This document shows positions 1 through 64,000 of a DNA stretch of 64,000 nt, one piece after another. The stretch lies in the NCBI GenBank assembly GCA_900318175.1, contig ONJQ01000001.1, positions 1 through 64,000 of the forward strand, in the 5' to 3' direction. The notes beneath the pieces were generated by a model. The model saw only the letters and a list, made by a program, of their open reading frames with translations, was not told the origin of the DNA and searched no databases. How positions within the stretch are numbered: position 1 is the first letter of the stretch; each line of letters starts with the position of its first letter. The DNA is from an uncultured Bacteroidales bacterium. GTDB taxonomy: Bacteria; Bacteroidota; Bacteroidia; Bacteroidales; P3. The position numbers and the translations under genes were made by a program.

Positions 1-348
1 ATCTACACCTCCTCTATCGACTTCCCCCTCCACTTCACATTCTATCCCTATGCCAAAAAGCACACTTTCAACATGCAATTAGAACTGATACCACAACTCT
101 ACTTCGCCAGAACGATCAACCGGACATACACGCACACCGAGAACGATGAATCCGTCAACACACGCTATTCCAAAGACATTCCCCTCCAACTATTCCAACT
201 CAGAACGCGCTTCAGTGTCAACTTCGGTATGATTGGAGCATACGCAGAAACGGGACTCACACCCCTCTTAAAGAACCTCAACGTCCCCGACGAGAGTTCC
301 ATCACCCCTTACCACTTGGCATTCGGTGTTCGCTTAAACCTCTTTTAA
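1..348 (+). CDS. Outer-membrane beta-barrel protein, C-terminal part (5' end outside window)
   Basis: The frame is open from the first base and ends at the TAA at 346-348, so this is the 3' end of a longer gene. The visible residues alternate polar and hydrophobic positions with many Tyr, Phe and Arg, as in transmembrane beta-strands. The protein ends in a strand whose last residue is Phe (GVRLNLF), the usual C-terminal signature of barrels inserted by the BAM complex. The internal Met at 73 is only a methionine within the fragment, not the start. The specific family and function cannot be told without the N-terminus. Confidence 0.7.
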   Translation: MYTSSIDFPLHFTFYPYAKKHTFNMQLELIPQLYFARTINRTYTHTENDESVNTRYSKDIPLQLFQLRTRFSVNFGMIGAYAETGLTPLLKNLNVPDESSITPYHLAFGVRLNLF

Positions 349-373
349 AAGAGAATAAATATCCGGTAAGAAT

Positions 374-410
374 AGAAGAATGTCGGAATCCGACACTCTT
401 CTACTTTTTT
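374..410 (+). terminator. Rho-independent terminator after the barrel gene
   Basis: A 13 bp inverted repeat (arms 374-386 and 390-402, near perfect) is followed by a T tract at 405-410. It sits 26 bp past the stop of the barrel gene and overlaps the last codon of the convergent methyltransferase gene. Confidence 0.75.
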
Positions 411-877
411 AATATCTTGAAGAATTCCCACAACACGATGGCGGCGGCACAACTCACGTTCAACGAATGTTTAGTACCCTGCTGAGGTATCTCAATGCTT
501 CCGTCGCACAAAGGCAACAGCTCTTCCTGTACCCCTTCCACCTCGTTGCCGAAAATAATGGCCACCTTCTCTCCAAGTCGTTCCGGAAGGGCATCCAGTT
601 TCAAGCTGTCGTCAACTTGCTCAATGGCATAGACCTTATAGCCCTGCTCTTTCAGTTCCCGCACACAGTCTATGCTCTCCTCGTAGTACTTCCAGGCCAC
701 GCTCTCCTCGGCGCCAAGTGCAGTCTTGTGAATGTCTCTGTGAGGCGGCGTAGAGCAGATACCGCATAGGCAGATACGCTCCACCCGGAAGGCATCCCCT
801 GTGCGGAACACCGAGCCGATATTATTCTGGCTGCGCACATTGTCCAACACCACGTCAGTTTCCGTGCCATATCCCAC
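401..877 (-). CDS. TrmH/SpoU-family RNA 2'-O-methyltransferase
   Basis: This 158-residue protein carries the three SpoU (SPOUT) motifs in order: LDNVRSQNNIGSVFRTGDAF near the N-terminus (motif 1, with the N and R used in catalysis), FGNEVEGV around residue 110 (motif 2), and IPQQGTKHSLNVSCAAAI near 130-148 (motif 3, which forms the trefoil-knot SAM site). It should transfer a methyl group from SAM to a ribose 2'-OH of tRNA or rRNA; the exact target cannot be deduced. An in-frame TAA lies just upstream, so translation must begin at the GTG at 875-877, 8 bp after the sufB stop. The pair is therefore probably co-transcribed. The length is slightly short for the family because there is no N-terminal extension. 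Confidence 0.88.
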   Translation of the reverse strand: MGYGTETDVVLDNVRSQNNIGSVFRTGDAFRVERICLCGICSTPPHRDIHKTALGAEESVAWKYYEESIDCVRELKEQGYKVYAIEQVDDSLKLDALPERLGEKVAIIFGNEVEGVQEELLPLCDGSIEIPQQGTKHSLNVSCAAAIVLWEFFKILKK

Positions 878-885
878 AACTTACC

Positions 886-2334
886 TTATCCCACACTGCC
901 TTCCAGCGAGATGCTCAGCAGTTTCTGCGCCTCGACGGCAAACTCCATAGGCAGTTTCTTCAGCACATCCTTGGCGTAGCCGTTCACTATCAGTCCCACC
1001 GCACTTTCGGCACTGATACCGCGCTGCTGACAATAGAAGAGCTGGTCTTCCGATATCTTCGACGTGGTGGCCTCGTGCTCCAGGATGGCACTGCTGTTAT
1101 TGGCCTTGATATAGGGCCACGTGTGCGCACCGCACTTGTCGCCCAGCAGCAGCGAGTCGCACTGCGAGAAGTTGCGGGCATTCTCAGCACTCTTGTTTAT
1201 CTGAACCAAACCACGGTAGCTGTTCTGGCTGTGCCCTGCGCTGATACCCTTGGACATGATGGTGCTGTGGGTGTTTTTACCCACATGAATCATTTTCGTT
1301 CCAGTGTCGGCTTGTTGGTAGTTATTGGTGACGGCAACGCTATAGAATTCAGCAGTGCTGTCGTCGCCCTGCAAAATGCAGCTGGGATATTTCCACGTCA
1401 CGGCACTGCCTGTCTCCACCTGTGTCCACGAAATCTTGCTATGCGAGCCCTTGCAAATACCGCGCTTAGTGACGAAGTTATAGATGCCTCCCTTGCCCTC
1501 CTTGTCGCCCGGATACCAGTTCTGCACCGTGCTGTACTTCACTTCGGCATCCTTCAGTGCAATGATTTCCACAATAGCGGCGTGCAGCTGGTTCTCGTCG
1601 CGCTGCGGAGCTGTGCAGCCTTCCATATAGCTCACATAAGCCTCTTCGTCAGCAATGATGAGCGTGCGTTCAAACTGACCAGTGCCACGGGCGTTAATAC
1701 GGAAATAGCTCGACAACTCTATGGGGCAACGCACTCCTTTAGGGATATAGCAGAAGGAGCCATCGCTGAAGACGGCGGAGTTGAGTGCGGCAAAGAAGTT
1801 GTCACTGCTCGGCACCACCGAGCCAAGATACTGTTTCACCAAATCAGGGTATTTCTGTACCGCCTCGCTGATGGGGCAGAAAAGGATACCTTTCTCCTCA
1901 AGAACCTTTTGCGAAGTGGTTTTCACGGAGACTGAGTCCATGATGGCATCATACGCCACACCCGCCAACTCTTTCTGCTCACGCAGGGGAATTCCCAGTT
2001 TGTCAAAAGTGGCCAACAACTCAGGGTCCACCTCATCTAAGCTTTTTTTCTTCTCCTGCTGTTTGGGTGCTGCATAGTAGATGATGTCCTGGTAGTCCAC
2101 CTTGTCATACTTCAGGTGCCCCCATTCCGGCTCCTCCATGGTCTGCCATTTGCGGAAAGCCTGCAGTCGGAACTCCAACAGCCAGTCCGGCTCATTCTTT
2201 TTCTTCGAAATGAGGCGTATCACATCCTCATTGAGACCCTTGCCAATAGTGTCTGTTTCAATATTGGTGACAAAGCCCCATTTATATTCTTCGTTGGTAA
2301 CTTCCTGTATGATACTATTATTATCTTCTGCCAT
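886..2334 (-). CDS. sufB: Fe-S cluster assembly scaffold protein SufB
   Basis: A 482-residue SufB, the usual length. It contains the conserved SufBD core, including [25 protein letters not shown]-type stretches (here [21 protein letters not shown] near the C-terminus) and the run of beta-helix repeats in between. SufB forms the SufBC2D scaffold on which Fe-S clusters are built in the cytoplasm. sufC, sufD and sufS are not seen here: downstream is the SpoU methyltransferase, and upstream is a divergent MDR gene. Either sufB is separated from its partners or the rest lies elsewhere. A TATCTTTG promoter box lies 30 bp upstream of the ATG on the minus strand. Confidence 0.95.
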
Positions 2335-2363
2335 AGCGATAATTGTTCAATTCAATCAAACTG

Positions 2364-2371
2364 CAAAGATA
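2364..2371 (-). promoter_or_regulatory. Bacteroidota -7 box for sufB
   Basis: The minus strand reads TATCTTTG, matching TAnnTTTG, 30 bp upstream of the sufB start codon. Confidence 0.75.
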
Positions 2372-2490
2372 CAAAATTTCCACGACAAATAATAAGAAAC
2401 ATTTTCTTCCTCTCCCATCTTTGTTCATGTCCCGGCATCATTATCTCAACCAAAATTTTTTTCACCACTTTGTATTCCACTTTTTTTGAA

Positions 2491-2498
2491 TATATTTG
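2491..2498 (+). promoter_or_regulatory. Bacteroidota -7 box for the MDR gene
   Basis: TATATTTG lies 46 bp before the ATG at 2544. An upstream in-frame start at 2496 falls inside this box and can be dismissed. Confidence 0.75.
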
Positions 2499-2543
2499 CA
2501 ACAAGCAAAGGACACAATACAATCGATTCAAACTATTATCAAT

Positions 2544-3545
2544 ATGAGAGTTGCACTATTGGACAGATATAACAAAAACGGACAAAACCTCTCCATTGCC
2601 GACGTTCCAGTCCCCGAAGTCGGACCGCACGATGTACTTGTGAAAATCGCAGCAGCGGGCGTCAATCCCCTCGACAACATGATTATCCGTGGCGAGGTGA
2701 AACTCATTGTCTCTTATCGTATGCCGCTTATCATGGGCAATGAGTTTGTCGGAAGGGTGGAGAAAATCGGTTCTCAAGTCAAAGGTTTTGCCGTGGGCGA
2801 CCGCGTCTACGGCCGCATGCCCTTGGGCCGTATCGGTGCCTTTGCCGAGTATGCAGCCGTGGACAGCTCCGCCATTGCCTTGGTCCCGAACTATATGAGC
2901 GACATAGAGGCTGCATCCGTTCCTCTCACGGCTCTTACTGCCTTGCAGGCTCTTGATTTGCTCAAAGCAAAGCATGGCGACACCCTCTTCATCTCAGGCG
3001 GCACAGGCAGTTTCGGTGCCATGGCAATCCCTATCGCAAAAGGTTTCGGCCTAAATGTCGTCACCAACGGCAACGGCCAAAACCGCGATCGCGTGCTCAG
3101 TCTCGGAGCCGACAAGTTCTTTGACTACAAGGTCGAAGACTATGCCCATTCACTCAAAAACATCGATTGTGTCATTGACACTTTGGGCGACCGTGAACTC
3201 CCAAAAGAATTCAGCATCTTGAAAATCGGTGGCCGACTCGTCTCACTCCGTGGACTTCCCAACGGCGAGTTTGCCTCTCGCACAGGCCTTCCCCTCTACA
3301 AGCGACTGCTCTTCTCCGTTGCCGGCCTGAAATACGACAAAATGGCCTCGCGCCACGGCCAACGCTATTTCTTCATCTTTGTCCATGAGGATGGCAAAGG
3401 GTTGCAAACTGCATCCAACATCCTTGCCGCCAAACAAGTAAAACCTTCCGTCGATGCAGTTTTCTCGCTCGACGACGTCAATCAAGCCCTCCGCAAAGTG
3501 GCCGCTGGCGGCTCTAACGGAAAGACCGTTTTGATAATATCTTAG
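2544..3545 (+). CDS. Zinc-independent MDR-family NAD(P)H oxidoreductase (quinone oxidoreductase-like)
   Basis: A 333-residue medium-chain dehydrogenase/reductase. The N-terminal GroES-like domain includes AAGVNPLDNMIIRG and a VGDRVYG turn; the Rossmann domain has the nucleotide loop SGGTGSFGAMAIPIAKGFG around residue 150. The Cys and His ligands of zinc alcohol dehydrogenases are absent, placing it with the zinc-free quinone reductase/enoyl reductase group (NADPH-dependent reduction of quinones or activated alkenes). The start at 2544 is chosen because the promoter box ends at 2498 and the sequence MRVALLDRYNKNG fits family N-termini. It stands alone, divergent from sufB and convergent with the DUF4230 pair. 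The substrate is unknown. Confidence 0.85.
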   Translation: MRVALLDRYNKNGQNLSIADVPVPEVGPHDVLVKIAAAGVNPLDNMIIRGEVKLIVSYRMPLIMGNEFVGRVEKIGSQVKGFAVGDRVYGRMPLGRIGAFAEYAAVDSSAIALVPNYMSDIEAASVPLTALTALQALDLLKAKHGDTLFISGGTGSFGAMAIPIAKGFGLNVVTNGNGQNRDRVLSLGADKFFDYKVEDYAHSLKNIDCVIDTLGDRELPKEFSILKIGGRLVSLRGLPNGEFASRTGLPLYKRLLFSVAGLKYDKMASRHGQRYFFIFVHEDGKGLQTASNILAAKQVKPSVDAVFSLDDVNQALRKVAAGGSNGKTVLIIS

Positions 3546-3593
3546 CCCCTACGCTACTTGATAATCGCAACCGTCCATCAACCTCTGACCTGC

Positions 3594-4511
3594 TCATTGC
3601 GAAACCAATGCGGTGGCAGTGGTGGAAACGGAATCGCCTATCACGGTGTCGAAATCGTCATCATCCGCCGAGTTGGCCAGATTGATATTCACATGTTTGA
3701 ACCCGAAAGCCGAGAAGATGGCTTCCAGTTGTCGCAATCCGTTATCCTCGGCGATAACCAGCAGATTCTCCTCCATCACCAGTTCCAAGAGTTTTGCCCT
3801 TGCCGCATTCTTGGTAATGGTGGTACGCTCGTGCGACCATGAACCCTTCTCGCTGAAGGTTCGTATGTCCGAAGGATTGGTGATAATGTCCAGTACCGTT
3901 GGCGGTGGGATGGTCACATTGATAGTGGTGTCGCCAACCACCTCGGTCTGCATCTTGGTCAAGTCGAAGCCTGCCCGCACTTTCCCTTTCACAATCAGCA
4001 CGATATTCTTCTTTTTTAGAAAGTGTTTCTCTTCGTCAATCACCATCACCTCGCCCACATAAGTGGCCGTACAGAACTCCGAAATCTTTTTCATTTCCAA
4101 GATGGTCTGGCTCAACGATTCGTAGTAATCCCTTTTGGCCGAAATGCTGTTATAGATTCTCAAACCAATCACAATCAGCACAACCAGCAGCACAATGGCC
4201 GCAATCATGCCCCACCGCTTTTTCAGCACAGGGCACAACCCTTTACAGACTTTTGCCGCACAGCCCTTGGTTTTCGCCCACCAGCCTTGCGGTGGGTTAT
4301 CCTGCTGTTCACCGGCCTGTTGTTCTGTTGCCTGGCAGCCATCCACTCCTGGGGTGGCACCGGCAGCGCACGCCTGTTCCTGCTCCCCGCCTGGGCAGCA
4401 AGTTGCCCCGTCCTGTTCCGCAGCTTGTGTTGCGGATGCCTCTTGGGGCTCAGCAGTATTGCCGTTCTCTGGCACGCAGCATTCATTCAGTTTGTCGTCA
4501 TTCCATTCCAT
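3594..4511 (-). CDS. DUF4230-domain membrane protein
   Basis: A 305-residue protein. The first ~95 residues are hydrophilic, low-complexity and unusually rich in Ala, Gln, Glu and Cys. One transmembrane helix follows (IAAIVLLVVLIVIGLRIY, about residues 105-122), and then a soluble domain with the features of DUF4230: FCTATYVGEVMVID, a lone IVKGKVRAGFDL strand set, and IPPPTVLDI. DUF4230 proteins are membrane-anchored, and I know of no established function. The start overlaps the end of the upstream paralogue by 14 bp, so the two are translationally coupled. The Cys/Gln-rich cytoplasmic tail is unusual for the family. Confidence 0.8.
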   Translation of the reverse strand: MEWNDDKLNECCVPENGNTAEPQEASATQAAEQDGATCCPGGEQEQACAAGATPGVDGCQATEQQAGEQQDNPPQGWWAKTKGCAAKVCKGLCPVLKKRWGMIAAIVLLVVLIVIGLRIYNSISAKRDYYESLSQTILEMKKISEFCTATYVGEVMVIDEEKHFLKKKNIVLIVKGKVRAGFDLTKMQTEVVGDTTINVTIPPPTVLDIITNPSDIRTFSEKGSWSHERTTITKNAARAKLLELVMEENLLVIAEDNGLRQLEAIFSAFGFKHVNINLANSADDDDFDTVIGDSVSTTATALVSQ

Positions 4512-5088
4512 GTGAATCCTCCCCTTTAAAAGTTATCTCAACATCGGTGAAGCCATTGCGGTGCAACAGCATCGACACAAAAGCCTCGGCGTTCAGCCGC
4601 GCGTCCCTCATCATCATCTCTTCCAGCTCCTTATCCTTTTTCAGTTCCCATTCGCCTTTGGCAACAATCGCGTCGCGCTCCTGGTTACTGTACTCCGTCC
4701 GCAGCCACGACACCTCGCTGTACAGCTGTTGCACATCGTCAGGGCGTATGCTGAAGGATAGTATCTCTGGCCTCGGCAGTTCTAACCAAATCTTTTTTGT
4801 CCCGGCCTTCTTGTTCTCAGAAATCCTCACCGTCCGGGCATCGAACTTTTCCATATCAATGCCCGCTTTTATCACAGCTTTGAAGGAGAAGAGAATCTTC
4901 CTGTCGCCGAATATCTTCCACGACTCGTCATTGTTGCTGACCACCTTCTGCACGGTGTATTGCACCGTGCCCAGTTCGGCGGCCTGCCGCATGCTCTTCT
5001 GCCATGCGTTCTCCTCCGGTTGCTTTGCGCACGCCGCTGCAAGCATAGCCGCTCCAACCATCAGAGCCCATATCACTCTTTTTTTCAT
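4498..5088 (-). CDS. DUF4230-like lipoprotein
   Basis: A 196-residue protein with an SPII signal (MKKRVIWALMVGAAMLAAAC, lipobox cysteine at residue 20). The mature part is distantly similar to the downstream DUF4230 protein: a QYTVQKVV segment, an FKAVIKAGIDMEKFDA segment matching VRAGFDLTKM, LPRPEILSF matching IPPPTVLDI, and a C-terminal helix pair ending in FTDVEITF. It is the first gene of a two-gene operon behind a TATCTTTG box, and its 3' end overlaps the next start by 14 bp. One member is predicted to be lipid-anchored and the other helix-anchored, which suggests partners on the same membrane face or across the periplasm. Function unknown. Confidence 0.72.
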   Translation of the reverse strand: MKKRVIWALMVGAAMLAAACAKQPEENAWQKSMRQAAELGTVQYTVQKVVSNNDESWKIFGDRKILFSFKAVIKAGIDMEKFDARTVRISENKKAGTKKIWLELPRPEILSFSIRPDDVQQLYSEVSWLRTEYSNQERDAIVAKGEWELKKDKELEEMMMRDARLNAEAFVSMLLHRNGFTDVEITFKGEDSHGME

Positions 5089-5179
5089 CTGTTTTCCTTT
5101 CTTTTAATTGTTGTAAAGACAGGTATCTGTCAGCAGGATATGCACATACCCTTGCGCTGTTGTCAGTCTGTCCACGTTG

Positions 5180-5187
5180 CAAAGATA
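5180..5187 (-). promoter_or_regulatory. Bacteroidota -7 box for the DUF4230 operon
   Basis: The minus strand reads TATCTTTG, about 92 bp upstream of the lipoprotein start codon. Confidence 0.7.
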
Positions 5188-5283
5188 CAATTTTTCTGCA
5201 AACTAAAAAGCATAAATCGACTTCCAAAGTGTTAAAAACGCGCCTGACTACCATTATATTCCTTTCAGCATCTTTTTTTTGTG

Positions 5284-5291
5284 TACCTTTG
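5284..5291 (+). promoter_or_regulatory. Bacteroidota -7 box for the small helical protein gene
   Basis: TACCTTTG lies 27 bp before the ATG at 5318. It rules out the in-frame codon at 5279 as a start. Confidence 0.75.
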
Positions 5292-5317
5292 CGGTAAGTT
5301 TTAAAACACGATTCATT

Positions 5318-5593
5318 ATGGGTATTTTCGACAAAATTCTTGGAAACAAGAACATTACAGAGCAAATCAGCAAGCTGGCCGGCAATGCCAACATTGCCTC
5401 TATCCTCTCGCAGCTGACCTCCAACCAGGATTTCATGTCCAAGCTCTCCGCCGCCAAGGACGACAACGACATCCAGCGCCTCATCTCCTCCGCCACCGAC
5501 GCACTCAAGGACATGAAGCTCACCGACGAGGAGAAGAAGGACCTCATGAACCAGCTCAAGCAGGTTGCCTCCGGCTTGATGGGCAAGAAATAA
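5318..5593 (+). CDS. Small helical protein, unknown function
   Basis: A 91-residue soluble protein with no signal peptide or Cys. It is almost entirely predicted amphipathic helix, rich in Lys, Asp, Leu and Ser. It begins MGIFDKILGNKNI and includes LTDEEKKDLMNQLKQVASGL, a typical helix-turn-helix-like pattern of small cytoplasmic Bacteroidota proteins. It has its own strong promoter box (TACCTTTG), and a hairpin at 5609-5626 follows the stop, so it is likely a monocistronic, well-expressed gene. I do not recognise a family. Confidence 0.7.
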   Translation: MGIFDKILGNKNITEQISKLAGNANIASILSQLTSNQDFMSKLSAAKDDNDIQRLISSATDALKDMKLTDEEKKDLMNQLKQVASGLMGKK

Positions 5594-5773
5594 AGCCAAC
5601 GCCCGTTCCGCTCAGTGAGTTGAGCGATGCTACTTTCCGCCACAACCCTTGGCTGTGACGGTTGTTGGTAATTGTCCGCCCAATTCACTCTCAATGTTTT
5701 GCCTCTCCCAATCGGAACAACCCATCTCCTCCACACTGAACAATCTGCTTACAACAACATACAAGCAACAAAA
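5594..5773 (+). other. 180 bp leader between the small-protein gene and the TonB receptor
   Basis: The stretch holds two stem-loops: GCTCA/TGAGC near 5609-5626, and CCACAACC paired with GGTTGTTGG near 5640-5668. There is no convincing TAnnTTTG box. The first hairpin may end the upstream transcript. I looked for a cobalamin riboswitch, because the downstream receptor resembles BtuB-like proteins, but saw no B12-box. Confidence 0.4.
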
Positions 5774-7879
5774 ATGAATCAAAACAAATCAATCACTCCC
5801 CGAGCGTTCCGTTTCCGTCGATTCAGCCGTGCGGCCTACGCCGCTTTCAACTCCCTGCATCGCGTGGTGAACATCGGCCACGTAGCCTCCTACATTGCCG
5901 ACCGGCAATTGCACAAGGCCGCAGCTGTTCTCACCCTCGGCATCGCCCTGATGCCCATGCAGGCCCTGGCGCAGACCGACGACGACCCCGACGAACGCCT
6001 CCTGCCCGCTGTAGAGATTATTGCTCCAGCGGACACCCTTTTCGGCTCTCCCGAGCCTGCGGCGGTGCTCACCGCTGACCAATTCTCCAACTCTTCCGTC
6101 CGCTCACTTGGCGTCCTCGTCTCCTTGCTGCCAGGCGTCGACCTCCGCACCCGCGGCGGCAACGATGTGCAGGGCGACCTCTCCATGCGCGGAGGCACCT
6201 TCGACCAAATGGTCATCCTCCTCAACGGCGTCAACTTCACCGACGCCCAGACAGGCCATTTCCTCCTCGACATTCCCATCGACATCACCATGGTGCAGCG
6301 TGTCGAGCTCCTCTCGCCCGCCCAGCTCATGGCTCGGGGCATCACTGCCTTCTGCGGTGGCATCAACATCGTGGTGAGCGAGGAATATCGTGACCATCTC
6401 GCTGCTGAGTTCAGTGCCGGCAGCCATGCCATGGCTAAAGCCTCCGTCCTTGCCACAAAGACCTTGGGACCCTGGGCTTTGACTTTTGCAGGTGCCTACA
6501 ACCGCAGCAACGGCTACATGCCCAACACCGACTACCGCCACGGAAGCCTCTTCCTCCAAGCCACACGCCACTCCACCACCGACGACTGGCACCTGCAGCT
6601 CGGCGGCCAATCCAAGGCTTTTGGCAGCCAGGCATTCTACAGCACCGCCTATCCCGACCAGTTTGAGGCCACCCGTACCCTCTCGGCCTCGCTTTTCAAC
6701 GTGCACCGTTGGGAACAGTCGCGTTTGGAGACTTCAATCTATGGCCGTCTGCATCGCGACCGCTTTGAGCTGTTCCGCGACGGCTACGCCACGCCGCCAG
6801 CATGGTACAGCGGCCACAATCATCACCTCTCATCCATCAGCGGACTGCGCAGCAGACTGTCGCGCCGTGTGGGCATAGGCGAAGCACTGATCGGCATCGA
6901 AGGCCGCCGCGAGGGCATCCGCAGCAATGTCCTCGGCACCGTGGACACCACCCTCCCATCGCCCTACACCCATTCAGCCTCCCGCCTGTCGGCCACCCTC
7001 TTTGGCGGCTACAGCCTCACCTTGGGCCGCTTCAGTGCCGAGGCCGTTGCCTTGGGGCTCTACAATTCCGCTTTCGGCCTCAACTATGGGCTTTCGGCCA
7101 CGGCTGCCTGTCGTCTTGCCCCTCAGCTGCGTCTGCAAGCCTCCGTCAGCCGCACCTACCGCATGCCCACCTTCACCGACCTCTACTACCAGAGTGTCAA
7201 CCAGCGCGCCAACCCCGACCTGAACAGCGAGCGCAGCCTTGCCGCCGAGCTGTCGGTGCGCTACAGCCCACGTGCCTTTGCACTCCAAGCAACCCTCTAC
7301 CACAGGCAGGGGCGCGACATCATCGACTGGATACGCCATCCCGAAGAGGAGGTGTGGCACGCCATGAACCACACCGCCGTGGGTGCCACAGGGGCCGACC
7401 TTGCCTTCGACTACCACCCTGCCCTTTCCTTGCGTCCCGCCCTCGGTGGCGGCTACTCCTACTGCTACATCGACCGCGACCCCGGCGAGATGATCTCCGG
7501 CTACGCCCTCGAATACCTGCGGCACAAAGCCGACCTCTACTTTGCCCTGTCGCCGCTGCCGCAGCTGAGGCTGAAAATCGACGCCCTGTACCGCTACCGC
7601 GAAGGCAAATACACCGATGCGCAAGGCCAAGTGTGCTCCTACGGTGGTGCGCTGCTGCTCAATGCCGCAGCCGAGTACACCATACTCTTATGCAAACGCG
7701 GTGCCTCTGTTGAGGATAATCATCCTCGGACAGCCACCGCTGCCGGCGCACCGCAGATGGTACTCTTTGCCGAAGGCCACAACCTGCTCGATGCCTCCTA
7801 CCGCGACCACGGCGGCGTGCCGCAACCCGGACGCACCTTTCTTGCTGGCATAAGGTTCAACCTCAACCCCAATCACTAA
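5774..7879 (+). CDS. TonB-dependent outer-membrane receptor with extended signal region
   Basis: A 701-residue receptor. After an unusually long N-terminus (RAFRFRRFSRAAYAAFNSLH, then a hydrophobic stretch ending at ALAQ, about residues 45-66) comes a plug domain (LGVLVSLLPGVDLRTRGGND, QGDLSMRGGTFDQMVILLNG) and a 22-strand-type barrel. The conserved barrel elements include YRMPTFTDLYYQ and, at the end, FAEGHNLLDASYRDHGGVPQPGRTFLAGIRFNLNPNH. There is no carboxypeptidase-like N-terminal domain and no SusD neighbour, so it is a small-ligand importer rather than a glycan (SusC) receptor. Cobalamin or an iron complex is plausible, and a BtuF-like protein lies 9 kb away. The start at 5774 is preferred to 5672 because the upstream codons look non-coding. 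Confidence 0.88.
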   Translation: MNQNKSITPRAFRFRRFSRAAYAAFNSLHRVVNIGHVASYIADRQLHKAAAVLTLGIALMPMQALAQTDDDPDERLLPAVEIIAPADTLFGSPEPAAVLTADQFSNSSVRSLGVLVSLLPGVDLRTRGGNDVQGDLSMRGGTFDQMVILLNGVNFTDAQTGHFLLDIPIDITMVQRVELLSPAQLMARGITAFCGGINIVVSEEYRDHLAAEFSAGSHAMAKASVLATKTLGPWALTFAGAYNRSNGYMPNTDYRHGSLFLQATRHSTTDDWHLQLGGQSKAFGSQAFYSTAYPDQFEATRTLSASLFNVHRWEQSRLETSIYGRLHRDRFELFRDGYATPPAWYSGHNHHLSSISGLRSRLSRRVGIGEALIGIEGRREGIRSNVLGTVDTTLPSPYTHSASRLSATLFGGYSLTLGRFSAEAVALGLYNSAFGLNYGLSATAACRLAPQLRLQASVSRTYRMPTFTDLYYQSVNQRANPDLNSERSLAAELSVRYSPRAFALQATLYHRQGRDIIDWIRHPEEEVWHAMNHTAVGATGADLAFDYHPALSLRPALGGGYSYCYIDRDPGEMISGYALEYLRHKADLYFALSPLPQLRLKIDALYRYREGKYTDAQGQVCSYGGALLLNAAAEYTILLCKRGASVEDNHPRTATAAGAPQMVLFAEGHNLLDASYRDHGGVPQPGRTFLAGIRFNLNPNH

Positions 7880-7903
7880 TAATAACTAACAAGCAGATTG
7901 TCA

Positions 7904-7943
7904 AAACGCCCGCCGAAGGCAAGCTTTCGGCGGGCGTTTCATT
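7904..7943. terminator. Strong bidirectional terminator
   Basis: Perfect 14 bp stem (7904-7917 with 7926-7939), very GC-rich, flanked by A and T runs. It lies between the convergent TonB receptor and DUF5714 genes and could serve both. Confidence 0.85.
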
Positions 7944-7960
7944 TTACGGCATCGGCCTTG

Positions 7961-8761
7961 CTAACGTGCGGGCGAGAAAGGGCATTTCTTCCCGATGCAC
8001 TGGTTGTTGATTTCGCTGCGCGAGCATGTCACCCCAGCCCGCTTCATCTCCACGCCCAAATGCTCTTTGACAAAGTCTACCGCTGTGAGCACTGACAGGT
8101 ATGAGTCGCGTTTGCAGCAACGGGGGCCTCCGTTCAAAGCCACCTGCTCCAAGGCCCGCGCCGTCATCAGGTTGCACAGCCTCCATGTGTCAGTAGCCAA
8201 GGGCGTGTTGCGCGTCACTACGGACATGAAGATGCCCGTGCTGATGGCTGCGCCGCAGGCTCCCATATAGCCGCATGCCCCTCCCGGCACCTGTCGGCCA
8301 CGGCTCATCACCTCCACCAAATCCTCAGCCAAGTTCAGCCGTGCCGTGTCGGGCAGGGCATTGTTGTAGGCCGTCAGCAGGGCAGCCCCTACAAGCACAT
8401 GGTGCTCCGGCCCATGCATGTGGCAGAAAGGCTTGGACATCATCTTCTCCAACACCTCAATCGGGTCCGTGGACCGCTCTTCAAGGCACAATGCCAGGAT
8501 GGAATCCAACCCCGCCATGTGGCATTCGCTGCACACGTAATGGCCTTCGGTGCAACGGGTTTTGCTCAACTCGCGTTTGTGGCACAGCACACACTCCATC
8601 ACGGTGTCGTGCTCCAAATACTCAAGCGGTGCGCCGCAAATCAGACATTCTTCGTTCATCGCTGTTCGGTTTGTTTGTTCAATATCTTTTTTCCCACAGC
8701 AGGCCGCTGCCAGCAGGGCTGCCAACAGAACCAAGCCAGTGAATCGCATCATTTTAATCAT
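7961..8761 (-). CDS. DUF5714-like cysteine-rich protein, with an apparent lipoprotein signal
   Basis: A 266-residue protein. From residue 35 (MNEECLICGAPLEYLE) it resembles DUF5714 proteins: a zinc-ribbon-like set of CxxC motifs (CLIC, CVLC, CSEC), then CHMHGPEHHVLVGAALLTAY, PGGACGYMGACGAA and a Cys-rich end (GPRCCKRDSYL, CSRSEINNQCIGKKCPF). Databases often describe such proteins as methyltransferase-associated, but I know of no proven role. The first 34 codons encode a clean SPII signal (LLAALLAAAC), which would export it. If translation instead starts at the Met at 8659, the protein is cytosolic. A TACTTTTG box lies on the minus strand at 8890-8897, upstream of both starts. The many Cys/His suggest metal or Fe-S binding. 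Confidence 0.7.
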   Translation of the reverse strand: MIKMMRFTGLVLLAALLAAACCGKKDIEQTNRTAMNEECLICGAPLEYLEHDTVMECVLCHKRELSKTRCTEGHYVCSECHMAGLDSILALCLEERSTDPIEVLEKMMSKPFCHMHGPEHHVLVGAALLTAYNNALPDTARLNLAEDLVEVMSRGRQVPGGACGYMGACGAAISTGIFMSVVTRNTPLATDTWRLCNLMTARALEQVALNGGPRCCKRDSYLSVLTAVDFVKEHLGVEMKRAGVTCSRSEINNQCIGKKCPFSPAR

Positions 8762-8854
8762 GCTATCAAATACTTATACCTAAATAATCGCATTCGGCAA
8801 AAGAATGGAAACTCTCATTGTCTTCTATCCCGAGTCTGCTTGCTCGTTCGGTCT

Positions 8855-8963
8855 AACTCCACTCGCTGTTACACATTCTTTAATTCCGTCAAAAGTATTT
8901 ATCGTTTAAAAAAGGAAGAAATGTTAGAGAAATATTAGAGAACTGAGGAAGAAGGAGCGAAGG
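8855..8963 (-). repeat. Dispersed repeat R1, copy A
   Basis: One of five ~111 bp intergenic elements. Read on the minus strand, it begins CCTTCGCTCCTTC, continues with TCAGTTCTCTAATATTT and CATTTCTTCCTTTTTT, and ends near GCGAGTGGAGTT. It lies between the 3' end of msrA and the 5' end of the DUF5714 gene. The left half closely matches copy B; the right half is more diverged and contains the DUF5714 promoter box. Confidence 0.75.
8890..8897 (-). promoter_or_regulatory. Putative -7 box for the DUF5714 gene
   Basis: The minus strand reads TACTTTTG, about 129 bp before the upstream start and inside repeat copy A. Confidence 0.45.
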
Positions 8964-8986
8964 TAGGGCGAGCCGAGGCCGCAACA

Positions 8987-9943
8987 TCAAGGCAATAGGG
9001 CAGCCACCTCTTCGAGGAAATGGCGGTCGGCGTGGTCGAAATAGGCAAGGTGTTGGCTGTCAATGTCGAGCACCGCTACCACGTTGCCCTCTTGCTTGAC
9101 TGGAACCACAATTTCGCTGCGCGAGGCCGAACTACAGGCTATATGGCCGGGGAACTGCTCCACGTCCGGCACCATGAGGGTGCGGCGTTCCTTCCAGGCC
9201 GACCCGCAGACACCCTTGCCGAAGGCGATGTGCATGCAAGCCACAGGGCCCTGGAAGGGGCCGAGCACCAGTTCGTCCTGCACAACACGGTAGAAGCCTG
9301 TCCACCAGAAATGGAAAGCGTCGTGCAGCAGGGCGGCGGTGTTGGCCATGCGGGCAACGGAGTCCTTCTCGCCGTCGAGCAGGGAGCGCATCTGTTTCAA
9401 CGCCAGTCTGTACTGCTCGGCTTTTTGCAGGGTGCGGAGGTCGCGGGCTGCGCGGGCCTCGGCAAAAAGGGTCACGGGCAGGTGACAATAGCCGTTGGGA
9501 TTGGTTACGAGATAGTCCTGATGGTAGTCCTCGGCACGGAAGAAGTTGATGAGGGGCTCCACCTCGACCTGGAGGGGCTTGGAGTAGCGTTCGGCCTCGC
9601 GGTCCATGACCTGACGGATGAAGGGGAGGTCGTCGGGGTCGGTGTAGTAGATGCCCGTGCGGTAGCGCGTGCCGCGGTCCTCGCCTTGCTGATTCAGGCT
9701 GGTGGGGTCTATGGCCTTGAAATACATCTGCAGCAGAAAGTTGAGGCTGACACGCAGGGGGTCGAAACGGAGGTGGACGGTCTCGGCAAAGCCCGTGGTG
9801 TCGGTGTAGACCTGCTCGTAGGTGGGGTTGTCGGTATGGCCGTTGGCAAAGCCCACCTCGGTGAAAAGGACACCGTCAATCTGTTTGAAAAAATGCTCGG
9901 CGCCCCAAAAGCACCCAGCCGCGAGATAGAGATCTTTATCCAT
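8987..9943 (-). CDS. msrA: Bifunctional methionine sulfoxide reductase: MsrA fused to GAF-type free-Met-(R)-sulfoxide reductase
   Basis: A 318-residue two-domain enzyme. Residues 1-~165 are MsrA, which reduces protein or free Met-(S)-sulfoxide; it has the catalytic GCFWG motif (Cys11), a YHQDYL segment and a resolving Cys153 in NPNGYCH. After a ~20-residue helical linker, residues ~185-318 are a GAF domain of the fRMsr/MsrC type, which reduces free Met-(R)-sulfoxide: LGPFQGPVAC, GKGVCGSAW, GHIACSSASRSEI, VLDIDS. Its three cysteines (236, 246, 270) have the 10 and 24 spacing of Cys84, Cys94 and Cys118 in E. coli YebR. The fusion would reduce both diastereomers of free methionine sulfoxide in the cytoplasm. 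A TACTTTTG box lies 78 bp upstream. No frameshift is visible at the junction. Confidence 0.92.
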   Translation of the reverse strand: MDKDLYLAAGCFWGAEHFFKQIDGVLFTEVGFANGHTDNPTYEQVYTDTTGFAETVHLRFDPLRVSLNFLLQMYFKAIDPTSLNQQGEDRGTRYRTGIYYTDPDDLPFIRQVMDREAERYSKPLQVEVEPLINFFRAEDYHQDYLVTNPNGYCHLPVTLFAEARAARDLRTLQKAEQYRLALKQMRSLLDGEKDSVARMANTAALLHDAFHFWWTGFYRVVQDELVLGPFQGPVACMHIAFGKGVCGSAWKERRTLMVPDVEQFPGHIACSSASRSEIVVPVKQEGNVVAVLDIDSQHLAYFDHADRHFLEEVAALLP

Positions 9944-10020
9944 GGGTTATATTTTAATTGTTACAATGCACTATTTTTACTTCCTAAGCAAGAGGAATAA
10001 CTTCAATAATATTGATTTTG

Positions 10021-10028
10021 CAAAAGTA
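10021..10028 (-). promoter_or_regulatory. Putative -7 box for msrA fusion
   Basis: The minus strand reads TACTTTTG (TAnnTTTG), 78 bp upstream of the start codon in an AT-rich spacer. Confidence 0.6.
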
Positions 10029-10137
10029 CTAAAAAAAATCCACATTAGATAAAAAAACACACTCAAAGTAAGGTGATAAAACAGAGCATACTTCGACACT
10101 CGGATAAAAGAAAAGTGAGTATATGGGGAAAAAAACG

Positions 10138-10145
10138 TATATTTG
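10138..10145 (+). promoter_or_regulatory. Bacteroidota -7 box for the R-M operon
   Basis: TATATTTG lies 56 bp before the endonuclease ATG at 10201. It argues against the upstream in-frame start at 10174. Confidence 0.7.
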
Positions 10146-10200
10146 CAATCTGAAACTACACAAAGATTGACCATTGATTGGACTATCAAATAGGCTGCAG

Positions 10201-10869
10201 ATGAAGAATCAAGATTATGATACACTGATAAAAAAGGCTGTTAATGACTTTTGGGAAACTCGGAAAGTGCAAAAAGGAGTTCTCGCGGGTAAACAGCTGG
10301 ACTCTTTCATTGCACTATTGAGAAAAGTGGCAAAAGAATCTGGCGTTCCCAATGAATGCATCCATGAGAAAAACGGTCACGTGCCAGGTTACTTCCGCGC
10401 CACTAAGGAATGGGACATGGTTATTACTACCCCAAAAGGAAACCTTGCGGCAGCCATCGAATTGAAGTCACAGGTGGGTTCTTACGGGAATAACCTCAAC
10501 AACCGGGTAGAAGAGTCGATTGGTTCGGCAGAAGACTTCTGGACAGCTTTTAGGGAGAAGTCATTCACGAGTACACAGACACCTTGGTTGGGATACTTCA
10601 TTGTGGTGGGTGATGACGAAACGTCAAGACATCCTGTCAAAGTGAACAACCCTTTGTTCTCCGCCCGCAGAGAATTCGATGGAGCATCATATCTTGACCG
10701 ATACACTATTCTATGTCAAAGGTTGATATTAGAGCACAAATATAATGCAGTGGCACTATTGGCCACAGCCGATAAGGCGCATTACAGGTCACTTGCAGAG
10801 AGCATATCTGTAATATCATTCTTGCAATCATTCAAAGGATACCTGTCAGGGATTAAAGATGAGTTCTGA
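10201..10869 (+). CDS. Type II restriction endonuclease, PaeR7I (XhoI) family
   Basis: A 222-residue protein resembling R.PaeR7I, the CTCGAG-specific enzyme. Conserved stretches are EKNGHVPGYFRATKEWDMVI, the PD-(D/E)XK-type catalytic pair (D in EWDMVI, then AAIELKSQ), RVEESIGSAEDFW, and TPWLGYFIVVGDD. It should cut unmodified DNA as a homodimer in the cytoplasm. The gene overlaps the methyltransferase start by 11 bp and shares its promoter, a standard type II layout. Base composition is clearly AT-richer than the flanking genes, which points to acquisition by transfer. The specificity is inferred from family resemblance only. Confidence 0.88.
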   Translation: MKNQDYDTLIKKAVNDFWETRKVQKGVLAGKQLDSFIALLRKVAKESGVPNECIHEKNGHVPGYFRATKEWDMVITTPKGNLAAAIELKSQVGSYGNNLNNRVEESIGSAEDFWTAFREKSFTSTQTPWLGYFIVVGDDETSRHPVKVNNPLFSARREFDGASYLDRYTILCQRLILEHKYNAVALLATADKAHYRSLAESISVISFLQSFKGYLSGIKDEF

Positions 10870-12469
10870 GGAGGCTTTTTACGGACTGAGGAAAAACGGC
10901 AAGGCTCATGGAGATGTGTTTACTCATCCCGATGTTGTCGAGTACATGCTGGATTTGAGTGATTATAGAGCCGAGCGCAACCTGTCGGCTGTCACAGTAA
11001 TGGAACCTTCATGCGGAGATGGAGCCTTTTTGATAGCCATAACACATCGACTAAAAGAGTCGGCTCTGCTTTACGGTTTCGACCTCGACCAAGCATACCA
11101 CAAGAATATCATTGCAATGGATATCGACCCTGTCAAAATCATCCGCTGTGTTGACAGGATGAAGCAATTATTTCCTGAAATCAATAATCCAGAAGACAAG
11201 ATAATTGAAGGGGACTATTTATTAACATCGCTCCCTCCAGTTGACATCGTTATAGGAAATCCGCCATACATCAGATACGAGAATATACCCGACACAAAAT
11301 TTGAGGAATACAAACAGAGATTCTCTACATTCTTTTACCGAGCAGATATCTATGTTTTGTTTTACGAGCATTCACTTAAGCAGCTAAAAAGCAACGGTAA
11401 GCACTGCTTTATCTGTTCAAACAGATGGATAAAAGGCTATTATGGAAAAAAAATACGCAGATTGATTGCTCAAAACTATCATATCAATTACTTGATTGAT
11501 ATGGAGAGAGCTGATGCATTCACAGAGAGTGTGCATGCATACCCTTCCATCACCCTCATTACTAATGAAACTCTTTCCGGAAACCTGTTATACGGGCAGA
11601 CATCCTCAGTGGAGCAATTGCCCAACATTTGTTTCAAACCATTAGTCCATCCCGTGGACGAAAACTGGAACACGATGTTTCCAACAATTAATGATGTACA
11701 ACCGCTTCCTACTATTGAAGAACAAGGATTTCGTATTGGCATAGGGGTTGCGACTGGCGCTGACAGGGTATTTATCTCAAAATGTCTGAAGGGGTTGATA
11801 GAGGACGAATTGCTAATACCAGCAATTAACGCACACGATTTAAAGAACAATACCCTGCAATGGGATGAGCGATATTTACTGAATCCATACACAGCCAATG
11901 GTTCATTGATTAACTTATCAAGATACCCTAAATGTCAGAACTATTTAGAAGCCAATCGGGCCAAATTGTCATCCCGTCACATTTCAAAAAACAATCCTAA
12001 TAAATGGTATGCAACCATTGACCGAATCAAGCCGGAACTACAGCACACACCCAAGATACTGCTACCAGACATGACCAGCAATGAATTCATCTTTGTAGAT
12101 GAAGGGAAATACTACCCTTTGCACAACATTTATTACATCGTAGGAAGAAGTGTAAAAGAACTGAAAGTGCTGTCGTCTATACTGATGTCTGACCATGTCA
12201 GAAGTCAGTTGGATTGCGTCACAAACCACATGAATGGAGGGTATGCACGCTGGCAAAGCCAACATTTGAAGAAGCTTAGATTACCCGATATCAATCTAAT
12301 TACTGAAGAAGAGATGTCTTTAATAATACAATGCTATGACAGACATGACATTGCGTCCATTAATTCAATTGTAGACCATATTGTAAACAAACAAATAAAC
12401 CATAAAGAACAAAACGTTCACAAACACCATATTCCAGTACAACAGACTATAGCATTTAACTTCGCCTAA
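10859..12469 (+). CDS. Adenine-specific DNA methyltransferase of the PaeR7I-like R-M system
   Basis: A 536-residue N6-adenine methyltransferase (M.PaeR7I is of similar size). SAM motif I is VMEPSCGDGAFLIAI near residue 50, and catalytic motif IV is NPPY in VDIVIGNPPYIRYENI near residue 130. A C-terminal target-recognition region follows with typical elements such as ILLPDMTSN and a late GGYARWQSQHLKKLRLP. It protects the host site that the upstream endonuclease cuts. The ATG at 10859 lies within the end of the endonuclease gene in another frame, giving translational coupling. It has the same AT-rich composition as its partner. An intact frame suggests an active system. Confidence 0.9.
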   Translation: MSSEEAFYGLRKNGKAHGDVFTHPDVVEYMLDLSDYRAERNLSAVTVMEPSCGDGAFLIAITHRLKESALLYGFDLDQAYHKNIIAMDIDPVKIIRCVDRMKQLFPEINNPEDKIIEGDYLLTSLPPVDIVIGNPPYIRYENIPDTKFEEYKQRFSTFFYRADIYVLFYEHSLKQLKSNGKHCFICSNRWIKGYYGKKIRRLIAQNYHINYLIDMERADAFTESVHAYPSITLITNETLSGNLLYGQTSSVEQLPNICFKPLVHPVDENWNTMFPTINDVQPLPTIEEQGFRIGIGVATGADRVFISKCLKGLIEDELLIPAINAHDLKNNTLQWDERYLLNPYTANGSLINLSRYPKCQNYLEANRAKLSSRHISKNNPNKWYATIDRIKPELQHTPKILLPDMTSNEFIFVDEGKYYPLHNIYYIVGRSVKELKVLSSILMSDHVRSQLDCVTNHMNGGYARWQSQHLKKLRLPDINLITEEEMSLIIQCYDRHDIASINSIVDHIVNKQINHKEQNVHKHHIPVQQTIAFNFA

Positions 12470-12475
12470 CTTATA

Positions 12476-12874
12476 CTAACCTTTTGTAGTAGCAGTAGGG
12501 CTGGATGGGTTGGTGTGCAGGTATTCGTTGCATTTGGATTCGGCCTTGGCTTTGATTTCGGGGGTGATGCAGTCGTGAAGCACTTTGACAACGTAGAGGA
12601 GGGCGAGGAGGTCGTCGACAAAGCCGGTGCCGGGAAGGAAGTCGGGAATGAGGTCGATGGGGAGGATGAAGTAGCCCAGCACCCCGACAATGAGGCGTTT
12701 GTGCTTCAATGGGATATGGGCGTCGGTGAGCATATAGTAGAGCAGCAGCACGTTGTAGATCACCTTACGGCCAGCCTTGGCAGCAACCGATTTGAGCTTG
12801 GATAAGAGGGAGTGGTCGTCGTAGTGGCGGCCATACTTCTCTATGTTTTGTGGTACGAGTGCGTTTTGTGACAT
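12476..12874 (-). CDS. YkvA/DUF1232-family membrane protein
   Basis: A 132-residue protein with the DUF1232 signature: YNVLLLYYMLTDAHIPLKHK, then GVLGYFILPIDLIPDFLPG and FVDDLLALLYVV. The motif YFILPIDLIPDFLPG, a hydrophobic hairpin with conserved Pro-Asp, defines the family. Members are small membrane-associated proteins without a proven function. It converges with the methyltransferase gene (only a few bases between stops) and is GC-rich like the core genome, so the R-M insertion boundary lies here. The C-terminus is a low-complexity Ser/Thr/Pro tail. Confidence 0.85.
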   Translation of the reverse strand: MSQNALVPQNIEKYGRHYDDHSLLSKLKSVAAKAGRKVIYNVLLLYYMLTDAHIPLKHKRLIVGVLGYFILPIDLIPDFLPGTGFVDDLLALLYVVKVLHDCITPEIKAKAESKCNEYLHTNPSSPTATTKG

Positions 12875-13108
12875 GTACTGATGGCTTTGAGAGTTGTTAC
12901 TGAACGGATGGGGTTGGCGTGATTTGCATCCTATCTTTTTTCAACCGATGTAATAACTGCAAAAAGGAGGTTTTAGTATGTGAGGTGAACAATTGTGTTG
13001 GCAGAAAGGGCTATCCATCACCCTGCCAATCTCAAAAAAAGTTGTATCTGGAAAAGGCTATCGCAAAACAGCATAATATATACTTTTAATTGAAATCCAG
13101 CAGAGACC

Positions 13109-13116
13109 TACTTTTG
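13109..13116 (+). promoter_or_regulatory. Orphan -7 box upstream of a terminator
   Basis: TACTTTTG with a TTG element at 13090-13092, giving a 19 bp offset, which fits a Bacteroidota promoter. No coding gene follows on this strand. Confidence 0.5.
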
Positions 13117-13135
13117 CCACTCCGCACATCAAGAG

Positions 13136-13169
13136 AAACGGCGCACCATGCGGTACGCCGTTTTCTTTT
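13136..13169 (+). terminator. Terminator-like hairpin behind the orphan promoter
   Basis: Stem AAACGGCG/CGCCGTTT (13136-13143 with 13156-13163) plus an inner ACC/GGT pair, followed by a TTTTCTTTT tract. Read on the minus strand it would follow no minus-strand gene, because xerD ends downstream of it at 13233. Confidence 0.6.
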
Positions 13170-13232
13170 CGCAGAACTAATGAAGATGTGTTAATGTGTG
13201 AATCAATTCAAGGATTCCCGAAATAGCACATT

Positions 13233-14156
13233 CTAATGTTTCTTGTAGTGGGGGTGATATGTGCTGATGGTGTCGCGGAGGTATTGGCGGGAGAGGTGGG
13301 TGTAGATCTCAGTGGTGGTGAGACTTTCGTGGCCCAGCATCTCCTGCACGGCACGCAGGTCGGCACCGTTCTGCACCAGTTCCGTGGCGAAGCTGTGGCG
13401 CAGGCTGTGGGGCGACACGCGTTTCTTTATGCCCGCCTCCTCCGCGGCCTGCTTGATAAATTGGAACACTGCCACGCGCGTCAGCCTGTGTCCCCGCAGA
13501 TTGAGGAATACATACAACTCCTCCCCCGGCTGGATGGTCAACTGGCTCCGCTGATAGAGGATATAATCCTGCACCAACTTCAGCGCACGGCTGTTGATGG
13601 GCACCCAACGCTCCTTGTTGCCCTTTCCCACCACCTGCAGCATCTGCTCTTCGGCATAGATGTTGGAGAGTTTCAGGTTCACCAGTTCGGATACACGCAG
13701 CCCGCAACCATACAGCACCTCCACCATGACATAGTTGCGATCCTCGCCGGGTTTGCTGCGATTGAACGTCTTCTGCATGGCCTCAATGTCCTCGTCGGTG
13801 AGCACATCGGGCAGATGCTCCGGGCGCGTGGGCATTTCGAGGAAATCGGCAGGATTGTCCTTCAAGAGATCCTCCTGCACAAGCATGCGGAAAAAGGCAC
13901 GCCAGCCCGAAATGATACGGCACTGGGTCGTGGGGGCCACATCCACCTCGGCCAGCAAGGCGGTGACCTGGCGCAGATGGTCAGGAGTAATTTCAGTAGG
14001 CTGCAGACCCAACGGCTCTGCCCAACGGCTCAGGTGGTGGACATCCCGCAGGTAGGCCAGAACAGTATTGTCCGACAGACCCCGTTCAAGCCGCAGCCGC
14101 AGCTCGAAATCCTTGGTGAAATCTATCCAAGCGGACTGTCCCCCTGTAGTGTCCAC
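13233..14156 (-). CDS. xerD: Tyrosine site-specific recombinase XerD/XerC
   Basis: A 307-residue Xer recombinase. The N-terminal SAM-like core-binding domain (FELRLRLERGLSDNTVLAYL) is followed by the catalytic domain with R in YGCGLRVSELVNL, K in VVGKGNKERWVPI, the HSLRHSFATEL box and LGHESLTTTEIYTHL with the H and nucleophile Y. Length and end (YHPHYKKH) match the chromosomal XerD that resolves chromosome dimers at dif with FtsK, rather than a mobile-element integrase. The start is a GTG; no suitable ATG is in frame. It follows mtgA by 19 bp and is probably co-transcribed. XerC versus XerD cannot be settled from one copy. Confidence 0.9.
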   Translation of the reverse strand: MDTTGGQSAWIDFTKDFELRLRLERGLSDNTVLAYLRDVHHLSRWAEPLGLQPTEITPDHLRQVTALLAEVDVAPTTQCRIISGWRAFFRMLVQEDLLKDNPADFLEMPTRPEHLPDVLTDEDIEAMQKTFNRSKPGEDRNYVMVEVLYGCGLRVSELVNLKLSNIYAEEQMLQVVGKGNKERWVPINSRALKLVQDYILYQRSQLTIQPGEELYVFLNLRGHRLTRVAVFQFIKQAAEEAGIKKRVSPHSLRHSFATELVQNGADLRAVQEMLGHESLTTTEIYTHLSRQYLRDTISTYHPHYKKH

Positions 14157-14175
14157 GCTCTCCCTTGGTCAATGA

Positions 14176-15039
14176 TTATTTACTGCGATGCTCCAGCATC
14201 CAGATGGCGAAATCGAAAAGGTTCTCCTCCTCCACCATCTTGATGTACTTCTTGTTCTTGCCTTCGACCATCACAATCTTGTCATCCTCACGCTTGGCCA
14301 CGGAGCCATAGGTGCCCATGCGTCCCTGAATGGTGGAAGCGCGGCGGGACAGGTAGCCCGACGGGCGGCCAGGGTTGCTCCTCAGCGGATGGGGCAGGCA
14401 GGCAGCCAAGAGGGCCGCCTCGCGGCGCGTCAGTTCCTTGGCTGAATGGTTGAAATAGTGCTGTGCAGCGGCCTCGCAGCCGTAGATGCCGTCGCCGAAC
14501 TCAATGATGTTCAGGTAGCATTCCATAATGCGACGTTTGCCCCACACTTTCTCTATCAGCACCGTGTAATAAGCCTCCAGAGCCTTGCGCCACATGCTGC
14601 GTGTGTGCGGCAGGAAGCAGTTCTTGGCCGTCTGCTGGCTGATGGTGCTGGCACCGGCCTGTTTGCCTCCGCGCTGGTTTTTCAGGTACACCTCTTTCAT
14701 GCGGTGGATGAAAAAGCCGTGGTGGTACATGAACAAGCCACCATCCTCCGAGATGGCCACGGCATTGATAAGATGCGGCGAGATGTTGTCAATACTCACA
14801 TAGTCGCGCTCAAAGACAACCTTGCGGTCCTTCTCGCCCATCTGGTCGAAAAAGCGCTCCACCATCAGGGGCGTGAGCGGTGGATTGAACACCGAGCAGA
14901 AGAGCACCTGAAACAGCGAGAAACCAAACAGCGCAACCACCGTCACCCAGCAGAAGCGCCACACCTTGCCGAAGAACGAGAGCTGTCTCCAGCGTTTCAT
15001 CCCCTTGCGGCGTTTTGTATTATTCTTTTTCTTTGCCAT
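14176..15039 (-). CDS. mtgA: Monofunctional biosynthetic peptidoglycan transglycosylase MtgA
   Basis: A 287-residue GT51 glycosyltransferase. A basic N-terminus (KKKNNTKRRKGMKRW) and one membrane anchor at about residues 30-50 precede the GT51 domain. The domain has the first catalytic motif AISEDGGLFMYHHGF, then GGKQAGASTISQQTAKN, RKALEAYYTVLIEKVWGKRR, and ECYLNIIEFGDGIYG with the second catalytic Glu. It polymerises lipid II into glycan strands at the outer face of the inner membrane. Residues between the catalytic ED and the HHG carry one more residue than the form I recall for most members (EDxxFxxHHG). A C-terminal ~55-residue tail follows the core. A TACTTTTG box lies 64 bp upstream, and xerD follows 19 bp downstream. 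Confidence 0.93.
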   Translation of the reverse strand: MAKKKNNTKRRKGMKRWRQLSFFGKVWRFCWVTVVALFGFSLFQVLFCSVFNPPLTPLMVERFFDQMGEKDRKVVFERDYVSIDNISPHLINAVAISEDGGLFMYHHGFFIHRMKEVYLKNQRGGKQAGASTISQQTAKNCFLPHTRSMWRKALEAYYTVLIEKVWGKRRIMECYLNIIEFGDGIYGCEAAAQHYFNHSAKELTRREAALLAACLPHPLRSNPGRPSGYLSRRASTIQGRMGTYGSVAKREDDKIVMVEGKNKKYIKMVEEENLFDFAIWMLEHRSK

Positions 15040-15102
15040 TGCAATATAATCTACAATCCTTTAGCAGCCTTTTCCAGCCGCTAAAAACCTAAAAAATGGT
15101 TG

Positions 15103-15110
15103 CAAAAGTA
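15103..15110 (-). promoter_or_regulatory. Putative -7 box for mtgA-xerD
   Basis: The minus strand reads TACTTTTG, 64 bp before the mtgA start codon. Confidence 0.6.
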
Positions 15111-15140
15111 CTATTTTTTTGTCAAATAAATAAAAAAATG

Positions 15141-15148
15141 TATATTTG
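15141..15148 (+). promoter_or_regulatory. -7 box for gap
   Basis: TATATTTG lies 54 bp before the gap ATG, in an AT-rich spacer divergent from mtgA. Confidence 0.75.
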
Positions 15149-15201
15149 TAGACTAAATTTTTTAGATACAAAACACATAAATATCTTAAATACAAAACAA
15201 T

Positions 15202-16209
15202 ATGGCAAAAGTAGCAATCAACGGTTTCGGCCGTATCGGAAGAATGTCTTTCCGCGCCATGCTTGACCATCCCGAGTTGGACATCGTGGCCATAAACGAC
15301 TTGACAAGTGCAGATACCCTCGCATATCTGTTCAAATACGACTCCGTGCATGACAACTTCGAGGGAGAAGTGCACGCCGAAGGCGACTGCATCGTAGTCA
15401 ACGGCAAGAAGGTGAAAATCTATGCCGAGCGTGACCCGCAGAACCTCCCCTGGAAAGAACTGGGTGTCGACATCGTCGTCGAATCCACCGGCCTCTTCAA
15501 AAAGCGCGACCAGATGATGAAACACATCGCCGCTGGTGCCAAGAAGGTCATCCTCACCGTTCCCGCCAGCAAGGCCGAGGACGTGGACGCCACCGTCGTG
15601 ATGGGTGTCAACGACAACGTGCTGACCAAAGAGATGCAACTCGTCTCCAACGCCAGCTGCACCACCAACTGCCTTGCCCCCGTGGCCAAGGTCCTGAACG
15701 ACAAATTCGGCATCAAGCGCGGCTTGATGAACACCATCCACAGCTATACCAACGACCAGAAGATTCTCGACCAGCCCCACAGCGACCTCCGTCGTGCCCG
15801 TGCTGCCGCCGTCTCCATCATCCCCACCTCCAGTGGTGCCGCCAAGGCCGTTGGCCTGGTCATCCCCGAACTGAAGGGCAAGCTGGACGGCTTCGCCATG
15901 CGCGTCCCCACTCCCGACGGCTCTGTTGTTGACCTCACCGCCGAGCTCAACTGCACCGTTACCAAGGAGGAAATCAACGCCGCCATCAAGGCTGCTGCCG
16001 AAGGCCCCATGAAGGGTGTCCTCCAATACATCGAAGACCCCGTGGTCAGCGTCGACATCATCGACAACACCCACAGCTCCATCTTCGACAGCCTGCTCAC
16101 CCAGGTCATGGATGGCAACTTCGTGAAAGTGGTTAGCTGGTATGACAACGAGAAGGGTTACAGCACCCGCGTTGGCGACCTGGCTGCCAAACTGGCCACC
16201 CTGCTCTAA
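15202..16209 (+). CDS. gap: Type I glyceraldehyde-3-phosphate dehydrogenase
   Basis: A 335-residue GAPDH, the standard length. The NAD site MAKVAINGFGRIGR is at the very N-terminus, and the catalytic segment SNASCTTNCLAPVAKV holds the nucleophilic Cys near residue 152. Phosphate-site residues lie in SYTNDQKILD and RRARAAAVSIIPTSSGAAKA, and WYDNEKGYSTRVGDLA sits near the end. It interconverts glyceraldehyde-3-phosphate and 1,3-bisphosphoglycerate in glycolysis and gluconeogenesis. It is a single-gene unit with a TATATTTG promoter and a strong terminator 45 bp after the stop. Codon use is strongly biased to C-ending codons, as expected for a highly expressed gene. Confidence 0.97.
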   Translation: MAKVAINGFGRIGRMSFRAMLDHPELDIVAINDLTSADTLAYLFKYDSVHDNFEGEVHAEGDCIVVNGKKVKIYAERDPQNLPWKELGVDIVVESTGLFKKRDQMMKHIAAGAKKVILTVPASKAEDVDATVVMGVNDNVLTKEMQLVSNASCTTNCLAPVAKVLNDKFGIKRGLMNTIHSYTNDQKILDQPHSDLRRARAAAVSIIPTSSGAAKAVGLVIPELKGKLDGFAMRVPTPDGSVVDLTAELNCTVTKEEINAAIKAAAEGPMKGVLQYIEDPVVSVDIIDNTHSSIFDSLLTQVMDGNFVKVVSWYDNEKGYSTRVGDLAAKLATLL

Positions 16210-16253
16210 ACAAACAAAGCATTGCCCAGCGCAATGCACACTGAATAATTGAT

Positions 16254-16294
16254 GAGAGTTGAGGGCGTCCAGCCACCCTCAACTCTCTTTTTTT
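16254..16294 (+). terminator. Rho-independent terminator of gap
   Basis: Perfect 12 bp stem (16254-16265 with 16276-16287) with a 10 nt loop, followed by seven T. Confidence 0.92.
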
Positions 16295-16335
16295 AGTATC
16301 TTTCACTTGTTCCACTACTAACACTAATAAGAATC

Positions 16336-17082
16336 ATGCTTTTACAAGACAAGGTAGCAATCATTACCGGGGCCACCCGCGGCATAGGCCGTGCCATTGC
16401 CCTCCGCTTTGCACAGGAGGGTTGCAACATCTCCTTCTGTGGCCGCAGCCGCAGCCCCCAAATGGAGTCCGTCGAACAGGAACTTGCCGCTCTCGGCGTG
16501 CAGGCCAAAGGCTATGCCGTCGACGTGGCCAACATGGAGAGCACCAAGCAGTACGTTGCCGACACCCTCAAAGACTTCGGCCACATTGACATCCTCATCA
16601 ACAATGCCGGCATCACCGACGACGCCGCCATCAAGCGCATGACCGAGCAGCAATGGGACAATGTCCTCAGCAACGACCTCAAATCCGTCTTCCTCATGAC
16701 GCAAGCCGTCCAGCCCGCCATGTGGAAACAGGGATTTGGCAGCATCGTCAACATCAGCTCCGTGGTGGGCATTGGCGGCAACGCCGGTCAAGCCAACTAC
16801 GCCGCCGCCAAAGCCGGCATCATCGGCTTCACCAAAGCCGCCGTCAAGGAACTCGGCGCACGCAACATTCGTATGAACGTCGTGGCTCCAGGCTTCATTG
16901 TCACCGAAATGACCGGCGACATACCCGAGCAGCTGAAGACCTACTGGCAAACCCGCATCCCCCTGCGCCGCCCCGGCACCCCCCAGGAGGTGGCCAACGC
17001 ATGCCTCTACTACGCTTCAGAGTTGGGCAGCTACAACACCGGCGACGTGATGCACCTGTGCGGAGGAATGGAGGACGCATGA
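16336..17082 (+). CDS. fabG: 3-oxoacyl-ACP reductase FabG-like SDR
   Basis: A 248-residue short-chain dehydrogenase. The Rossmann motif is TGATRGIGRA, followed by NNAGI, the catalytic Ser in NISSVVG and the YAAAKAG Tyr-Lys pair, with APGFIVTEMT after. It fits FabG, which reduces 3-oxoacyl-ACP with NADPH in fatty-acid elongation. The last segment (ASELGSYNTGDVMHLCGGMEDA) keeps the FabG-like Gly-rich C-terminus but departs from the common YITGQ form. The promoter is not clear-cut; the nearest box is TATCTTTC. The stop codon overlaps a possible ATG for the next gene, so the pair may be coupled. Another SDR substrate cannot be excluded. Confidence 0.85.
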   Translation: MLLQDKVAIITGATRGIGRAIALRFAQEGCNISFCGRSRSPQMESVEQELAALGVQAKGYAVDVANMESTKQYVADTLKDFGHIDILINNAGITDDAAIKRMTEQQWDNVLSNDLKSVFLMTQAVQPAMWKQGFGSIVNISSVVGIGGNAGQANYAAAKAGIIGFTKAAVKELGARNIRMNVVAPGFIVTEMTGDIPEQLKTYWQTRIPLRRPGTPQEVANACLYYASELGSYNTGDVMHLCGGMEDA

Positions 17083-17105
17083 CTACACTCAAACCTCATC
17101 TACCC

Positions 17106-18041
17106 ATGAAAAATAGTATCTTACGCTTCCCCCTCGCGGAGGTAGTGCTGCCCTTCCTTGTTGCAGCGGCGATGCTTACCCTCAGCGCCTGCAACACTTC
17201 CGCCTCCAGCAACCCAGAGCAAACCGTTGCCTACACCGACGACTACCAACACACCGTCCAAGTGCCGGTCAACCCCACCCGCATAGTGAGCACATCGCCG
17301 GCAGTGACCGAAATCATCTACGCCCTCAAAGCGGAGAACCTTCTGATAGGCCGCACTGACTATTGCATCTACCCTCCCGAGGCCCAGTCCGTCCCCTCCA
17401 TCGGGGGCATCAGCAACCTCAATGTAGAGAAGATCGTCTCGCTCAATCCCGACCTTGTAATCAGTGGCTCGATGATTCCGCAGAAAAGCTCCCTGCAGCT
17501 TGAGCAGATGGGCGTGCCCATTGTCTGCGTCATTGAGAAACACCGTTTCGACGGTCTGTATGAGAACATCTCCAAGATCGGCCAATTGGTAGGCCGCACG
17601 CATGAAGCCGACAGCCTGGTCGGGCTGATGAAGTCGCAACTGCAGTCGCTCACCCAGCAACTCGCCGACAGCGACACCTGCCGCCCCAGCGTCTACTACG
17701 TGGTGGGCTTCGGCCCCTCAGGCAACTTTACCGCCGGCGGCAACTCCTTCATCAACGACCTTATCAACATGGCCGGAGGACGCAACATAGCAGCTGACAT
17801 AACAGGCTGGAGCTACAGCCTCGAAGCACTGATGCAAGCCAACCCGGACTATATCATCATACGTCGGGAAGACTCCGCAGCCTTCTGCCGCACAAACCCA
17901 TACAACCGATTAGACGCTGTGAAACAAGGCCGGGTTATCGGTCTGGAGAGTGGCACGATAGACCTCCAGGTGCCCCGCAACCTGCAAGCCATCCGACTCC
18001 TCAGCCAACGCCTGAAGCCAACACCGCATCAAGACCGCTGA
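17106..18041 (+). CDS. BtuF-like periplasmic substrate-binding lipoprotein
   Basis: A 311-residue binding protein of the TroA/BtuF helical-backbone type. The SPII signal has lipobox LTLSAC. Then come the typical opening RIVSTSPAVTEIIYALKAEN, VPSIGGISNLNVEKIVSLNPDLVI, a long linking helix, and GGRNIAADITGWSYSLEALM with NPDYIII. Such proteins deliver cobalamin, haem or siderophores to BtuCD-type ABC importers. No permease or ATPase gene is adjacent, so partners must be elsewhere. An alternative start at 17079 (ATG overlapping the fabG stop, behind a purine-rich stretch) would lengthen the signal peptide by nine residues; 17106 gives the more normal signal. Substrate unknown. Confidence 0.82.
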   Translation: MKNSILRFPLAEVVLPFLVAAAMLTLSACNTSASSNPEQTVAYTDDYQHTVQVPVNPTRIVSTSPAVTEIIYALKAENLLIGRTDYCIYPPEAQSVPSIGGISNLNVEKIVSLNPDLVISGSMIPQKSSLQLEQMGVPIVCVIEKHRFDGLYENISKIGQLVGRTHEADSLVGLMKSQLQSLTQQLADSDTCRPSVYYVVGFGPSGNFTAGGNSFINDLINMAGGRNIAADITGWSYSLEALMQANPDYIIIRREDSAAFCRTNPYNRLDAVKQGRVIGLESGTIDLQVPRNLQAIRLLSQRLKPTPHQDR

Positions 18042-18064
18042 GGGAATAGTCGACCTCAACACTT

Positions 18065-18174
18065 CCTTCGGTTGTTATAGGTCAGTTGTTCCTCAGTTGT
18101 TCCTCATTTGTTCCTCTTTCATTGGATAAATGCACCCATAAGTGAGGATGGTGACAGCAAGAAGGAGCGAAGAT
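18065..18174 (+). repeat. Dispersed repeat R1, copy D
   Basis: A ~110 bp element between convergent genes. It starts CCTTCGGTTG, carries three successive GTTCCTCA/GTTCCTC units at 11 bp spacing, then TTTCATTGGA, and ends AGAAGGAGCGAAG, the inverted match of the start seen in copies A and B. Confidence 0.78.
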
Positions 18175-18233
18175 GCAGCGAGGCTGGAATGAAGAACGAA
18201 GGCGGACTGAGCCACCCGACAGGCAATCCACCA

Positions 18234-18270
18234 AAAACGAAAAAAGGGAGACCGCACGGCCTCCCTTTAT
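18234..18270 (-). terminator. Terminator of the S41/barrel operon (possibly bidirectional)
   Basis: Hairpin with AAAGGGAG/CTCCCTTT arms and GC-rich inner pairs. On the minus strand it runs into TTTTTTCGTTTTT, just past the last stop of the S41 operon. Confidence 0.8.
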
Positions 18271-18286
18271 CATATAATGCAATGGG

Positions 18287-19627
18287 TCAGTGTCCTACGC
18301 GGATGAAACGAATGGCACGATCCAACTGGGTGTCCGTTCCTTGATCCAGCTTGCTGCGGTTATATAGCACTTCGATGTCAGGCTGCACGCCTACACCCTC
18401 AACGTCGCCATGGTTGTTGTCGACCATGTGGAAAGTGCTTGTATAGACGTAGAAGGAGAAGTCATTCTTGTAGGGGTCGGGACCATTCTCGTAATAATCA
18501 GGGTCGCCAAAACAGCCGGAGTAGTAAAGGTCATGGTAGACGTTGGACGCATTGCCGGCGTAGAGACCACCCACCGCGCCGTAGGTGCGCTCGCCAATGA
18601 AGGTGCCATTGGGCAGGGATTTGATGAGCATGGTGGCCAGTTCGGCGCAGCTGCCGGAATAGACATCGGACAGCACTACAATGGGCTTGGGGGTTTTAAG
18701 GTGCTTGGTGCGCGGGCAGTCAATCCAGCTTTCGGACCACTCGCTGTAGTCCAAGCGACCGTAGCCCTCCTTGACGCGTGTATAGCCGATGAGGGTGGGA
18801 GTCTGCGCCAGCGAGCCTATGATGGGGGCAAGGTCGGCAACACTGCCACCGCCGTTGCCACGGAGGTCGATGATGATTCCGACAACAGAGTCGTTGTTGG
18901 CGTAGGAGGCTCCCTCCATGCTGATGCCCTCATGGTAGCGGGGGCCGTAGAAGGCTTTGGCGGGTGCCTGAGCGCTGACAGCGTCGGGATAGGCACCGGA
19001 GCCATACTCATACTTCTGGTGCATTTCCACCATGTTGAAATCGGTGAAGCGGAAATAGGCAATCATCTCCCCTTCCTTGGCTCCTTCTATGAGGCAGAAA
19101 TATGATCCTGGGATGTTGTATGTGGTATTGGGATTGTACTCAATAAGGGTGCCTGGGATGGCTTTTTTGCGCAGTACTTTGAGCTGTTTGTTACGTTCAT
19201 CAATCGGGTTGGTGGGGTGCTCGTAGTCGTTTTTGCCGGGCCGGACGTAGGCTTGGCACTGGCCGTGGGGTGTGCCTTTGGGTGAATAAAAAATGCCCGT
19301 CAGGTGATGGTCCAGCAATCCCTCAAAAAGGCCCTCATAGGCAGCGTAGTACTCGTAGATGGTGACAGGACGGTTGGCGGGGCGTGAGTCAAATTCGGCA
19401 AAGACGGGTTTAAACTCTTCGTAACGTTTGTCCCAGTCCACGGTGTCGCGATCCCAAAAGACGTAGCCTTGGTCCATGCCGGCCCAGACGGTCTCGAATT
19501 GTTGAGAGTAGGTCTTGCAGACGCGGTGGTTTGGGTTGCCTTTGTTTTCCAACGGTTCTTTGCGGCATGATGCGAAACCGGCCAATATGGCCATAAGGAC
19601 GAAGGCAAGGGTTTTGTAATGTGTCAT
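18287..19627 (-). CDS. S41-family peptidase lipoprotein (copy B)
   Basis: A 446-residue exported protease. The SPII signal ends at FASC (Cys21). An N-terminal helical cap (QQFETVWAGMDQGYVFWDRD) precedes the S41 core: GIIIDLRGNGGGSV, TRVKEGYGRLDYSEW, and the catalytic region SDVYSGSCAELATMLIKSLP, where the Ser after GSC/YSG is the likely nucleophile. The core ends with FIGERTYGAVGG and the conserved GVGVQPDIEV near the end. No PDZ domain is evident. It is the last gene of a four-gene set made of two barrel-protease pairs, and it is clearly paralogous to the protease at 20429-21727. It is probably anchored in the outer membrane; the substrate is unknown. Confidence 0.88.
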   Translation of the reverse strand: MTHYKTLAFVLMAILAGFASCRKEPLENKGNPNHRVCKTYSQQFETVWAGMDQGYVFWDRDTVDWDKRYEEFKPVFAEFDSRPANRPVTIYEYYAAYEGLFEGLLDHHLTGIFYSPKGTPHGQCQAYVRPGKNDYEHPTNPIDERNKQLKVLRKKAIPGTLIEYNPNTTYNIPGSYFCLIEGAKEGEMIAYFRFTDFNMVEMHQKYEYGSGAYPDAVSAQAPAKAFYGPRYHEGISMEGASYANNDSVVGIIIDLRGNGGGSVADLAPIIGSLAQTPTLIGYTRVKEGYGRLDYSEWSESWIDCPRTKHLKTPKPIVVLSDVYSGSCAELATMLIKSLPNGTFIGERTYGAVGGLYAGNASNVYHDLYYSGCFGDPDYYENGPDPYKNDFSFYVYTSTFHMVDNNHGDVEGVGVQPDIEVLYNRSKLDQGTDTQLDRAIRFIRVGH

Positions 19628-19678
19628 ATACGATTGTAAAGAATTATGTTTTATGAATGATGGACTGCATGAAAGGGC

Positions 19679-20404
19679 TTAGAGCCAGTAGCTGATGCCA
19701 AATTGGGCAGCGACGGCGGTGTTGTAGCGGGGATTGAGGTTGGTCATGTATGGTTTTTGGATGTCGGTGGTGCTGTAGTACCAGCGAAGTTCGGCCCCTA
19801 CCTCAATGCGGTCAATGATAAGACTGCTGAGTCCTACACCCCAGGTGAAGCCCATCTCCTGGCGGTTGTCGCGCTTATCGTTGAATTCCCAGTCACTGTC
19901 GACATCGAAGTATCGGTGGTCGGAGAATGAGTAGGTGTTGCCGACGCGGTGGCTGCTGAGCCAGTAGCCCCAAAAACCACCCCCAAAGAGGTGTAATTTG
20001 ACAGCGCGCCCAACGGTGAATTTCACCTCCAAGGGAACGTTGATGTAGTTGTTGGTGGTCGTGGTGAAGAGGGAGTAGCGCAAATTGTAGTACTCAAAGA
20101 CGTGGTTCATGTGGTAATTTTTCTGTATCATCACAGCACCCGTGTTAAAGGAGAGCCATTTGAGGGGTGCGTAGCCGATACGGACACCGTAGACAGTACC
20201 AGTTTTGAACTTGTCAAAGCGCATATCGGTCATATAGACCATGTCGACACTGTGATAGTTGCGGTCCAATCCGGCGGTGATGCCAAAGGCCCAGTGGCGC
20301 AACCGTTTGGGAGGTTGCGCCACGGTGTCTTGGGCAGAGATGGCTTGTGGCCAAAAACTGACAACGCAAAGGATTGCGAGACAGAAGAGGTGGGATTTCT
20401 TCAT
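19679..20404 (-). CDS. PorT-like outer-membrane beta-barrel protein (copy B)
   Basis: A 241-residue protein with a signal peptide (MKKSHLFCLAILCVVSFWPQAISAQ). The small predicted eight-strand barrel has alternating aromatic strands such as WLSFNTGAVMIQKNYHMNHV and INVPLEVKFTVG, and its last residues are FGISYWL. It belongs to the general porT/OMP_b-brl family of Bacteroidota. It lies 24 bp after the S41 protease of pair A and 51 bp before the protease of pair B. A homologue of identical length opens the operon at 21845-22570. It may act as a membrane partner for the lipoprotein protease; that is inference from pairing. Confidence 0.78.
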   Translation of the reverse strand: MKKSHLFCLAILCVVSFWPQAISAQDTVAQPPKRLRHWAFGITAGLDRNYHSVDMVYMTDMRFDKFKTGTVYGVRIGYAPLKWLSFNTGAVMIQKNYHMNHVFEYYNLRYSLFTTTTNNYINVPLEVKFTVGRAVKLHLFGGGFWGYWLSSHRVGNTYSFSDHRYFDVDSDWEFNDKRDNRQEMGFTWGVGLSSLIIDRIEVGAELRWYYSTTDIQKPYMTNLNPRYNTAVAAQFGISYWL

Positions 20405-20428
20405 AGGTTGATGGGATTATTGCCAATA

Positions 20429-21727
20429 TTAATTATTGGAACGGAGATACCTGAGGGCAGCTTCAAGCTGAGGGTCCTTGCCATCGGCGAGAGCCTGAGC
20501 GTCGTAGGGGACAACGATGTCAGGAGTGACACCTACGGCTTCAAGGGACTTGTAATCGGTGGTGACCATGTCGAAGGTACTGGTGTAGACGTAGTAGCTG
20601 AAGATGCTCTTGTCGGTGGGTTCGCCTTTAGCTTTAGGATTAACGCTGTAATTCATATTTTGGTCGCCAAAGCAACCGGAATAGGTGAGGTTGTGATTAT
20701 CAGTGGAGGAGGCGAAGATAGCACATGTGGCACCGTAGGTCTGCTCACCAATCAACTTTCCGTTGGGGAGAGATTTGACCATCTGGCAGGATAGTTCAGA
20801 GCAACTGACGGAATTGGAGTCGCAAAGCACAACGATGGGTTTATCCGAGGAGATACGCTTGCCAGAGCCGTTGATGTAGAAAGGCACCCAAGAGGAGTAG
20901 TCTAAACGTCCCAGACCCTCTTTGACGCGGGTGTAGCCGAAGTGGAAGTTGCGGGTGTTCAGATTGCCAAAAACAATGTTGATGTCGCGAGAGTCTCCAC
21001 CAGGGTTGTCACGAAGGTCGATAATGATGGACTCGACATCGGGACGGCCAACTAAACCGTCGGTGACACCTGAAGTGTAATTGGAGCCAAAGAATGAACG
21101 GAGGGGAGCCTCCAGTTGGTTCTTATTGGGACGGCGGGATTCATGAAGCTCAGAGAGGGAGAAGCTGCTGAAGCGCAGGTAGGCGATATAGCCACCCTGA
21201 TTCTTGCCGGGAAGCAGGCAAGAGACGCTGTTCAGAGAAGTGTTGGTGTCGACATAATAGCTGACAAGGTTGGTGATGCCAGGCTGATTCTTCAACGCGT
21301 TGAGCTGAGCAAAAACGTCAGTGGTATGCCTATTGTCATTCACGGAACCGACCCTGATACGGCTTTGCTTGATGGGGTTCCAGAGGGCAATAGACAAGTG
21401 ATGATCCAGTAGACCCTGGACGACACCCTGCCATGCTGCCTTGTACTCCTCATCGGTGACAGTGTTGGGGCGCTTGTCGAACTCCTCGAAAATGGGATGG
21501 AAACGAGCGTAGCGGGAATCCCAGTTGACAGTGTCACGGCTCCAAAAGACATAGCACTGGTCAAAGCCTTGCCAAATGTCCTCAAACTGCTGGGTGAAGG
21601 AAGTGGCGTGGCATGTGTTGGGGTTCTTGAAGGTTTCGGCCTCTTTACGGCATGAGGTGGCTACGAGAGCAAGAGCCGCAAGGGCAAAAAATGAAATTGA
21701 GCGTAGATGGGTTCTATGTTGATGCAT
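20429..21727 (-). CDS. S41-family peptidase lipoprotein (copy A)
   Basis: A 432-residue paralogue of the protease at 18287-19627 with the same architecture. The SPII signal ends at VATSC, followed by the QQFEDIWQGFDQCYVFWSRD cap. The core has SIIIDLRDNPGGDSRD, TRVKEGLGRLDYSSW, the catalytic-region match CDSNSVSCSELSCQMVKSLP, LIGEQTYGATCA and AVGVTPDIVVPYD. The catalytic segment differs from copy B (NSVSCSE against YSGSCAE) but keeps a Ser at both candidate positions. Divergence outside the motifs is substantial, so the duplication is not recent. Substrates may differ between copies. Confidence 0.87.
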   Translation of the reverse strand: MHQHRTHLRSISFFALAALALVATSCRKEAETFKNPNTCHATSFTQQFEDIWQGFDQCYVFWSRDTVNWDSRYARFHPIFEEFDKRPNTVTDEEYKAAWQGVVQGLLDHHLSIALWNPIKQSRIRVGSVNDNRHTTDVFAQLNALKNQPGITNLVSYYVDTNTSLNSVSCLLPGKNQGGYIAYLRFSSFSLSELHESRRPNKNQLEAPLRSFFGSNYTSGVTDGLVGRPDVESIIIDLRDNPGGDSRDINIVFGNLNTRNFHFGYTRVKEGLGRLDYSSWVPFYINGSGKRISSDKPIVVLCDSNSVSCSELSCQMVKSLPNGKLIGEQTYGATCAIFASSTDNHNLTYSGCFGDQNMNYSVNPKAKGEPTDKSIFSYYVYTSTFDMVTTDYKSLEAVGVTPDIVVPYDAQALADGKDPQLEAALRYLRSNN

Positions 21728-21844
21728 TCTGATTAGTTTTAAATTGTTGATTCTTTAATAATGAATTCGGTGATGCGATGTCGTGTCAATGGCCAATAAG
21801 TCCTTTAACGACTTTCTTATTAACTGATTAACACGTCCTCACAT

Positions 21845-22570
21845 TCAGAACTTGTAGGCTGCACCAAGCGTAAGGAGCACTGTGGTGTTGTAGCGGGGAT
21901 GGATGTACTTAGTATATTGTTTCTGGACATCGGTGAGGGAGTAGTCTAAGCGCAAGGCCAACTCCAAGTCGATTCGGTTGAAACAGAGAGCAGAGAAAGC
22001 CAAGGCGCTAGTGATACCTGCATCGAAACGATTGTCGCGACGGCTGTCGAACTCGTAGGGGACGTCGAACTCACTTATTGGATCGACGGAAGTAAGCGGA
22101 ATGGAGATACCCTGACGGCGACCCGTAAGCCAGTAGCCCATGTAGCCACCCAGTCTTGCATGGAAACGCAGTTTCCCGCCGATTGAGAAGTCTGCCACCA
22201 CGGGGATGTTCAGGTACATGTTTTTGGCCTGGGTCATGAGGCCTGCCACATTGGTGGTAGCATCATAAGCGCCATATCTAACGTAGTTCTTAGGCATGGC
22301 CTCAATGGCTCCAAGAAAAGCCAACCAAGGTTGGACGTTGTAGGTGGCGTTCAGGCTGAAACCCAAGCCGTCGCCAGCAACGTATCGCACATTTTCCTGA
22401 TATGCCACATTGGCTTCCAAAACGTTGATGGAATACAAGGCTTGAACACCAAACGACCAGCCGGACAATGAAGTTGGGGCAGTCTGGATAGCTTCGGTTT
22501 CCGACGAGACCTGTGCCGAAGCAGAGGCCATCGTCGCGAGAAGAATGAGTAGTAAAATTGGTTTTTTCAT
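21845..22570 (-). CDS. PorT-like outer-membrane beta-barrel protein (copy A)
   Basis: A 241-residue protein opening the barrel-protease operon. It has a signal peptide (KKPILLLILLATMASASAQ) and a small barrel with strands such as LNIPVVADFSIGGKLRFHARLGG and IDLELALRLDYSLTDVQKQY, ending GAAYKF with the terminal aromatic expected for BAM substrates. Positions of YWL(S/T)xxR and R(D/E)NR motifs match copy B (YWLSSHR, RDNRQEMG against YWLTGRR, RDNRFDAG), so the pair is homologous. The gap to the next gene is 117 bp, larger than the others in the operon. Confidence 0.78.
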   Translation of the reverse strand: MKKPILLLILLATMASASAQVSSETEAIQTAPTSLSGWSFGVQALYSINVLEANVAYQENVRYVAGDGLGFSLNATYNVQPWLAFLGAIEAMPKNYVRYGAYDATTNVAGLMTQAKNMYLNIPVVADFSIGGKLRFHARLGGYMGYWLTGRRQGISIPLTSVDPISEFDVPYEFDSRRDNRFDAGITSALAFSALCFNRIDLELALRLDYSLTDVQKQYTKYIHPRYNTTVLLTLGAAYKF

Positions 22571-22612
22571 AGTTTGAATTTGATGAATAATAAGGTTAAT
22601 GAAAATGTGAAA

Positions 22613-22671
22613 GAAAGTTGAGATTTGGTTGTGAAGACTGAACTATTTCTTACTTCCAAATCTCAACTTTC
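22613..22671. terminator. Long inverted repeat after pruA
   Basis: Perfect 16 bp arms (GAAAGTTGAGATTTGG at 22613-22628, inverse at 22656-22671) around a 27 nt loop, 10 bp past the pruA stop. On the minus strand T-rich sequence follows, so it may end the pruA transcript. The loop is longer than usual. Confidence 0.55.
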
Positions 22672-22680
22672 CGAAAGGTT

Positions 22681-24315
22681 CTACTCAGCGTCGCTTATGA
22701 ACGGGTAGGCGTAATTGTAGGCGGGGTCAAAGGTCTCTTTGATGGCCTGAGGCGACGTCCAGCGGATGAGGTTGAGGTACGAGCCTGCCTTGTCGTTGGT
22801 TCCGCTGGCGCGGGCACCGCCGAAGGGCTGCTGTCCCACCACGGCTCCTGTGGGCTTGTCGTTGTAATAGATATTGCCCGCAGCATATTTCAGAATCTCT
22901 GCACCGCGGCGCAGGGCCTTGCGGTCGGTGGCAAAGATGGCGCCGGTGAGGGCGTAGGGCGACGTCTCGTTGCAGAGGCGCAGCGTCTCCTCATACTTGG
23001 CGTCCTCGTAGACATAGACGGTGATAATGGGTCCGAAAATCTCCTCGCACATGGATTTGTATTTCGGGTCTTTGGCCAGGATGACCGTGGGCTGGATGAA
23101 CCATCCCTGGCTCTTGTCGCCCGTGCCGCCGAAGACGATTTCGGCATCCTTGCTCTTCTTGGCATGCTCAATGTAGCGCATGCAGTTGTCAAAGGAGGCC
23201 TCGTCGATGACTGCGTTGACAAAAGCGCTGAAGTCGCGCACATCGCCCACTTTGATTTCGTCAAGCATACGGCCGACAATCTTCTCGACCTTGGGCCACA
23301 TGCTCTTGGGGACGTATGCACGGGATGCAGCCGAGCACTTCTGACCCTGGAACTCGAAAGCTCCGCGCACGATGGCCGTGGCCACCTGCTCGGGATTGGC
23401 GGACTTGTGTACGAAGATGAAGTCCTTGCCGCCGGTCTCGCCCACAATCTTGGGATAGGTGCGATAGTTGGCAATATTGTCGCCAATAGACTTCCAGAAG
23501 CTGTTGAACGTGCCTGTGGAGCCCGTGAAATGGACACCGCACAAGTTCTCGTCAGCAAAAGCCACCTTGCCAATCAGCGAGCCGCTGCCGGGCAGGAAGT
23601 TCACAACGCCGTCAGGCAAGCCGGCTTCCTTGTAGATTTTCATCAGCAGGTAGTTGGACAGCATGGCCGTGGTGCTGGGTTTCCAGATGCACACATTGCC
23701 CATCAGCACCGGCGAGAGGCACAGATTGCTGGCAATGGAAGTGAAGTTAAACGGAGTAATGGCAAACACGAAACCCTCCATGGGGCGGTAGGTGACATAG
23801 TTCAGCGTCCCCTTGTCGCTGCAAGGCTGGTCGCTGTAAATCTGCGAGGCATAGTAAGCATTATAGCGCAGGAAGTCCACCAACTCGCATGCCGAGTCGA
23901 TCTCAGCCTGCATGGTGGTCTTGCCTTGGCCCAGCATGGTGGCTGCATTGATCAGATAGCGGTACTTGCCGCTGATCAGGGTGGCAATCTTCAGCATCAC
24001 GCTTGCGCGCTCAATCCAAGGCGTGTTGGCCCACTCCTCGTGAGCCTTCATGGCGGCGGCGATGGCTGCCTTCACCTCTTTCTCGCCAACTTTGTAGTAC
24101 TTGGCCAGCACGTGCTTGTTCTCCGTGGGCATGACAATCTCGCCCATTTCAGCGGTCTTCACCTCCTTGCCTCCGATGATGGGGCAAATGGTGGTGGTCT
24201 TCTTGTACAGCTCGTCAAGAGCCTTGCGGATTTCCTTGCGCTCGGGGCTGCCGGGCTTGTAGCCGAGTACGGGTTCGTTCTCGGGTTTCGGGAAAGTGAA
24301 AATGGTGTTGTTCAT
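22681..24315 (-). CDS. pruA: L-glutamate gamma-semialdehyde (P5C) dehydrogenase
   Basis: A 544-residue aldehyde dehydrogenase of the monofunctional PruA type. It has ENKHVLAKYYK, the oxyanion Asn region GFVFAITPFNFTSIASNL, NAD-site WKPSTTA, VHFTGSTGTF, ETGGKDFIFVH with the catalytic Glu, and GQKCSAASRAYVP with the nucleophilic Cys. The C-terminus has GGARASGTNDKAG and TSPQAIKETF. It oxidises glutamate-5-semialdehyde to glutamate in proline and arginine breakdown. Transcription starts from a TATATTTG box about 49 bp upstream, divergent from a small lipoprotein gene. There is no proline dehydrogenase next to it. Confidence 0.95.
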   Translation of the reverse strand: MNNTIFTFPKPENEPVLGYKPGSPERKEIRKALDELYKKTTTICPIIGGKEVKTAEMGEIVMPTENKHVLAKYYKVGEKEVKAAIAAAMKAHEEWANTPWIERASVMLKIATLISGKYRYLINAATMLGQGKTTMQAEIDSACELVDFLRYNAYYASQIYSDQPCSDKGTLNYVTYRPMEGFVFAITPFNFTSIASNLCLSPVLMGNVCIWKPSTTAMLSNYLLMKIYKEAGLPDGVVNFLPGSGSLIGKVAFADENLCGVHFTGSTGTFNSFWKSIGDNIANYRTYPKIVGETGGKDFIFVHKSANPEQVATAIVRGAFEFQGQKCSAASRAYVPKSMWPKVEKIVGRMLDEIKVGDVRDFSAFVNAVIDEASFDNCMRYIEHAKKSKDAEIVFGGTGDKSQGWFIQPTVILAKDPKYKSMCEEIFGPIITVYVYEDAKYEETLRLCNETSPYALTGAIFATDRKALRRGAEILKYAAGNIYYNDKPTGAVVGQQPFGGARASGTNDKAGSYLNLIRWTSPQAIKETFDPAYNYAYPFISDAE

Positions 24316-24363
24316 AAGAATTTATAATAGAATTTAACTTTTGTTTGCCATGAAATGATTTTG

Positions 24364-24371
24364 CAAATATA
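24364..24371 (-). promoter_or_regulatory. -7 box for pruA
   Basis: The minus strand reads TATATTTG, 49 bp before the pruA start. It lies back to back with the box for the lipoprotein gene. Confidence 0.75.
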
Positions 24372-24401
24372 CGATTTTTTTCCAATGTGTAAAAAAAAAT
24401 G

Positions 24402-24409
24402 TATCTTTG
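24402..24409 (+). promoter_or_regulatory. -7 box for the small lipoprotein gene
   Basis: TATCTTTG lies 41 bp before the ATG at 24450 and excludes the upstream in-frame start at 24399. Confidence 0.78.
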
Positions 24410-24449
24410 CAGCCAGAAAATAACAATTAAAATACTAATAACAACAGTC

Positions 24450-24899
24450 ATGAAAAGATTCAGTATCATTATGATGTGCCTTGTTGCCCTGTCCTTCGTT
24501 TCCTGCAGCAGTTTGGGAAGCACCAGTGTGGACAGTGCCGCGAAGACCCAAGGCCGCAACACAGCCAATGCCATTATCACGCTCTACAATTCTTACCGTA
24601 ATACGGGTACCGTGAGCCTGAGCAATCCCACCGACCTCACCGCCGCCCTGATGGTTGCCACCGGCTACACCAACATGCGCAATAACAGGGAGAGCGCCGA
24701 ATACAAGAAAGCCTTCGCCGCCGGTATGGTCTCCGCAGGTTCCGGCCTCATCACCACTGCCAACGTGGACCACATCATCAACACCATGAACAACCTTACT
24801 GGCCTGAACGTCAACGCCAGCACTATCTCCAACAATGTCGGCACCGCCACGGCCATCATCCAGCTGCTCCAAGCCCTCGGAACAAATCAAGCCAACTGA
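24450..24899 (+). CDS. Small lipoprotein, unknown function
   Basis: A 149-residue protein with an SPII signal (MKRFSIIMMCLVALSFVSC). The mature part is helical and rich in Asn, Thr, Ala and Ser (for example NTANAIITLYNSYRNTG and STISNNVGTATAIIQLLQAL). The pattern suggests two or three amphipathic helices and no obvious active-site residues. It has its own consensus promoter and a strong terminator 29 bp after the stop, so it is monocistronic and probably abundant. I do not recognise the family. Confidence 0.78.
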   Translation: MKRFSIIMMCLVALSFVSCSSLGSTSVDSAAKTQGRNTANAIITLYNSYRNTGTVSLSNPTDLTAALMVATGYTNMRNNRESAEYKKAFAAGMVSAGSGLITTANVDHIINTMNNLTGLNVNASTISNNVGTATAIIQLLQALGTNQAN

Positions 24900-24927
24900 T
24901 CCACAACGATTGAAGATATAACCTGTC

Positions 24928-24961
24928 GGGGTCGGCCATTGCGCCGACCCCTTTCTTTTTT
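24928..24961 (+). terminator. Rho-independent terminator of the small lipoprotein gene
   Basis: Perfect 9 bp GC-rich stem (24928-24936 with 24943-24951) and a TTTCTTTTTT tract. Confidence 0.92.
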
Positions 24962-25001
24962 ATCTCCCCGTTGGCTGTAAGAGAAGGTGTCCACCAGACC
25001 T

Positions 25002-25114
25002 CCTTCGCTCCTTTTAGGTCAGTTCTCTAATATTTGTTCCTCATTTCTTCCTTTTTCGGAGGGAAAACTAACCCCGACATGAGGGATAACGAAACAGCAA
25101 GGAGTGGAGCAAGG
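25002..25114 (+). repeat. Dispersed repeat R1, copy B
   Basis: A 113 bp element between convergent genes. It begins CCTTCGCTCCTTTTAGGTCA, then TCTCTAATATTTGTTCCTCA and TTTCTTCCTTTTTC, and ends AGCAAGGAGTGGAGCAAGG. Its ends are inverted, and it is the best match to copy A. Confidence 0.82.
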
Positions 25115-25186
25115 GTGAGTTTGCCCCGTAAAGAAAAAGGCGGATATGCGATTATCGTTGGTGAAAAAGCTTACCTAACTGTGATT

Positions 25187-26551
25187 TCAACCCTGTGCGG
25201 CATCCCTATTGGAGTAGTACTCAACGGCATCGGCCACAAGGAAAATGCTGCCTGTCACTAACACCAGGTCGGCCTCGGGGTCGGCTGCGGCGCGTGCTAC
25301 GGCTATGGCTTGCCCTACGGTGGGGAAGGCCTCTCCGGGCAGGCCGCAAGCCGCGGCGGTCTCGGCCAACTGCGCCACGGGGAGTCCGCGCGGCACCGAG
25401 GGTTGGGAGTAGTAGAAGGTGGTACGCTCGGTGGGCAACATGCGGAGGATGTGGGCATAGTCCTTGTCGTTGACGCAGCCGTAGATGAGGTGCAGATGGC
25501 TGTAGGGCAAGGTGCGGAGCTTGCCGAGCATGGCCTCTATGCCGTCGGCGTTGTGGGCGGTCTCGCAGATGGTGAGGGGCGTGTTGTCCAGCTGTTCCCA
25601 ACGGCCATGCAGACCAGTGTCCGCCACCACGCGGGCAATGCCGTCGCGGATGTGGCTCTCTTCAACCGTGAGACCCACACTGGGCAGCAGTTGCAGGGTC
25701 TGGAAAAGGGTGGCCAAGTTATACAGCTGATAGCTGCCGCTGAGGGGCGAGACAAAGTGGGAGCCGTAGTGGATGGCTTGGGCCGTGAGGGGGGCAACGG
25801 TGAAGCGGAGGTTGAGAATCTGGTCGGCATCTAAGCCGCTGGCGGGTTTCTGCGGCGGCAGGGGGTCGATACGGTAGTTCTGGTCGGCAAAGAAGATGGG
25901 GGCATGCTGCTCGTCGGCCTTGCGCCGGAAGACGGGTTGGGTTTCGGGGTGCGTCTGCCCAATGACCACGGGAACACCGGGCTTGATGATTCCAGCTTTC
26001 TCGCCGGCAATGGCGGGAAGCGTAGTGCCCAGGAACTGGGTGTGGTCGAACCCAATATTGGTGATGACGCTGATAAGGGGATTGATGACATTGGTGCTGT
26101 CAAGGCGGCCACCCATACCCACTTCGACAACGGCTATGTCCACCCGCTGGGAGGCAAAATAGTCGAAAGCCAGACCCACGGTCATCTCAAAGAATGATAG
26201 ACTGAGCGACTGCATAAAGTCCTTATGCTCCTGAACAAACTGCGTGACACGCTCGCGGGGTATCATGGCGCCGTTGATGCGTATGCGTTCACGGAAGTCA
26301 ACAAGGTGGGGCGAGGTGTAGAGACCGACCTTGTAGCCCGCCTGGCCGAGGATGGAGGCCAAGAAATGGGAGACGGAGCCTTTGCCATTGGTTCCGGCAA
26401 CATGGATGGAGCGGAAGCGACGCTCGGGGTTGCCGAGGTGCTGCATGAGGGAGACTGTGTTGGTGATGTCGGCCTTGTAGGCTGCCTGGCCTATGCGATG
26501 GTACATGGGCAGGCTGTTGAAGAGGTAGTCTAAGGTTTGCTCGTAGGTCAT
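25187..26551 (-). CDS. folC: Bifunctional folylpolyglutamate synthase/dihydrofolate synthase
   Basis: A 454-residue Mur-ligase-like enzyme. The ATP-binding P-loop is IHVAGTNGKGSVSHFLASIL, followed by GLYTSPHLVDFRERIRING, FEMTVGLAFDYFA, EVGMGGRLDSTNVI and GFDHTQFLG, with AGIIKPGVPVV and the C-terminal ETAHNADGIEAML/HLIYGCVNDKD. It adds glutamate to dihydropteroate and to folates in the cytoplasm. It follows the plug-less barrel by 65 bp on the same strand and may be the last gene of that operon, although the functions are unrelated. Length and motifs are complete. Confidence 0.94.
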   Translation of the reverse strand: MTYEQTLDYLFNSLPMYHRIGQAAYKADITNTVSLMQHLGNPERRFRSIHVAGTNGKGSVSHFLASILGQAGYKVGLYTSPHLVDFRERIRINGAMIPRERVTQFVQEHKDFMQSLSLSFFEMTVGLAFDYFASQRVDIAVVEVGMGGRLDSTNVINPLISVITNIGFDHTQFLGTTLPAIAGEKAGIIKPGVPVVIGQTHPETQPVFRRKADEQHAPIFFADQNYRIDPLPPQKPASGLDADQILNLRFTVAPLTAQAIHYGSHFVSPLSGSYQLYNLATLFQTLQLLPSVGLTVEESHIRDGIARVVADTGLHGRWEQLDNTPLTICETAHNADGIEAMLGKLRTLPYSHLHLIYGCVNDKDYAHILRMLPTERTTFYYSQPSVPRGLPVAQLAETAAACGLPGEAFPTVGQAIAVARAAADPEADLVLVTGSIFLVADAVEYYSNRDAAQG

Positions 26552-26616
26552 TGATTGATGGCGTAAGGGGGTGATTGGACTATTGTAATATTGGCTGGAG
26601 CCGCTTTGGCATAGGG

Positions 26617-28470
26617 TTATTTAGGGATGGTATAGGTGAGGCCGACAAGGCAGAGACCACGATAGGAGGGGTAGTTCTGCCAGTAGAAATAGCGCTGGAA
26701 GAGGAGGTTGTCGAAGTTGAGGAAGAAACTGAGGGCTTTGTTGTAGCGGTACTCCACTTCGAGATTGAGGCCAAAACGCATGGGGAGGGTGAGCGTGCTG
26801 TCGGCACCGGCAGCGTCCTTGACGGTGGCATAGGGCATCTTGCCAAGGGTCTGGAATTCTACACGGCCAATAATCTTGTCGTTGTAATTGACGGTGGCGG
26901 CAAGGGCAGCATCGAAGTCAGGACGATAGTAGAGCGGACGCTCAACATACTCATCGCCCACACGCTGGGTCTGCTTGTTCTTGTAAAGGTAATAATTGCC
27001 CTTGAGTTCGAGCCGGAGCATCTCGTCGTTGATGAAAACGAAACTGCCTCCCACCTTGATGCGGGTGAGGCTGTCGTAGACGGGTGTGAAAACATTGTGG
27101 AGGGTGTAGCGCTCGTTGAGACGGAAAGAGAGGTCGTCGTTCAGATAGCTATAGACCCCGTAGAGGTTGAAGTCGATTTTCTTGCTGAGATTGAGGCGGA
27201 TGTTGGCACCGAAATCATAGTGGCTGGTAGCGCGGACATCGCTGCCGGGCGCAATGTAGGGGTTGACAAGGCGCAGTTTGTTCCAACTGAGGGCCTCAAT
27301 GTTGCCACGGGCGGAAAGGGTGACGTTGACGAGGTCGTGGAAGAGGGACTTGCTCACGGTGGCATCCGGGTAGATGCGCGGTTCAATCTCGGGGATGTTG
27401 TAGCCATCCAAGGCCACCACAGCACCGGCATGAATCTGGAATCCGGAGAAGAGGAAATCGATGTAGGGGTTGACGTTGTAGAGCCGACGATACTGGCTTT
27501 GGCGGAGCGCACTATTGCCTTCGGCATCCTTTTCGAGACCGGCAAGCATGAGACTATCGGCACCCAAGGGGAGTTCGGAAGGGTTGAAGCTGTTGGCATA
27601 GCCGTCGTAGGTAAGGTGCAGGTAGGCTATGGCCTTGTACTGCTTGGCAATGGTAAAGCCGTAATGGATATTTCCGTCCAGATTGATGTTGAACTCGTTC
27701 ATGCCATAGGTGGCAAAAAGGTCGGTGGCACGGACATTGGCTTCATAGCCCAGGGCGTTGACATCGGTGTTGAGGGTCTTGACTCCCACGGCGGCGGTGG
27801 CAGTGTTGTATGCCATGCGGTACTGCGAGCGGGCAATGCTGTCGCGCGGCTGGGCGAGGACGGCGTGTAGTGTGCTGTCCGAGAAGCCGTAAAAGCGGGT
27901 GAAGTCGTTCTGATAACCCACCTCTGCACTCAGTTGCAGGTGGTTGCGGGTGACGAGTTTGCCAAAGCCGGTGACATTGGTGTAGGAGAACGGAGCCTGG
28001 CCGTAGTAGCTGGGCGAGAACTCTTCATCGCCATGGCTGCCTATGGTTCCCCACGAGGAGCGATGGGTGGCACGGACGCCAAAAGTGCGGTCGGAACTGC
28101 GGAGGGAATTGTAATAGAACTCTGCCAGGGGCGACCAGTAGTTGCCGGCACCCAGTTTGAGGTAGTTGCTGTAGAGGCGCGTGGCGGGCTCGCCAATGAT
28201 GCGGGCCGCTTTTATACGCGAGGGTTGGTAGAGGGAGGTGAGCCGTCGGGTGGTGATGTCGTAGCTGAGGTTTTTGGGCATGGTGGACACAGTGTCGGTG
28301 ATGATAGGCGCGACATTGACCTTCTGGCTCTCTTCGACCACAGGTTTGTAGCGGCTGGTGACAACCACACGTTCATTATATACATTGCTGTCGGCTTGGG
28401 CGAAGCAATTGGGCGCGACGGACCAAAGGCCGACGACACAGAATAGGCTGAAAAGGCTGTTTGCTTTCAT
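26617..28470 (-). CDS. Plug-less TonB-receptor-like outer-membrane barrel, partner of the TPR protein
   Basis: A 617-residue exported barrel. The signal peptide (LFCVVGLWSVAPNCFAQ) is followed by a short periplasmic segment (VVVTSRYKPVVEESQKVNV) and then directly by many aromatic-rich strands; the plug domain of true TonB receptors is missing. The C-terminal strand GLCLVGLTYTIPK lacks a final Phe but is strand-like. Its start lies 2 bp after the stop of the TPR gene, so the two are translationally coupled. Such a TPR-plus-barrel pair recurs in Bacteroidales as I recall it, with no defined role. An envelope-assembly or transport function is inference. Confidence 0.75.
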   Translation of the reverse strand: MKANSLFSLFCVVGLWSVAPNCFAQADSNVYNERVVVTSRYKPVVEESQKVNVAPIITDTVSTMPKNLSYDITTRRLTSLYQPSRIKAARIIGEPATRLYSNYLKLGAGNYWSPLAEFYYNSLRSSDRTFGVRATHRSSWGTIGSHGDEEFSPSYYGQAPFSYTNVTGFGKLVTRNHLQLSAEVGYQNDFTRFYGFSDSTLHAVLAQPRDSIARSQYRMAYNTATAAVGVKTLNTDVNALGYEANVRATDLFATYGMNEFNINLDGNIHYGFTIAKQYKAIAYLHLTYDGYANSFNPSELPLGADSLMLAGLEKDAEGNSALRQSQYRRLYNVNPYIDFLFSGFQIHAGAVVALDGYNIPEIEPRIYPDATVSKSLFHDLVNVTLSARGNIEALSWNKLRLVNPYIAPGSDVRATSHYDFGANIRLNLSKKIDFNLYGVYSYLNDDLSFRLNERYTLHNVFTPVYDSLTRIKVGGSFVFINDEMLRLELKGNYYLYKNKQTQRVGDEYVERPLYYRPDFDAALAATVNYNDKIIGRVEFQTLGKMPYATVKDAAGADSTLTLPMRFGLNLEVEYRYNKALSFFLNFDNLLFQRYFYWQNYPSYRGLCLVGLTYTIPK

Positions 28471-28472
28471 GG

Positions 28473-31400
28473 CTATTGATTATCTGATTCTGTTTCTTTT
28501 TCAAGTTCGATGACTATCTCTTCCTCCTCGGGCTGCTGGACGGGCTTTTCCTCCTCAAGGATGGCGTTGCGCTTCTGGAGTGCCAGCTGGACGAGGTCGT
28601 CGCCGTCGTAGTTGTCAATGATGCTTTGGAGGGTCTGTTTGGCCTGCAGATTGTTGCCGCGGGCGTGGAAGATGTCAGCCCAGAGGATGAAGCTCTTGGC
28701 CAGCCAGTAGTCGCTGACGGGAGCGGCGGTGATGGACTCGATGACGCGCTCAGAGCCGTCGTAGTCGGCCTGGAGGTAGCGCATCTCTGCCTGGCGATAG
28801 GAGGCCTCGCCGCTGTAGTCGCCGTTGGTGGAGGAGGCCAGTAGCGCATAGAGGCTGTCGGCCTGGGGATAGGTGGTGGGGGTCTCGTAATAACTGCGGG
28901 CCATGCTGATGCGGGCTTCATCGCGGAGTTCGTCAGTGATCTTGGGCTCGGAAAGGAGCTGACGGGCAGCGGAGACGATGCTGTCACGCTGGGCAAGGTG
29001 CACCCAGCTGCGCAGATAACCCACGCGACCGGAAAGGCGGTTATTGTCGCTCTCGGCCACTTCGACAAGCTGGCTATAGAGGTCAAGTGCCTTGGTGAAG
29101 TTATTCAGGTTGTAAGCGATGTTGGCAGCATTGTGGAGAGCCCGCTCGGTGAAGCTGTTGCGCGAGGCCGCGGCCACGGCTTCAAAGTGCGGTAGGGCTT
29201 GCTCGTTTTGCCCGTTGCGGAACAAGCAGTCGGCGGCGTAGTAGTGCGCTTGCAGGTGGAAGAGGCCTTCGGGGAACTTGTTGAGGTAGCTCTCAAAACT
29301 CTTTACCGAACTCTCGCAGTCGCCGTTCATATAGAGGTTCTCGGCACTCATGTAGAGGGTGCTGTCCTGCTCGACGGTTGAGACGTTGGTCTTGGTGGTG
29401 CGCTTAACGTATGAGAAGTACTCGTCGACACGATTCTGGCTGACATAGATGTTCTTGACGGTGCTGAGGGCGTCGCGGGCCTCGTCGGTGCCGGCATAGT
29501 TGGTAAGCAGCTCGTCGAAGACCTGAAGAGCCTCGGTATTGCGGTCGGTGTTGTAGTAGATAAGGCCCATGTTGAGGAGAGCGGTCTTGACGAGGCTGTT
29601 CTGCGGATAGCGGGTGCGGAAGTTGTTGAAGTAGAGCAAAGCCATCTCGTTGTTGTCACAAACCAAATAGGTGTTGCCCACCTCGAAAAGGGCTTTAGGA
29701 GCCAAGGGGGATTGGTTGAAACGCTCGAAGATCTGGTTCAGATAAGTCATCTTGTCGCCATACTTGCCCATGGCACCGTAGGAGAGCGCCTTTTGGTAGG
29801 TGGCATAATCGGCGTCGGCATCGGCGGCCTCGATGACACGGTCGTAGTACTTGATGGCATCGGCGTACTTGCTGTCCAAGTAGCTGCAATCACCCAGGCG
29901 GTTGTTTACATCGTTGATCTGGTGCTGGTCGATGCTCTTGTCGGCCAAGCGGAGGAACATCTTGAAATCGTCTGCAGCGTCGGAGATGTTGTTCCGCTTC
30001 ATGCAGAGATAGCCGTGGGTGTAGAGTGCCTGGCGGTAATAGGGAGAGGTGGTGGCATTGGTGCTCACCATAAAGCGGTCCAAGGTCTTGCCCGCCGCAT
30101 CATAGTCGCCCAAACGGTAGCGCGACTCGGCATAGAGGTAGTAGGCGTCGGTGGTGTACTTGGGCAGAGCGTTGATTTTGGCGGCCTTTTGGAAATAGGA
30201 GGCTGCGGTCTTCATGTTGCCCGTGTTGAAAATCTCGATACCGCGGTTGATGACAATGCGCTGGTATGCCTGATTCATCAAGGGGGTGCGGTCGGGAATC
30301 TTTTCGATAAGGGTGAGGGCATCCTTGTAGTTGCGTGTGGTGAAATAGAGGGAGCTGAGAATCTCTTGCACTTCGGCTTTGTGGGTGCTCTTGGGGTATT
30401 TGGTGAGGTAGTCTTCGAAGGAGCGGATAGACTCGTTGTAAGGGTTGGCGTTCAGCTCATACGACAGTTTGGCGTAGTTGAAGAGAGCATCCTCCTTGAT
30501 TTTGGGGTCGTAGTCCATCTTTGAGGCTTGGAGGAACATGCTGCGGGCCTCGTTTTTGCGGTTCAGCTTGATGTCCACATCGCCCAGCACATAGAGGGCA
30601 CTCTGCGCCACGCTGTCGTCGCAGGCAGTCTTTTTGGACAGGTAGAACTGGGCGGAGTCGTACTGGTGGAGCATGTAGTGGCAGTAGCCTATCTGGTAGT
30701 AGCTGTCCTGCGGGGTGCAGGCCACGGGGGCTTGGGCTTTCTTGCCCTTGGTGGTGGCCGGGGCTACATCCTGCACGGCGGCAGTCTCCTGCGGGTCCCG
30801 GTTGCGCATGGCGGCGGTGTAGTAGTCCAAAGCATTCTTGTATTCCCCACGGTTGAAATAGACCTCTGCAACCATCTGGCGGATTTCGTTTTTCTTGAAA
30901 ACGTCCTCCTCCAAGAGCAGTGTCGGGGCCATCTGCAACAGCTCGTCATTCTTACCCAAATAGTAATATATCCGTGCCACATAGGAGGGCACAATCTTGG
31001 CAAACTTGTTGTCCGATTGCAGCTTCTCGAAATTGCGGAGAGCCAGGTCGTATTTCCCCTCCATATACTGCAAGTGAGCATAGTAGTAGAGGGAGGCATT
31101 GGTGTATTTGGTGCGTCCGTTGATGTCCTGGGAGAAGTATTTCTTTGCCTCGGAATAGTCCTCGTCCACAAAGCAGCAATAGCCCACTTTGAAATTGTAT
31201 TCGCTGCGATGGCCATACTCCACCTCACGGGCGGGCACCTTCTTGTAATACTTCAACGCCTTGGCGTAGTCGCCCGCCGCATAATGGTAATTGCCAAGGT
31301 AGAAATTGGCCATGTTGGTATGCTTGTTTTGAGGGTTGAGGCGCAGGAACTCCGTGAGCCTGAAATCAGCATCGCGGTTGCCCAGCCGCTCGGCACACAC

Positions 31401-31631
31401 GGCACCGTAGAAGGCGGCCTCGCTGGCCATCTCGGCATCCACACCCGTCCCCTCGGCAGTAAGCCGGTCGAACAAATTCTGTGCCGAGGCATATTTTTCC
31501 TTCTGATACAAATCCACCGCCTGCCTGTAGAGGCGGCGCACAGCCTCTTCCGACGACGATTTTTGGGCAAAAACAGGCTGCACAGCCATCGCTAAGGCCA
31601 CGATAACTAAAAGTGATTTAATACGTTGCAT
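28473..31631 (-). CDS. Large TPR-repeat periplasmic protein
   Basis: A 1052-residue protein with a signal peptide (LLVIVALAMAVQPVFAQ) and then an almost continuous solenoid of tetratricopeptide repeats. Clear units include FYLGNYHYAAGDYAKALKYY, YYAHLQYMEGKYDLALRNFE, DCSYLDSKYADAIKYYDRVI and YNLNNFTKALDLYSQLVEVA. There is an acidic C-terminal tail (EEKPVQQPEEEEIVIELEKE). It most likely sits in the periplasm as a protein-binding scaffold. The barrel gene starts 2 bp after its stop. The nearest promoter candidate is TATCTTTA (minus strand, 31659-31666), one base off consensus. Confidence 0.85.
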   Translation of the reverse strand: MQRIKSLLVIVALAMAVQPVFAQKSSSEEAVRRLYRQAVDLYQKEKYASAQNLFDRLTAEGTGVDAEMASEAAFYGAVCAERLGNRDADFRLTEFLRLNPQNKHTNMANFYLGNYHYAAGDYAKALKYYKKVPAREVEYGHRSEYNFKVGYCCFVDEDYSEAKKYFSQDINGRTKYTNASLYYYAHLQYMEGKYDLALRNFEKLQSDNKFAKIVPSYVARIYYYLGKNDELLQMAPTLLLEEDVFKKNEIRQMVAEVYFNRGEYKNALDYYTAAMRNRDPQETAAVQDVAPATTKGKKAQAPVACTPQDSYYQIGYCHYMLHQYDSAQFYLSKKTACDDSVAQSALYVLGDVDIKLNRKNEARSMFLQASKMDYDPKIKEDALFNYAKLSYELNANPYNESIRSFEDYLTKYPKSTHKAEVQEILSSLYFTTRNYKDALTLIEKIPDRTPLMNQAYQRIVINRGIEIFNTGNMKTAASYFQKAAKINALPKYTTDAYYLYAESRYRLGDYDAAGKTLDRFMVSTNATTSPYYRQALYTHGYLCMKRNNISDAADDFKMFLRLADKSIDQHQINDVNNRLGDCSYLDSKYADAIKYYDRVIEAADADADYATYQKALSYGAMGKYGDKMTYLNQIFERFNQSPLAPKALFEVGNTYLVCDNNEMALLYFNNFRTRYPQNSLVKTALLNMGLIYYNTDRNTEALQVFDELLTNYAGTDEARDALSTVKNIYVSQNRVDEYFSYVKRTTKTNVSTVEQDSTLYMSAENLYMNGDCESSVKSFESYLNKFPEGLFHLQAHYYAADCLFRNGQNEQALPHFEAVAAASRNSFTERALHNAANIAYNLNNFTKALDLYSQLVEVAESDNNRLSGRVGYLRSWVHLAQRDSIVSAARQLLSEPKITDELRDEARISMARSYYETPTTYPQADSLYALLASSTNGDYSGEASYRQAEMRYLQADYDGSERVIESITAAPVSDYWLAKSFILWADIFHARGNNLQAKQTLQSIIDNYDGDDLVQLALQKRNAILEEEKPVQQPEEEEIVIELEKETESDNQ

Positions 31632-31825
31632 GATACAATGATTTCTCGTTTCAAAAAGTAAAGATACTAATTATTCGCAACACGCCCACACTCTGCACGC
31701 CCTCTTTTATCAACAAGGCAATGTTAATGAGAGACTTTTGAATGCATCTCGGGGCAGTTGCTCACCTGTACTTATGGGCGCTGTGCCTACAACTGAAGCC
31801 AAGCCAATGGTGACCTTCCAGGCCT

Positions 31826-33289
31826 CTACCGGAGGAAGAATGGACGGTCGTCCTCCTTCTGCTGTTTGGGCTGCCACGGGCCGTGGAGCAGGAAACCGCT
31901 GGCAGGTGAGGGAGTGACCGTGTATTGCAGTTGCCCCTCGGGGTTGATGAGGATAAACCAAGGGTACGACACCACGCCGTAACGCTCCAACAGCTTGTAG
32001 TTGCCGTTGAAATGGAGCCATGTCCAGTTGTAACGCTGTCCCTTCTTGGTGTTGCGCAACAGGTGGTACATCTTCTGGAACTCTCGGTCGCAGCAGATGG
32101 TTACAAACTCCACATTGTTGTTCTTGGCATAGATGCTGTCCTTGAAATGCGCCAGGGTCTCAATCTCGCCCAAGCAGTTCGGGTCCCCTACCCTGACAAA
32201 CGACAGGTAGACCCATTTCCCCTTCATCTCATTCAGCGACACCATTTTCTTCTCCACATCGGGCAACACAAAGTCCGCCACCTCGGCGCCCTCTTCCTTT
32301 TGGCTCAGGGTAGCCACCAATCGCTCTGCCAACACCTTGTGTTCCGGGAACTTGCTCTGCTTCCCCACCAGCTCAATCATCTTCACCACTTTGTCGCACT
32401 CATAGTAGCGCGGCAGGTAGTAGGCCTCCTGCAGGGCTTGCAGAGCCACCAGCTCGCGCACCTGCTCGTTGCGCAGCAGGGTATCCGTACCCAAAGAGTC
32501 CAAGAACACTTTCACCTTCAGGTCGTTCACCCAATTGCCCAACAGCCATGCGGGCAGCTTCTTGGTGCCCTTGGACACCGACCCCGCAAACAGCGTTGTG
32601 AAGAAACTCATGTAGTTGTCGTCATAATAAAGAATGGGCTTCCCCTTCACATAGCGGTCCACCATATTGCGGCGCGTGTCGAAATGCAGACTGTACTTCA
32701 TGCTGGCCAGCTGGTAACGCTTATAGCGATTGAAGAACTCGTTTTTCGTGTCGGGGCAACGAGTGGCTACCACAGCCTCCAGGCTGTCAAAATAACGTTT
32801 CTGCGGGCGGAAACGGCTGTCGAAAAACACCCTGTGGTCATCGATATACTGCGCCACAACCCCCTCGAACTCCGTAATCAACCCGTTCAATTCGCCCTTG
32901 GGCATATTCACAAACTCCAGAGGGAGCACCTCCGGCTCCAGGAACACATTCTTCTTCTCGTCAATGTTCCAGTCGAACCGCGGCACATACACCTCATAGT
33001 CGCGTCCCGGCTCCACAAAGAACGACTGGCTGTAGTTCTCAATCTGCATCATCATCAACGTCGGGTAGTTGGCGTAAGCCTTCAGGTCGAAAGTGCGGTT
33101 CTCGCCCACCACCGTATGGTCCACCTCCTCCTCAGTCAGCGTCAGCATATCCGTATAGCGGTACAGGTACACATCCTTGCCCGCACCGTTCACCACCTCG
33201 CCGTGGATAGTGATATTCGTCTGGGCACCAGCCGTTCCCATCCCGGTAGCCCACAAAGCAATGCTCAGAAAAAACAGAATGCGCTTCAT
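31826..33289 (-). CDS. Thioredoxin-fold (TlpA/AhpC-like) exported protein with degenerate active site
   Basis: A 487-residue protein with a signal peptide ending near GTAGAQ. An N-terminal ~330-residue region (beta strands, then helices) resembles the DUF4369-type front of Bacteroidota thiol-disulfide proteins. The C-terminal thioredoxin-like domain has VADFVLPDVEKKMVSLNEMK, GKWVYLSFVRVGDPNC and YGVVSYPWFILINPEGQ with the cis-Pro. Where TlpA proteins have WCxxC, this one reads VGDPNC, so only the second Cys remains and classical disulfide exchange is not possible. A TATCTTTG box lies about 130 bp upstream. It may be a binding or single-Cys redox protein in the periplasm. Confidence 0.8.
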   Translation of the reverse strand: MKRILFFLSIALWATGMGTAGAQTNITIHGEVVNGAGKDVYLYRYTDMLTLTEEEVDHTVVGENRTFDLKAYANYPTLMMMQIENYSQSFFVEPGRDYEVYVPRFDWNIDEKKNVFLEPEVLPLEFVNMPKGELNGLITEFEGVVAQYIDDHRVFFDSRFRPQKRYFDSLEAVVATRCPDTKNEFFNRYKRYQLASMKYSLHFDTRRNMVDRYVKGKPILYYDDNYMSFFTTLFAGSVSKGTKKLPAWLLGNWVNDLKVKVFLDSLGTDTLLRNEQVRELVALQALQEAYYLPRYYECDKVVKMIELVGKQSKFPEHKVLAERLVATLSQKEEGAEVADFVLPDVEKKMVSLNEMKGKWVYLSFVRVGDPNCLGEIETLAHFKDSIYAKNNNVEFVTICCDREFQKMYHLLRNTKKGQRYNWTWLHFNGNYKLLERYGVVSYPWFILINPEGQLQYTVTPSPASGFLLHGPWQPKQQKEDDRPFFLR

Positions 33290-33418
33290 AATGCAGAAAA
33301 TAAATTAACCCGCGGCGTCCAGCCGTTTCCATCATAACGCCCCACACCCCGTTTTTATTGTCCCTCCCAACAAAAATATCGCCGTATAGATTCAACCTCG
33401 AAGTGCAACACCGTTGTG

Positions 33419-33426
33419 CAAAGATA
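33419..33426 (-). promoter_or_regulatory. -7 box for the thioredoxin-fold gene
   Basis: The minus strand reads TATCTTTG, leaving a leader of about 125 nt before the start codon at 33289. Confidence 0.7.
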
Positions 33427-33502
33427 GCAAGACTTTATATGTATCTATCAAACCAACGCTACACTTGCTTGTAAAACTATAAGAGGCGACTCTATTTCAT
33501 TA

Positions 33503-34213
33503 TTACCTCCTTCTCTTGCTTCTCTTTCCTATTTCTTCTCTTGCTTTTTTAGCCTGATTTCTATTTTTCTCATCATCACTTTCTTTTTCTATTACTTGCA
33601 ATATATCAATATCTTCCTGACCGTGTGAATTTTCTCTTCTCTTTTCTATTTCTTTTCTTGCACTTTTAGCCTGATTTCTAATTTTCTCATCATCACTTTC
33701 TTTTTCTATTACTTGCAATATATCAATATCTTTCTGACTGCTTGAATATTGACCCAAATAACTAATTCCTGTCTCTAAAGGAAATTTTTCTGTATAAATT
33801 TTTGATTTACAAATAATTCTACCCATTGCCAATCGTATAGACTCTTTTTTTCGTTTGTCATCAAATAGTCCTTCCATCATTGACAGGGAATCTATGATAT
33901 CGAACTTATTCTCATCAATTTTGGCATTGGTATTTTTCTGATTTCTCACTATATCATCAATTTCTCTTTTATATCGATGTATATCAATGCCCATCACAAC
34001 AAAGTAGACAGTAGCTGCAACGCCGAAAACCCCAACAATTATTCCTGCCAGGGTCATTGTTTTGTTATAAGCCACCTCACGAGAAACCTCAGAAAATGGA
34101 ATTTCAAGAGCAATACTGGCAACCGCTATAGCTGTTAAAGAGAAGACTATTGAAAAGATAACAAGTTCTCGCCAATTATGGGGAGCATCCGAATCTGTAT
34201 TTTTATGTTTCAT
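33503..34213 (-). CDS. Two-helix membrane protein with a 39-residue tandem repeat
   Basis: A 236-residue protein, third gene of the AT-rich signalling operon. Two transmembrane helices lie near residues 17-37 (LVIFSIVFSLTAIAVASIAL) and 53-73 (TLAGIIVGVFGVAATVYFVV). A charged coiled-coil-like cytoplasmic region follows, ending in two near-identical 39-residue units that begin DIDILQVIEKESDDEK and continue RNQAKxARxEI. The repeat is also near-identical in DNA (period 117 bp, 33531 and 33648), so it is recent. The unit looks like a helix pair of HEAT/armadillo type. It follows the receiver gene by 7 bp. I recognise no family; it could be an output or effector for the upstream kinase. Confidence 0.72.
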   Translation of the reverse strand: MKHKNTDSDAPHNWRELVIFSIVFSLTAIAVASIALEIPFSEVSREVAYNKTMTLAGIIVGVFGVAATVYFVVMGIDIHRYKREIDDIVRNQKNTNAKIDENKFDIIDSLSMMEGLFDDKRKKESIRLAMGRIICKSKIYTEKFPLETGISYLGQYSSSQKDIDILQVIEKESDDEKIRNQAKSARKEIEKRRENSHGQEDIDILQVIEKESDDEKNRNQAKKAREEIGKRSKRRR

Positions 34214-34220
34214 CTGTAGT

Positions 34221-34637
34221 TCATTTTAAATATTCCATGATATAATCTGCAAATTCCTTTGATTCTATGGCTTTATTGAGATAAGGAATAGCGTTGTCCC
34301 GACAATACTTGCGAACATCCTCATCTCCAAGAACTGAATATACAATAATTTTGACATCCTTGTATTTGGAGTCGGTCTCTCTTATTAATTTTATTAAACT
34401 GAGACCTGTTCTCGTACCATAACCGGCTTCTACCATATCAAGGTCTCCCGATGGCATGACCATATCGACAATAATGCAGTCTATATGATATAATTGGTCA
34501 CGCAATACTTTAATGAGTTCATTTGGATTTGGAGCTTCGATAATCTTACACCCACGTGATTCAAGTTCATCTCTGTCTAGCAGTAATGCAAATCTGCTGA
34601 CATCGTCGTCAACCCATAATATGTTCTTTGTATTCAT
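34221..34637 (-). CDS. Stand-alone response-regulator receiver protein
   Basis: A 138-residue protein that is only a CheY-like receiver domain. It has the acidic cluster Asp10-Asp12 (LWVDDDVSRF), phospho-acceptor Asp58 (CIIVDMVMPSG), Ser101 (IIVYSVLGDED) and Lys122 (IPYLNKAIES). There is an insertion after Asp58 (DLDMVEAGYGTRTG) longer than in CheY. There is no DNA-binding output domain, so it must act through protein contact or as a phosphate relay. Its ATG overlaps the kinase stop (ATGA), and the membrane-protein gene follows 7 bp later. Phosphorylation by the adjacent kinase is very likely. Confidence 0.88.
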   Translation of the reverse strand: MNTKNILWVDDDVSRFALLLDRDELESRGCKIIEAPNPNELIKVLRDQLYHIDCIIVDMVMPSGDLDMVEAGYGTRTGLSLIKLIRETDSKYKDVKIIVYSVLGDEDVRKYCRDNAIPYLNKAIESKEFADYIMEYLK

Positions 34638-36442
34638 AATACTGTTTTTTTATCTGGGAAATTAATTTCAAAAGTTGTAGGGTGTTGGTTACTAGTCACA
34701 TGAATAATACCCCCAAAGTCCTCCACTATTTGCTTGACAACAGACAATCCGACCCCGAATCCTGACGCATTTTCTCTGATTGCCCTTTCTCCACGATAGC
34801 CAATTTGAAATACGGACTCGACATCTTTAGGAGAAATGCCAATACCCCAGTCGGACACCTCAATTCTAATACCAGTCTCACTCTCATAACAAGAAATGCT
34901 GACTAAGAAACTATTTGAGTCCCTCCTGTCATGGTATTTGATTGCATTTGTCAATAGATTATAAAAAACTGTAACAAATGCATCTTCATCGACATTAATC
35001 GGAGTCTGAACATTGTTTGTGTTTAGTTTGATATTATCAAAAAGAACACCATACTCCCTGGCAATGGGACGAACCACATCAATGCTTTTTCTGATAATAC
35101 CTGACACAGAGCATCTTTTCCTTTCGTATTTTCTCTCCCCACTTTGAGTCAAATACAAAGTAGATCTTGCTTGCCATCGCTGCATTTGAGCAAAATACAT
35201 AATATTCTCAAGATATAGTTTGAGATACTTCTCAAGGAAAACATCGTCATTTATATAGTCTATTAGCCTATCTACCGATTTAAAGATTGCATTTGCAGGG
35301 GTGTTAAACTCATGTGCTAGTCTTGAAATTAAGTATCTTTGCTCCTGATTCTTATTGTAGAAATCTATAACCAACGAAAGATATTTTGCAGCAAACTCGA
35401 CCACCTTAAAATCCACGTCATTGAAATAGTCTATAACACCAGATTTCACAAGGTTTTTCTTATTTAAAAAACGGATAATGCCTATAACATCTTTAGGATC
35501 TGATGGATTTAAAATTGGAACAATCATTACAGTCTGGGGGTTGTCTTTCATTTTTTCACACCATTGATATGGATGGTTGCAATTATCCGAAATATATGTA
35601 CGTCCGGTAATACCTACACGTCCAGTGGACCCTATCCCTTTTTCATAAGAATATTTCGAATCATTCACATCAATACTCTTATCTGTTGTCGAAACAAGAT
35701 TATATCTGGTGTGGTACGAGTCCCATATAAAAACTGAAGAGGCTTGATAATCGAAAAAGTATCTAAATTCTTTATCTATCAAACAATCAAAAAAGGTGTT
35801 TATTCCATTATCTCTGTTTTTTTCTTGTGTATAAATAAGCCTTTCCATCAATGCTTGTTCTTGGAAAATCAAATACCTATACAATGCAGAAGAAAAGAAG
35901 GATTTTGTTATCTGAGCTATATCTCTCCAGGCCTCATTAGGAATGGTGTTTGCGTCTTCCTGATACGACAGTTCAAGGACCGCGACAACTTTCTCTTTTT
36001 CATTTATATCTGAAATAGGGATGACGATAAAATCATTTAATTCGTATTTCATTACAAAATCCATTGACCTGTGCCCATATTTCTTTACTTCATTCAAGTC
36101 GCATCTATAATAGTCTTCATGCGATTTACCCATCACTATTTTAAAGAAACCTCGTTGAAGGTCATGGGCGAAATCATCTCTTCTGGACAGTGGGTCATAA
36201 TCATTCTTTTCAACAGCACGGAATAGCAGTGATGTAGACATGGGAGTCTTCTCATCAACAGATTCAAGCTCTTTCGTGATGTTTCTATTAATTGACCATA
36301 GAGAGCATTCTGTTGACTTCAAAATCTTATGAATTTTGTTTGAGGCTTTTACAAAAAAACTGCTGTCCATAACGGAATTAGCCATATCAAGCAGTTCGCT
36401 TTTTAATTCAGATACAATGTCCCTCTTATTAACAGCGTCCAT
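34634..36442 (-). CDS. Soluble GAF-domain sensor histidine kinase
   Basis: A 602-residue kinase with no transmembrane helix or signal peptide. Two GAF-like sensor regions occupy about residues 25-190 (ECSLWSINRN, DFIVIPISDINEKEKVVAVL) and 205-365 (SVFIWDSYHTRYNLV, GRTYISDN, VIGIIRFLNKKN). The HisKA helix then has the phospho-acceptor His377 (LISRLAHEFNTPANAIF). The ATPase domain has the N box (NLLTNAIKYHD, ~496-505), G1 box DWGIGIS (531-537) and G2 box GFGVGLS (560-566). Phosphate transfer to the co-encoded receiver is expected. It is strongly AT-rich compared with the flanks, behind a TATATTTG promoter, as the first gene of a compact three-gene operon. The input signal is unknown. Confidence 0.9.
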   Translation of the reverse strand: MDAVNKRDIVSELKSELLDMANSVMDSSFFVKASNKIHKILKSTECSLWSINRNITKELESVDEKTPMSTSLLFRAVEKNDYDPLSRRDDFAHDLQRGFFKIVMGKSHEDYYRCDLNEVKKYGHRSMDFVMKYELNDFIVIPISDINEKEKVVAVLELSYQEDANTIPNEAWRDIAQITKSFFSSALYRYLIFQEQALMERLIYTQEKNRDNGINTFFDCLIDKEFRYFFDYQASSVFIWDSYHTRYNLVSTTDKSIDVNDSKYSYEKGIGSTGRVGITGRTYISDNCNHPYQWCEKMKDNPQTVMIVPILNPSDPKDVIGIIRFLNKKNLVKSGVIDYFNDVDFKVVEFAAKYLSLVIDFYNKNQEQRYLISRLAHEFNTPANAIFKSVDRLIDYINDDVFLEKYLKLYLENIMYFAQMQRWQARSTLYLTQSGERKYERKRCSVSGIIRKSIDVVRPIAREYGVLFDNIKLNTNNVQTPINVDEDAFVTVFYNLLTNAIKYHDRRDSNSFLVSISCYESETGIRIEVSDWGIGISPKDVESVFQIGYRGERAIRENASGFGVGLSVVKQIVEDFGGIIHVTSNQHPTTFEINFPDKKTVL

Positions 36443-36506
36443 AAATCAATTTTATTTACTGTTTTTCAATCTTTTACAACAAACATTATCCACAATACCA
36501 TTATTG

Positions 36507-36514
36507 CAAATATA
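36507..36514 (-). promoter_or_regulatory. -7 box for the histidine-kinase operon
   Basis: The minus strand reads TATATTTG, 65 bp before the kinase start codon. Confidence 0.72.
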
Positions 36515-36758
36515 CTTTTTTTTCTTCAATAAACAATAATATTCAATTAATATTTTGCCAAGTTCAATTTACTATTCATGCCCAAACAAGGTGATTCGCC
36601 ATCTCCTGCGCAACATTGTCGGGAAGGCCATACTGCTGGATTTGGTGTGTTCTTCTTTTGCGGCGGCGGGGTGGTGGGCTTTTCTCTTTCTATGCAGGAA
36701 TTTGCGGATGGGGCAAAATTTAACATCTGCCGAGTGCCTGTAGCCTCAAATTAATTCG

Positions 36759-36766
36759 TATATTTG
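36759..36766 (+). promoter_or_regulatory. -7 box for the rubredoxin gene
   Basis: TATATTTG lies 90 bp before the ATG at 36857. Confidence 0.72.
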
Positions 36767-36856
36767 CATTCTCTACGGCTCAGCCCAAGTGCAACGAAAC
36801 CTCTTGGTAAATAGCCGTTTAATTGCAATAATGCTCAACAATTAAAAATCAAAACA

Positions 36857-37021
36857 ATGAAAAAGTACGTTTGCGACATCTGTGGTTACATCTACGACCC
36901 CGCCAAAGGCGACCCCGACAGCGGCATTGCCCCCGGCACTGCTTTCGAAGACATCCCCGCCGACTGGGTGTGTCCCCTTTGTGGCGTAGGCAAGGATGAT
37001 TTCAGCCCTGTCGCCGAATAA
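36857..37021 (+). CDS. Rubredoxin
   Basis: A complete 54-residue rubredoxin. It has the two iron-binding motifs [10 protein letters not shown] (Cys6, Cys9) and [11 protein letters not shown] (Cys39, Cys42), with the typical [18 protein letters not shown] stretch. The single Fe(Cys)4 centre carries electrons in the cytoplasm, usually to rubrerythrin or superoxide reductase in anaerobes, which fits an oxygen-sensitive Bacteroidales host. It has its own promoter. A large hairpin at 37048-37089 follows the stop. None of its usual partners is adjacent. Confidence 0.95.
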
Positions 37022-37047
37022 GCCTGATTGTGTAATCACCTGATTGA

Positions 37048-37089
37048 GTCAGTGTGTCTATGCCGCAAGCACGCACCGACACACTGACA
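37048..37089 (+). terminator. 11 bp perfect inverted repeat between rubredoxin and the polymerase gene
   Basis: GTCAGTGTGTC (37048-37058) and its exact inverse (37079-37089) around a 20 nt loop, with no T tract after it. It could end the rubredoxin transcript, or act as a leader structure or operator for the polymerase gene, whose codons start at 37113. Confidence 0.5.
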
Positions 37090-37112
37090 CAGTCAAAAAC
37101 TGCACAATCAAC

Positions 37113-38291
37113 TTGTTCGTCCATATCGATTGCAACTCCTACTTCGCCTCGTGCGAGGTGGCCACCCGTCCTGGGTTGGAAGGAAAGCCCGTCGTTGTGG
37201 CCAACGGAAATGAGGCGGGCGGAGGGGTTATTCTTGCCCTCACCGCCGAGGCCAAAGCCCTTGGCCTGAAGCGCGGCATTCCCCTCTTCAAAGTGCGCAA
37301 CCTGCTGCGTCTGAACAATGTCACCATCTGTCCCGCAGACCATAAGAAGTACCGCCGCATCTCCCGCCAGATTATGGATGCCGTGAAGCAGCAGCAAATC
37401 ATCCTCGACTTTGTGCAGTATTCCGTCGACGAGTTCTTCGGTGCCCTGCCCATCGAGGAGCCCGACGAGGTGCGTCGCTACGTGCAGATGGTCAAGGACC
37501 ACATCACCTCCACCACGCACATCCCCGTCAGCTGCGGCTGTTCCCAGACCTACACCCTTGCCAAAGTGGCCACCCACTACGCCAAGCACTACAGCGGCTA
37601 CAAAGGCATCTGCGTCCTCACGCCCGACAAACGCCACAAAGCCCTCTCCATGCTCAGCATTGCCGACGTGTGGGGCATCGGGCGCAAGAACCGCCTGAAA
37701 CTTATGGAAAAGGGCATCACCACTGCCCAGGACTTCGCCGACTGCGACCAGCACACCGTCGAAACCCTCTTCACCGTTGCCGGGCTGCGCACCTGGCGCG
37801 AACTCCGTGGAATCCCCAGCATAGACCTTCACCGCCCTGCCACGCAACGCTCCATCATGCAGAGCCGCACCTTTGCCCGCATGACCGAGCGGCGCGAGGA
37901 CATCGAGCAGTCCGTGCGGCAATTCGCCTCCTCCGCCGCCGCCCACCTGCGCGCTCAGGACAGCGTCTGCCAAGCCGTCACCGTCTTCCTCTCCACCAAC
38001 CGCCACCGCGACGACCTGCAGCAATACCGCAACAGCGGCACCGTCAAGCTCCCCTCCCCTACCGCCGACACCCCCACCATCATCAAGGCCGCCTTGGCCG
38101 CCCTGTCGCAGCTCTACCGCGAAGGATTCCTCTACAAACAGGCGGGCGTCGTGCTCACCGACATCAGCCAGTCCCAAGGCATGCAACTCGACCTCTTCAA
38201 CGAACCCGCCGACCAGCGGCACCGCAAACTCATGCAGATTGCCGACCAGTTGAACAAACGCTTCGGCGACAACACCGTCTTCTTCAATTAA
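37113..38291 (+). CDS. Y-family DNA polymerase (DinB/UmuC type)
   Basis: A 392-residue translesion polymerase. The palm begins FVHIDCNSYFASCEVATRPG with the first metal Asp. The catalytic SVDEFFGAL pair (Asp-Glu) is near residue 110, then helix-hairpin-helix elements in IADVWGIGRKNRLKLMEKG, and a little-finger domain ending in QGMQLDLFNE. The QLDLF stretch is a good sliding-clamp (beta) binding motif of the QLxLF type. No in-frame ATG lies upstream; TTG at 37113 yields the normal N-terminus, whereas the earlier TTG at 37044 would read through the inverted repeat. DinB and UmuC types are hard to separate here. It copies damaged DNA with low fidelity. Confidence 0.87.
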   Translation: MFVHIDCNSYFASCEVATRPGLEGKPVVVANGNEAGGGVILALTAEAKALGLKRGIPLFKVRNLLRLNNVTICPADHKKYRRISRQIMDAVKQQQIILDFVQYSVDEFFGALPIEEPDEVRRYVQMVKDHITSTTHIPVSCGCSQTYTLAKVATHYAKHYSGYKGICVLTPDKRHKALSMLSIADVWGIGRKNRLKLMEKGITTAQDFADCDQHTVETLFTVAGLRTWRELRGIPSIDLHRPATQRSIMQSRTFARMTERREDIEQSVRQFASSAAAHLRAQDSVCQAVTVFLSTNRHRDDLQQYRNSGTVKLPSPTADTPTIIKAALAALSQLYREGFLYKQAGVVLTDISQSQGMQLDLFNEPADQRHRKLMQIADQLNKRFGDNTVFFN

Positions 38292-38355
38292 TTGTCAACC
38301 CTATAATAACCTGACCAACATTAAACGTATAATAATACTCACTAAACAAAACATT

Positions 38356-39633
38356 ATGGTTTCAATCATTACCCAATCGCGGACCCTTTCCGCCAAAATC
38401 AAAACCAACCTCTGTGCCACCCTTTTGCTCGGAGCAGCCCTCTTTGCAGCCCCCAGTCTGAATGCACAAACCATTTACCAGTTGCCCAATGCCGGTTTCG
38501 AGCAGTGGGACAGTGACGAACTCACCGCCGAGCCCACCGGCTGGAACTCCTTTGCCACCAGCGACGGTCCCTGGGCTTCTCTGGCCTCCTCTCCCCACCA
38601 CTACCATCGCCACGGCAGCCGTCCGGGTGGCACCGGCTCCCACTACCTCACCATCTACACCCAGTCCATCATCGGCATCAAGGCCAACGGCAATATGACC
38701 ACAGGCCGCATCCACGCCGGTGGCATAACGCCCACCAGCAGCGACAACTACAACTACACCGAGCGCAGCAACGCCGACCACAGCCTTCCCTTCACAGCCA
38801 CCCCCGACTCCATGTACGTATGGGTGAGCTTCTACGCCTACCACACTGGCTCCGAGGCGCAGGTCGAAGCCATCCTGCACGGCGATAACGATTTCAAAGC
38901 CCCCAACGATGTCACCGACCGCTCCCTCTACAAAGGCCGTGCCGTGGTCCACACCACCCGCACCACCGAGTATCCCGACCGCATGGTCTGGACCCTGCTC
39001 AAATGCCCCTTCAACTACAACGGCACCTCGACAGGCAACTACATGCTTGTCAACATGACCACCAACAACTCACCCGGAGCTGGCGAGGGCGACGACTCCC
39101 TCTCCATCGACGACATCACCTTCATCTACAGCTCCTGGCTGACGGGGCTCACCGTGAACGGAACCCCCGTTGCCGACTTTGACAAGGGCCGTTTGAACTA
39201 CACTGTCCGTCTTGCCGACACCTCCCTGCTCATGAACTCCCAAATCGAAGCCTCCACCGAAGTCTCCGACGCCACCGTCAACATGACCCAGGAACGCCTC
39301 AGCGACACCACAGCCTCCGTGCTCATCACCGTCCGTGCCGAGGACAGCGTGACCGTCCACCAATACAGCATCCTCCTCACCGCACCGACCCTGCCCGATC
39401 CCGTCTCCATCACTGACCCCGACCAGGCTCCCCGTCTTCAGGCCTATCCCAACCCCGTGCACGACCTCCTGACCGTCACCGCCGAAGGTCCCGTCACCCT
39501 CAGCGACCTTGCTGGCCGCACACTCATCCAGCGCGAATGCCATGGCACAACCCAGTTCGACCTGAGCCGCTTGGCCACAGGCACCTACCTGCTGCGCCAC
39601 GCCGGCACGGTACAGAAGATTGCGAAACAATAA
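38356..39633 (+). CDS. T9SS-exported PCMD-type carbohydrate-associated protein
   Basis: A 425-residue secreted protein. The signal peptide ends at LNAQ. A beta-sandwich domain opens IYQLPNAGFEQWDSDELTAE and contains YVWVSFYAYHTGSEAQVEAI and DDSLSIDDITFIYSSWL, as in the PCMD (putative carbohydrate metabolism) domain. A small Ig-like segment (LTVNGTPVADFDKGRLNYTV) follows, and then a type A T9SS sorting domain (LQAYPNPVHDLLTVTAEG, with TGTYLLRHAGTVQKIAKQ at the end). It should be exported through the outer membrane and cell-surface attached or released. Similar proteins bind or modify glycans, but no activity is proven. A hairpin at 39692-39727 follows. Confidence 0.83.
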   Translation: MVSIITQSRTLSAKIKTNLCATLLLGAALFAAPSLNAQTIYQLPNAGFEQWDSDELTAEPTGWNSFATSDGPWASLASSPHHYHRHGSRPGGTGSHYLTIYTQSIIGIKANGNMTTGRIHAGGITPTSSDNYNYTERSNADHSLPFTATPDSMYVWVSFYAYHTGSEAQVEAILHGDNDFKAPNDVTDRSLYKGRAVVHTTRTTEYPDRMVWTLLKCPFNYNGTSTGNYMLVNMTTNNSPGAGEGDDSLSIDDITFIYSSWLTGLTVNGTPVADFDKGRLNYTVRLADTSLLMNSQIEASTEVSDATVNMTQERLSDTTASVLITVRAEDSVTVHQYSILLTAPTLPDPVSITDPDQAPRLQAYPNPVHDLLTVTAEGPVTLSDLAGRTLIQRECHGTTQFDLSRLATGTYLLRHAGTVQKIAKQ

Positions 39634-39691
39634 CACACATCAGCCCACACAGGGGTTGCCGCACTCAACAGCCGCGGACAATCCCTTCATC

Positions 39692-39727
39692 GAGGGAGGA
39701 AAGGCGGACAAACCCCTTTCCTCCCTC
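39692..39727 (+). terminator. Terminator-like hairpin after the PCMD gene
   Basis: Perfect 12 bp arms (GAGGGAGGAAAG, 39692-39703, and its inverse at 39716-39727) around 12 nt. Only a short T-containing tail follows. Confidence 0.65.
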
Positions 39728-39788
39728 TTCCTGTCTTCAGCCCCACAGCACCCCATTCCCGCCATCAAAAGGGGGCAACTTCAGTCTT

Positions 39789-39900
39789 CCTTCGCTCGTT
39801 CTTCGTCAGTTTCCTAACATTTGTTCCTCATTTCTTCCTTTTTCATTGGAAAACTAATCCTACAAATGACCGAGAAAAAAACACCAAGGAGCGACGGAAG
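39789..39900 (+). repeat. Dispersed repeat R1, copy C
   Basis: A 112 bp element. It begins CCTTCGCTCGTT, continues CGTCAGTTTCCTAACATTTG, TTCCTCATTTCTTCC and TTTTTCATTGGAAAACTAATCC, and ends CAAGGAGCGACGG, the near-inverse of the start. Confidence 0.82.
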
Positions 39901-39974
39901 AGCGGCACAAGTCCGGAGCGGCACTGAGGAAAAAGAAGCCGAGCGAGGACAAGCCTCAATACCAATCAAGACAA

Positions 39975-40793
39975 TCAATTGAGGCTTGGCGGGTGGTGGG
40001 CGAGGAATGCCTCCTTATAGGGGAAAGGGCCGTCCCCGTCCGTGGCGCCGCCATGGAAACGGAAAAAGACATGGCGGGAGTAGGGAACGATTTGTGGCGT
40101 CAGCTCCTGAGCCCTCATCTGCTCATCGGTGAAAGGAGTGAAAGGGATTTCAAACCAGTAGGTGGCAAAACCGCTCACGGCATAGTCGAAAAGTGCCAGC
40201 CCCGTGGGGCGGTACAAGCGGAGGCGTTTGCACCCGATTTGGTCCAGCAAGCTCACAAGACTATCCCTCTGTGCTTCGGATTGGAAGGCAAAGGGCGGGG
40301 GCGCGACTGAATCGTCGACAATGGGGTGGTCAAACCAATTAACGCCCGAGGTGATCCGGGAGAGTGTTGCCGCACCATCGTTAGTGAAGACAAGCAGCGT
40401 GCTGTCCGGCATCCGGCCGTAAAGCCGATGCGCAATGCGTTCCATGTCTTGGCGATGGGCAAGATAGTGTGACTCCATTTTGTAGGGCACACGGGAAACA
40501 CCCGGAGGGAGCAGCCAAAAGACAACTACCGCAACGAGCACAATCCCGATGCTCCACAACGAAATGGTCCGTCCCGCCCGGCAGTGCAGGTGGAACAATG
40601 CATAGATGAATATCACCAACCCCAACAGGAGGGTGACGAGGGCGACAGAGGCTCCTATCCAGACGAGCAGAAAGAGGTCGACCTCAACAAAGAGATAGTC
40701 GACAGCAGCCAGAAGCAAGAAGAGGGTATTGACAGCGCAGACACCGTAGCACAGCCTCGCCACAAATGGGGGGATAGACTTGTGGGCACTCAT
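39975..40793 (-). CDS. Membrane protein, unknown function
   Basis: A 272-residue protein with three transmembrane helices in the first ~110 residues (LCYGVCAVNTLFLLLAAVDYL, VWIGASVALVTLLLGLVIFIYA and IGIVLVAVVVFWLLPPG). A ~160-residue soluble domain without recognised motifs follows (for example RLYGRMPDSTLLVFTNDG and PFTPFTDEQMRAQEL). The start is the ATG at 40793. It lies 12 bp after the Omp85-type barrel gene on the same strand, so co-transcription is likely. No family recognised. Confidence 0.7.
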   Translation of the reverse strand: MSAHKSIPPFVARLCYGVCAVNTLFLLLAAVDYLFVEVDLFLLVWIGASVALVTLLLGLVIFIYALFHLHCRAGRTISLWSIGIVLVAVVVFWLLPPGVSRVPYKMESHYLAHRQDMERIAHRLYGRMPDSTLLVFTNDGAATLSRITSGVNWFDHPIVDDSVAPPPFAFQSEAQRDSLVSLLDQIGCKRLRLYRPTGLALFDYAVSGFATYWFEIPFTPFTDEQMRAQELTPQIVPYSRHVFFRFHGGATDGDGPFPYKEAFLAHHPPSLN

Positions 40794-40805
40794 CAAAGCA
40801 GGGGT

Positions 40806-42161
40806 TTAGAACATGTAGCCCATCTTGATGTAGAGATTGCTGAACTTGGAGTTGTCCTGCTTGTCGAGGGCGGTGGCCCAGTCGACACTGAGCACGAAAT
40901 TGTCGTTCATGGCCACTTTAAGGCCGCAGCCTGCGGAGAGGTGGGGGGCGTAGAGACGGCTCTCGTCGTAGAGGTCGGCGGGATTGACTGAACTCAGGGC
41001 GGCCTGAACCGGGTCGGACATGACACGGTTGTAGGGTTGCACCACCATACCGGCATCCATGAAGGGGTTAAGGCCTATATAGAAATTTTCTTTGCCAATC
41101 TTGAAGTGCGCCACCTGCACACGGAACTCCACATTGGCGAAGGCCACGCCACGGGCGAGGATACGGTTGCGCATGATGCCGCGGATAGAGTTGGCGCCGC
41201 CTAGTCCCTCATAGATGACGCGCTGCATGTAGAGCTGGTTGAGGTAGGTATTCAGGTAGAAGGGACTATTGCCAGCCACATTCAGCTGGGTACCCAGACG
41301 GTAGGCAAAGGTGAGACGGTTGGTGACGATAGGCAGATAGTGCCTCCAGCATGCATTGAACTTGAGATCGTTGTAGGATTTCATCTCGCCCATTCCGGCA
41401 TAGTAGGTAAGGAATGCGTCGGCATGGATGCCTCGACGGGGATTCTGCTGGCGGTCGCGGGTGTCGAAGGTGAGCCCTCCATGCAGGTAGGGGTGGTAGC
41501 CTCCCTTGGCCTCGGCAAGGCTGATATAGCCCAGCGTCACATACTGGTCGTAGAGGGTACCAACGCCTTCGGGCAGCTTTTTGGCTTCGTCTTTGGTGTA
41601 CTTGTTCAGCCGTGCCACATCGACGGTGCCCACGTTGTAGTAGAGCAATCCGATGCCCACATTCCAGTACCAAGGCTTGTCAATGGTTCCCTGCAGGTCG
41701 GCACTGAGGCGGAACATGTCACGCTTGAACTTGTAATAAGCACGGGTGCGGTAGAGTGCGCTTGACTGGTCGGAGTATTCGGGACGATACTGTGTCTCAT
41801 AGCCGTTGAAGCCGTAGAAGTCGCACATCTGGTCAGGCAGATAGGTGATGTCGACGCTGAGACGGTGGTTGGGGATGAGATATTTGGAGTCGTAGGATAG
41901 GCGGAAAAGGCCGTACTGCTTGGTGGTGTAGGCCGCCTCGGCATAGAAGGAGTGGTAGTAGTCCGGGTAGACCGCTCCGTCGCCGAAATAATAGACATTG
42001 GTGAGGGCTCCGTATTGGAAGCCAAGGTCGGCATCGTACGCCACACTGGGCAGCACACCGAAGGTCCAGCCCTTGCGGATATTGGTCGAATCCTGTGCCG
42101 ACAGGGCGCCAAGTGCGACAACAGCCGCAACGAAAAGAGTCAGTAATCGTTTATTCATCAT
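40806..42161 (-). CDS. Omp85/BamA-superfamily outer-membrane protein without POTRA domains
   Basis: A 451-residue exported barrel. The signal peptide MNKRLLTLFVAAVVALGALSA begins at a double ATG (42158/42161); the codons upstream belong to the end of gltS in another frame. The C-terminal half has the surface-antigen barrel signature: GLTFDTRDRQQNPRRGIHAD, FAYRLGTQLNVAG, GGANSIRGIMRNRILARG (equivalent to the VRGY/F lid-loop motif) and FRVQVAHFKIGKENFYIGLN, ending IKMGYMF. There are no POTRA repeats before the barrel, unlike BamA or TamA. Its role is unknown; transport or lipid scrambling are possibilities for such stand-alone barrels. Confidence 0.85.
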   Translation of the reverse strand: MMNKRLLTLFVAAVVALGALSAQDSTNIRKGWTFGVLPSVAYDADLGFQYGALTNVYYFGDGAVYPDYYHSFYAEAAYTTKQYGLFRLSYDSKYLIPNHRLSVDITYLPDQMCDFYGFNGYETQYRPEYSDQSSALYRTRAYYKFKRDMFRLSADLQGTIDKPWYWNVGIGLLYYNVGTVDVARLNKYTKDEAKKLPEGVGTLYDQYVTLGYISLAEAKGGYHPYLHGGLTFDTRDRQQNPRRGIHADAFLTYYAGMGEMKSYNDLKFNACWRHYLPIVTNRLTFAYRLGTQLNVAGNSPFYLNTYLNQLYMQRVIYEGLGGANSIRGIMRNRILARGVAFANVEFRVQVAHFKIGKENFYIGLNPFMDAGMVVQPYNRVMSDPVQAALSSVNPADLYDESRLYAPHLSAGCGLKVAMNDNFVLSVDWATALDKQDNSKFSNLYIKMGYMF

Positions 42162-42177
42162 ATTCAGGATTTTGTTA

Positions 42178-43578
42178 TCATTGTTCTTGGTTTGATGTTG
42201 GGGTTCGCCGTTTGCGGAAGATGAAGAGTGCGAAGAGGAGGAAGGCCCCGGCAAGGATGCCGAGAGTGATGAGGCAGCTCTTGAAGCTTTGGGGACCGAA
42301 GCCCATGAGCAACAAGACGGGGAAGCCGAAAACGATGGCGGGGATGGTTTGGAGAACCAGATTGTTGGCAGCGGGAGTCTCAAACTTGGGGTCGATTTCA
42401 CGCAACAGAATCATACCGTTGCTGGCCGTGCCGGTGAGCATGCCGAACATGGAGAAGAAGCCTTCGTACTGGTAGTCGGGGTAAAGGCGACGGGCACAGG
42501 CGCGGACATAGACAAAGGTGGCAATGGCTCCCAACAGGCAGACCAGAACGAGGGGCAACCAAAGGCCGCGGAGGTTGTTGAAGTCGATGGCAGCGGTGCC
42601 AGCCACAATCATAAAGTCGAAACAGGTGCCAGCGATGCGGTCGAGCGTGAAGTTGTTGATATATTCGCGCTGCATCAGGTGGGTCTTTCTGAGCTTGTTG
42701 ATAATCACTTTCACCAACACACCCAGCAGGGTACCCCACAGGAAGTTGAAGCCCCATACCATGGGTTTGAGGGTCTTGGTGCCGAAGTTGCCGAGGTCGA
42801 GTTGCTCCACCCCGTACATGAGGAGGAACACCAAGGCGTAGACCATCAGCACAAGACATATCTGGACCGTCAACTTGTCGATAGACTCGGCATGGGGAAT
42901 CTCGTTGTCCGACTGGTAGTCGGACAGAGTATACTCTTCCTTGTAATCGCCCACCTGCCTTTTCAGTCTGCCCTTGCGGCGCAGGATGTTCATATATATC
43001 ACGCCCACAAGGCTGCCCACAATAAAGCCTGTTGCGGCAATGCTCAGTCCGAAGTCGGCACCGTGGAAGGCGATGCCCTGGCCCTCAGCCCAGTTGGAGA
43101 AGGTGACGCCGAAGTTGAGAGCCTGTCCGGGCCCTTGGCCATAGCCCATCGGGAGCAGGAGACCCGAAGCATAGAAGAACTCGCTGTTGTTCCACAGCAG
43201 GAAGAGCGGGATGGTGACCAGAAGGCCTACAAAGCCTTGGAGAATGTAGGTGCTTGCCGTCACGGCACCGGTTTCCACCACCTTCATGGTCGTGGTGGAA
43301 CTCTTGATTTTCTTATTCTTCAGAGCCATGGCTACGAAGCCGAGACCCAAAGCGTGATAGGTGATAATCTCCATGGAGGGTTTGTTGACCAACACGCTGA
43401 AAAAGCCGAAGGGTTTCAGACAAAGGATGAGCAACCCTGCCAACAAGGCCGAAGGGAGTAGGCTGCGCTTGAAGAGAGGGACATTGCAACGGATGAGATT
43501 GGCAACCAGCATGGCCACAACGATAATGAAGAATTGTATCAGCCACTGCCAGGCGGACATGGATGCAAAGGAGGTCAT
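42178..43578 (-). CDS. gltS: Sodium/glutamate symporter (GltS/ESS family)
   Basis: A 466-residue inner-membrane carrier with about 10-12 transmembrane helices in two halves, as in the ESS family. The re-entrant glycine-rich signatures are LLPMGYGQGPGQALNFGVTF in the first half and SMFGMLTGTASNGMILLREI in the second. The central cytoplasmic loop is hydrophilic (RRKGRLKRQVGDYKEEYTLS). It should take up glutamate with sodium. The gene sits just ahead of the barrel gene (16 bp apart), on the same strand. The annotation as glutamate-specific rests on the family; related acids are possible. Confidence 0.87.
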   Translation of the reverse strand: MTSFASMSAWQWLIQFFIIVVAMLVANLIRCNVPLFKRSLLPSALLAGLLILCLKPFGFFSVLVNKPSMEIITYHALGLGFVAMALKNKKIKSSTTTMKVVETGAVTASTYILQGFVGLLVTIPLFLLWNNSEFFYASGLLLPMGYGQGPGQALNFGVTFSNWAEGQGIAFHGADFGLSIAATGFIVGSLVGVIYMNILRRKGRLKRQVGDYKEEYTLSDYQSDNEIPHAESIDKLTVQICLVLMVYALVFLLMYGVEQLDLGNFGTKTLKPMVWGFNFLWGTLLGVLVKVIINKLRKTHLMQREYINNFTLDRIAGTCFDFMIVAGTAAIDFNNLRGLWLPLVLVCLLGAIATFVYVRACARRLYPDYQYEGFFSMFGMLTGTASNGMILLREIDPKFETPAANNLVLQTIPAIVFGFPVLLLMGFGPQSFKSCLITLGILAGAFLLFALFIFRKRRTPTSNQEQ

Positions 43579-43836
43579 AATAATAGTATTTACTTGTTAC
43601 ATTACTAAAACAGGACTGTGTCCATGATTCCTCCCATAGAGAGGGAAAAGGAAAAGGAAGCCCTAATCAAAGTGCGATAACGGCAAAGGAGATATTTTAT
43701 TATGTGCCGGACGAGTTATTTTGGCAATCGGCCTCACGACGGGGAATGCAGCAATCCACGGATAACAGCATTGATTATTTTGACTTCTGAACAATAAGAA
43801 AAGCCTGTCGGCGTTATTGGCGTAAAAAGAACAACT

Positions 43837-45339
43837 ATGAGAAGAGGTACTATCATCGTTGCTGTCATGGCAACACTTGTGTGCAGTTTTGCCGCACAAG
43901 GCCAAACGCAAAGGCAGCGTTTGGAGAGACATGTTTACACCCTTGCCTCCGACAGTCTGCAAGGGCGGAAAGCAGGAAGCCCCGATGCCGAAAAGGCGCG
44001 CCTGTATATAGAAAAGGAATGGCGCGACATGGGACTGAAACCCCTTTGGGGCGACAGCTACAGGATGCCGTTCTCGGTGTACACGAGCGAGGGTTATTGC
44101 AACCTCATTGCTTTCATCGAGGGCAATGACCCCGCGCTGAAAAGCGAGTACATCGTTATTGGCGGCCACTACGACCATCTGGGCGTGAAGAATGGAAAGG
44201 TGTATAACGGAGCCGACGACAACGCTTCGGGGACAGCATGCGTCACGGAGGTGGCAAGACAGCTGTTGGCACACAAGAGCGAACTGAAAAGAAGCGTGAT
44301 AGTATGCGCTTTCGATGCGGAGGAGATGGGGCTGCACGGCTCCTCCGACCTTGCCTCCCGCCTGAAAAAGCTGAACATGATAGACCGTGTGAAACTGATG
44401 ATGAGTGTGGACATGGTGGGATGGCTGCGTCAGGGCAAAGCCCTCACCTTGGAAGGTACGGGTACCTTGTCCGACGGCACTGAGATGACAGCCCCCTCAA
44501 CCCTCGGGATCAACATCCCGATACGCACCAAGCACTATGAGAACTCCATTTTCACGGCCACGGACACAGAACCCTTTGCCAAGCTGGGAGTGCCCACACT
44601 GGCAGTCACCACAGGCCTCAAATCACCCTACCACAAGCCGGAGGACGATGCCAACCTGATAGACTATGAGGGGTTGAACCTGGTGACGGACTACATGGCA
44701 GCCTTCACCCTGCGCATTGCCAATTGGGATGGCAAGGTGGGGTCGGGACGAGTGGCCGACAAGCATCGCACCACAAACAAAACCTTTGAATTCGGTCTGC
44801 AAATCGGTTATAATTCCTCTTGGCTCCGATTCCCCGATGCGGCCTTCAACGGCAAGTCGCTTATAGGTCTTCAAGGCGGCGTTGCCATGCAGCTGAATCT
44901 CGGCAATAGCTTCGCCATACATGCCGACCTGCTGTACACGCTTCTCCGTACTCAGGTGCCAGATTTGGGGCAGCCATTCAGCAGCACTTTCAGAATGCGC
45001 CAGCAAGCCCTCCTGCTGCCCCTCACCCTGCAAGTGAACATTGGTGATGTCTCCAACCGTCTCACCATCAATGCTGGCGGTTATGGAGCCTACTTCCTCT
45101 CCCACGACCTTTACATGCCTAACACAGTCGATTATCCCCGCTCGATGAGTGCCACCCTGCCCACTCCCGCCGAGTTCGGACTCACTTGGGGAATAGGGTT
45201 CCGCTTAGGCTATCACTACCAACTTTCCGTCAATTACTTATACCCGCTCTACTACACCAACTTCTCCATGAAGGGGACAGCCGTAGAGACACGAGCCAAC
45301 AGGAACTTCGCGTTGACTACGCTCACCTACTACTTCTAA
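43837..45339 (+). CDS. M28-family zinc metallopeptidase fused to an outer-membrane beta-barrel domain
   Basis: A 500-residue exported protein. After the signal peptide (VMATLVCSFAAQGQ), residues ~25-295 form an M28 aminopeptidase domain with all expected zinc/catalytic residues in order: H111 (GGHYDHLG), D127 (GADDNASGT), E162/E163 (FDAEEMGLHGS), D192 (MSVDMVGW) and H266 (SPYHKPEDD). Residues ~315-500 switch to alternating aromatic strands (FEFGLQIGYNSSWLRF, TLQVNIGDVSNRLTINAGGY), ending LTTLTYYF, as in PorT-like eight-strand barrels. The single frame is continuous with no internal start at the junction. The peptidase would thus be tethered to the outer membrane by its own barrel. It is probably an aminopeptidase acting on imported peptides. 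Confidence 0.88.
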   Translation: MRRGTIIVAVMATLVCSFAAQGQTQRQRLERHVYTLASDSLQGRKAGSPDAEKARLYIEKEWRDMGLKPLWGDSYRMPFSVYTSEGYCNLIAFIEGNDPALKSEYIVIGGHYDHLGVKNGKVYNGADDNASGTACVTEVARQLLAHKSELKRSVIVCAFDAEEMGLHGSSDLASRLKKLNMIDRVKLMMSVDMVGWLRQGKALTLEGTGTLSDGTEMTAPSTLGINIPIRTKHYENSIFTATDTEPFAKLGVPTLAVTTGLKSPYHKPEDDANLIDYEGLNLVTDYMAAFTLRIANWDGKVGSGRVADKHRTTNKTFEFGLQIGYNSSWLRFPDAAFNGKSLIGLQGGVAMQLNLGNSFAIHADLLYTLLRTQVPDLGQPFSSTFRMRQQALLLPLTLQVNIGDVSNRLTINAGGYGAYFLSHDLYMPNTVDYPRSMSATLPTPAEFGLTWGIGFRLGYHYQLSVNYLYPLYYTNFSMKGTAVETRANRNFALTTLTYYF

Positions 45340-45360
45340 GAGGCAACCCATAAAAAAAAG

Positions 45361-45410
45361 ATTATGTTTAGTGCAAGAAAAGATACTTTTCTTGCACTAA
45401 ACTGCATAAT
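45361..45410. repeat. Near-perfect 50 bp palindrome
   Basis: 16 bp arms (45367-45382 and 45386-45401) around a 3 nt loop, extended by ATTATG/CATAAT at the outside with a 3 nt bulge. It lies 22 bp after the M28 gene and 18 bp before the next start. No T tract follows. Confidence 0.8.
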
Positions 45411-45428
45411 ACCTATACTTAAACTTTT

Positions 45429-45878
45429 ATGAGACGATTCATCATTTTCTCCGCCTTAGCCTTATTTTTCATGGCGGGCAGCCTGCAAGCCCAAGTGAGG
45501 GTGCAGGTGAACGGCGACCGCACGTTCACAATCAACCAGACAAACGGCCTTTACTTTTCGAACGACACGATGCGTGTGGACGATGCCGTCTATGCCTTAG
45601 ACGACATCCAGGTAATCACCCTCACGCCTGTAACGCAGCGCATCAGTTCGGCTAACGAGGAGGCCTTCCAACTGACCCCCAATCCAGCCCGCGAGGCTGT
45701 TACGCTCAACGGCATCGGGTCGGCACCGCAAACGGTGACCCTCTACAACACAGCCGGAATGCAACTGATGCAACAGACAGCCACGGACGGCACAGTACTC
45801 AACATCAGCCATCTGCCTGAAGGGCTATACCTGCTCCAATGTGGCAACCTGGTGGCTAAACTTGTCATTCACCAATAA
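45429..45878 (+). CDS. Small T9SS-sorted secreted protein
   Basis: A 149-residue protein with a signal peptide (MRRFIIFSALALFFMAGSLQAQ) and a short N-terminal strand region (VRVQVNGDRTFTINQTNGLY). A T9SS type A sorting domain fills the rest (FQLTPNPAREAVTLNGIG, TVTLYNTAGMQLMQ, LPEGLYLLQCGNLVAKLVI). The sorting domain makes up about half of the protein, leaving almost no cargo. The same opening pattern (VRVQ-type strands, 'SNDTMRVDD') recurs in the next gene's N-terminus, and the two genes are 12 bp apart. It may serve as an accessory to the beta-helix protein. Confidence 0.8.
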   Translation: MRRFIIFSALALFFMAGSLQAQVRVQVNGDRTFTINQTNGLYFSNDTMRVDDAVYALDDIQVITLTPVTQRISSANEEAFQLTPNPAREAVTLNGIGSAPQTVTLYNTAGMQLMQQTATDGTVLNISHLPEGLYLLQCGNLVAKLVIHQ

Positions 45879-45890
45879 TCGGTAACCACT

Positions 45891-47960
45891 ATGAAAAAAC
45901 ATATTTCACTTGTCATAGTTGCCCTCCTGCTGGGCAGCATCGCCGCACAGGCGCAGAATAACACCCGTGTGCTCCGTGCACATTATGCGGGCAATGTTGT
46001 ATTCCAGACCCCCAGTTCGGGACTGGACAGCATCAAGGCCGACGACCAAGGGTACGTCACCGTGCATTACAGCGACGCCACATGGAGCCGTCTGGCCAAT
46101 CAGATTGACAGCCTGACTTTTGCCATGGTAAGCGACGGCGACAGCACTATCATTGCCGACTCCATTGATTTCGACACCCTTGGCATGATTAATATTGTAT
46201 GGAACGGCAACAGTACCACGGTGGTCAACCCCTACCCTTCCGACAGCATAAACATCACCACGGACGGAGGGCACGTCACCGTGAAGTCGCAAGCCACTAC
46301 GCTGAACAACGTGGTGTATAACCTTAGCGGTACCTCCACTGACGGTTTTCTGCTTTTCAACAAGCTCAGTACGCCCGTCATACTGCGCCTGGACGGTGTA
46401 GACCTCACCTCTCACGGCTGCGCAGCCATCAATATCGACAAGAACCAGAACGCCATCCTGCACCTGGTTGCCGGACGGGAGAACAGCTTTGCCGATGCCG
46501 ACAGCAATGTGGACAAATCAACCATCTACGGGAAAGGGAGCCTGACCATCCAGGGTTCAGGCAGCCTGAGCGTCACCTCATCGTATGCCAACGGTTTGCA
46601 GGGTAAGAGAGGTGTATATATGAACAACGGGGATGTCGATGTCACCGTCACGGCAGACACCAAAAAGGGCATCAAGACAGACCAGGATTTCTACATAAAC
46701 GGCGGCAACTTGACGGTCACAGCTTCGGGCAGCGTGGTGATTGACACCTCGGCAGACTACGAAACGGGCTACGACTTCACCTATTGCACCGGCATCAAGA
46801 CTGGCGATAGGGACGACGGCTCGGTAGGCAACATTGTCATCAACGGCGGCACCCTCACGGTGGACTGCCCTGCCTCCAATGCCGGTGGGCGCTGCCTCTC
46901 CAGCGACTATGACATCCTTGTCAACGGCGGCAACACCATCCTCACCACTGAGGGAGCGGGCATGGCTGTGGGCGGCACGGGCACCAACGCCGTCGACGGC
47001 TACGCCAGCACCTGCATGAGTGCGGACAGCAACATCTACATCTATGGTGGCCGCATCGACGCCCGCAGCACCGGGCTGGGTGGTCGTGGCATCAAGGCCG
47101 ACGGCAACCTCACCGTTGGCACCATCGGGGCTGACGATAACCTCATCACGGTCTACGTCCAGACCAGTGGCAACGCCGTCAATCCCGTCAGCAGCGGCCA
47201 CGGCCCTGGGGGTGGCGGATCCACCACCGACTATTTCAAAGGCTTGCCCAAGTGCATCAAGATTGAAGGCAACATCTACTTCAACAGCGGCCACGTGGGC
47301 GCCTATTGCGCCCAGACAAGCGGCGACCCCAACGGCGAGGCCATTGAGAGCAAGGACAGCCTCTTCGTCAATGGCGGCATCATTGAGGCCAACTCATTCG
47401 ACGACGCCCTCAACGCTGCCAAATATCTTGAAATCAACGGTGGCAAACTGTGGTGCTACTCCCGTGGCAACGACGCAGTTGACTGCAACGGCAACACCCT
47501 CATCACCGGCGGTCTGATAATTGTCAAGGGCAGCGAGGTGGGAATAGATGCCGGTACCGATGCCGGTGGCCGTTTCACCTTCACGGGCGGTACCATCGTC
47601 TGCCAAGGAGGCAACATGGGTGCCTGGGATTCCCCCAATGTCGGCGGATACCAGCACTACCTGCAAATCAACAACACCGGCACCACTGGCCTCACGGTCA
47701 AGAATGCCGCTGGCGAAGTGCTGTTCATGTATCTCAACACCTCTCCCTCCGGCAACGGCTTTATCGAGAACTACACCGACCCCGGTGCCAAGCCTCCCCC
47801 CAGTCGCAACACCCTCATCCTCTCCAGCCCCGATGTCACTTCAGGCACCTATCAATACTGGACCAACAGCACCTTCAGCGGTGGCACCAGCTGGCACGGC
47901 CTCTACTTCGACGCCACACCCAACACCTCTGGCTCGTCGCAAAGCACAACAGCCCGATAA
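45891..47960 (+). CDS. Cthe_2159-like carbohydrate-binding beta-helix protein, secreted
   Basis: A 689-residue exported protein with a signal peptide ending IAAQAQ. The bulk is a right-handed parallel beta-helix of Asn/Gly-rich rungs such as GSLTIQGSGSLSVTSSYANG, VYMNNGDVDVTVTADTKKGI and NIVINGGTLTVDCPASNAGG. This pattern matches the Cthe_2159 family, known for binding cellulose-like and acidic polysaccharides with calcium. The N-terminal ~110 residues are a separate strand-rich segment. It has no obvious T9SS tail; the end is Ser/Thr-rich (TPNTSGSSQSTTAR). It probably binds polysaccharide at the cell surface. It pairs with the small T9SS protein upstream. Confidence 0.83.
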   Translation: MKKHISLVIVALLLGSIAAQAQNNTRVLRAHYAGNVVFQTPSSGLDSIKADDQGYVTVHYSDATWSRLANQIDSLTFAMVSDGDSTIIADSIDFDTLGMINIVWNGNSTTVVNPYPSDSINITTDGGHVTVKSQATTLNNVVYNLSGTSTDGFLLFNKLSTPVILRLDGVDLTSHGCAAINIDKNQNAILHLVAGRENSFADADSNVDKSTIYGKGSLTIQGSGSLSVTSSYANGLQGKRGVYMNNGDVDVTVTADTKKGIKTDQDFYINGGNLTVTASGSVVIDTSADYETGYDFTYCTGIKTGDRDDGSVGNIVINGGTLTVDCPASNAGGRCLSSDYDILVNGGNTILTTEGAGMAVGGTGTNAVDGYASTCMSADSNIYIYGGRIDARSTGLGGRGIKADGNLTVGTIGADDNLITVYVQTSGNAVNPVSSGHGPGGGGSTTDYFKGLPKCIKIEGNIYFNSGHVGAYCAQTSGDPNGEAIESKDSLFVNGGIIEANSFDDALNAAKYLEINGGKLWCYSRGNDAVDCNGNTLITGGLIIVKGSEVGIDAGTDAGGRFTFTGGTIVCQGGNMGAWDSPNVGGYQHYLQINNTGTTGLTVKNAAGEVLFMYLNTSPSGNGFIENYTDPGAKPPPSRNTLILSSPDVTSGTYQYWTNSTFSGGTSWHGLYFDATPNTSGSSQSTTAR

Positions 47961-47972
47961 CCGTGTTGTATT

Positions 47973-48014
47973 GAGAGAGGGAGAATGGTGATAGAACAGC
48001 CATATCCCTCTCCC
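47973..48014 (+). terminator. Terminator-like hairpin after the beta-helix gene
   Basis: GAGAGGGA/TCCCTCTC arms with inner ATGG/CCAT pairs, 12 bp past the stop. No strong T tract follows. Confidence 0.55.
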
Positions 48015-48072
48015 AATTCATAACTTATACCCCCTGACGCGAAAAAAATTTGTACGTTTTCAAAAAAAGGCG

Positions 48073-48080
48073 TATCTTTG
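48073..48080 (+). promoter_or_regulatory. -7 box for pyrE
   Basis: TATCTTTG ends 4 bp before the pyrE ATG at 48085, so transcription would start at or just before the start codon. Confidence 0.72.
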
Positions 48081-48084
48081 CGGT

Positions 48085-48747
48085 ATGAAAACAAACAACG
48101 ACATGGCCCTGCAGACGGCCACTTTCTTACTGCAAGTCAAAGCAATAAAACTCAACAACGAGCACCCTTTCACATGGGCCTCTGGTCGCAAATCGCCTAT
48201 TTATTGCGATAACCGCGTCACACTTTCCTATCCCGAGATACGCACTTTCATCCGTCAACGCTTCGTCGACGTGGTGAACGAATACTGGGGCGACGTAGAT
48301 GTCATTGCCGGCGTTGCCACCGGTGGCATTGCACAAGGTGCCTTGGTTGCCCAGGAGCTTGGAAAGCCTTTTGTTTATGTACGTTCCGAGGCCAAATCGC
48401 ACGGTCTCACCAACCAGATTGAAGGTGAGATTCACGAAGGCCAGTCCGTGGTAGTCATCGAAGATCTTGTCTCCACAGGCAAGAGCAGCCTCATTGCCGT
48501 CAACGCTCTGCGCGAGCGCGGCTGCAATGTAAAGGGCATGGCAGCCATCTTCACCTACGGATTGGAAGTAGCCGAGCGCAACTTTGCCGATGCCAACGTC
48601 GAGCTCCACACCCTCACCAACTACGACACCCTCATCGAGGTGGCATGCAAAGAGGAATACATCCGCCCCATGGAGATGGAATCCCTCGCCGCTTGGCGCA
48701 AGAACCCCGAAGCCTGGAGCGACGCACATCTACAAGCTGAAAAGTGA
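48085..48747 (+). CDS. pyrE: Orotate phosphoribosyltransferase
   Basis: A 220-residue type I phosphoribosyltransferase. It contains VKAIKLNNEHPFTWASGRKS and PIYCDNRVTLSYPEIR (typical of Bacteroidota PyrE), DVIAGVATGGIAQGALVAQ, VRSEAKSHGLTNQIEG, and the PRPP loop VVVIEDLVSTGKSS. It makes orotidine monophosphate in pyrimidine synthesis. The promoter box abuts the ATG at 48085, so the mRNA may be leaderless; an internal Met at 48103 is possible but gives a shorter N-terminus than I recall for Bacteroides PyrE. A SUMF1-like gene follows 49 bp downstream. Confidence 0.94.
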   Translation: MKTNNDMALQTATFLLQVKAIKLNNEHPFTWASGRKSPIYCDNRVTLSYPEIRTFIRQRFVDVVNEYWGDVDVIAGVATGGIAQGALVAQELGKPFVYVRSEAKSHGLTNQIEGEIHEGQSVVVIEDLVSTGKSSLIAVNALRERGCNVKGMAAIFTYGLEVAERNFADANVELHTLTNYDTLIEVACKEEYIRPMEMESLAAWRKNPEAWSDAHLQAEK

Positions 48748-48796
48748 AAACCTGTTTAGCACCCCCTTTTCAATTTTCAATCTTCAATCCTCATTT

Positions 48797-49831
48797 ATGA
48801 AAAGGCTCTTATCCATCCTGCTGTTCGCCGCTGTCATCTTGCCTTTGCGGGCGCAGCAGGTGGATAATGTCTCTTTCACCCTGCGGGGCGACTCCCTTGC
48901 CATTACCTATTCCTTAGACCGACAAGCCGACATCTGCGTGCGCGTCGCCGTTGGCAAGGGCCGCTACACCGAACCCCTCAAAGGGTTGCAGGGAGATGTG
49001 GGCAAAGGCGTCAAGCCCGGTGAGAACCTCACCATCACCGCTTTCCGCCTTCCCGAAATCCGCGGTGTCGACTCTGCCGACCTCTCTTTCCTTGTTGAAG
49101 TGGACGACGGAGCCCTCATTGTCTACGTCGACAGCCTTTCTTTCCGCATGATGCCTGTCGAAGGCGGTAGCTTCACTATGGGTTGCACACACCCCCGTGG
49201 CGAGCACCACACCTACGCCGACGAACTCCCCACCCACAAGGTCACAGTCAACACCTTCTACATGGGGCAGTATGAAGTGACCCAGGCCCTCTGGGTTGCC
49301 GTCATGGGCGAGAACCCCTCCAAGTGGGTTGGCAACGACAGCCTCCCCGTCGAGCAGGTCTCATGGAACGCTGTGCAAATCTTCATCGCCCGCCTCAGCC
49401 AGATTACCGGCTACCGTTTCCGCCTTCCCACCGAGGCCGAGTGGGAATATGCCTCACGGGGCGGAGTGCGCACCCACGGCACCCCCTACCCCGGTGTCCG
49501 CAGCCAGATGTGGGAGACCTGCTGGTATGGCGGCAATGCCGGCGGCCACAGCCATCCCGTCGGCCAACTCAAACCCAACGAGCTTGGCCTCTACGACATG
49601 GGCGGCAACGTCATGGAATGGTGCAGCGACTGGATGCAGCCCTACACCGCCGCTCCTCAGAACTGCCCGCAAGGACCCCGCAATGGCGACAACCGCATAC
49701 TGCGTGGCGGCTGCTTCAACAGTCCCACTTGGGGCTGCAGCGTCTTTGAGCGCAGCTGGTACCTCCCCGAATACGGCTACAGCTACTTCGGTTTCCGCCT
49801 CGTCCTTGACAACATTGAAAGTGAAAACTGA
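48797..49831 (+). CDS. Exported SUMF1/formylglycine-generating-enzyme-like protein
   Basis: A 344-residue protein with a signal peptide (MKRLLSILLFAAVILPLRAQ). A ~90-residue strand-rich front precedes a C-terminal SUMF1 domain. The domain has MMPVEGGSFTMGCTHPRGEH, HKVTVNTFYMGQYEVTQALW, PVEQVSWNAVQIFI, YRFRLPTEAEWEYASRGG, GLYDMGGNVMEWCSDW and ILRGGCFNSPTWGCSVFERS. The Cys pair of the copper site in true FGE (S/C-FLC...YC) is not clearly conserved, so formylglycine formation is uncertain. Bacteroidota use many such domains as non-catalytic envelope proteins. It is not a lipoprotein, unlike GldK. Confidence 0.82.
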   Translation: MKRLLSILLFAAVILPLRAQQVDNVSFTLRGDSLAITYSLDRQADICVRVAVGKGRYTEPLKGLQGDVGKGVKPGENLTITAFRLPEIRGVDSADLSFLVEVDDGALIVYVDSLSFRMMPVEGGSFTMGCTHPRGEHHTYADELPTHKVTVNTFYMGQYEVTQALWVAVMGENPSKWVGNDSLPVEQVSWNAVQIFIARLSQITGYRFRLPTEAEWEYASRGGVRTHGTPYPGVRSQMWETCWYGGNAGGHSHPVGQLKPNELGLYDMGGNVMEWCSDWMQPYTAAPQNCPQGPRNGDNRILRGGCFNSPTWGCSVFERSWYLPEYGYSYFGFRLVLDNIESEN

Positions 49832-49841
49832 AAACAATATA

Positions 49842-49987
49842 AGGAGACTTCTATAAATTGCCTCGAAGAGGCAGACCCTCAACAACCCCTCACTAATAGT
49901 GTGGGGAACATCAAGCAAATACACTCAGCGTGTCAGAGGCACGCTCCATCAAAATAATGAATAGATAGAACTAACTATAATTCAATC
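49842..49987 (+). repeat. Element R2, copy 1 (leader of hpt)
   Basis: A ~146 bp stretch immediately before the hpt start codon, about three-quarters identical to 54253-54397. Shared blocks include AGACTTC..TAAATTG, CTCGAA, ACATCAAGCAAAT and ATGAATA.ATAGA. It contains two stem-loops: CCCCTCACTA/TAGTGTGGGG near 49897-49917, and AGCGTG/CACGCT near 49927-49945. Confidence 0.72.
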
Positions 49988-50524
49988 ATGGAAAAAATAC
50001 AAGTCTTAGACAAGCGCTTCAGGATGTATATGCCCGAAGCCGAAATACAGGACATTGTGCGCCGCATGGCCGCGGACATCTCGCGCGACTACAAAGGCCG
50101 CAACCCCATCCTCTGCCCCATTCTCACGGGCAGTTTCATGTTCGCCGCTGACCTTATGCGCGAGTTAGAGATTGATGCCAACGTCTCTTTTGTCCGCTAC
50201 TCCTCATATCTTGGCATGGCCACCACCGGCTCCGTCAAAGAGCTCATGGGCTTCCCCAAGGACTGCCGCGCCCGCGACGTCATCATCATCGAGGATATCA
50301 TCGACAGCGGCATCTCCATGGAGTTCATCCTCGAACAGCTCAAACTGCAGAAACCCTCCTCCATCTCCATCTGTGCCTTCCTCTTCAAGCCTGGCAGCTT
50401 CAAGAAGCACTACAAAATTGATTACATCGGCAAGGAAATCCCCGACGATTTCATCGTGGGCTACGGCCTCGACTATGACGGCATGGGCCGCACCTACCGC
50501 GACATTTACGTTCTCGACGACTGA
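49988..50524 (+). CDS. hpt: Hypoxanthine phosphoribosyltransferase
   Basis: A 178-residue purine phosphoribosyltransferase. It has PILTGSFMFAADLMREL, VSFVRYSSYLGMATTG, the PRPP-binding loop VIIIEDIIDSGISMEFIL, KHYKIDYIGKEIPDDFIVG and YGLDYDGMGR. It salvages hypoxanthine (and probably guanine) with PRPP in the cytoplasm. The leader consists entirely of repeat element R2, which may carry its promoter or control. The next gene starts inside its stop codon (TGATGA). Confidence 0.93.
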   Translation: MEKIQVLDKRFRMYMPEAEIQDIVRRMAADISRDYKGRNPILCPILTGSFMFAADLMRELEIDANVSFVRYSSYLGMATTGSVKELMGFPKDCRARDVIIIEDIIDSGISMEFILEQLKLQKPSSISICAFLFKPGSFKKHYKIDYIGKEIPDDFIVGYGLDYDGMGRTYRDIYVLDD

Positions 50525-50913
50525 TGAAAAACAAGACCCTCCTCATCGCCATACTTGCCTTCTTGGCCACCTTGACCTTTGCCTCCTGCGACAAGCCCGT
50601 CAACTCCATCAACGTCAATGCCGACCTCATCCCCGGCAAATGGTACGACTCCGAGAACACCACCGAGTTTTGGCGTTTTGATGCCGATGGCTCCGGCGTG
50701 ACTTGGGACACCAGCGAAGATGTGCAAGAAGACGAAGGCACCAAATTCAACTGGTCCGTCCTCCTCGACCAGCTCCGCATTGACCTTTACGGCCGTATGG
50801 GGCAGCACGTCTACTATGACTACACCGTCACTTACCAAACTGCCGACTCCCTTGTCTTTAAAGACATCTACGACAACCCCCGTACCTTTTTGAAAGTGAA
50901 AAGTGGGAAGTGA
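50524..50913 (+). CDS. Lipocalin-like small lipoprotein
   Basis: A 129-residue protein with an SPII signal (LLIAILAFLATLTFASC). The mature part is a small strand-rich domain beginning with LIPGKWYDSENTTEFWRFDAD and continuing with DYTVTYQTADSLVFKDIYDN. The GKW opening and alternating strands resemble the lipocalin-like domains of Bacteroidota lipoproteins. Its ATG overlaps the hpt stop by one base, so it is translationally coupled, although no functional link to purine salvage is evident. Ligand unknown. Confidence 0.75.
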   Translation: MKNKTLLIAILAFLATLTFASCDKPVNSINVNADLIPGKWYDSENTTEFWRFDADGSGVTWDTSEDVQEDEGTKFNWSVLLDQLRIDLYGRMGQHVYYDYTVTYQTADSLVFKDIYDNPRTFLKVKSGK

Positions 50914-50991
50914 TGATATGATTTTATCTCCCTTTCATTTTTCGCTTCTGTCTTTTCAATTCGTATAAACGAATACAAATTTCGTCGCACC

Positions 50992-53900
50992 ATGAAAAAA
51001 GGTTGGAAAATAGCCCTCATCTCCGTGGGATCCCTGCTGACCCTTATCATTGTCGGGGTAGCAGTGTTGTGCTGGCTCCTCTTCACCCCGGCCCGCCTCA
51101 CATCCATCGTAAACAGTCTTGCCAAAGACTATATCCTCTGCGAAAACCATTTCGGCAACGTCAGCCTCTCCCTTTTCAAGACCTGGCCCAATGTCGGCGT
51201 GCAGATTGACGATGTCGTCCTCATCAACACCTATCAGGTCCCTGCCGACAATGCGCTGGCCGCCTGTGCCATCCTCGACGACACCCTGGCCCGCGTCAAG
51301 TCGCTCACCGTGGGTCTTGACCTCAAAGCCTTCCTCAAGGACCGCTCCATCGTGGTCCACCAAGTGCGCCTCGACGACACTCGCGCCAACCTCTACACTG
51401 CCCCCGACGGATGGAGCAACCTCGACATCTTCCCGCCGAGCACAGACGAAGAAGAACCCGACAACCAAGAGTCCCAACTGCCCGACGTGGTGCAGTTGGA
51501 GAAAATCAGCATCAACAACCTCAGTGCACAATACTGCAACCTTCCGCAGCGCATGCTGGCCGAAGTTGGAGGCTTTGATCTGGACATCAAAGGCTCCCTC
51601 CTCCACTCCGTCATCGATGCCGACCTGAAGGCAACCGTCGACAAACTGCTGGTCGACATGCGGGACAGCACCGGCAACTCCTCCCTCTGCGCCCATGCCA
51701 ACGACCTTGAGCTCCGCGCCGAAGGCCAGGGTGCCACCGACTCACTGCAAGGACGTTTGCGGCTGGTCATGCCCTCAGGCATGGTCTCCGCCGGCCAGCA
51801 GACCTTCACCACCGAGGCCATGCTCGCCTCCCGCCACGACCTCCTCACCCTCGACGTGCCCTTCCACGCCAATGTAGACAAGATGCGTTTCACCCTCGAC
51901 GATGCCTCTCTCAGCCTTACCGACTACGAGATCGGTGTGCAAGGCTACGTGGCCATGGCCCGCGACGACAAACCCATGAATGTAGACCTCCGCCTGCAAG
52001 CCGACCGCTGGCAGGTGGGCGACCTCATAGCCATCCTTCCCTCGTTCATCACCCAAAGCCTCTCCGGCATGAAAGTGGATGGCAAAGCCTCCCTCTCCGG
52101 CCATGTGCACGGTGTTGTGGCAGATGGACGGCTGCCCCTCGTCGATGCCGACGTGACGTTAGAGAAAGGCTCTTTCTCGGCACCCAAGATGCTCCCCGAG
52201 CCTCTGCGTGCCATCAATGCCAAACTCAGCGCCAACCTCAACCTCTCGACCGACACCGCCTTCAGCGGCATCTCCAAAGTGGACATCCAGCAGCTCGACG
52301 CCCGTCTGGGCCACTCCTCCGTCAGCATCACTGGTACCGTCGACGACCTCATGGGCGACATGCTTGTCGACGCCCGTCTCAAGGGCAACCTCAACCTCCC
52401 CGACCTCCGTCCCTTCCTGCCGGACACCATGCCTATCGACCTGGCCGGCACCTCCCGCATTGACCTCACTGCCAAAAGCCGCCTCAGCGCACTGACTGCT
52501 GTCGACCTGAACAAGATACGCCTTGGCGGCAACATGCACTTTAAGGACCTCAACGTGCGGTGGGACAGCATCCATGCCTCCTCCCCGCAACTTAGCGCCG
52601 CCGTGGCCCTGCCCACCAAGCGCCACAGCCGCACTGTGGCGGAACTGATAGGGCTCCACGTCGTGGGCGGCAAATTGGATGTCAACATGGAGAACACAGG
52701 CATGACAGCCCAAGTCAGCCATCCCGACATCCGTGTCGGCATCCCCAACATCCTAGACGACCGCGTGCCCCTGGCCGCAGCCTTCAACATCGGGGCCTCC
52801 AAGCTGAACGTCTATATGGACTCCATGATAGTCTATTCGGACACCCTGCGCCTCAACGGCAGCGTCCGCAACGACACCACACAGGACAACATTCTCAAGC
52901 AGTGGAACCCCGTGGCCGACATCGAAGTCCACCGTGCCGTCCTCTCCATGAGCAACGCCTCAGAAGCCGTGCGCATGCCCTGGTTCAAAGCCGCCTATCG
53001 GCCTGAATCCACCCGCATCGAGCACGCCGACGTGCTGTGGGGAGTCTCCGACTACCACCTCGACGGCACCCTCTACGGTCTCGAAGACTGGCTCAGCCAC
53101 AAAGCCATGCTGCATGGCGACATCAATTTCACCTCGCAGTATGCCGACGTCGACCAGCTCATGGCCATCCTCAGCGGCATGGGCAGCGACGAGGACACCC
53201 TCCAGCAGCAACGCGTCGAGGACAACGTGCCCAAAGAGGCCAACCCCTTCATCGTGCCCAAAGACGTGAGGGTGAAACTCAACACCAGCATCACACGCTG
53301 CATAGCCTTTGGCAACGACCTTTCCGAACTTGGTGGCTCCCTCACCGTCAACGACGGCGTCGCCGTGCTGGAACAGATCGGCTTCACCTGCAAAGCCGCC
53401 CGCATGCAGCTGACCGGCATCTATGAATCGCCGCGTGTCAACAACCTCTTTGTCGGTCTCGACTTCCACCTCCTCGACATCCAGATTGACGAGCTGCTGG
53501 ACATGATACCCACCATCGACACCCTTGTGCCCATGCTCAAAGCCTTCAAGGGACAAGCCAACTTCCACTTAGCCGCCGAGTGCAACCTCGACGCCTTCTA
53601 CCAGCCCAAGATGAGCACCCTCCTCGGTGCCGCCGCCATCAACGGCAAAGACCTCGTAGTGATGGACAACCAGACCGTTGCCACCATGGCCAAACTGCTG
53701 CAATTCAAAAACTGGCGCGAAAAGGACAACAACATCGGCATCGACAGCATCAGCGTCGAAGCGCAAGTGTTCCGCAAAGAAATCATGGTCTACCCCTTCC
53801 TCCTCAACCTCCACAACTACCAGCTCTGCATTGCTGGCCAGCACAACCTTGCCAAAAACTGCACCTACCACCTCGAACTCCTCAAGAGCCCCTTGCCCTT

Positions 53901-54066
53901 GCGGCTTGCCATCGACGTGAAAGGCAACCTCAGCAAACCCAAAATCGAGCTTGGCGACATCCGCTACGGCGAGATGTACATCCCCGACAAGAGCGATGCC
54001 TTCCAGCAGCGCACCCTCGAACTGAAAGGCCTTGTCCGCAAAGCCCTCGAAGCCAACGTGCGCTAA
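50992..54066 (+). CDS. AsmA-family envelope protein
   Basis: A 1024-residue protein with one N-terminal membrane helix (ALISVGSLLTLIIVGVAVLC) followed by a very long repeat of beta-strands. The AsmA front is clear (FTPARLTSIVNSLAKDYILC, FGNVSLSLFKTWPNVGVQID, LKAFLKDRSIVVHQVRLDD). A C-terminal AsmA-type segment ends KGNLSKPKIELGDIRYGEMY. AsmA/TamB/YhdP-type proteins are periplasm-spanning beta-groove proteins thought to move phospholipids to the outer membrane. It has a strong terminator just after the stop. No barrel partner is adjacent. Start and stop are unambiguous. Confidence 0.86.
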   Translation: MKKGWKIALISVGSLLTLIIVGVAVLCWLLFTPARLTSIVNSLAKDYILCENHFGNVSLSLFKTWPNVGVQIDDVVLINTYQVPADNALAACAILDDTLARVKSLTVGLDLKAFLKDRSIVVHQVRLDDTRANLYTAPDGWSNLDIFPPSTDEEEPDNQESQLPDVVQLEKISINNLSAQYCNLPQRMLAEVGGFDLDIKGSLLHSVIDADLKATVDKLLVDMRDSTGNSSLCAHANDLELRAEGQGATDSLQGRLRLVMPSGMVSAGQQTFTTEAMLASRHDLLTLDVPFHANVDKMRFTLDDASLSLTDYEIGVQGYVAMARDDKPMNVDLRLQADRWQVGDLIAILPSFITQSLSGMKVDGKASLSGHVHGVVADGRLPLVDADVTLEKGSFSAPKMLPEPLRAINAKLSANLNLSTDTAFSGISKVDIQQLDARLGHSSVSITGTVDDLMGDMLVDARLKGNLNLPDLRPFLPDTMPIDLAGTSRIDLTAKSRLSALTAVDLNKIRLGGNMHFKDLNVRWDSIHASSPQLSAAVALPTKRHSRTVAELIGLHVVGGKLDVNMENTGMTAQVSHPDIRVGIPNILDDRVPLAAAFNIGASKLNVYMDSMIVYSDTLRLNGSVRNDTTQDNILKQWNPVADIEVHRAVLSMSNASEAVRMPWFKAAYRPESTRIEHADVLWGVSDYHLDGTLYGLEDWLSHKAMLHGDINFTSQYADVDQLMAILSGMGSDEDTLQQQRVEDNVPKEANPFIVPKDVRVKLNTSITRCIAFGNDLSELGGSLTVNDGVAVLEQIGFTCKAARMQLTGIYESPRVNNLFVGLDFHLLDIQIDELLDMIPTIDTLVPMLKAFKGQANFHLAAECNLDAFYQPKMSTLLGAAAINGKDLVVMDNQTVATMAKLLQFKNWREKDNNIGIDSISVEAQVFRKEIMVYPFLLNLHNYQLCIAGQHNLAKNCTYHLELLKSPLPLRLAIDVKGNLSKPKIELGDIRYGEMYIPDKSDAFQQRTLELKGLVRKALEANVR

Positions 54067-54082
54067 GCGCCCGGCATACCTT

Positions 54083-54128
54083 ATGGCAGGGATGGGAGAC
54101 ACCGCTCCCCCATCCCTGCCATTTTTTT
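54083..54128 (+). terminator. Rho-independent terminator of the AsmA gene
   Basis: 14 bp perfect stem (ATGGCAGGGATGGG and its inverse) followed by seven T. Confidence 0.93.
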
Positions 54129-54252
54129 GTGCACCCCATGCCATATTCCTCCAAAAAAGTGCACCTAACGTCCTAAAAGGAAGGAGCGGAGCGGCCTACA
54201 TCCTTCTGAAAAATGAGGGAGTGCAAGAAAAAACTTGTCGCACCCTCTTTTT

Positions 54253-54397
54253 AGGGGACTTCAATAAATTGTCTCGAAAAGGGAAACGCTCAATACCCCT
54301 GCACTTATAGCGTGGGGTACATCAAGCAAATCCATCCACCGTGTCGGAGACAAGCGCTCTCAAAAAATGAATAAATAGAGCCAACTTTTATTCGACC
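54253..54397 (+). repeat. Element R2, copy 2
   Basis: A ~145 bp match to the hpt leader at 49842-49987, here upstream of a decayed surface-protein fragment. The hairpin around CCCCT...GGGG is kept only in part. Confidence 0.72.
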
Positions 54398-54398
54398 T

Positions 54399-54785
54399 CC
54401 CTTATCAAACAACACGTACAAGCCTTACGCCGACCACTCGGACCGCCTGCCGGTGGCCTATGTGGGTGACTACGGAGCCGACGTCTTCACCTATCAGACC
54501 CTCTTGCTGCAAGCACGCGGCAGTTCAGAATGGGTATGGCTGCAGAGAGAATTCGGCATCAATGCCCTCAACGACGTTACCGGCACCAAGACCACCCTGT
54601 CCGACAACGCCTCCAACGGCACTGCCCACATAGTGAGCAGCGACGGGAACCTCAAAGTCTACCTGCCCCCCAGTGTGGGCAACCCCGACACCAGCCTTGC
54701 CAGACCCCTTTCCCAATCCAAACTCAACCCGTCGTCCAGGCGCACCGTCCCCCGGGCCGCCAGCCACCATTCCCATCTCGCATAG
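54399..54785 (+). pseudogene. Remnant of a secreted surface-protein gene, fragment 1
   Basis: An open stretch without a plausible start. It reads NNTYKPYADHSDRLPVAYVG, then DYGADVFTYQTLLLQARG and DGNLKVYLPPSVGNPD, which look like part of a large surface or adhesin protein. After ~54720 the codons become low-complexity and unlike protein. It directly follows element R2. Together with fragment 2 it suggests a gene lost by deletion, broken by repeat copy E at 54855-54966. Confidence 0.5.
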
Positions 54786-54854
54786 CCCCTGCCCGAACAA
54801 CAGCAGCCCCGTCTATCGGCAGCCCACTGCTCCGAGCTGTTCCTTTTTTTTGCC

Positions 54855-54966
54855 CTTCCTCCACTCCTTTTTCCTCAGTTGTTCCTCATTTGTTCCTCAT
54901 TTGTTCCTTTTTCATTGGACAACTACTCCAAGAAACGACCTACCTCGTTACGCGAAGGAGCGAACC
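54855..54966 (+). repeat. Dispersed repeat R1, copy E
   Basis: A 112 bp element. It begins CTTCCTCCACTCCTTTTTCC, has three 11 bp TTCCTCAKTTG-type units in tandem, then CCTTTTTCATTGGACAACTA, and ends GCGAAGGAGCGAACC. It sits between the two surface-protein fragments. Confidence 0.8.
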
Positions 54967-55010
54967 TGCCCCGACTCAGCACACAATGTTTACAAAAATG
55001 ACATTTACCT

Positions 55011-55300
55011 GTGAGCCAAAGCATTCTCAACTACGGCTACACCGGCATGACTCCCGGCGCCAACTTTGTCGACACGTTCACCACGACGGAGTATACCCTC
55101 AACGGTCTGGAGCCCGAGACGCAACACGACATCTTCATACGCTCGTTCTGTGACGAAGACTGGCTCAGCAGCTGGTCGCCAAGTGCCACCTTCACCACTC
55201 AGCAAGGCTTAGGCAACGGACAACCTGAGGCCAACAGCCATTACACTTTGCGTCCCAATCCCGCCTCGCGGAGCACTACCGGCCTCCTGAAAGGAACGGC
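55011..55300 (+). pseudogene. Remnant of a secreted surface-protein gene, fragment 2 (fn3-like plus start of T9SS domain)
   Basis: Open frame that reads MTPGANFVDTFTTTEYTLNG, LEPETQHDIFIRSFCDED and WSPSATFTTQQG, a fibronectin type III-like strand pattern. It then reaches HYTLRPNPASRSTTG, the beginning of a T9SS sorting domain, before it degenerates. It runs in frame into the NUDIX gene, but no start or promoter supports a joint protein. Best read as the 3' remnant of a T9SS-exported protein whose other remains are fragment 1. Confidence 0.55.
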
Positions 55301-55361
55301 ACGGAACAGCATTAACACAATACCGCACAATAAAACTTCGCCCTTGGCGTTATCAATGCCG

Positions 55362-55979
55362 ATGATAATAGCTTACCAAGACACACTGATGCACCTCTGT
55401 CCCGCCAAGCTGCGGAACACGCTACAAGTGCCGCCCCACTGCACAGTAATAGAGGACAGCGAGCTGGCCCACGTCTTTGACCTACTGACCGCCGGAGAGG
55501 GCGACATATGGGTATGGATTGCGGACAATCCGCGACGTCTCGTCGAGGCTCTCCGCAGCCGGTTCCGCATGGTGAAGGCCGCCGGAGGACTTGTGACGGC
55601 CCCCAACGGCGACTGCCTGATGATAGAGCGCGAAGGCCACTGGGACCTGCCCAAGGGCATGGTGGAACGTGGCGAGACTTTGCAACAGGCCGCCCTGCGC
55701 GAGGTGACGGAGGAAACGGGCATCGCCGCCCAACCGGACCCCTCCCTCATCATCAAGACTTACCATATATACGACAAATATGGAGGCTGGCACTTGAAAC
55801 AGACCTCATGGTACGCCATGCGTTCGCAACGCCTACAGACCCGTCCTCAGACCGAGGAGTCCATAAGCCAGGCCGTGTGGGTGCCAAGGCAGGAATGTCT
55901 GCAACGCCTTCAAACATCGTTTGCGTCGCTGCGCCTTGTGGCACAAGCAGCCCTCAACTCTAACACCACCGCCAAGTGA
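55362..55979 (+). CDS. NUDIX hydrolase
   Basis: A 205-residue protein. An N-terminal ~75-residue region (AYQDTLMHLCPAKLRNTLQV) precedes the NUDIX domain with LIMIEREGHWDLPKG-type entry (CLMIEREGHWDLPKGMVERG) and the full Nudix box GMVERGETLQQAALREVTEETGI (G-x5-E-x7-REVTEETGI). The catalytic Glu residues are all present, so hydrolysis of a nucleoside diphosphate-linked compound is expected; the substrate is unknown. The start is set at the ATG at 55362 (55356 also possible) because the upstream codons belong to a surface-protein remnant. The stop overlaps the dprA start (GTGA). Confidence 0.87.
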   Translation: MIIAYQDTLMHLCPAKLRNTLQVPPHCTVIEDSELAHVFDLLTAGEGDIWVWIADNPRRLVEALRSRFRMVKAAGGLVTAPNGDCLMIEREGHWDLPKGMVERGETLQQAALREVTEETGIAAQPDPSLIIKTYHIYDKYGGWHLKQTSWYAMRSQRLQTRPQTEESISQAVWVPRQECLQRLQTSFASLRLVAQAALNSNTTAK

Positions 55980-57082
55980 ACCCTTACCCCATAGCCCTGA
56001 CCCTAACGCCCGGCCTTGGCAACAAGACCATCCGCCAGCTGCTGGCCATCTGTCCCAAGCCGGAGGAGCTGTTTGCCATGAGCCACTCCCAACTGAGGGA
56101 AATCTTCCAGAACCATATCGGAATCATTGCCGCCATCGAGAGCCGCCAACCCCTTGCACAGGCCGAACAGGCCATCCCCTTGATGGAAGGCTATGGAGTG
56201 GAGACGCTTTTCTGCACCGATGGGGACTATCCGCAACGCCTCAACGAGGCGGGATGCGAGGACACGCCGGTACTGCTCTACCGCATGGGAAGGTGCGACC
56301 TTAATGCCGGGCACTCGGTAGCCCTGGTGGGCTCACGCAAATGCACGGACTACGGACGGGCGACCACCCACCGACTGGTGGAGGAGATGAAAGCCGACGG
56401 CACCACCATAGTGAGCGGACTGGCCTACGGCATTGACACCGCGGCACACGAGGCAGCATTGAAGCAAGGGCTGCCCACAGTGGCAGTGCTGGGTCATGGA
56501 CTGGACATCATTTACCCGCCCCAAAACCGTCTGCTGGCAAGGCAGATAGTGGAACGCGGCGGAGCCCTGCTGAGTGAATATCCACTGCACACCCAAATCA
56601 ATGCTTCAAACTTTCCGGCCCGCAACAGGATAGTCGCAGCACTGGCTGACGCCACCATCGTCGTCGAGGCTGCTGAGCGCGGTGGGGCACTGATCACCGC
56701 CAATATGGCCAACAGCTACCACCGCGAGGTGTTCGCTGTGCCGGGGCGATTGGACGACCCCCTGTCGGAAGGATGCAACAATCTTGTCATCAACAACAAG
56801 GCCGTTATGATACGCAATGCTGGCGACCTCTTCTATCAGATGGGCTGGAAGAACACCTTCGACCGTCAACGGCAGCGCGAGGAGCAGATGTCGCTCTTCT
56901 CCACGCTGAACATAAACCAGCAGTTGGTGGTGCGGCTGCTGACGGAAAACCGCGAGATGACCCTCGATGAAATAGTGTCGAAAAGTGGTTTATCCCTCCC
57001 CAAAACAGCCTCGATAATGATGGAATTGGAGCTGAAAAATGTGGTGAGATGCCTTCCCGGAAGACTGTATAAAATAAACTAA
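55976..57082 (+). CDS. dprA: DNA-processing protein DprA
   Basis: A 368-residue DprA. The N-terminal SAM-like helical domain (LTPGLGNKTIRQLLAICPK) precedes the Rossmann core: VALVGSRKCTDYGRATTHRL, TTIVSGLAYGIDTAAHEAAL, TVAVLGHGLDIIYPPQNRLL, FPARNRIVAALADATIVVEA and REVFAVPGRLDDPLSEGCN. A winged-helix C-terminus follows (LTENREMTLDEIVSKSGLSL). It loads RecA on incoming single-stranded DNA in natural transformation; many non-competent Bacteroidota keep it too. The start is a GTG overlapping the NUDIX stop. Confidence 0.95.
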   Translation: MNPYPIALTLTPGLGNKTIRQLLAICPKPEELFAMSHSQLREIFQNHIGIIAAIESRQPLAQAEQAIPLMEGYGVETLFCTDGDYPQRLNEAGCEDTPVLLYRMGRCDLNAGHSVALVGSRKCTDYGRATTHRLVEEMKADGTTIVSGLAYGIDTAAHEAALKQGLPTVAVLGHGLDIIYPPQNRLLARQIVERGGALLSEYPLHTQINASNFPARNRIVAALADATIVVEAAERGGALITANMANSYHREVFAVPGRLDDPLSEGCNNLVINNKAVMIRNAGDLFYQMGWKNTFDRQRQREEQMSLFSTLNINQQLVVRLLTENREMTLDEIVSKSGLSLPKTASIMMELELKNVVRCLPGRLYKIN

Positions 57083-57202
57083 TACAAACCGATACAAATT
57101 GTTGATATTTTTTTTGCGATAAAAATTTTGCTAATTGGGAATAAAATTGTAATTTCGCACTTTGAAATGCTCGTCAAAATTCTATAGAATAAAAATACAT
57201 AA

Positions 57203-58717
<1,515 letters not shown>

Positions 58718-58729
58718 TGCCCTGAGACC

Positions 58730-58966
58730 ATGAAAGTAAAAATCACAAAACCCGACTCGACAGTCTTCGAAGGAGAGGCCAAGTTGTTGCAACTGCCTGG
58801 TGCAGGAGGCCTCTTCGAGATACTGCAGAACCACGCTCCCATCATCTCCGCCCTCACCAAAGGCACCCTTCGAGTGGTGACGGACGGCGACGAGACCAAA
58901 CTCTTTGAGATTCGTGGCGGTGTGGTAAAAGGGCAGAAGAACGACATCCTCATCCTGGTGCAGTAA
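58730..58966 (+). CDS. atpC: F1Fo ATP synthase subunit epsilon (short form)
   Basis: A 78-residue epsilon subunit. It holds only the N-terminal beta-sandwich (MKVKITKPDSTVFEGEAKLL, LPGAGGLFEILQNHAPIISA and LFEIRGGVVKGQKNDILILV). The C-terminal helical hairpin found in E. coli AtpC is absent, as in several Bacteroidota. It joins the rotor stalk. Without the helices, the epsilon-type inhibition of ATP hydrolysis should not operate. Twelve bases separate it from atpD. Confidence 0.93.
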   Translation: MKVKITKPDSTVFEGEAKLLQLPGAGGLFEILQNHAPIISALTKGTLRVVTDGDETKLFEIRGGVVKGQKNDILILVQ

Positions 58967-59015
58967 ACGGCAGCAGTCTGTCGCTCTGCCCTTCACCCAT
59001 AAAGAATCACAAGAG

Positions 59016-60272
59016 ATGGAGAGCATTGTAATAAAAGACGTACTGCTGAACGAAAGAACCACCAGCATTCTCATAGAGAACAACCTTATATCAGGCATCG
59101 GAGACCACGTCCCGATGCCTGATAATGTTTTTGTGATTGACGGCAAAGGCAAGGCCGCACTACCCTCTTTTGCCAACATGCACACCCATGCAGCAATGAC
59201 ATTGTTGAAAGGGATGGGGAGTGACCTGCCCCTGCACAGCTGGCTGAACGACTGCATCTGGCCTGCCGAGAAGCACCTCGACTATGAGGCCGTGTATTGG
59301 GGAGTAAAACTTGCATGCTTGGAGATGATTAAAAGCGGCACCACCCTCTTCAACGACATGTATTTCCTCCTGCCATGGGCTGCCAAAGCGGTGGCAGAAA
59401 TGGGTATCCGCGGCATCCTTGGCATCAATGTGTTCGGTGCCGGTGACGAACTCACCAATGAGGCTTTCCTGCAACTGCGCGACGAAGTGGAGGGCGCCGG
59501 CGAGCTGCTGAAACTAAGCATCGCGCCCCATTCCATTTATACTGTCAGCGAAAAAGGGCTGGTGCATTGTGCCGAAATGAGCCACCTATACGGAACCCTA
59601 TACCAGATTCACATGTCCGAAACTGAAAAAGAGGTTCAGGATTGCCTTGCCGCCCATAATTGCCGCCCCTACGAGCTGCTGGAGCGGACAGGTGTATTGA
59701 AGCTAACCGAGAGCCGATTGGTGGGCGCACACAGCCTTTATTTGAGCAGCAACGAGATTGACCTGATGGCACGCCACCACGTGACGGCGACACACAACCC
59801 CTGCTCCAACCTGAAACTGGGTTCGGGCTACCGTTTCCTCTACAACGAACTGCGGGAGGCAGGAGTGAACATCACCCTCGGCACTGACGGCAGCGCCAGC
59901 AGCAATAACTTAGACATGATCGAGGCCGCCCGCCTGATGTCATACCTCCAAAAAGGCGTGCGGCAGGACCCCACAGTGCTCCCTGCCAACGAGCTGCTGC
60001 AAGTGGCCTCGGAAAACGGATTCCGCGCAGCGGGAATCAACGCCGGACGCATAGAGGTGGGGAAAGTGGCCGACATGATTCTTGTCGACTTGGACAATCT
60101 GGCTTTCGTCCCCATGCACGACACCCTCTCAGGTCTCTTCTACGCCGCACACGGCGATGCCGTGGACACCGTTATCTGCAACGGCCGCATCGTGATGCGC
60201 AACCGCCACGTGGACGGCGAAGAGGAGATTCGCACCCAAGCCCGCAAACATACCCATCGGCTGAAAAGTTGA
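59016..60272 (+). CDS. mtaD: MtaD-like amidohydrolase (5-methylthioadenosine/S-adenosylhomocysteine deaminase)
   Basis: A 418-residue metal-dependent amidohydrolase. Ligands and signature segments are LPSFANMHTHAAMTLLKGMG (HTH), WLNDCIWPAEKHLD, IAPHSIYTVSEKG, YQIHMSETEKEVQDC, RLVGAHSLYLS and ITLGTDGSASSNNLDMIEAA (final Asp). The pattern matches deaminases of methylthioadenosine and S-adenosylhomocysteine, which recycle SAM by-products. A chlorohydrolase-like role on other purines or pterins cannot be excluded. It starts 49 bp after atpC and may be read through from it. Confidence 0.85.
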   Translation: MESIVIKDVLLNERTTSILIENNLISGIGDHVPMPDNVFVIDGKGKAALPSFANMHTHAAMTLLKGMGSDLPLHSWLNDCIWPAEKHLDYEAVYWGVKLACLEMIKSGTTLFNDMYFLLPWAAKAVAEMGIRGILGINVFGAGDELTNEAFLQLRDEVEGAGELLKLSIAPHSIYTVSEKGLVHCAEMSHLYGTLYQIHMSETEKEVQDCLAAHNCRPYELLERTGVLKLTESRLVGAHSLYLSSNEIDLMARHHVTATHNPCSNLKLGSGYRFLYNELREAGVNITLGTDGSASSNNLDMIEAARLMSYLQKGVRQDPTVLPANELLQVASENGFRAAGINAGRIEVGKVADMILVDLDNLAFVPMHDTLSGLFYAAHGDAVDTVICNGRIVMRNRHVDGEEEIRTQARKHTHRLKS

Positions 60273-60324
60273 ATCCATCCCGTCAAAAAAACACATTGGT
60301 GCCTATTCCCAGAGACCAAACATC

Positions 60325-61302
60325 ATGAATACACTGAGATTGCTTTTATTGTGTGCAATTGTGTGCACAATCGCTGCCTGCAAAAGCGGAACAGGAAAAG
60401 AGTCCGCCGTCGAACCTCCGTTTGAGGACACCATCCCCATCATCTTCGAGACGGATGGGATGTACTGTTACAGCAACTCCATCTATTGTAGCATGGAAGT
60501 GAACGGGTTGAAGATTGACACTGTCCTTATTGACAATGGATGCTATCATTCGCACATTTCCCCTGACTTGGCCGAAAGACTGAATCTGTCGTACACGGTT
60601 CTGCGAATTGACACACTATTGGCGAGTATAGGCTCCGCAATAGCCCTGTCAGACCAACGCAAGCATTGCACCCCGGACAGTCTCTATTGTACAATTGGGC
60701 GCACTTCTTTCCGCATGGATACCATAGACATAACCAGATGGGCAGAACTGATTTTCAAAGTGCCCTGCAAGGCCGCGATTGGCCGCGATGTTTTTGAACG
60801 ATATGTAGTGGAGATTGACTATCGGAACAAATATATGGTGCTGAGCAACCACCTTCCGGAGACGATAGCGGAATATATGGCAATTCCCATGGAATACACT
60901 AATTCGCAATACTCTCAGCGATTCAGGTGCATCAAAGTTGACGGGTTCAGATTGAAAGACGGAAACCCGGCTTCGGCACGGGCGTTCTTGGATTTAGGGA
61001 ACGCTGCCGGCACAGGCTTCGATTCCATGTTCTTGACACAGGTTGACCAGCATTTCAGCCAGATAGACACCGCCTCTCTTGCCTGGCTCATCCTGTCCCA
61101 AATCGGCGCTGCCGTCGACAGTGTGGATTTCCCGATTGAACACATGGATGACGACCGCCGCATCGTGGCAAAGTTGCCAGGAACCATGTTGGACATATCA
61201 GAGTTGAATTGCGACATCCTGCTCGGCAACAATTTCTTCAGCCACTTCAACATCATCTTCGACTACAAAAACAATATGTTCTATCTGAAGCACAACAAAT
61301 AG
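60325..61302 (+). CDS. Retropepsin-like lipoprotein with duplicated aspartyl-protease fold
   Basis: A 325-residue lipoprotein (SPII signal, lipobox IAAC, Cys19). The mature part has two similar halves. The first has VLIDNGCYHSHISPDLAERL (Asp70-Asn-Gly) and AIGRDVFERYVVEIDYRNKY. The second has AFLDLGNAAGTGFDSMFLTQ (Asp223-Leu-Gly) and LLGNNFFSHFNIIFDYKNNM. In retropepsins the active motif is D-T/S-G and the late motif is LG-x-x-F-L-x-x-F-x-x-x-I-D-F, so both halves keep the framework, but the Thr/Ser of DTG is replaced. Proteolysis is therefore uncertain. It should be on the periplasmic or outer-membrane side. Confidence 0.72.
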   Translation: MNTLRLLLLCAIVCTIAACKSGTGKESAVEPPFEDTIPIIFETDGMYCYSNSIYCSMEVNGLKIDTVLIDNGCYHSHISPDLAERLNLSYTVLRIDTLLASIGSAIALSDQRKHCTPDSLYCTIGRTSFRMDTIDITRWAELIFKVPCKAAIGRDVFERYVVEIDYRNKYMVLSNHLPETIAEYMAIPMEYTNSQYSQRFRCIKVDGFRLKDGNPASARAFLDLGNAAGTGFDSMFLTQVDQHFSQIDTASLAWLILSQIGAAVDSVDFPIEHMDDDRRIVAKLPGTMLDISELNCDILLGNNFFSHFNIIFDYKNNMFYLKHNK

Positions 61303-61432
61303 CAATACACATCCCATTCCGGCCAACCCTCATCACATGAGAATAGGGCTGCCCGCCAAATGGCACAATATAAACGCCTTTTCATCGTTACGTTGAAAAT
61401 CACTTCTGTCCACATGTATCTGTATCGCAACC

Positions 61433-61867
61433 ATGAAGAAGCCAATCCAAGCCATAAAGCAAAAGAACATCTCTTTCTTCGGCATCATAATGGCATTCTT
61501 CATGTTGTGCCATGCCGTTTGGATTATCTTCCTCCTGTGCAACCTCAGTGCCTGGGATTCATCGGATGAAGACCTGAACCCATACGTGGTTGTTTTCTGG
61601 CTAATGCTTGCCCCCATTGTTGTTGAGATACTCTTTGGACTCATAGCATACGCCGTATACGAGAAAGCCCGAAAGCGGAACACCGTATACTTGTGTCCCC
61701 TTTTATTCACCGCTGTCCCAACACAATATATCTTACAACACTTTGGCACGGTTAATATCATCGACATTGTTTTCATCATCTCGTTGGTGGGATACTACAC
61801 CCTTGCCATTTTCATTGCCACAAAACTGGCGGCCCCTCCCGAACGCGACAGGGCTGAACGGCTGTAG
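61433..61867 (+). CDS. Small four-helix membrane protein
   Basis: A 144-residue integral membrane protein with about four hydrophobic helices (SFFGIIMAFFMLCHAVWIIF, VVVFWLMLAPIVVEILFGLI, YLCPLLFTAVPTQYIL and IVFIISLVGYYTLAIFIATK). The ends are charged. No motif identifies a family. It follows the retropepsin-like gene in the same direction with a 130 bp gap. A clear promoter is not visible. Confidence 0.65.
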   Translation: MKKPIQAIKQKNISFFGIIMAFFMLCHAVWIIFLLCNLSAWDSSDEDLNPYVVVFWLMLAPIVVEILFGLIAYAVYEKARKRNTVYLCPLLFTAVPTQYILQHFGTVNIIDIVFIISLVGYYTLAIFIATKLAAPPERDRAERL

Positions 61868-61974
61868 ACATCACTCAGAATAAAGCATTATTCCCCCAGC
61901 CGCAACACCCAACTGGGAAAATTATCAGTATGCCTTTCAGGGAGTAGACCCGTGAATAATCAAAATAAAAGTAG

Positions 61975-61982
61975 TATCTTTG
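61975..61982 (+). promoter_or_regulatory. -7 box for the flavoprotein gene
   Basis: TATCTTTG, 35 bp before the ATG at 62018. Confidence 0.75.
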
Positions 61983-62017
61983 CACTCTCATAAAACAAAC
62001 ATAATAGCAACTCTATC

Positions 62018-62686
62018 ATGACCAAAGCAATGTTTATCAACGGCAGTCCACGTAAGAACTGGAACACTGCCAAAATGCTGGAAAGTGCCATGCTGGGCGC
62101 ACAAGAGACCGGAGCCGAATGCGAACTGGTGCATCTCTACGACATCAATTTCCACGGCTGCAAAAGCTGTTTTGCATGCAAAATAAAGAACTCCAAGACC
62201 AACAGCATCTGCGCCATCAAGGACGACCTGCGTCCCGTTTTGGAGCGTACCCGGCTGGCCGACGTCATCGTCCTCGGCTCTCCAGTCTACTACAGTTACC
62301 CCACAGGCGACATCCGTTCCTTCATGGAGCGCTGGCTCTTCCCTGTTGGCACTTACTTGTACGAGGACGGTCGCCACATCACATTGCGGGACAAAGTCAT
62401 ACCCACAGCCATGATTCTCACCATGAACTGTCCAAAAGACTACCTGCAACAGATTGGTTACCCTGCCATCCTTGAGGAAAACGCCAAGGTAATGGAGGAC
62501 ATTTTCGGCTACAGCGAAACCCTCTACGCCTACAACACCTACCAGTTTAACGACTACAGCCGTTACGACTTCAACCTCTTCAGCGAGGAGGACAAACGCC
62601 ACTACCGCGACGAACACTTCCACACAGACCTCGACAACGCCCGCCAGCTGGGCCACCGCCTTGTCGAGAAAGCCCAACGCCAATAG
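62018..62686 (+). CDS. Flavodoxin-like NADPH-dependent FMN reductase family protein
   Basis: A 222-residue flavoprotein. The FMN phosphate-binding start is AMFINGSPRKNWNTAKML, followed by YDINFHGCKSCFACKI (a CxxCxxC-type cluster near residues 49-55) and DVIVLGSPVYYSYPTGDIRS, the flavin-contacting loop. The Cys-rich stretch resembles the iron-sulfur flavoproteins of anaerobes, although a four-Cys cubane motif is not complete. It probably reduces quinones or other acceptors in the cytoplasm. It has its own promoter and is followed by a large inverted repeat. Confidence 0.82.
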   Translation: MTKAMFINGSPRKNWNTAKMLESAMLGAQETGAECELVHLYDINFHGCKSCFACKIKNSKTNSICAIKDDLRPVLERTRLADVIVLGSPVYYSYPTGDIRSFMERWLFPVGTYLYEDGRHITLRDKVIPTAMILTMNCPKDYLQQIGYPAILEENAKVMEDIFGYSETLYAYNTYQFNDYSRYDFNLFSEEDKRHYRDEHFHTDLDNARQLGHRLVEKAQRQ

Positions 62687-62702
62687 TAGAGTCACCCATC
62701 AT

Positions 62703-62751
62703 TGTGCAATAGTGTGGCCGCCTCCGCACAAAAGGCCATCACTATTGCACA
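62703..62751. repeat. Large stem-loop after the flavoprotein gene
   Basis: TGTGCAATAGTGTGGCC and its inverse pair over 17 bp with one bulged base (arms 62703-62719 and 62734-62751). It is probably a terminator, although T residues after it are few. Confidence 0.65.
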
Positions 62752-62774
62752 TCGTCTCATTCAAAAAAAAGTCG

Positions 62775-62782
62775 TATCTTTG
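62775..62782 (+). promoter_or_regulatory. -7 box for the peptide-binding lipoprotein gene
   Basis: TATCTTTG, 33 bp before the ATG at 62816. Confidence 0.75.
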
Positions 62783-62815
62783 CAGCCCGAATAGCGACCT
62801 TCAACTTTCGACAGC

Positions 62816-64000
62816 ATGAACCGTAGAATCATCCTGATAGCCCTTGCGGCGATGGTCATGGCGGGCTGCAACCTGCCCGACAACAGCCAGCGGCAGATAT
62901 TCCGCTACAACGAGTCGGCGGGCATCACCACCCTCGACCCCGCCTTTGCCAAGGACCAGTCCCTCATCTGGGGCTGCACACAGCTGTACAACGGCCTTGT
63001 CCGCCTCGACGAACAGCTGCAGCCACAGCCCTGCATAGCCAGCAAGTGGGCCATCAGCCCCGACGGCAAGACCTACACCTTCACCCTCCGCAGGGACGTC
63101 CTTTTCCACAAAAGCCCCCTCTTCGGCACCCCCGACAGCACTCGCCATGTGGTGGCGCAGGACTTTGTATACAGTTTCAATCGCATTGTCGACCCTGCCA
63201 CCGCCTCACCCGGCCGATGGGTCTTTGCCGACGTGGACAGTTTTACGGCCACGGACGACACCACCCTCGTCATCCGTCTCCGGCAGCCTTTCAGCCCCTT
63301 CCTCAGCGTGCTGGGCATGATGTACTGCAGCGTCGTCCCCCACGAGGTGGTGGAACACTACGGCACCGACTTCCGCCAGCACCCCTGTGGCACCGGCCCC
63401 TTTCACCTTCAGCTGTGGAAAGAGAACGTCAAACTTGTCATGCGTCGCAACGACAACTATTTTGAGAGGGACAGCACAGGCCGTCGCCTCCCCTATCTCG
63501 ATGCCGTGGCAATCACCTTTATCGTCGACAAGCAAACCAACTTCCTCGAATTCATCAAAGGCAACCTTGATTTCCTCAACTCCCTCGACGCCTCCTACAA
63601 AGACGAAATCCTCACTCGCACAGGGCAGCTGAAAGCCAAATATGCCGACCGCATCGACATGGTCTCCACACCTTTCCTCAACACCGAGTATCTCGGCTTC
63701 CGAATGGAGGGAGCCACAAGCCCCCTGAACGACCGTCGCATACGGCAAGCCATCAACTACGGTTTCGACCGCGAAAAGATGATGCGCTATCTGCGCAATG
63801 GTGTTGGAGCGCCGGGTTGCGGAGGCATGGTCCCACAGGGGCTTCCGGGTTTCGACAGCGTGGCCGACTATGGCTACGACTACAACCCCACCAAGGCTGC
63901 CCAATTGCTGGCCGAAGCCGGTCACCCCCATGGTCAAGGACTACCCACGCTCACCCTCTCCACCACCTCCAACTACCTCGACCTATGCAAATACATCCAG
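62816..64000 (+). CDS. ABC-type peptide-binding lipoprotein (SBP family 5), 3' truncated by window
   Basis: 395 codons visible, still open at the window end; full-length members have roughly 520-560 residues. The SPII signal is short (ALAAMVMAGC, lipobox Cys18). Then come the typical family 5 elements: GITTLDPAFAKDQSLIWGCT, LYNGLVRLDEQLQPQPCIAS, WAISPDGKTYTFTLRRDVLF, AQDFVYSFNRIVDPATASPG, CGTGPFHLQLWKENVKLVM and INYGFDREKMMRYLRNG. It should capture peptides or similar solutes for a DppBCDF/OppBCDF importer, whose genes may lie beyond the window. The long first line of evidence is the SBP_bac_5 pattern. Confidence 0.88.
   Translation, partial: MNRRIILIALAAMVMAGCNLPDNSQRQIFRYNESAGITTLDPAFAKDQSLIWGCTQLYNGLVRLDEQLQPQPCIASKWAISPDGKTYTFTLRRDVLFHKSPLFGTPDSTRHVVAQDFVYSFNRIVDPATASPGRWVFADVDSFTATDDTTLVIRLRQPFSPFLSVLGMMYCSVVPHEVVEHYGTDFRQHPCGTGPFHLQLWKENVKLVMRRNDNYFERDSTGRRLPYLDAVAITFIVDKQTNFLEFIKGNLDFLNSLDASYKDEILTRTGQLKAKYADRIDMVSTPFLNTEYLGFRMEGATSPLNDRRIRQAINYGFDREKMMRYLRNGVGAPGCGGMVPQGLPGFDSVADYGYDYNPTKAAQLLAEAGHPHGQGLPTLTLSTTSNYLDLCKYIQ

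Follow-up and report, generated by a model that had tools for sequence, protein, structure and literature searches.

Phased palindromic arrays of 11-bp units form a dispersed repeat family in Bacteroidales genomes

The first 64,000 nucleotides of contig ONJQ01000001.1 (assembly GCA_900318175.1, an uncultured Bacteroidales bacterium), called the window here, contain five copies of a short repeat, R1. A first-pass annotation read R1 as a dispersed family with terminal inverted repeats and proposed either a small MITE-like mobile element or a structured element with a role at 3' ends. What kind of element is R1? Our analysis identifies it as the version, in one species, of a family of phased palindromic arrays that occurs in Bacteroidales. 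All five copies were found at the sites claimed for them. Their near-constant length also held, but the range of 109–113 bp did not, because the copy ends had been set loosely; four copies span 109 bp, and copy 1, with a one-base gap against the family alignment, spans 108 bp. The copies and the parts of copy 4 are listed below.

8856..8963, minus strand: array copy 1, 108 bp, axis base 8909; flanked by a DUF5714 ORF and an msrA-GAF ORF
18065..18173, plus strand: array copy 2, 109 bp, axis base 18119; convergent Peripla_BP_2 and S41 peptidase ORFs on either side
25002..25110, plus strand: array copy 3, 109 bp, axis base 25056; convergent ORFs on either side
39789..39897, plus strand: array copy 4, 109 bp; convergent ORFs on either side
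39789..39800, plus strand: copy 4 left terminal unit, positions 1–12, CCTTCGCTCGTT (from sequence and column counts)
39801..39843, plus strand: copy 4 left arm and axis base 39843, positions 13–55; 11-bp units, TT every 11 bp
39844..39885, plus strand: copy 4 right arm, positions 56–97; inverted, in the left-arm frame, sequence weakly conserved past position 67
39886..39897, plus strand: copy 4 right terminal unit, positions 98–109, AAGGAGCGACGG
54858..54966, plus strand: array copy 5, 109 bp, axis base 54912; AsmA-like ORF on one side, NUDIX ORF on the other

ORF inspection agreed with the earlier placement of three copies between convergent genes and of copy 1 between the DUF5714 and msrA-type genes. 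Both neighbours of copy 5 lie on the plus strand.

R1 copies consist of 11-bp units arranged in two arms; the arms are inverted about one base pair, and a terminal unit caps the array (CCTTCGCTCSTT...AASGAGCGAAGG). The terminal inverted repeats noted before are indeed present, at positions 1–12 and 98–109. Across the left arms of 79 copies from the source genome, identity is 0.58 at a lag of 11 and 0.55 at a lag of 22; at the remaining lags between 5 and 23 it does not exceed 0.40, and in the flanks it is 0.26–0.29, which rules out mere T/C-rich low complexity as the common feature. Twenty palindromic arrays from 12 genomes (alignment A2, 20 of 26 candidates, picked for palindromicity) align without gaps across 99 columns, with TT at columns 17–18, 28–29 and 39–40 and the mirror AA at 60–61 and 71–72. 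A detector that scans lags 6–17, applied to stretches of three genomes, returned lag 11 for 9 of 9 periodic palindromes in G029, 7 of 7 in G230 and 5 of 7 in G376, the G230 and G376 stretches having been picked for holding matches to the pairing model R2 described below; the same detector found zero periodic palindromes in Markov controls. The arms are near-perfect palindromes in many species. The span is not absolutely fixed, as 3 of 37 source-genome copies are one base shorter; copy L124 is without one whole unit, the loss of which separates it from the near-identical locus L201. New relative to the earlier reading are the lattice of 11 bp, the inversion of two arms about a one-base axis, the words that differ by species and the broad distribution.

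R1 is dispersed through the source genome, as had been proposed. A genome-wide search for further copies with a 37-copy profile (its alignment, A1, drawn mainly from BLAST and pattern matches) gave at least 102 distinct places among the matches listed, after 150 rows were collapsed; 102 is a lower bound because 150 is the number of rows that the profile scored. Within the window, the profile lists the five copies and no others. BLAST of one copy against the source genome gave 41 rows, of which 40, counting the self-match, have E values of 2.1e-12 or lower. A pattern search for the opening CCTTCGCTCCTT gave 11+16 occurrences, against 0+0 for the reversed-pattern control. The pairing model R2, for which the 12 genus genomes of A2 served as training set and so match by construction, located arrays with differing unit words in 67 of the 119 genomes from the genus, leaving 52 without a match; among 294 genomes from elsewhere in the order, 5 had arrays. 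G029 has 35 arrays in 480 kb (approximately one per 14 kb), all scoring 77–94 of 94 matches. This stretch is the less selected G029 sample; in the other, 20 high-scoring rows, conservation decreases stepwise, every 11 bp, with distance from the axis. When named genomes were scanned with one core pattern, a scan in which very near records are possibly absent from the listing, the single match listed was the Bacteroidales MAG RGIG5033 from roe deer rumen, with 93.6% identity to a source-genome locus across 1569 bp. The R1 family is also of use as a marker for a group met here solely as draft genomes, this named MAG included. A phage or plasmid origin was rejected: three unit patterns had 0 matches in viral_contigs, and one G029 array searched against phages and one source-genome copy searched against plasmids gave no match, few unit words being covered.

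Comparison with the closest species found (G040) showed that arrays keep their places while their words change. Most examined copies there, 18 of 21, occupy places common with the source genome, which weighs against the MITE-like mobility first suggested; the 21 were picked from 37 scored R1 rows by likeness to the source profile, and 5 of the 18 places were matched by one flank only. The place of copy 4 is occupied in G040 by an array with other 5-bp words. The right terminal unit stands at an equal offset in 13 of 15 orthologous pairs, even though identity in the right half is only 0.53 in these pairs and 22 of 27 alignable adjacent 109-bp flanks carry 1–7 gap events. The offset differs by one base in L002/L217, and L052/L206 has a competing match 5 bases off. 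In the three inner left-arm words, orthologs are 0.53 identical and non-orthologous copies from the two species 0.51, against 0.74 and 0.62 when copies are compared inside one or the other species (15 of 18 pairs; L201, L202 and L220 were dropped as likely recent transfers or poorly aligned). The inner left-arm words show no locus signal and follow the species, which is concerted evolution. Some locus signal is retained by the word at positions 13–17 (0.48 in orthologs, 0.31 otherwise). A DNA search with window positions 7500–27400 found no match in G040, a weak negative given the 74% completeness of that genome.

It is unusual in bacteria for about 100 dispersed loci to change in concert, swapping their inner words while place, near-constant span and helical phase are kept. 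Such change calls for a DNA-binding partner acting in trans, for active conversion between copies, or for the two together. We propose, with a probability of about 40%, that R1 is a helically phased, putative binding array for a multimeric DNA-binding protein or recombinase. Its approximately ten 11-bp units, divided between two arms in inverted orientation around a single base pair, end in a terminal cap. Such an array would act at the DNA level and would present the same contact, the TT step and its neighbours, on one helix face per turn over approximately 110 bp. Because the contact repeats on one face at each turn, a phase-locked binding platform is the likeliest role. A multimeric sequence-specific protein or recombinase may coat the array from the axis to the ends. 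Copies would mostly be inherited at fixed intergenic places, with the inner 5-bp words renewed in concert in each species, possibly by copy-to-copy conversion, by selection tracking a drifting partner protein, or by both, and the arrays would persist as a co-evolving repeat population. The parC locus of the plasmid named R1 consists of 11-bp iterons, about ten direct repeats bound by ParR, which has ParM as its partner, and serves as a plasmid centromere. Its ten or so 11-bp units make it a possible analogue, the sequence-specific protein being ParR for parC and putative here; our arrays differ in being inverted and chromosomal, with about 100 of them instead of a plasmid centromere with direct repeats. 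ParR specificity is the subject of PMC9426499. A wider claim is unlikely to hold, namely that Bacteroidales carry a chromosome-wide protein–DNA system in which at least 100 phase-locked arrays per genome are served by a fast-evolving assembly that shifts its specificity per species and drags its sites along in place. If true, bacteria would have a counterpart of satellite-centromere or PRDM9-type co-evolution. A recurrent neighbour gene was rejected: 140 of 153 neighbouring ORFs were scanned, and among the best 25 of 142 Pfam families none occurred in more than three proteins.

Several observations count against a binding array. The span varies slightly, the word at positions 13–17 keeps its partial locus signal, and 52 of the 119 genus genomes are without an R2 match. 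The uniform G029 population would also be expected if a mobile element had spread recently, and in 11 relatives (by eye; 11 of 29 fetched loci from other genomes) the place corresponding to copy 2 is empty. The last two points bear on a possible but doubtful alternative, a REPIN-like non-autonomous mobile hairpin, for which a transposase acting on folded single-stranded DNA would seed new intergenic sites from a master sequence per species while old copies stay. The copy numbers in the source genome and in G029, the near-perfect palindromes and the terminal inverted repeats would suit such an element, as would an identical array found in G000 and G048 with near flanks one base apart. However, the inner words of orthologs track the species and not the locus, and the span is mostly kept. 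The MITE-like reading has the inverted ends and the empty place of copy 2 in its favour but is weakly supported. No target-site duplication stood out among 2–9-mers at offsets 0–40 in 80, 30 and 10 copies of three genomes, the exact ends being uncertain; the strongest excesses came from 2- and 3-mers, and at unrelated offsets. No transposase family is among the few that recur beside source-genome copies. The first 100 of 202 listed places in G017 comprise halves paired within approximately 60 bp and two singles, and none is kilobase-spaced. Y1 transposase (PF01797, E≤0.001) was not detected in the array-rich G017, G063 and G064 (82, 96 and 83% complete), and a RAYT link was rejected on this result. 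One Y1 gene is present in G000 (C55:75809), 7 kb from the nearest listed R1 place on the contig; one array in G069 lies approximately 1.4 kb from one of three Y1 genes, as seen with a detector blind to weakly palindromic arrays.

Satellite-like molecular drive is decidedly unlikely. Here palindromes would break or stall replication and be repaired from other copies, so that the centre is homogenised most and the outer units decay, with no benefit to the cell. The stepwise fall in information away from the axis is consistent with this, and by eye G029, G045 and G069 have a similar outer unit, GTRTCAASRCC/GTACCAACACC, but different inner units. The unit lost between L124 and L201 and the shared places with changing inner words would also be expected. 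But array richness shows no dependence on the SbcD gene, which exceeds the cut-off in 17 of 38 array-rich and 39 of 81 other genomes (Fisher p 0.84; richness scored among the matches listed per genome, at most 34, both strands counted), and drive leaves the span and frame kept across a divergent right half unexplained. SbcCD loss as a permissive factor was rejected on the same figures. Arm-to-arm copying was likewise rejected, mirrored arm differences in G029 being at the chance level (1 observed, 1.02 expected), a result that also weighs against drive.

A structured RNA, the other earlier suggestion, is not supported by covariation in the source genome. RNAalifold predicted no pairs in the source-genome copies, 72.4% of cells are paired in 37 copies against 72.3% in shuffles, and an RNA element was rejected on these two results; Rfam at gathering scores gave 0 matches in the window. 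Nor does a general 3'-end role agree with the gene context, which by a crude ORF rule is tandem for 41 of 80 copies, convergent for 20, divergent for 11, within an ORF for 6 and undecided for 2. A distinct terminator-like hairpin, shared by relatives, lies beside copy 2. The near-perfect hairpins of other species (z about −20) would also suit a function in single-stranded DNA or RNA. Cross-species covariation was observed on the A2 rows and leans towards pairing because these were chosen for palindromicity. One turn of A-form RNA is about 11 bp. A hairpin that is transcribed and works at the 3' ends of RNA as a terminator, mRNA stabiliser or RNase III target would match this period, the perfect hairpins of G029 and G069, the three convergent window copies and the compensatory unit changes in one G069/G045 pair (L309/L095), but it is very improbable given the source-genome pair counts, single-copy fold z values of +0.3 to −2.7 in the window, the many tandem and divergent contexts and the separate hairpin at copy 2.

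The literature yielded no described family that matches R1, in keeping with the first-pass annotation. As described in the parts of PMC3733652, PMC3116915 and PMC8049555 considered, REP, BIME and REPIN elements, with their RAYT transposases, are short dispersed intergenic palindromes of high copy number. R1 resembles them as a hairpin-capable, high-copy intergenic palindrome, some of these being species-specific, and in vertical persistence; the hairpins are strong elsewhere and weak in the window copies. It differs in the 11-bp lattice, the one-base axis and the inner words that change in place, and by the tyrosine-transposase test it does not belong with them, no Y1 gene having been detected in three array-rich genomes. 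On informal inspection the consensus foot is without a GTAG/CGTC tag, and GTAGG lies inside some arms. The BrickBuilt MITE of Porphyromonas gingivalis, according to the portion of PMC4596501 used, has 23-nt direct repeats, a length of 84–991 nt, 19 copies in ATCC 33277 and terminal inverted repeats such as GAGACCTTTGCA, near those of IS5-family ISPg elements. Like R1 it is an intergenic Bacteroidales element with short tandem units inside small inverted-repeat ends and whole-unit gain or loss; by inspection, R1 has 11-bp units and other ends, and it has an inverted second arm, for which that portion gives no BrickBuilt equivalent. PINSR of Prevotella intermedia (188 bp, 177 and 184 copies, approximately three quarters of places common to two strains) is also an intergenic, high-copy Bacteroidales repeat; the description in the part of PMC4755523 at hand sets R1 apart by length and by terminal inverted repeats, which its authors report PINSR to lack. 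TAACTGA heptamers, from the sections of PMC4679880 consulted, are direct intergenic repeats with up to 169 per genome, found also in a few Bacteroidetes and, in the main genome described, mostly just upstream of start codons. They share with R1 the occurrence as sets of intergenic repeats, but their period is 7 bp and direct, whereas that of R1 is 11 bp and inverted.

The five copies that the first-pass annotation described are all present in the window, at or near the places first assigned to them. Where it gave a length of 109–113 bp, four of them measure 109 bp and the remaining one 108 bp.

Array copies in the window
8856–8963, minus strand, copy 1, 108 bp with a one-base gap
18065–18173, plus strand, copy 2, 109 bp
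25002–25110, plus strand, copy 3, 109 bp
39789–39897, plus strand, copy 4, 109 bp
54858–54966, plus strand, copy 5, 109 bp

A single copy used as a BLAST query returned 41 rows from the source genome (2.9 Mb, 70 contigs), 40 of which, the query included, had E values of 2.1e-12 or better. The genome-wide profile search that had been proposed uncovered many further copies: R1, a sequence profile built from 37 copies of this genome, identified at least 102 distinct places, collapsed from at least 150 scored rows, as palindromic places match both strands. No sixth place in the window was found among the R1 matches listed. By a crude ORF rule, 80 copies were assigned to tandem (41), convergent (20) or divergent (11) gene pairs, to the inside of an ORF (6) or left undecided (2). 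The neighbors, 140 proteins with 142 Pfam families, have no family in more than three proteins, and the 25 families listed of the 142 belong to ordinary genes.

The array is built from 11-bp units. Positions are numbered from the first C of CCTTCGCTCCTT.

Parts of the array
1–12 and 98–109, terminal units
55, dyad axis

The left arm proceeds in 11-bp steps, with a frame of TCAGTT, ACATTT, TCATTT, and TTTTTC alternating with 5-bp words (TTAGG or CTTCC; CTCTA; GTTCC; CTTCC). Over 79 copies, the left-arm identity was 0.58 at lag 11 and 0.55 at lag 22, and at most 0.40 at the remaining lags from 5 to 23; the flanks gave 0.26–0.29. In the right arm, the frame of the left arm recurs in inverted form, and the sequence is little conserved past position 67. 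Of 37 aligned copies of this genome, 34 are equal in length and three are one base shorter. The near-identical loci L124 and L201 are separated by a difference of one 11-bp unit. The parC site of plasmid R1 (not the profile R1) also carries 11-bp repeats, and the array units are alike in this respect.

R1 matches were present in 44 of 99 genus genomes, the source genome included (E≤0.01). Reading these matches showed that other species have the same array design with different words.

Examples of unit words in relatives (genome, word)
G017, TTCTCCCATAT
G064, TTCTTCAACAG
G045 and G069, TTGTCCAGTTG
G029, TTCTTCGATTG
G042, TTGTACGGTAT

An alignment of 20 palindromic copies, drawn from 12 genomes and including three rows of the source genome, ran without gaps for 99 columns; TT or AA recurred every 11 bp at fixed positions, and the axis was one base wide. 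These copies were picked for palindromicity, and pairing statistics on them are thus biased. The pairing model derived from them, R2, matched 67 of 119 genus genomes (E≤0.001, the 12 training genomes counted), many with at least 34 rows, and, elsewhere in the order, five of 294 genomes (E≤1e-4), whose rows by eye show the 11-bp lattice. We also used a palindrome-aware lag detector, which tried lags 6–17 and called a palindrome periodic at a lag identity of at least 0.45. Lag 11 was found in 9/9 periodic palindromes of G029 (80 kb) and, in stretches picked because they held R2 hits, in 7/7 of G230 (313 kb, four being R2 hits) and 5/7 of G376 (400 kb, two being R2 hits). The figure was 2/13 for G036, which has six R2 rows, together with G041 and G014, which have none; all three belong to the genus. 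Markov controls gave two palindromes altogether, none of them periodic. G014 holds a direct tandem 11-bp array (L385:1018–1128, units ACTCGTATACA / ACCGTATACAA) that the detector scored as palindromic and that is possibly a related form. In G087, a palindrome of 8-bp, TTTAGTCG-like units (L075:370–500) has a lattice different from that of the 11-bp arrays. Loss of SbcD, which might permit long palindromes, showed no link to the arrays (17 of 38 array-rich versus 39 of 81 other genomes).

Within a species the arrays are homogeneous. A contiguous 480 kb of G029 contains 35 gap-free arrays with 77–94 matches to a 94-base template, eight of them perfect, and none with 56–76 matches. The differences in 15 less perfect arrays, which we read, are mostly one-armed and often whole-unit swaps. 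Mirrored differences between the arms were at expectation (1 observed, 1.02 expected) and therefore do not point to copying between the arms. Conservation in 20 high-scoring G029 copies is complete in the core and drops outward in 11-bp steps. The outer unit of G029, GTRTCAASRCC, resembles GTACCAACACC of G045 and G069, while the inner units differ, as if the outer shells were older. The G069/G045 ortholog pair L307/L318, which has its words in common, shows two differences over its 99 core positions, fewer than in the flanks.

G040, the nearest species detected within the genus, has loci 82–96% identical to those of the source genome. We examined 21 of its 37 scored copies, and 18 lie at places also occupied in the source genome (13 matched on both flanks, five on one); the other three may match places outside the DNA compared. 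Over 15 pairs, orthologs had an identity of 0.53 in the three inner left-arm words, copies from the two species that are not orthologous had 0.51, and copies within a species had 0.74 (source genome) and 0.62 (G040). The corresponding values for orthologs versus non-orthologous copies were 0.53 versus 0.40 for the right half, 0.48 versus 0.31 for the word at 13–17, and 0.82 versus 0.74 for the left terminal unit. Thus, the inner words track the species, and the rest of the array tracks the locus. The offset of the right terminal unit was equal in 13 of the 15 pairs. Among 27 alignable neighboring 109-bp flanks, 22 had 1–7 gap events and five had none. Where the source genome has copy 2, the gene pair lacks an array in 11 more distant relatives, read by eye. 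In one of them, G094 (L167), the intergenic region of an S41 gene holds two terminal-unit-like sequences head to head (GGAGCGAAGGACTATCTTTGCTCC), with the interior absent.

From these comparisons we infer that the array may be a stretch of DNA that a putative protein assembly covers over its full length, with one contact per helical turn. The sites would stay similar through conversion among copies, selection that tracks the partner, or a combination of the two. Such a protein-covered segment would fit the mostly kept span, the helical period, and the joint change of words.

The protein-covered segment has two serious rivals, a REPIN-like mobile hairpin and satellite-like drive. In G017 the array halves are closely paired, with two singles (first 100 of 202 places), and the tyrosine transposase family Y1 (RAYT) was undetected in G017, G063, and G064. 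REP and REPIN elements (PMC3733652, PMC3116915, PMC8049555), the BrickBuilt MITE (PMC4596501), PINSR (PMC4755523), and the TAACTGA repeats (PMC4679880) have some traits in common with the arrays but, in the passages compared, are set apart by period, arm inversion, ends, or partner. No account of phased palindromic arrays with 11-bp units in Bacteroidales was found in the literature searched, which covered few subscription papers.

The earlier suggestion of a MITE-like element gained no support from target-site duplications: no duplication of 2–9 bp at offsets 0–40 stood out in three genomes (80, 30, and 10 copies). The other suggestion, a structured element, was not supported in the source genome, where the array is not a conserved RNA structure. 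RNAalifold predicted no pairs over the 37 copies; a symmetric structure paired 72.4% of cells versus 72.3% after shuffling, and double changes were not clearly in excess; and Rfam gave no matches in the window at gathering scores. The fold z-scores of copies 1–5 were +0.3, −2.05, −1.98, −2.69, and −1.5. Neither a decaying transposon nor a non-pairing RNA hairpin readily explains why the span is mostly kept across a right half of nearly free sequence, why the helical period is strict, or why the inner words change jointly while their places stay fixed.

In G069, a Y1 transposase gene and a perfect palindromic array of 11-bp units (L233:70–168, TTGTCCGCTTG and ATGTCCGCTTG) are approximately 1.4 kb apart. 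An array in contig JAFVCA010000010.1 of the named MAG (L039:1–200) breaks off near position 68, where unrelated DNA follows; a repeat of at least 20 bp occurs twice in this DNA, at a distance of 102 bp. The break reflects either an insertion there or a join made in assembly. Between G048 and the source genome, one array is identical (L072:1501–1617 and L117), with near flanks differing by one base, which suggests recent transfer or mis-binning. In the window, 40804–41500, within the ORF at 40806–42401, is 86–94% identical in DNA to eight other genomes (G027, G099, G006, G094, G017, G021, G101, and G102), and other parts of the query are 72–80% identical.
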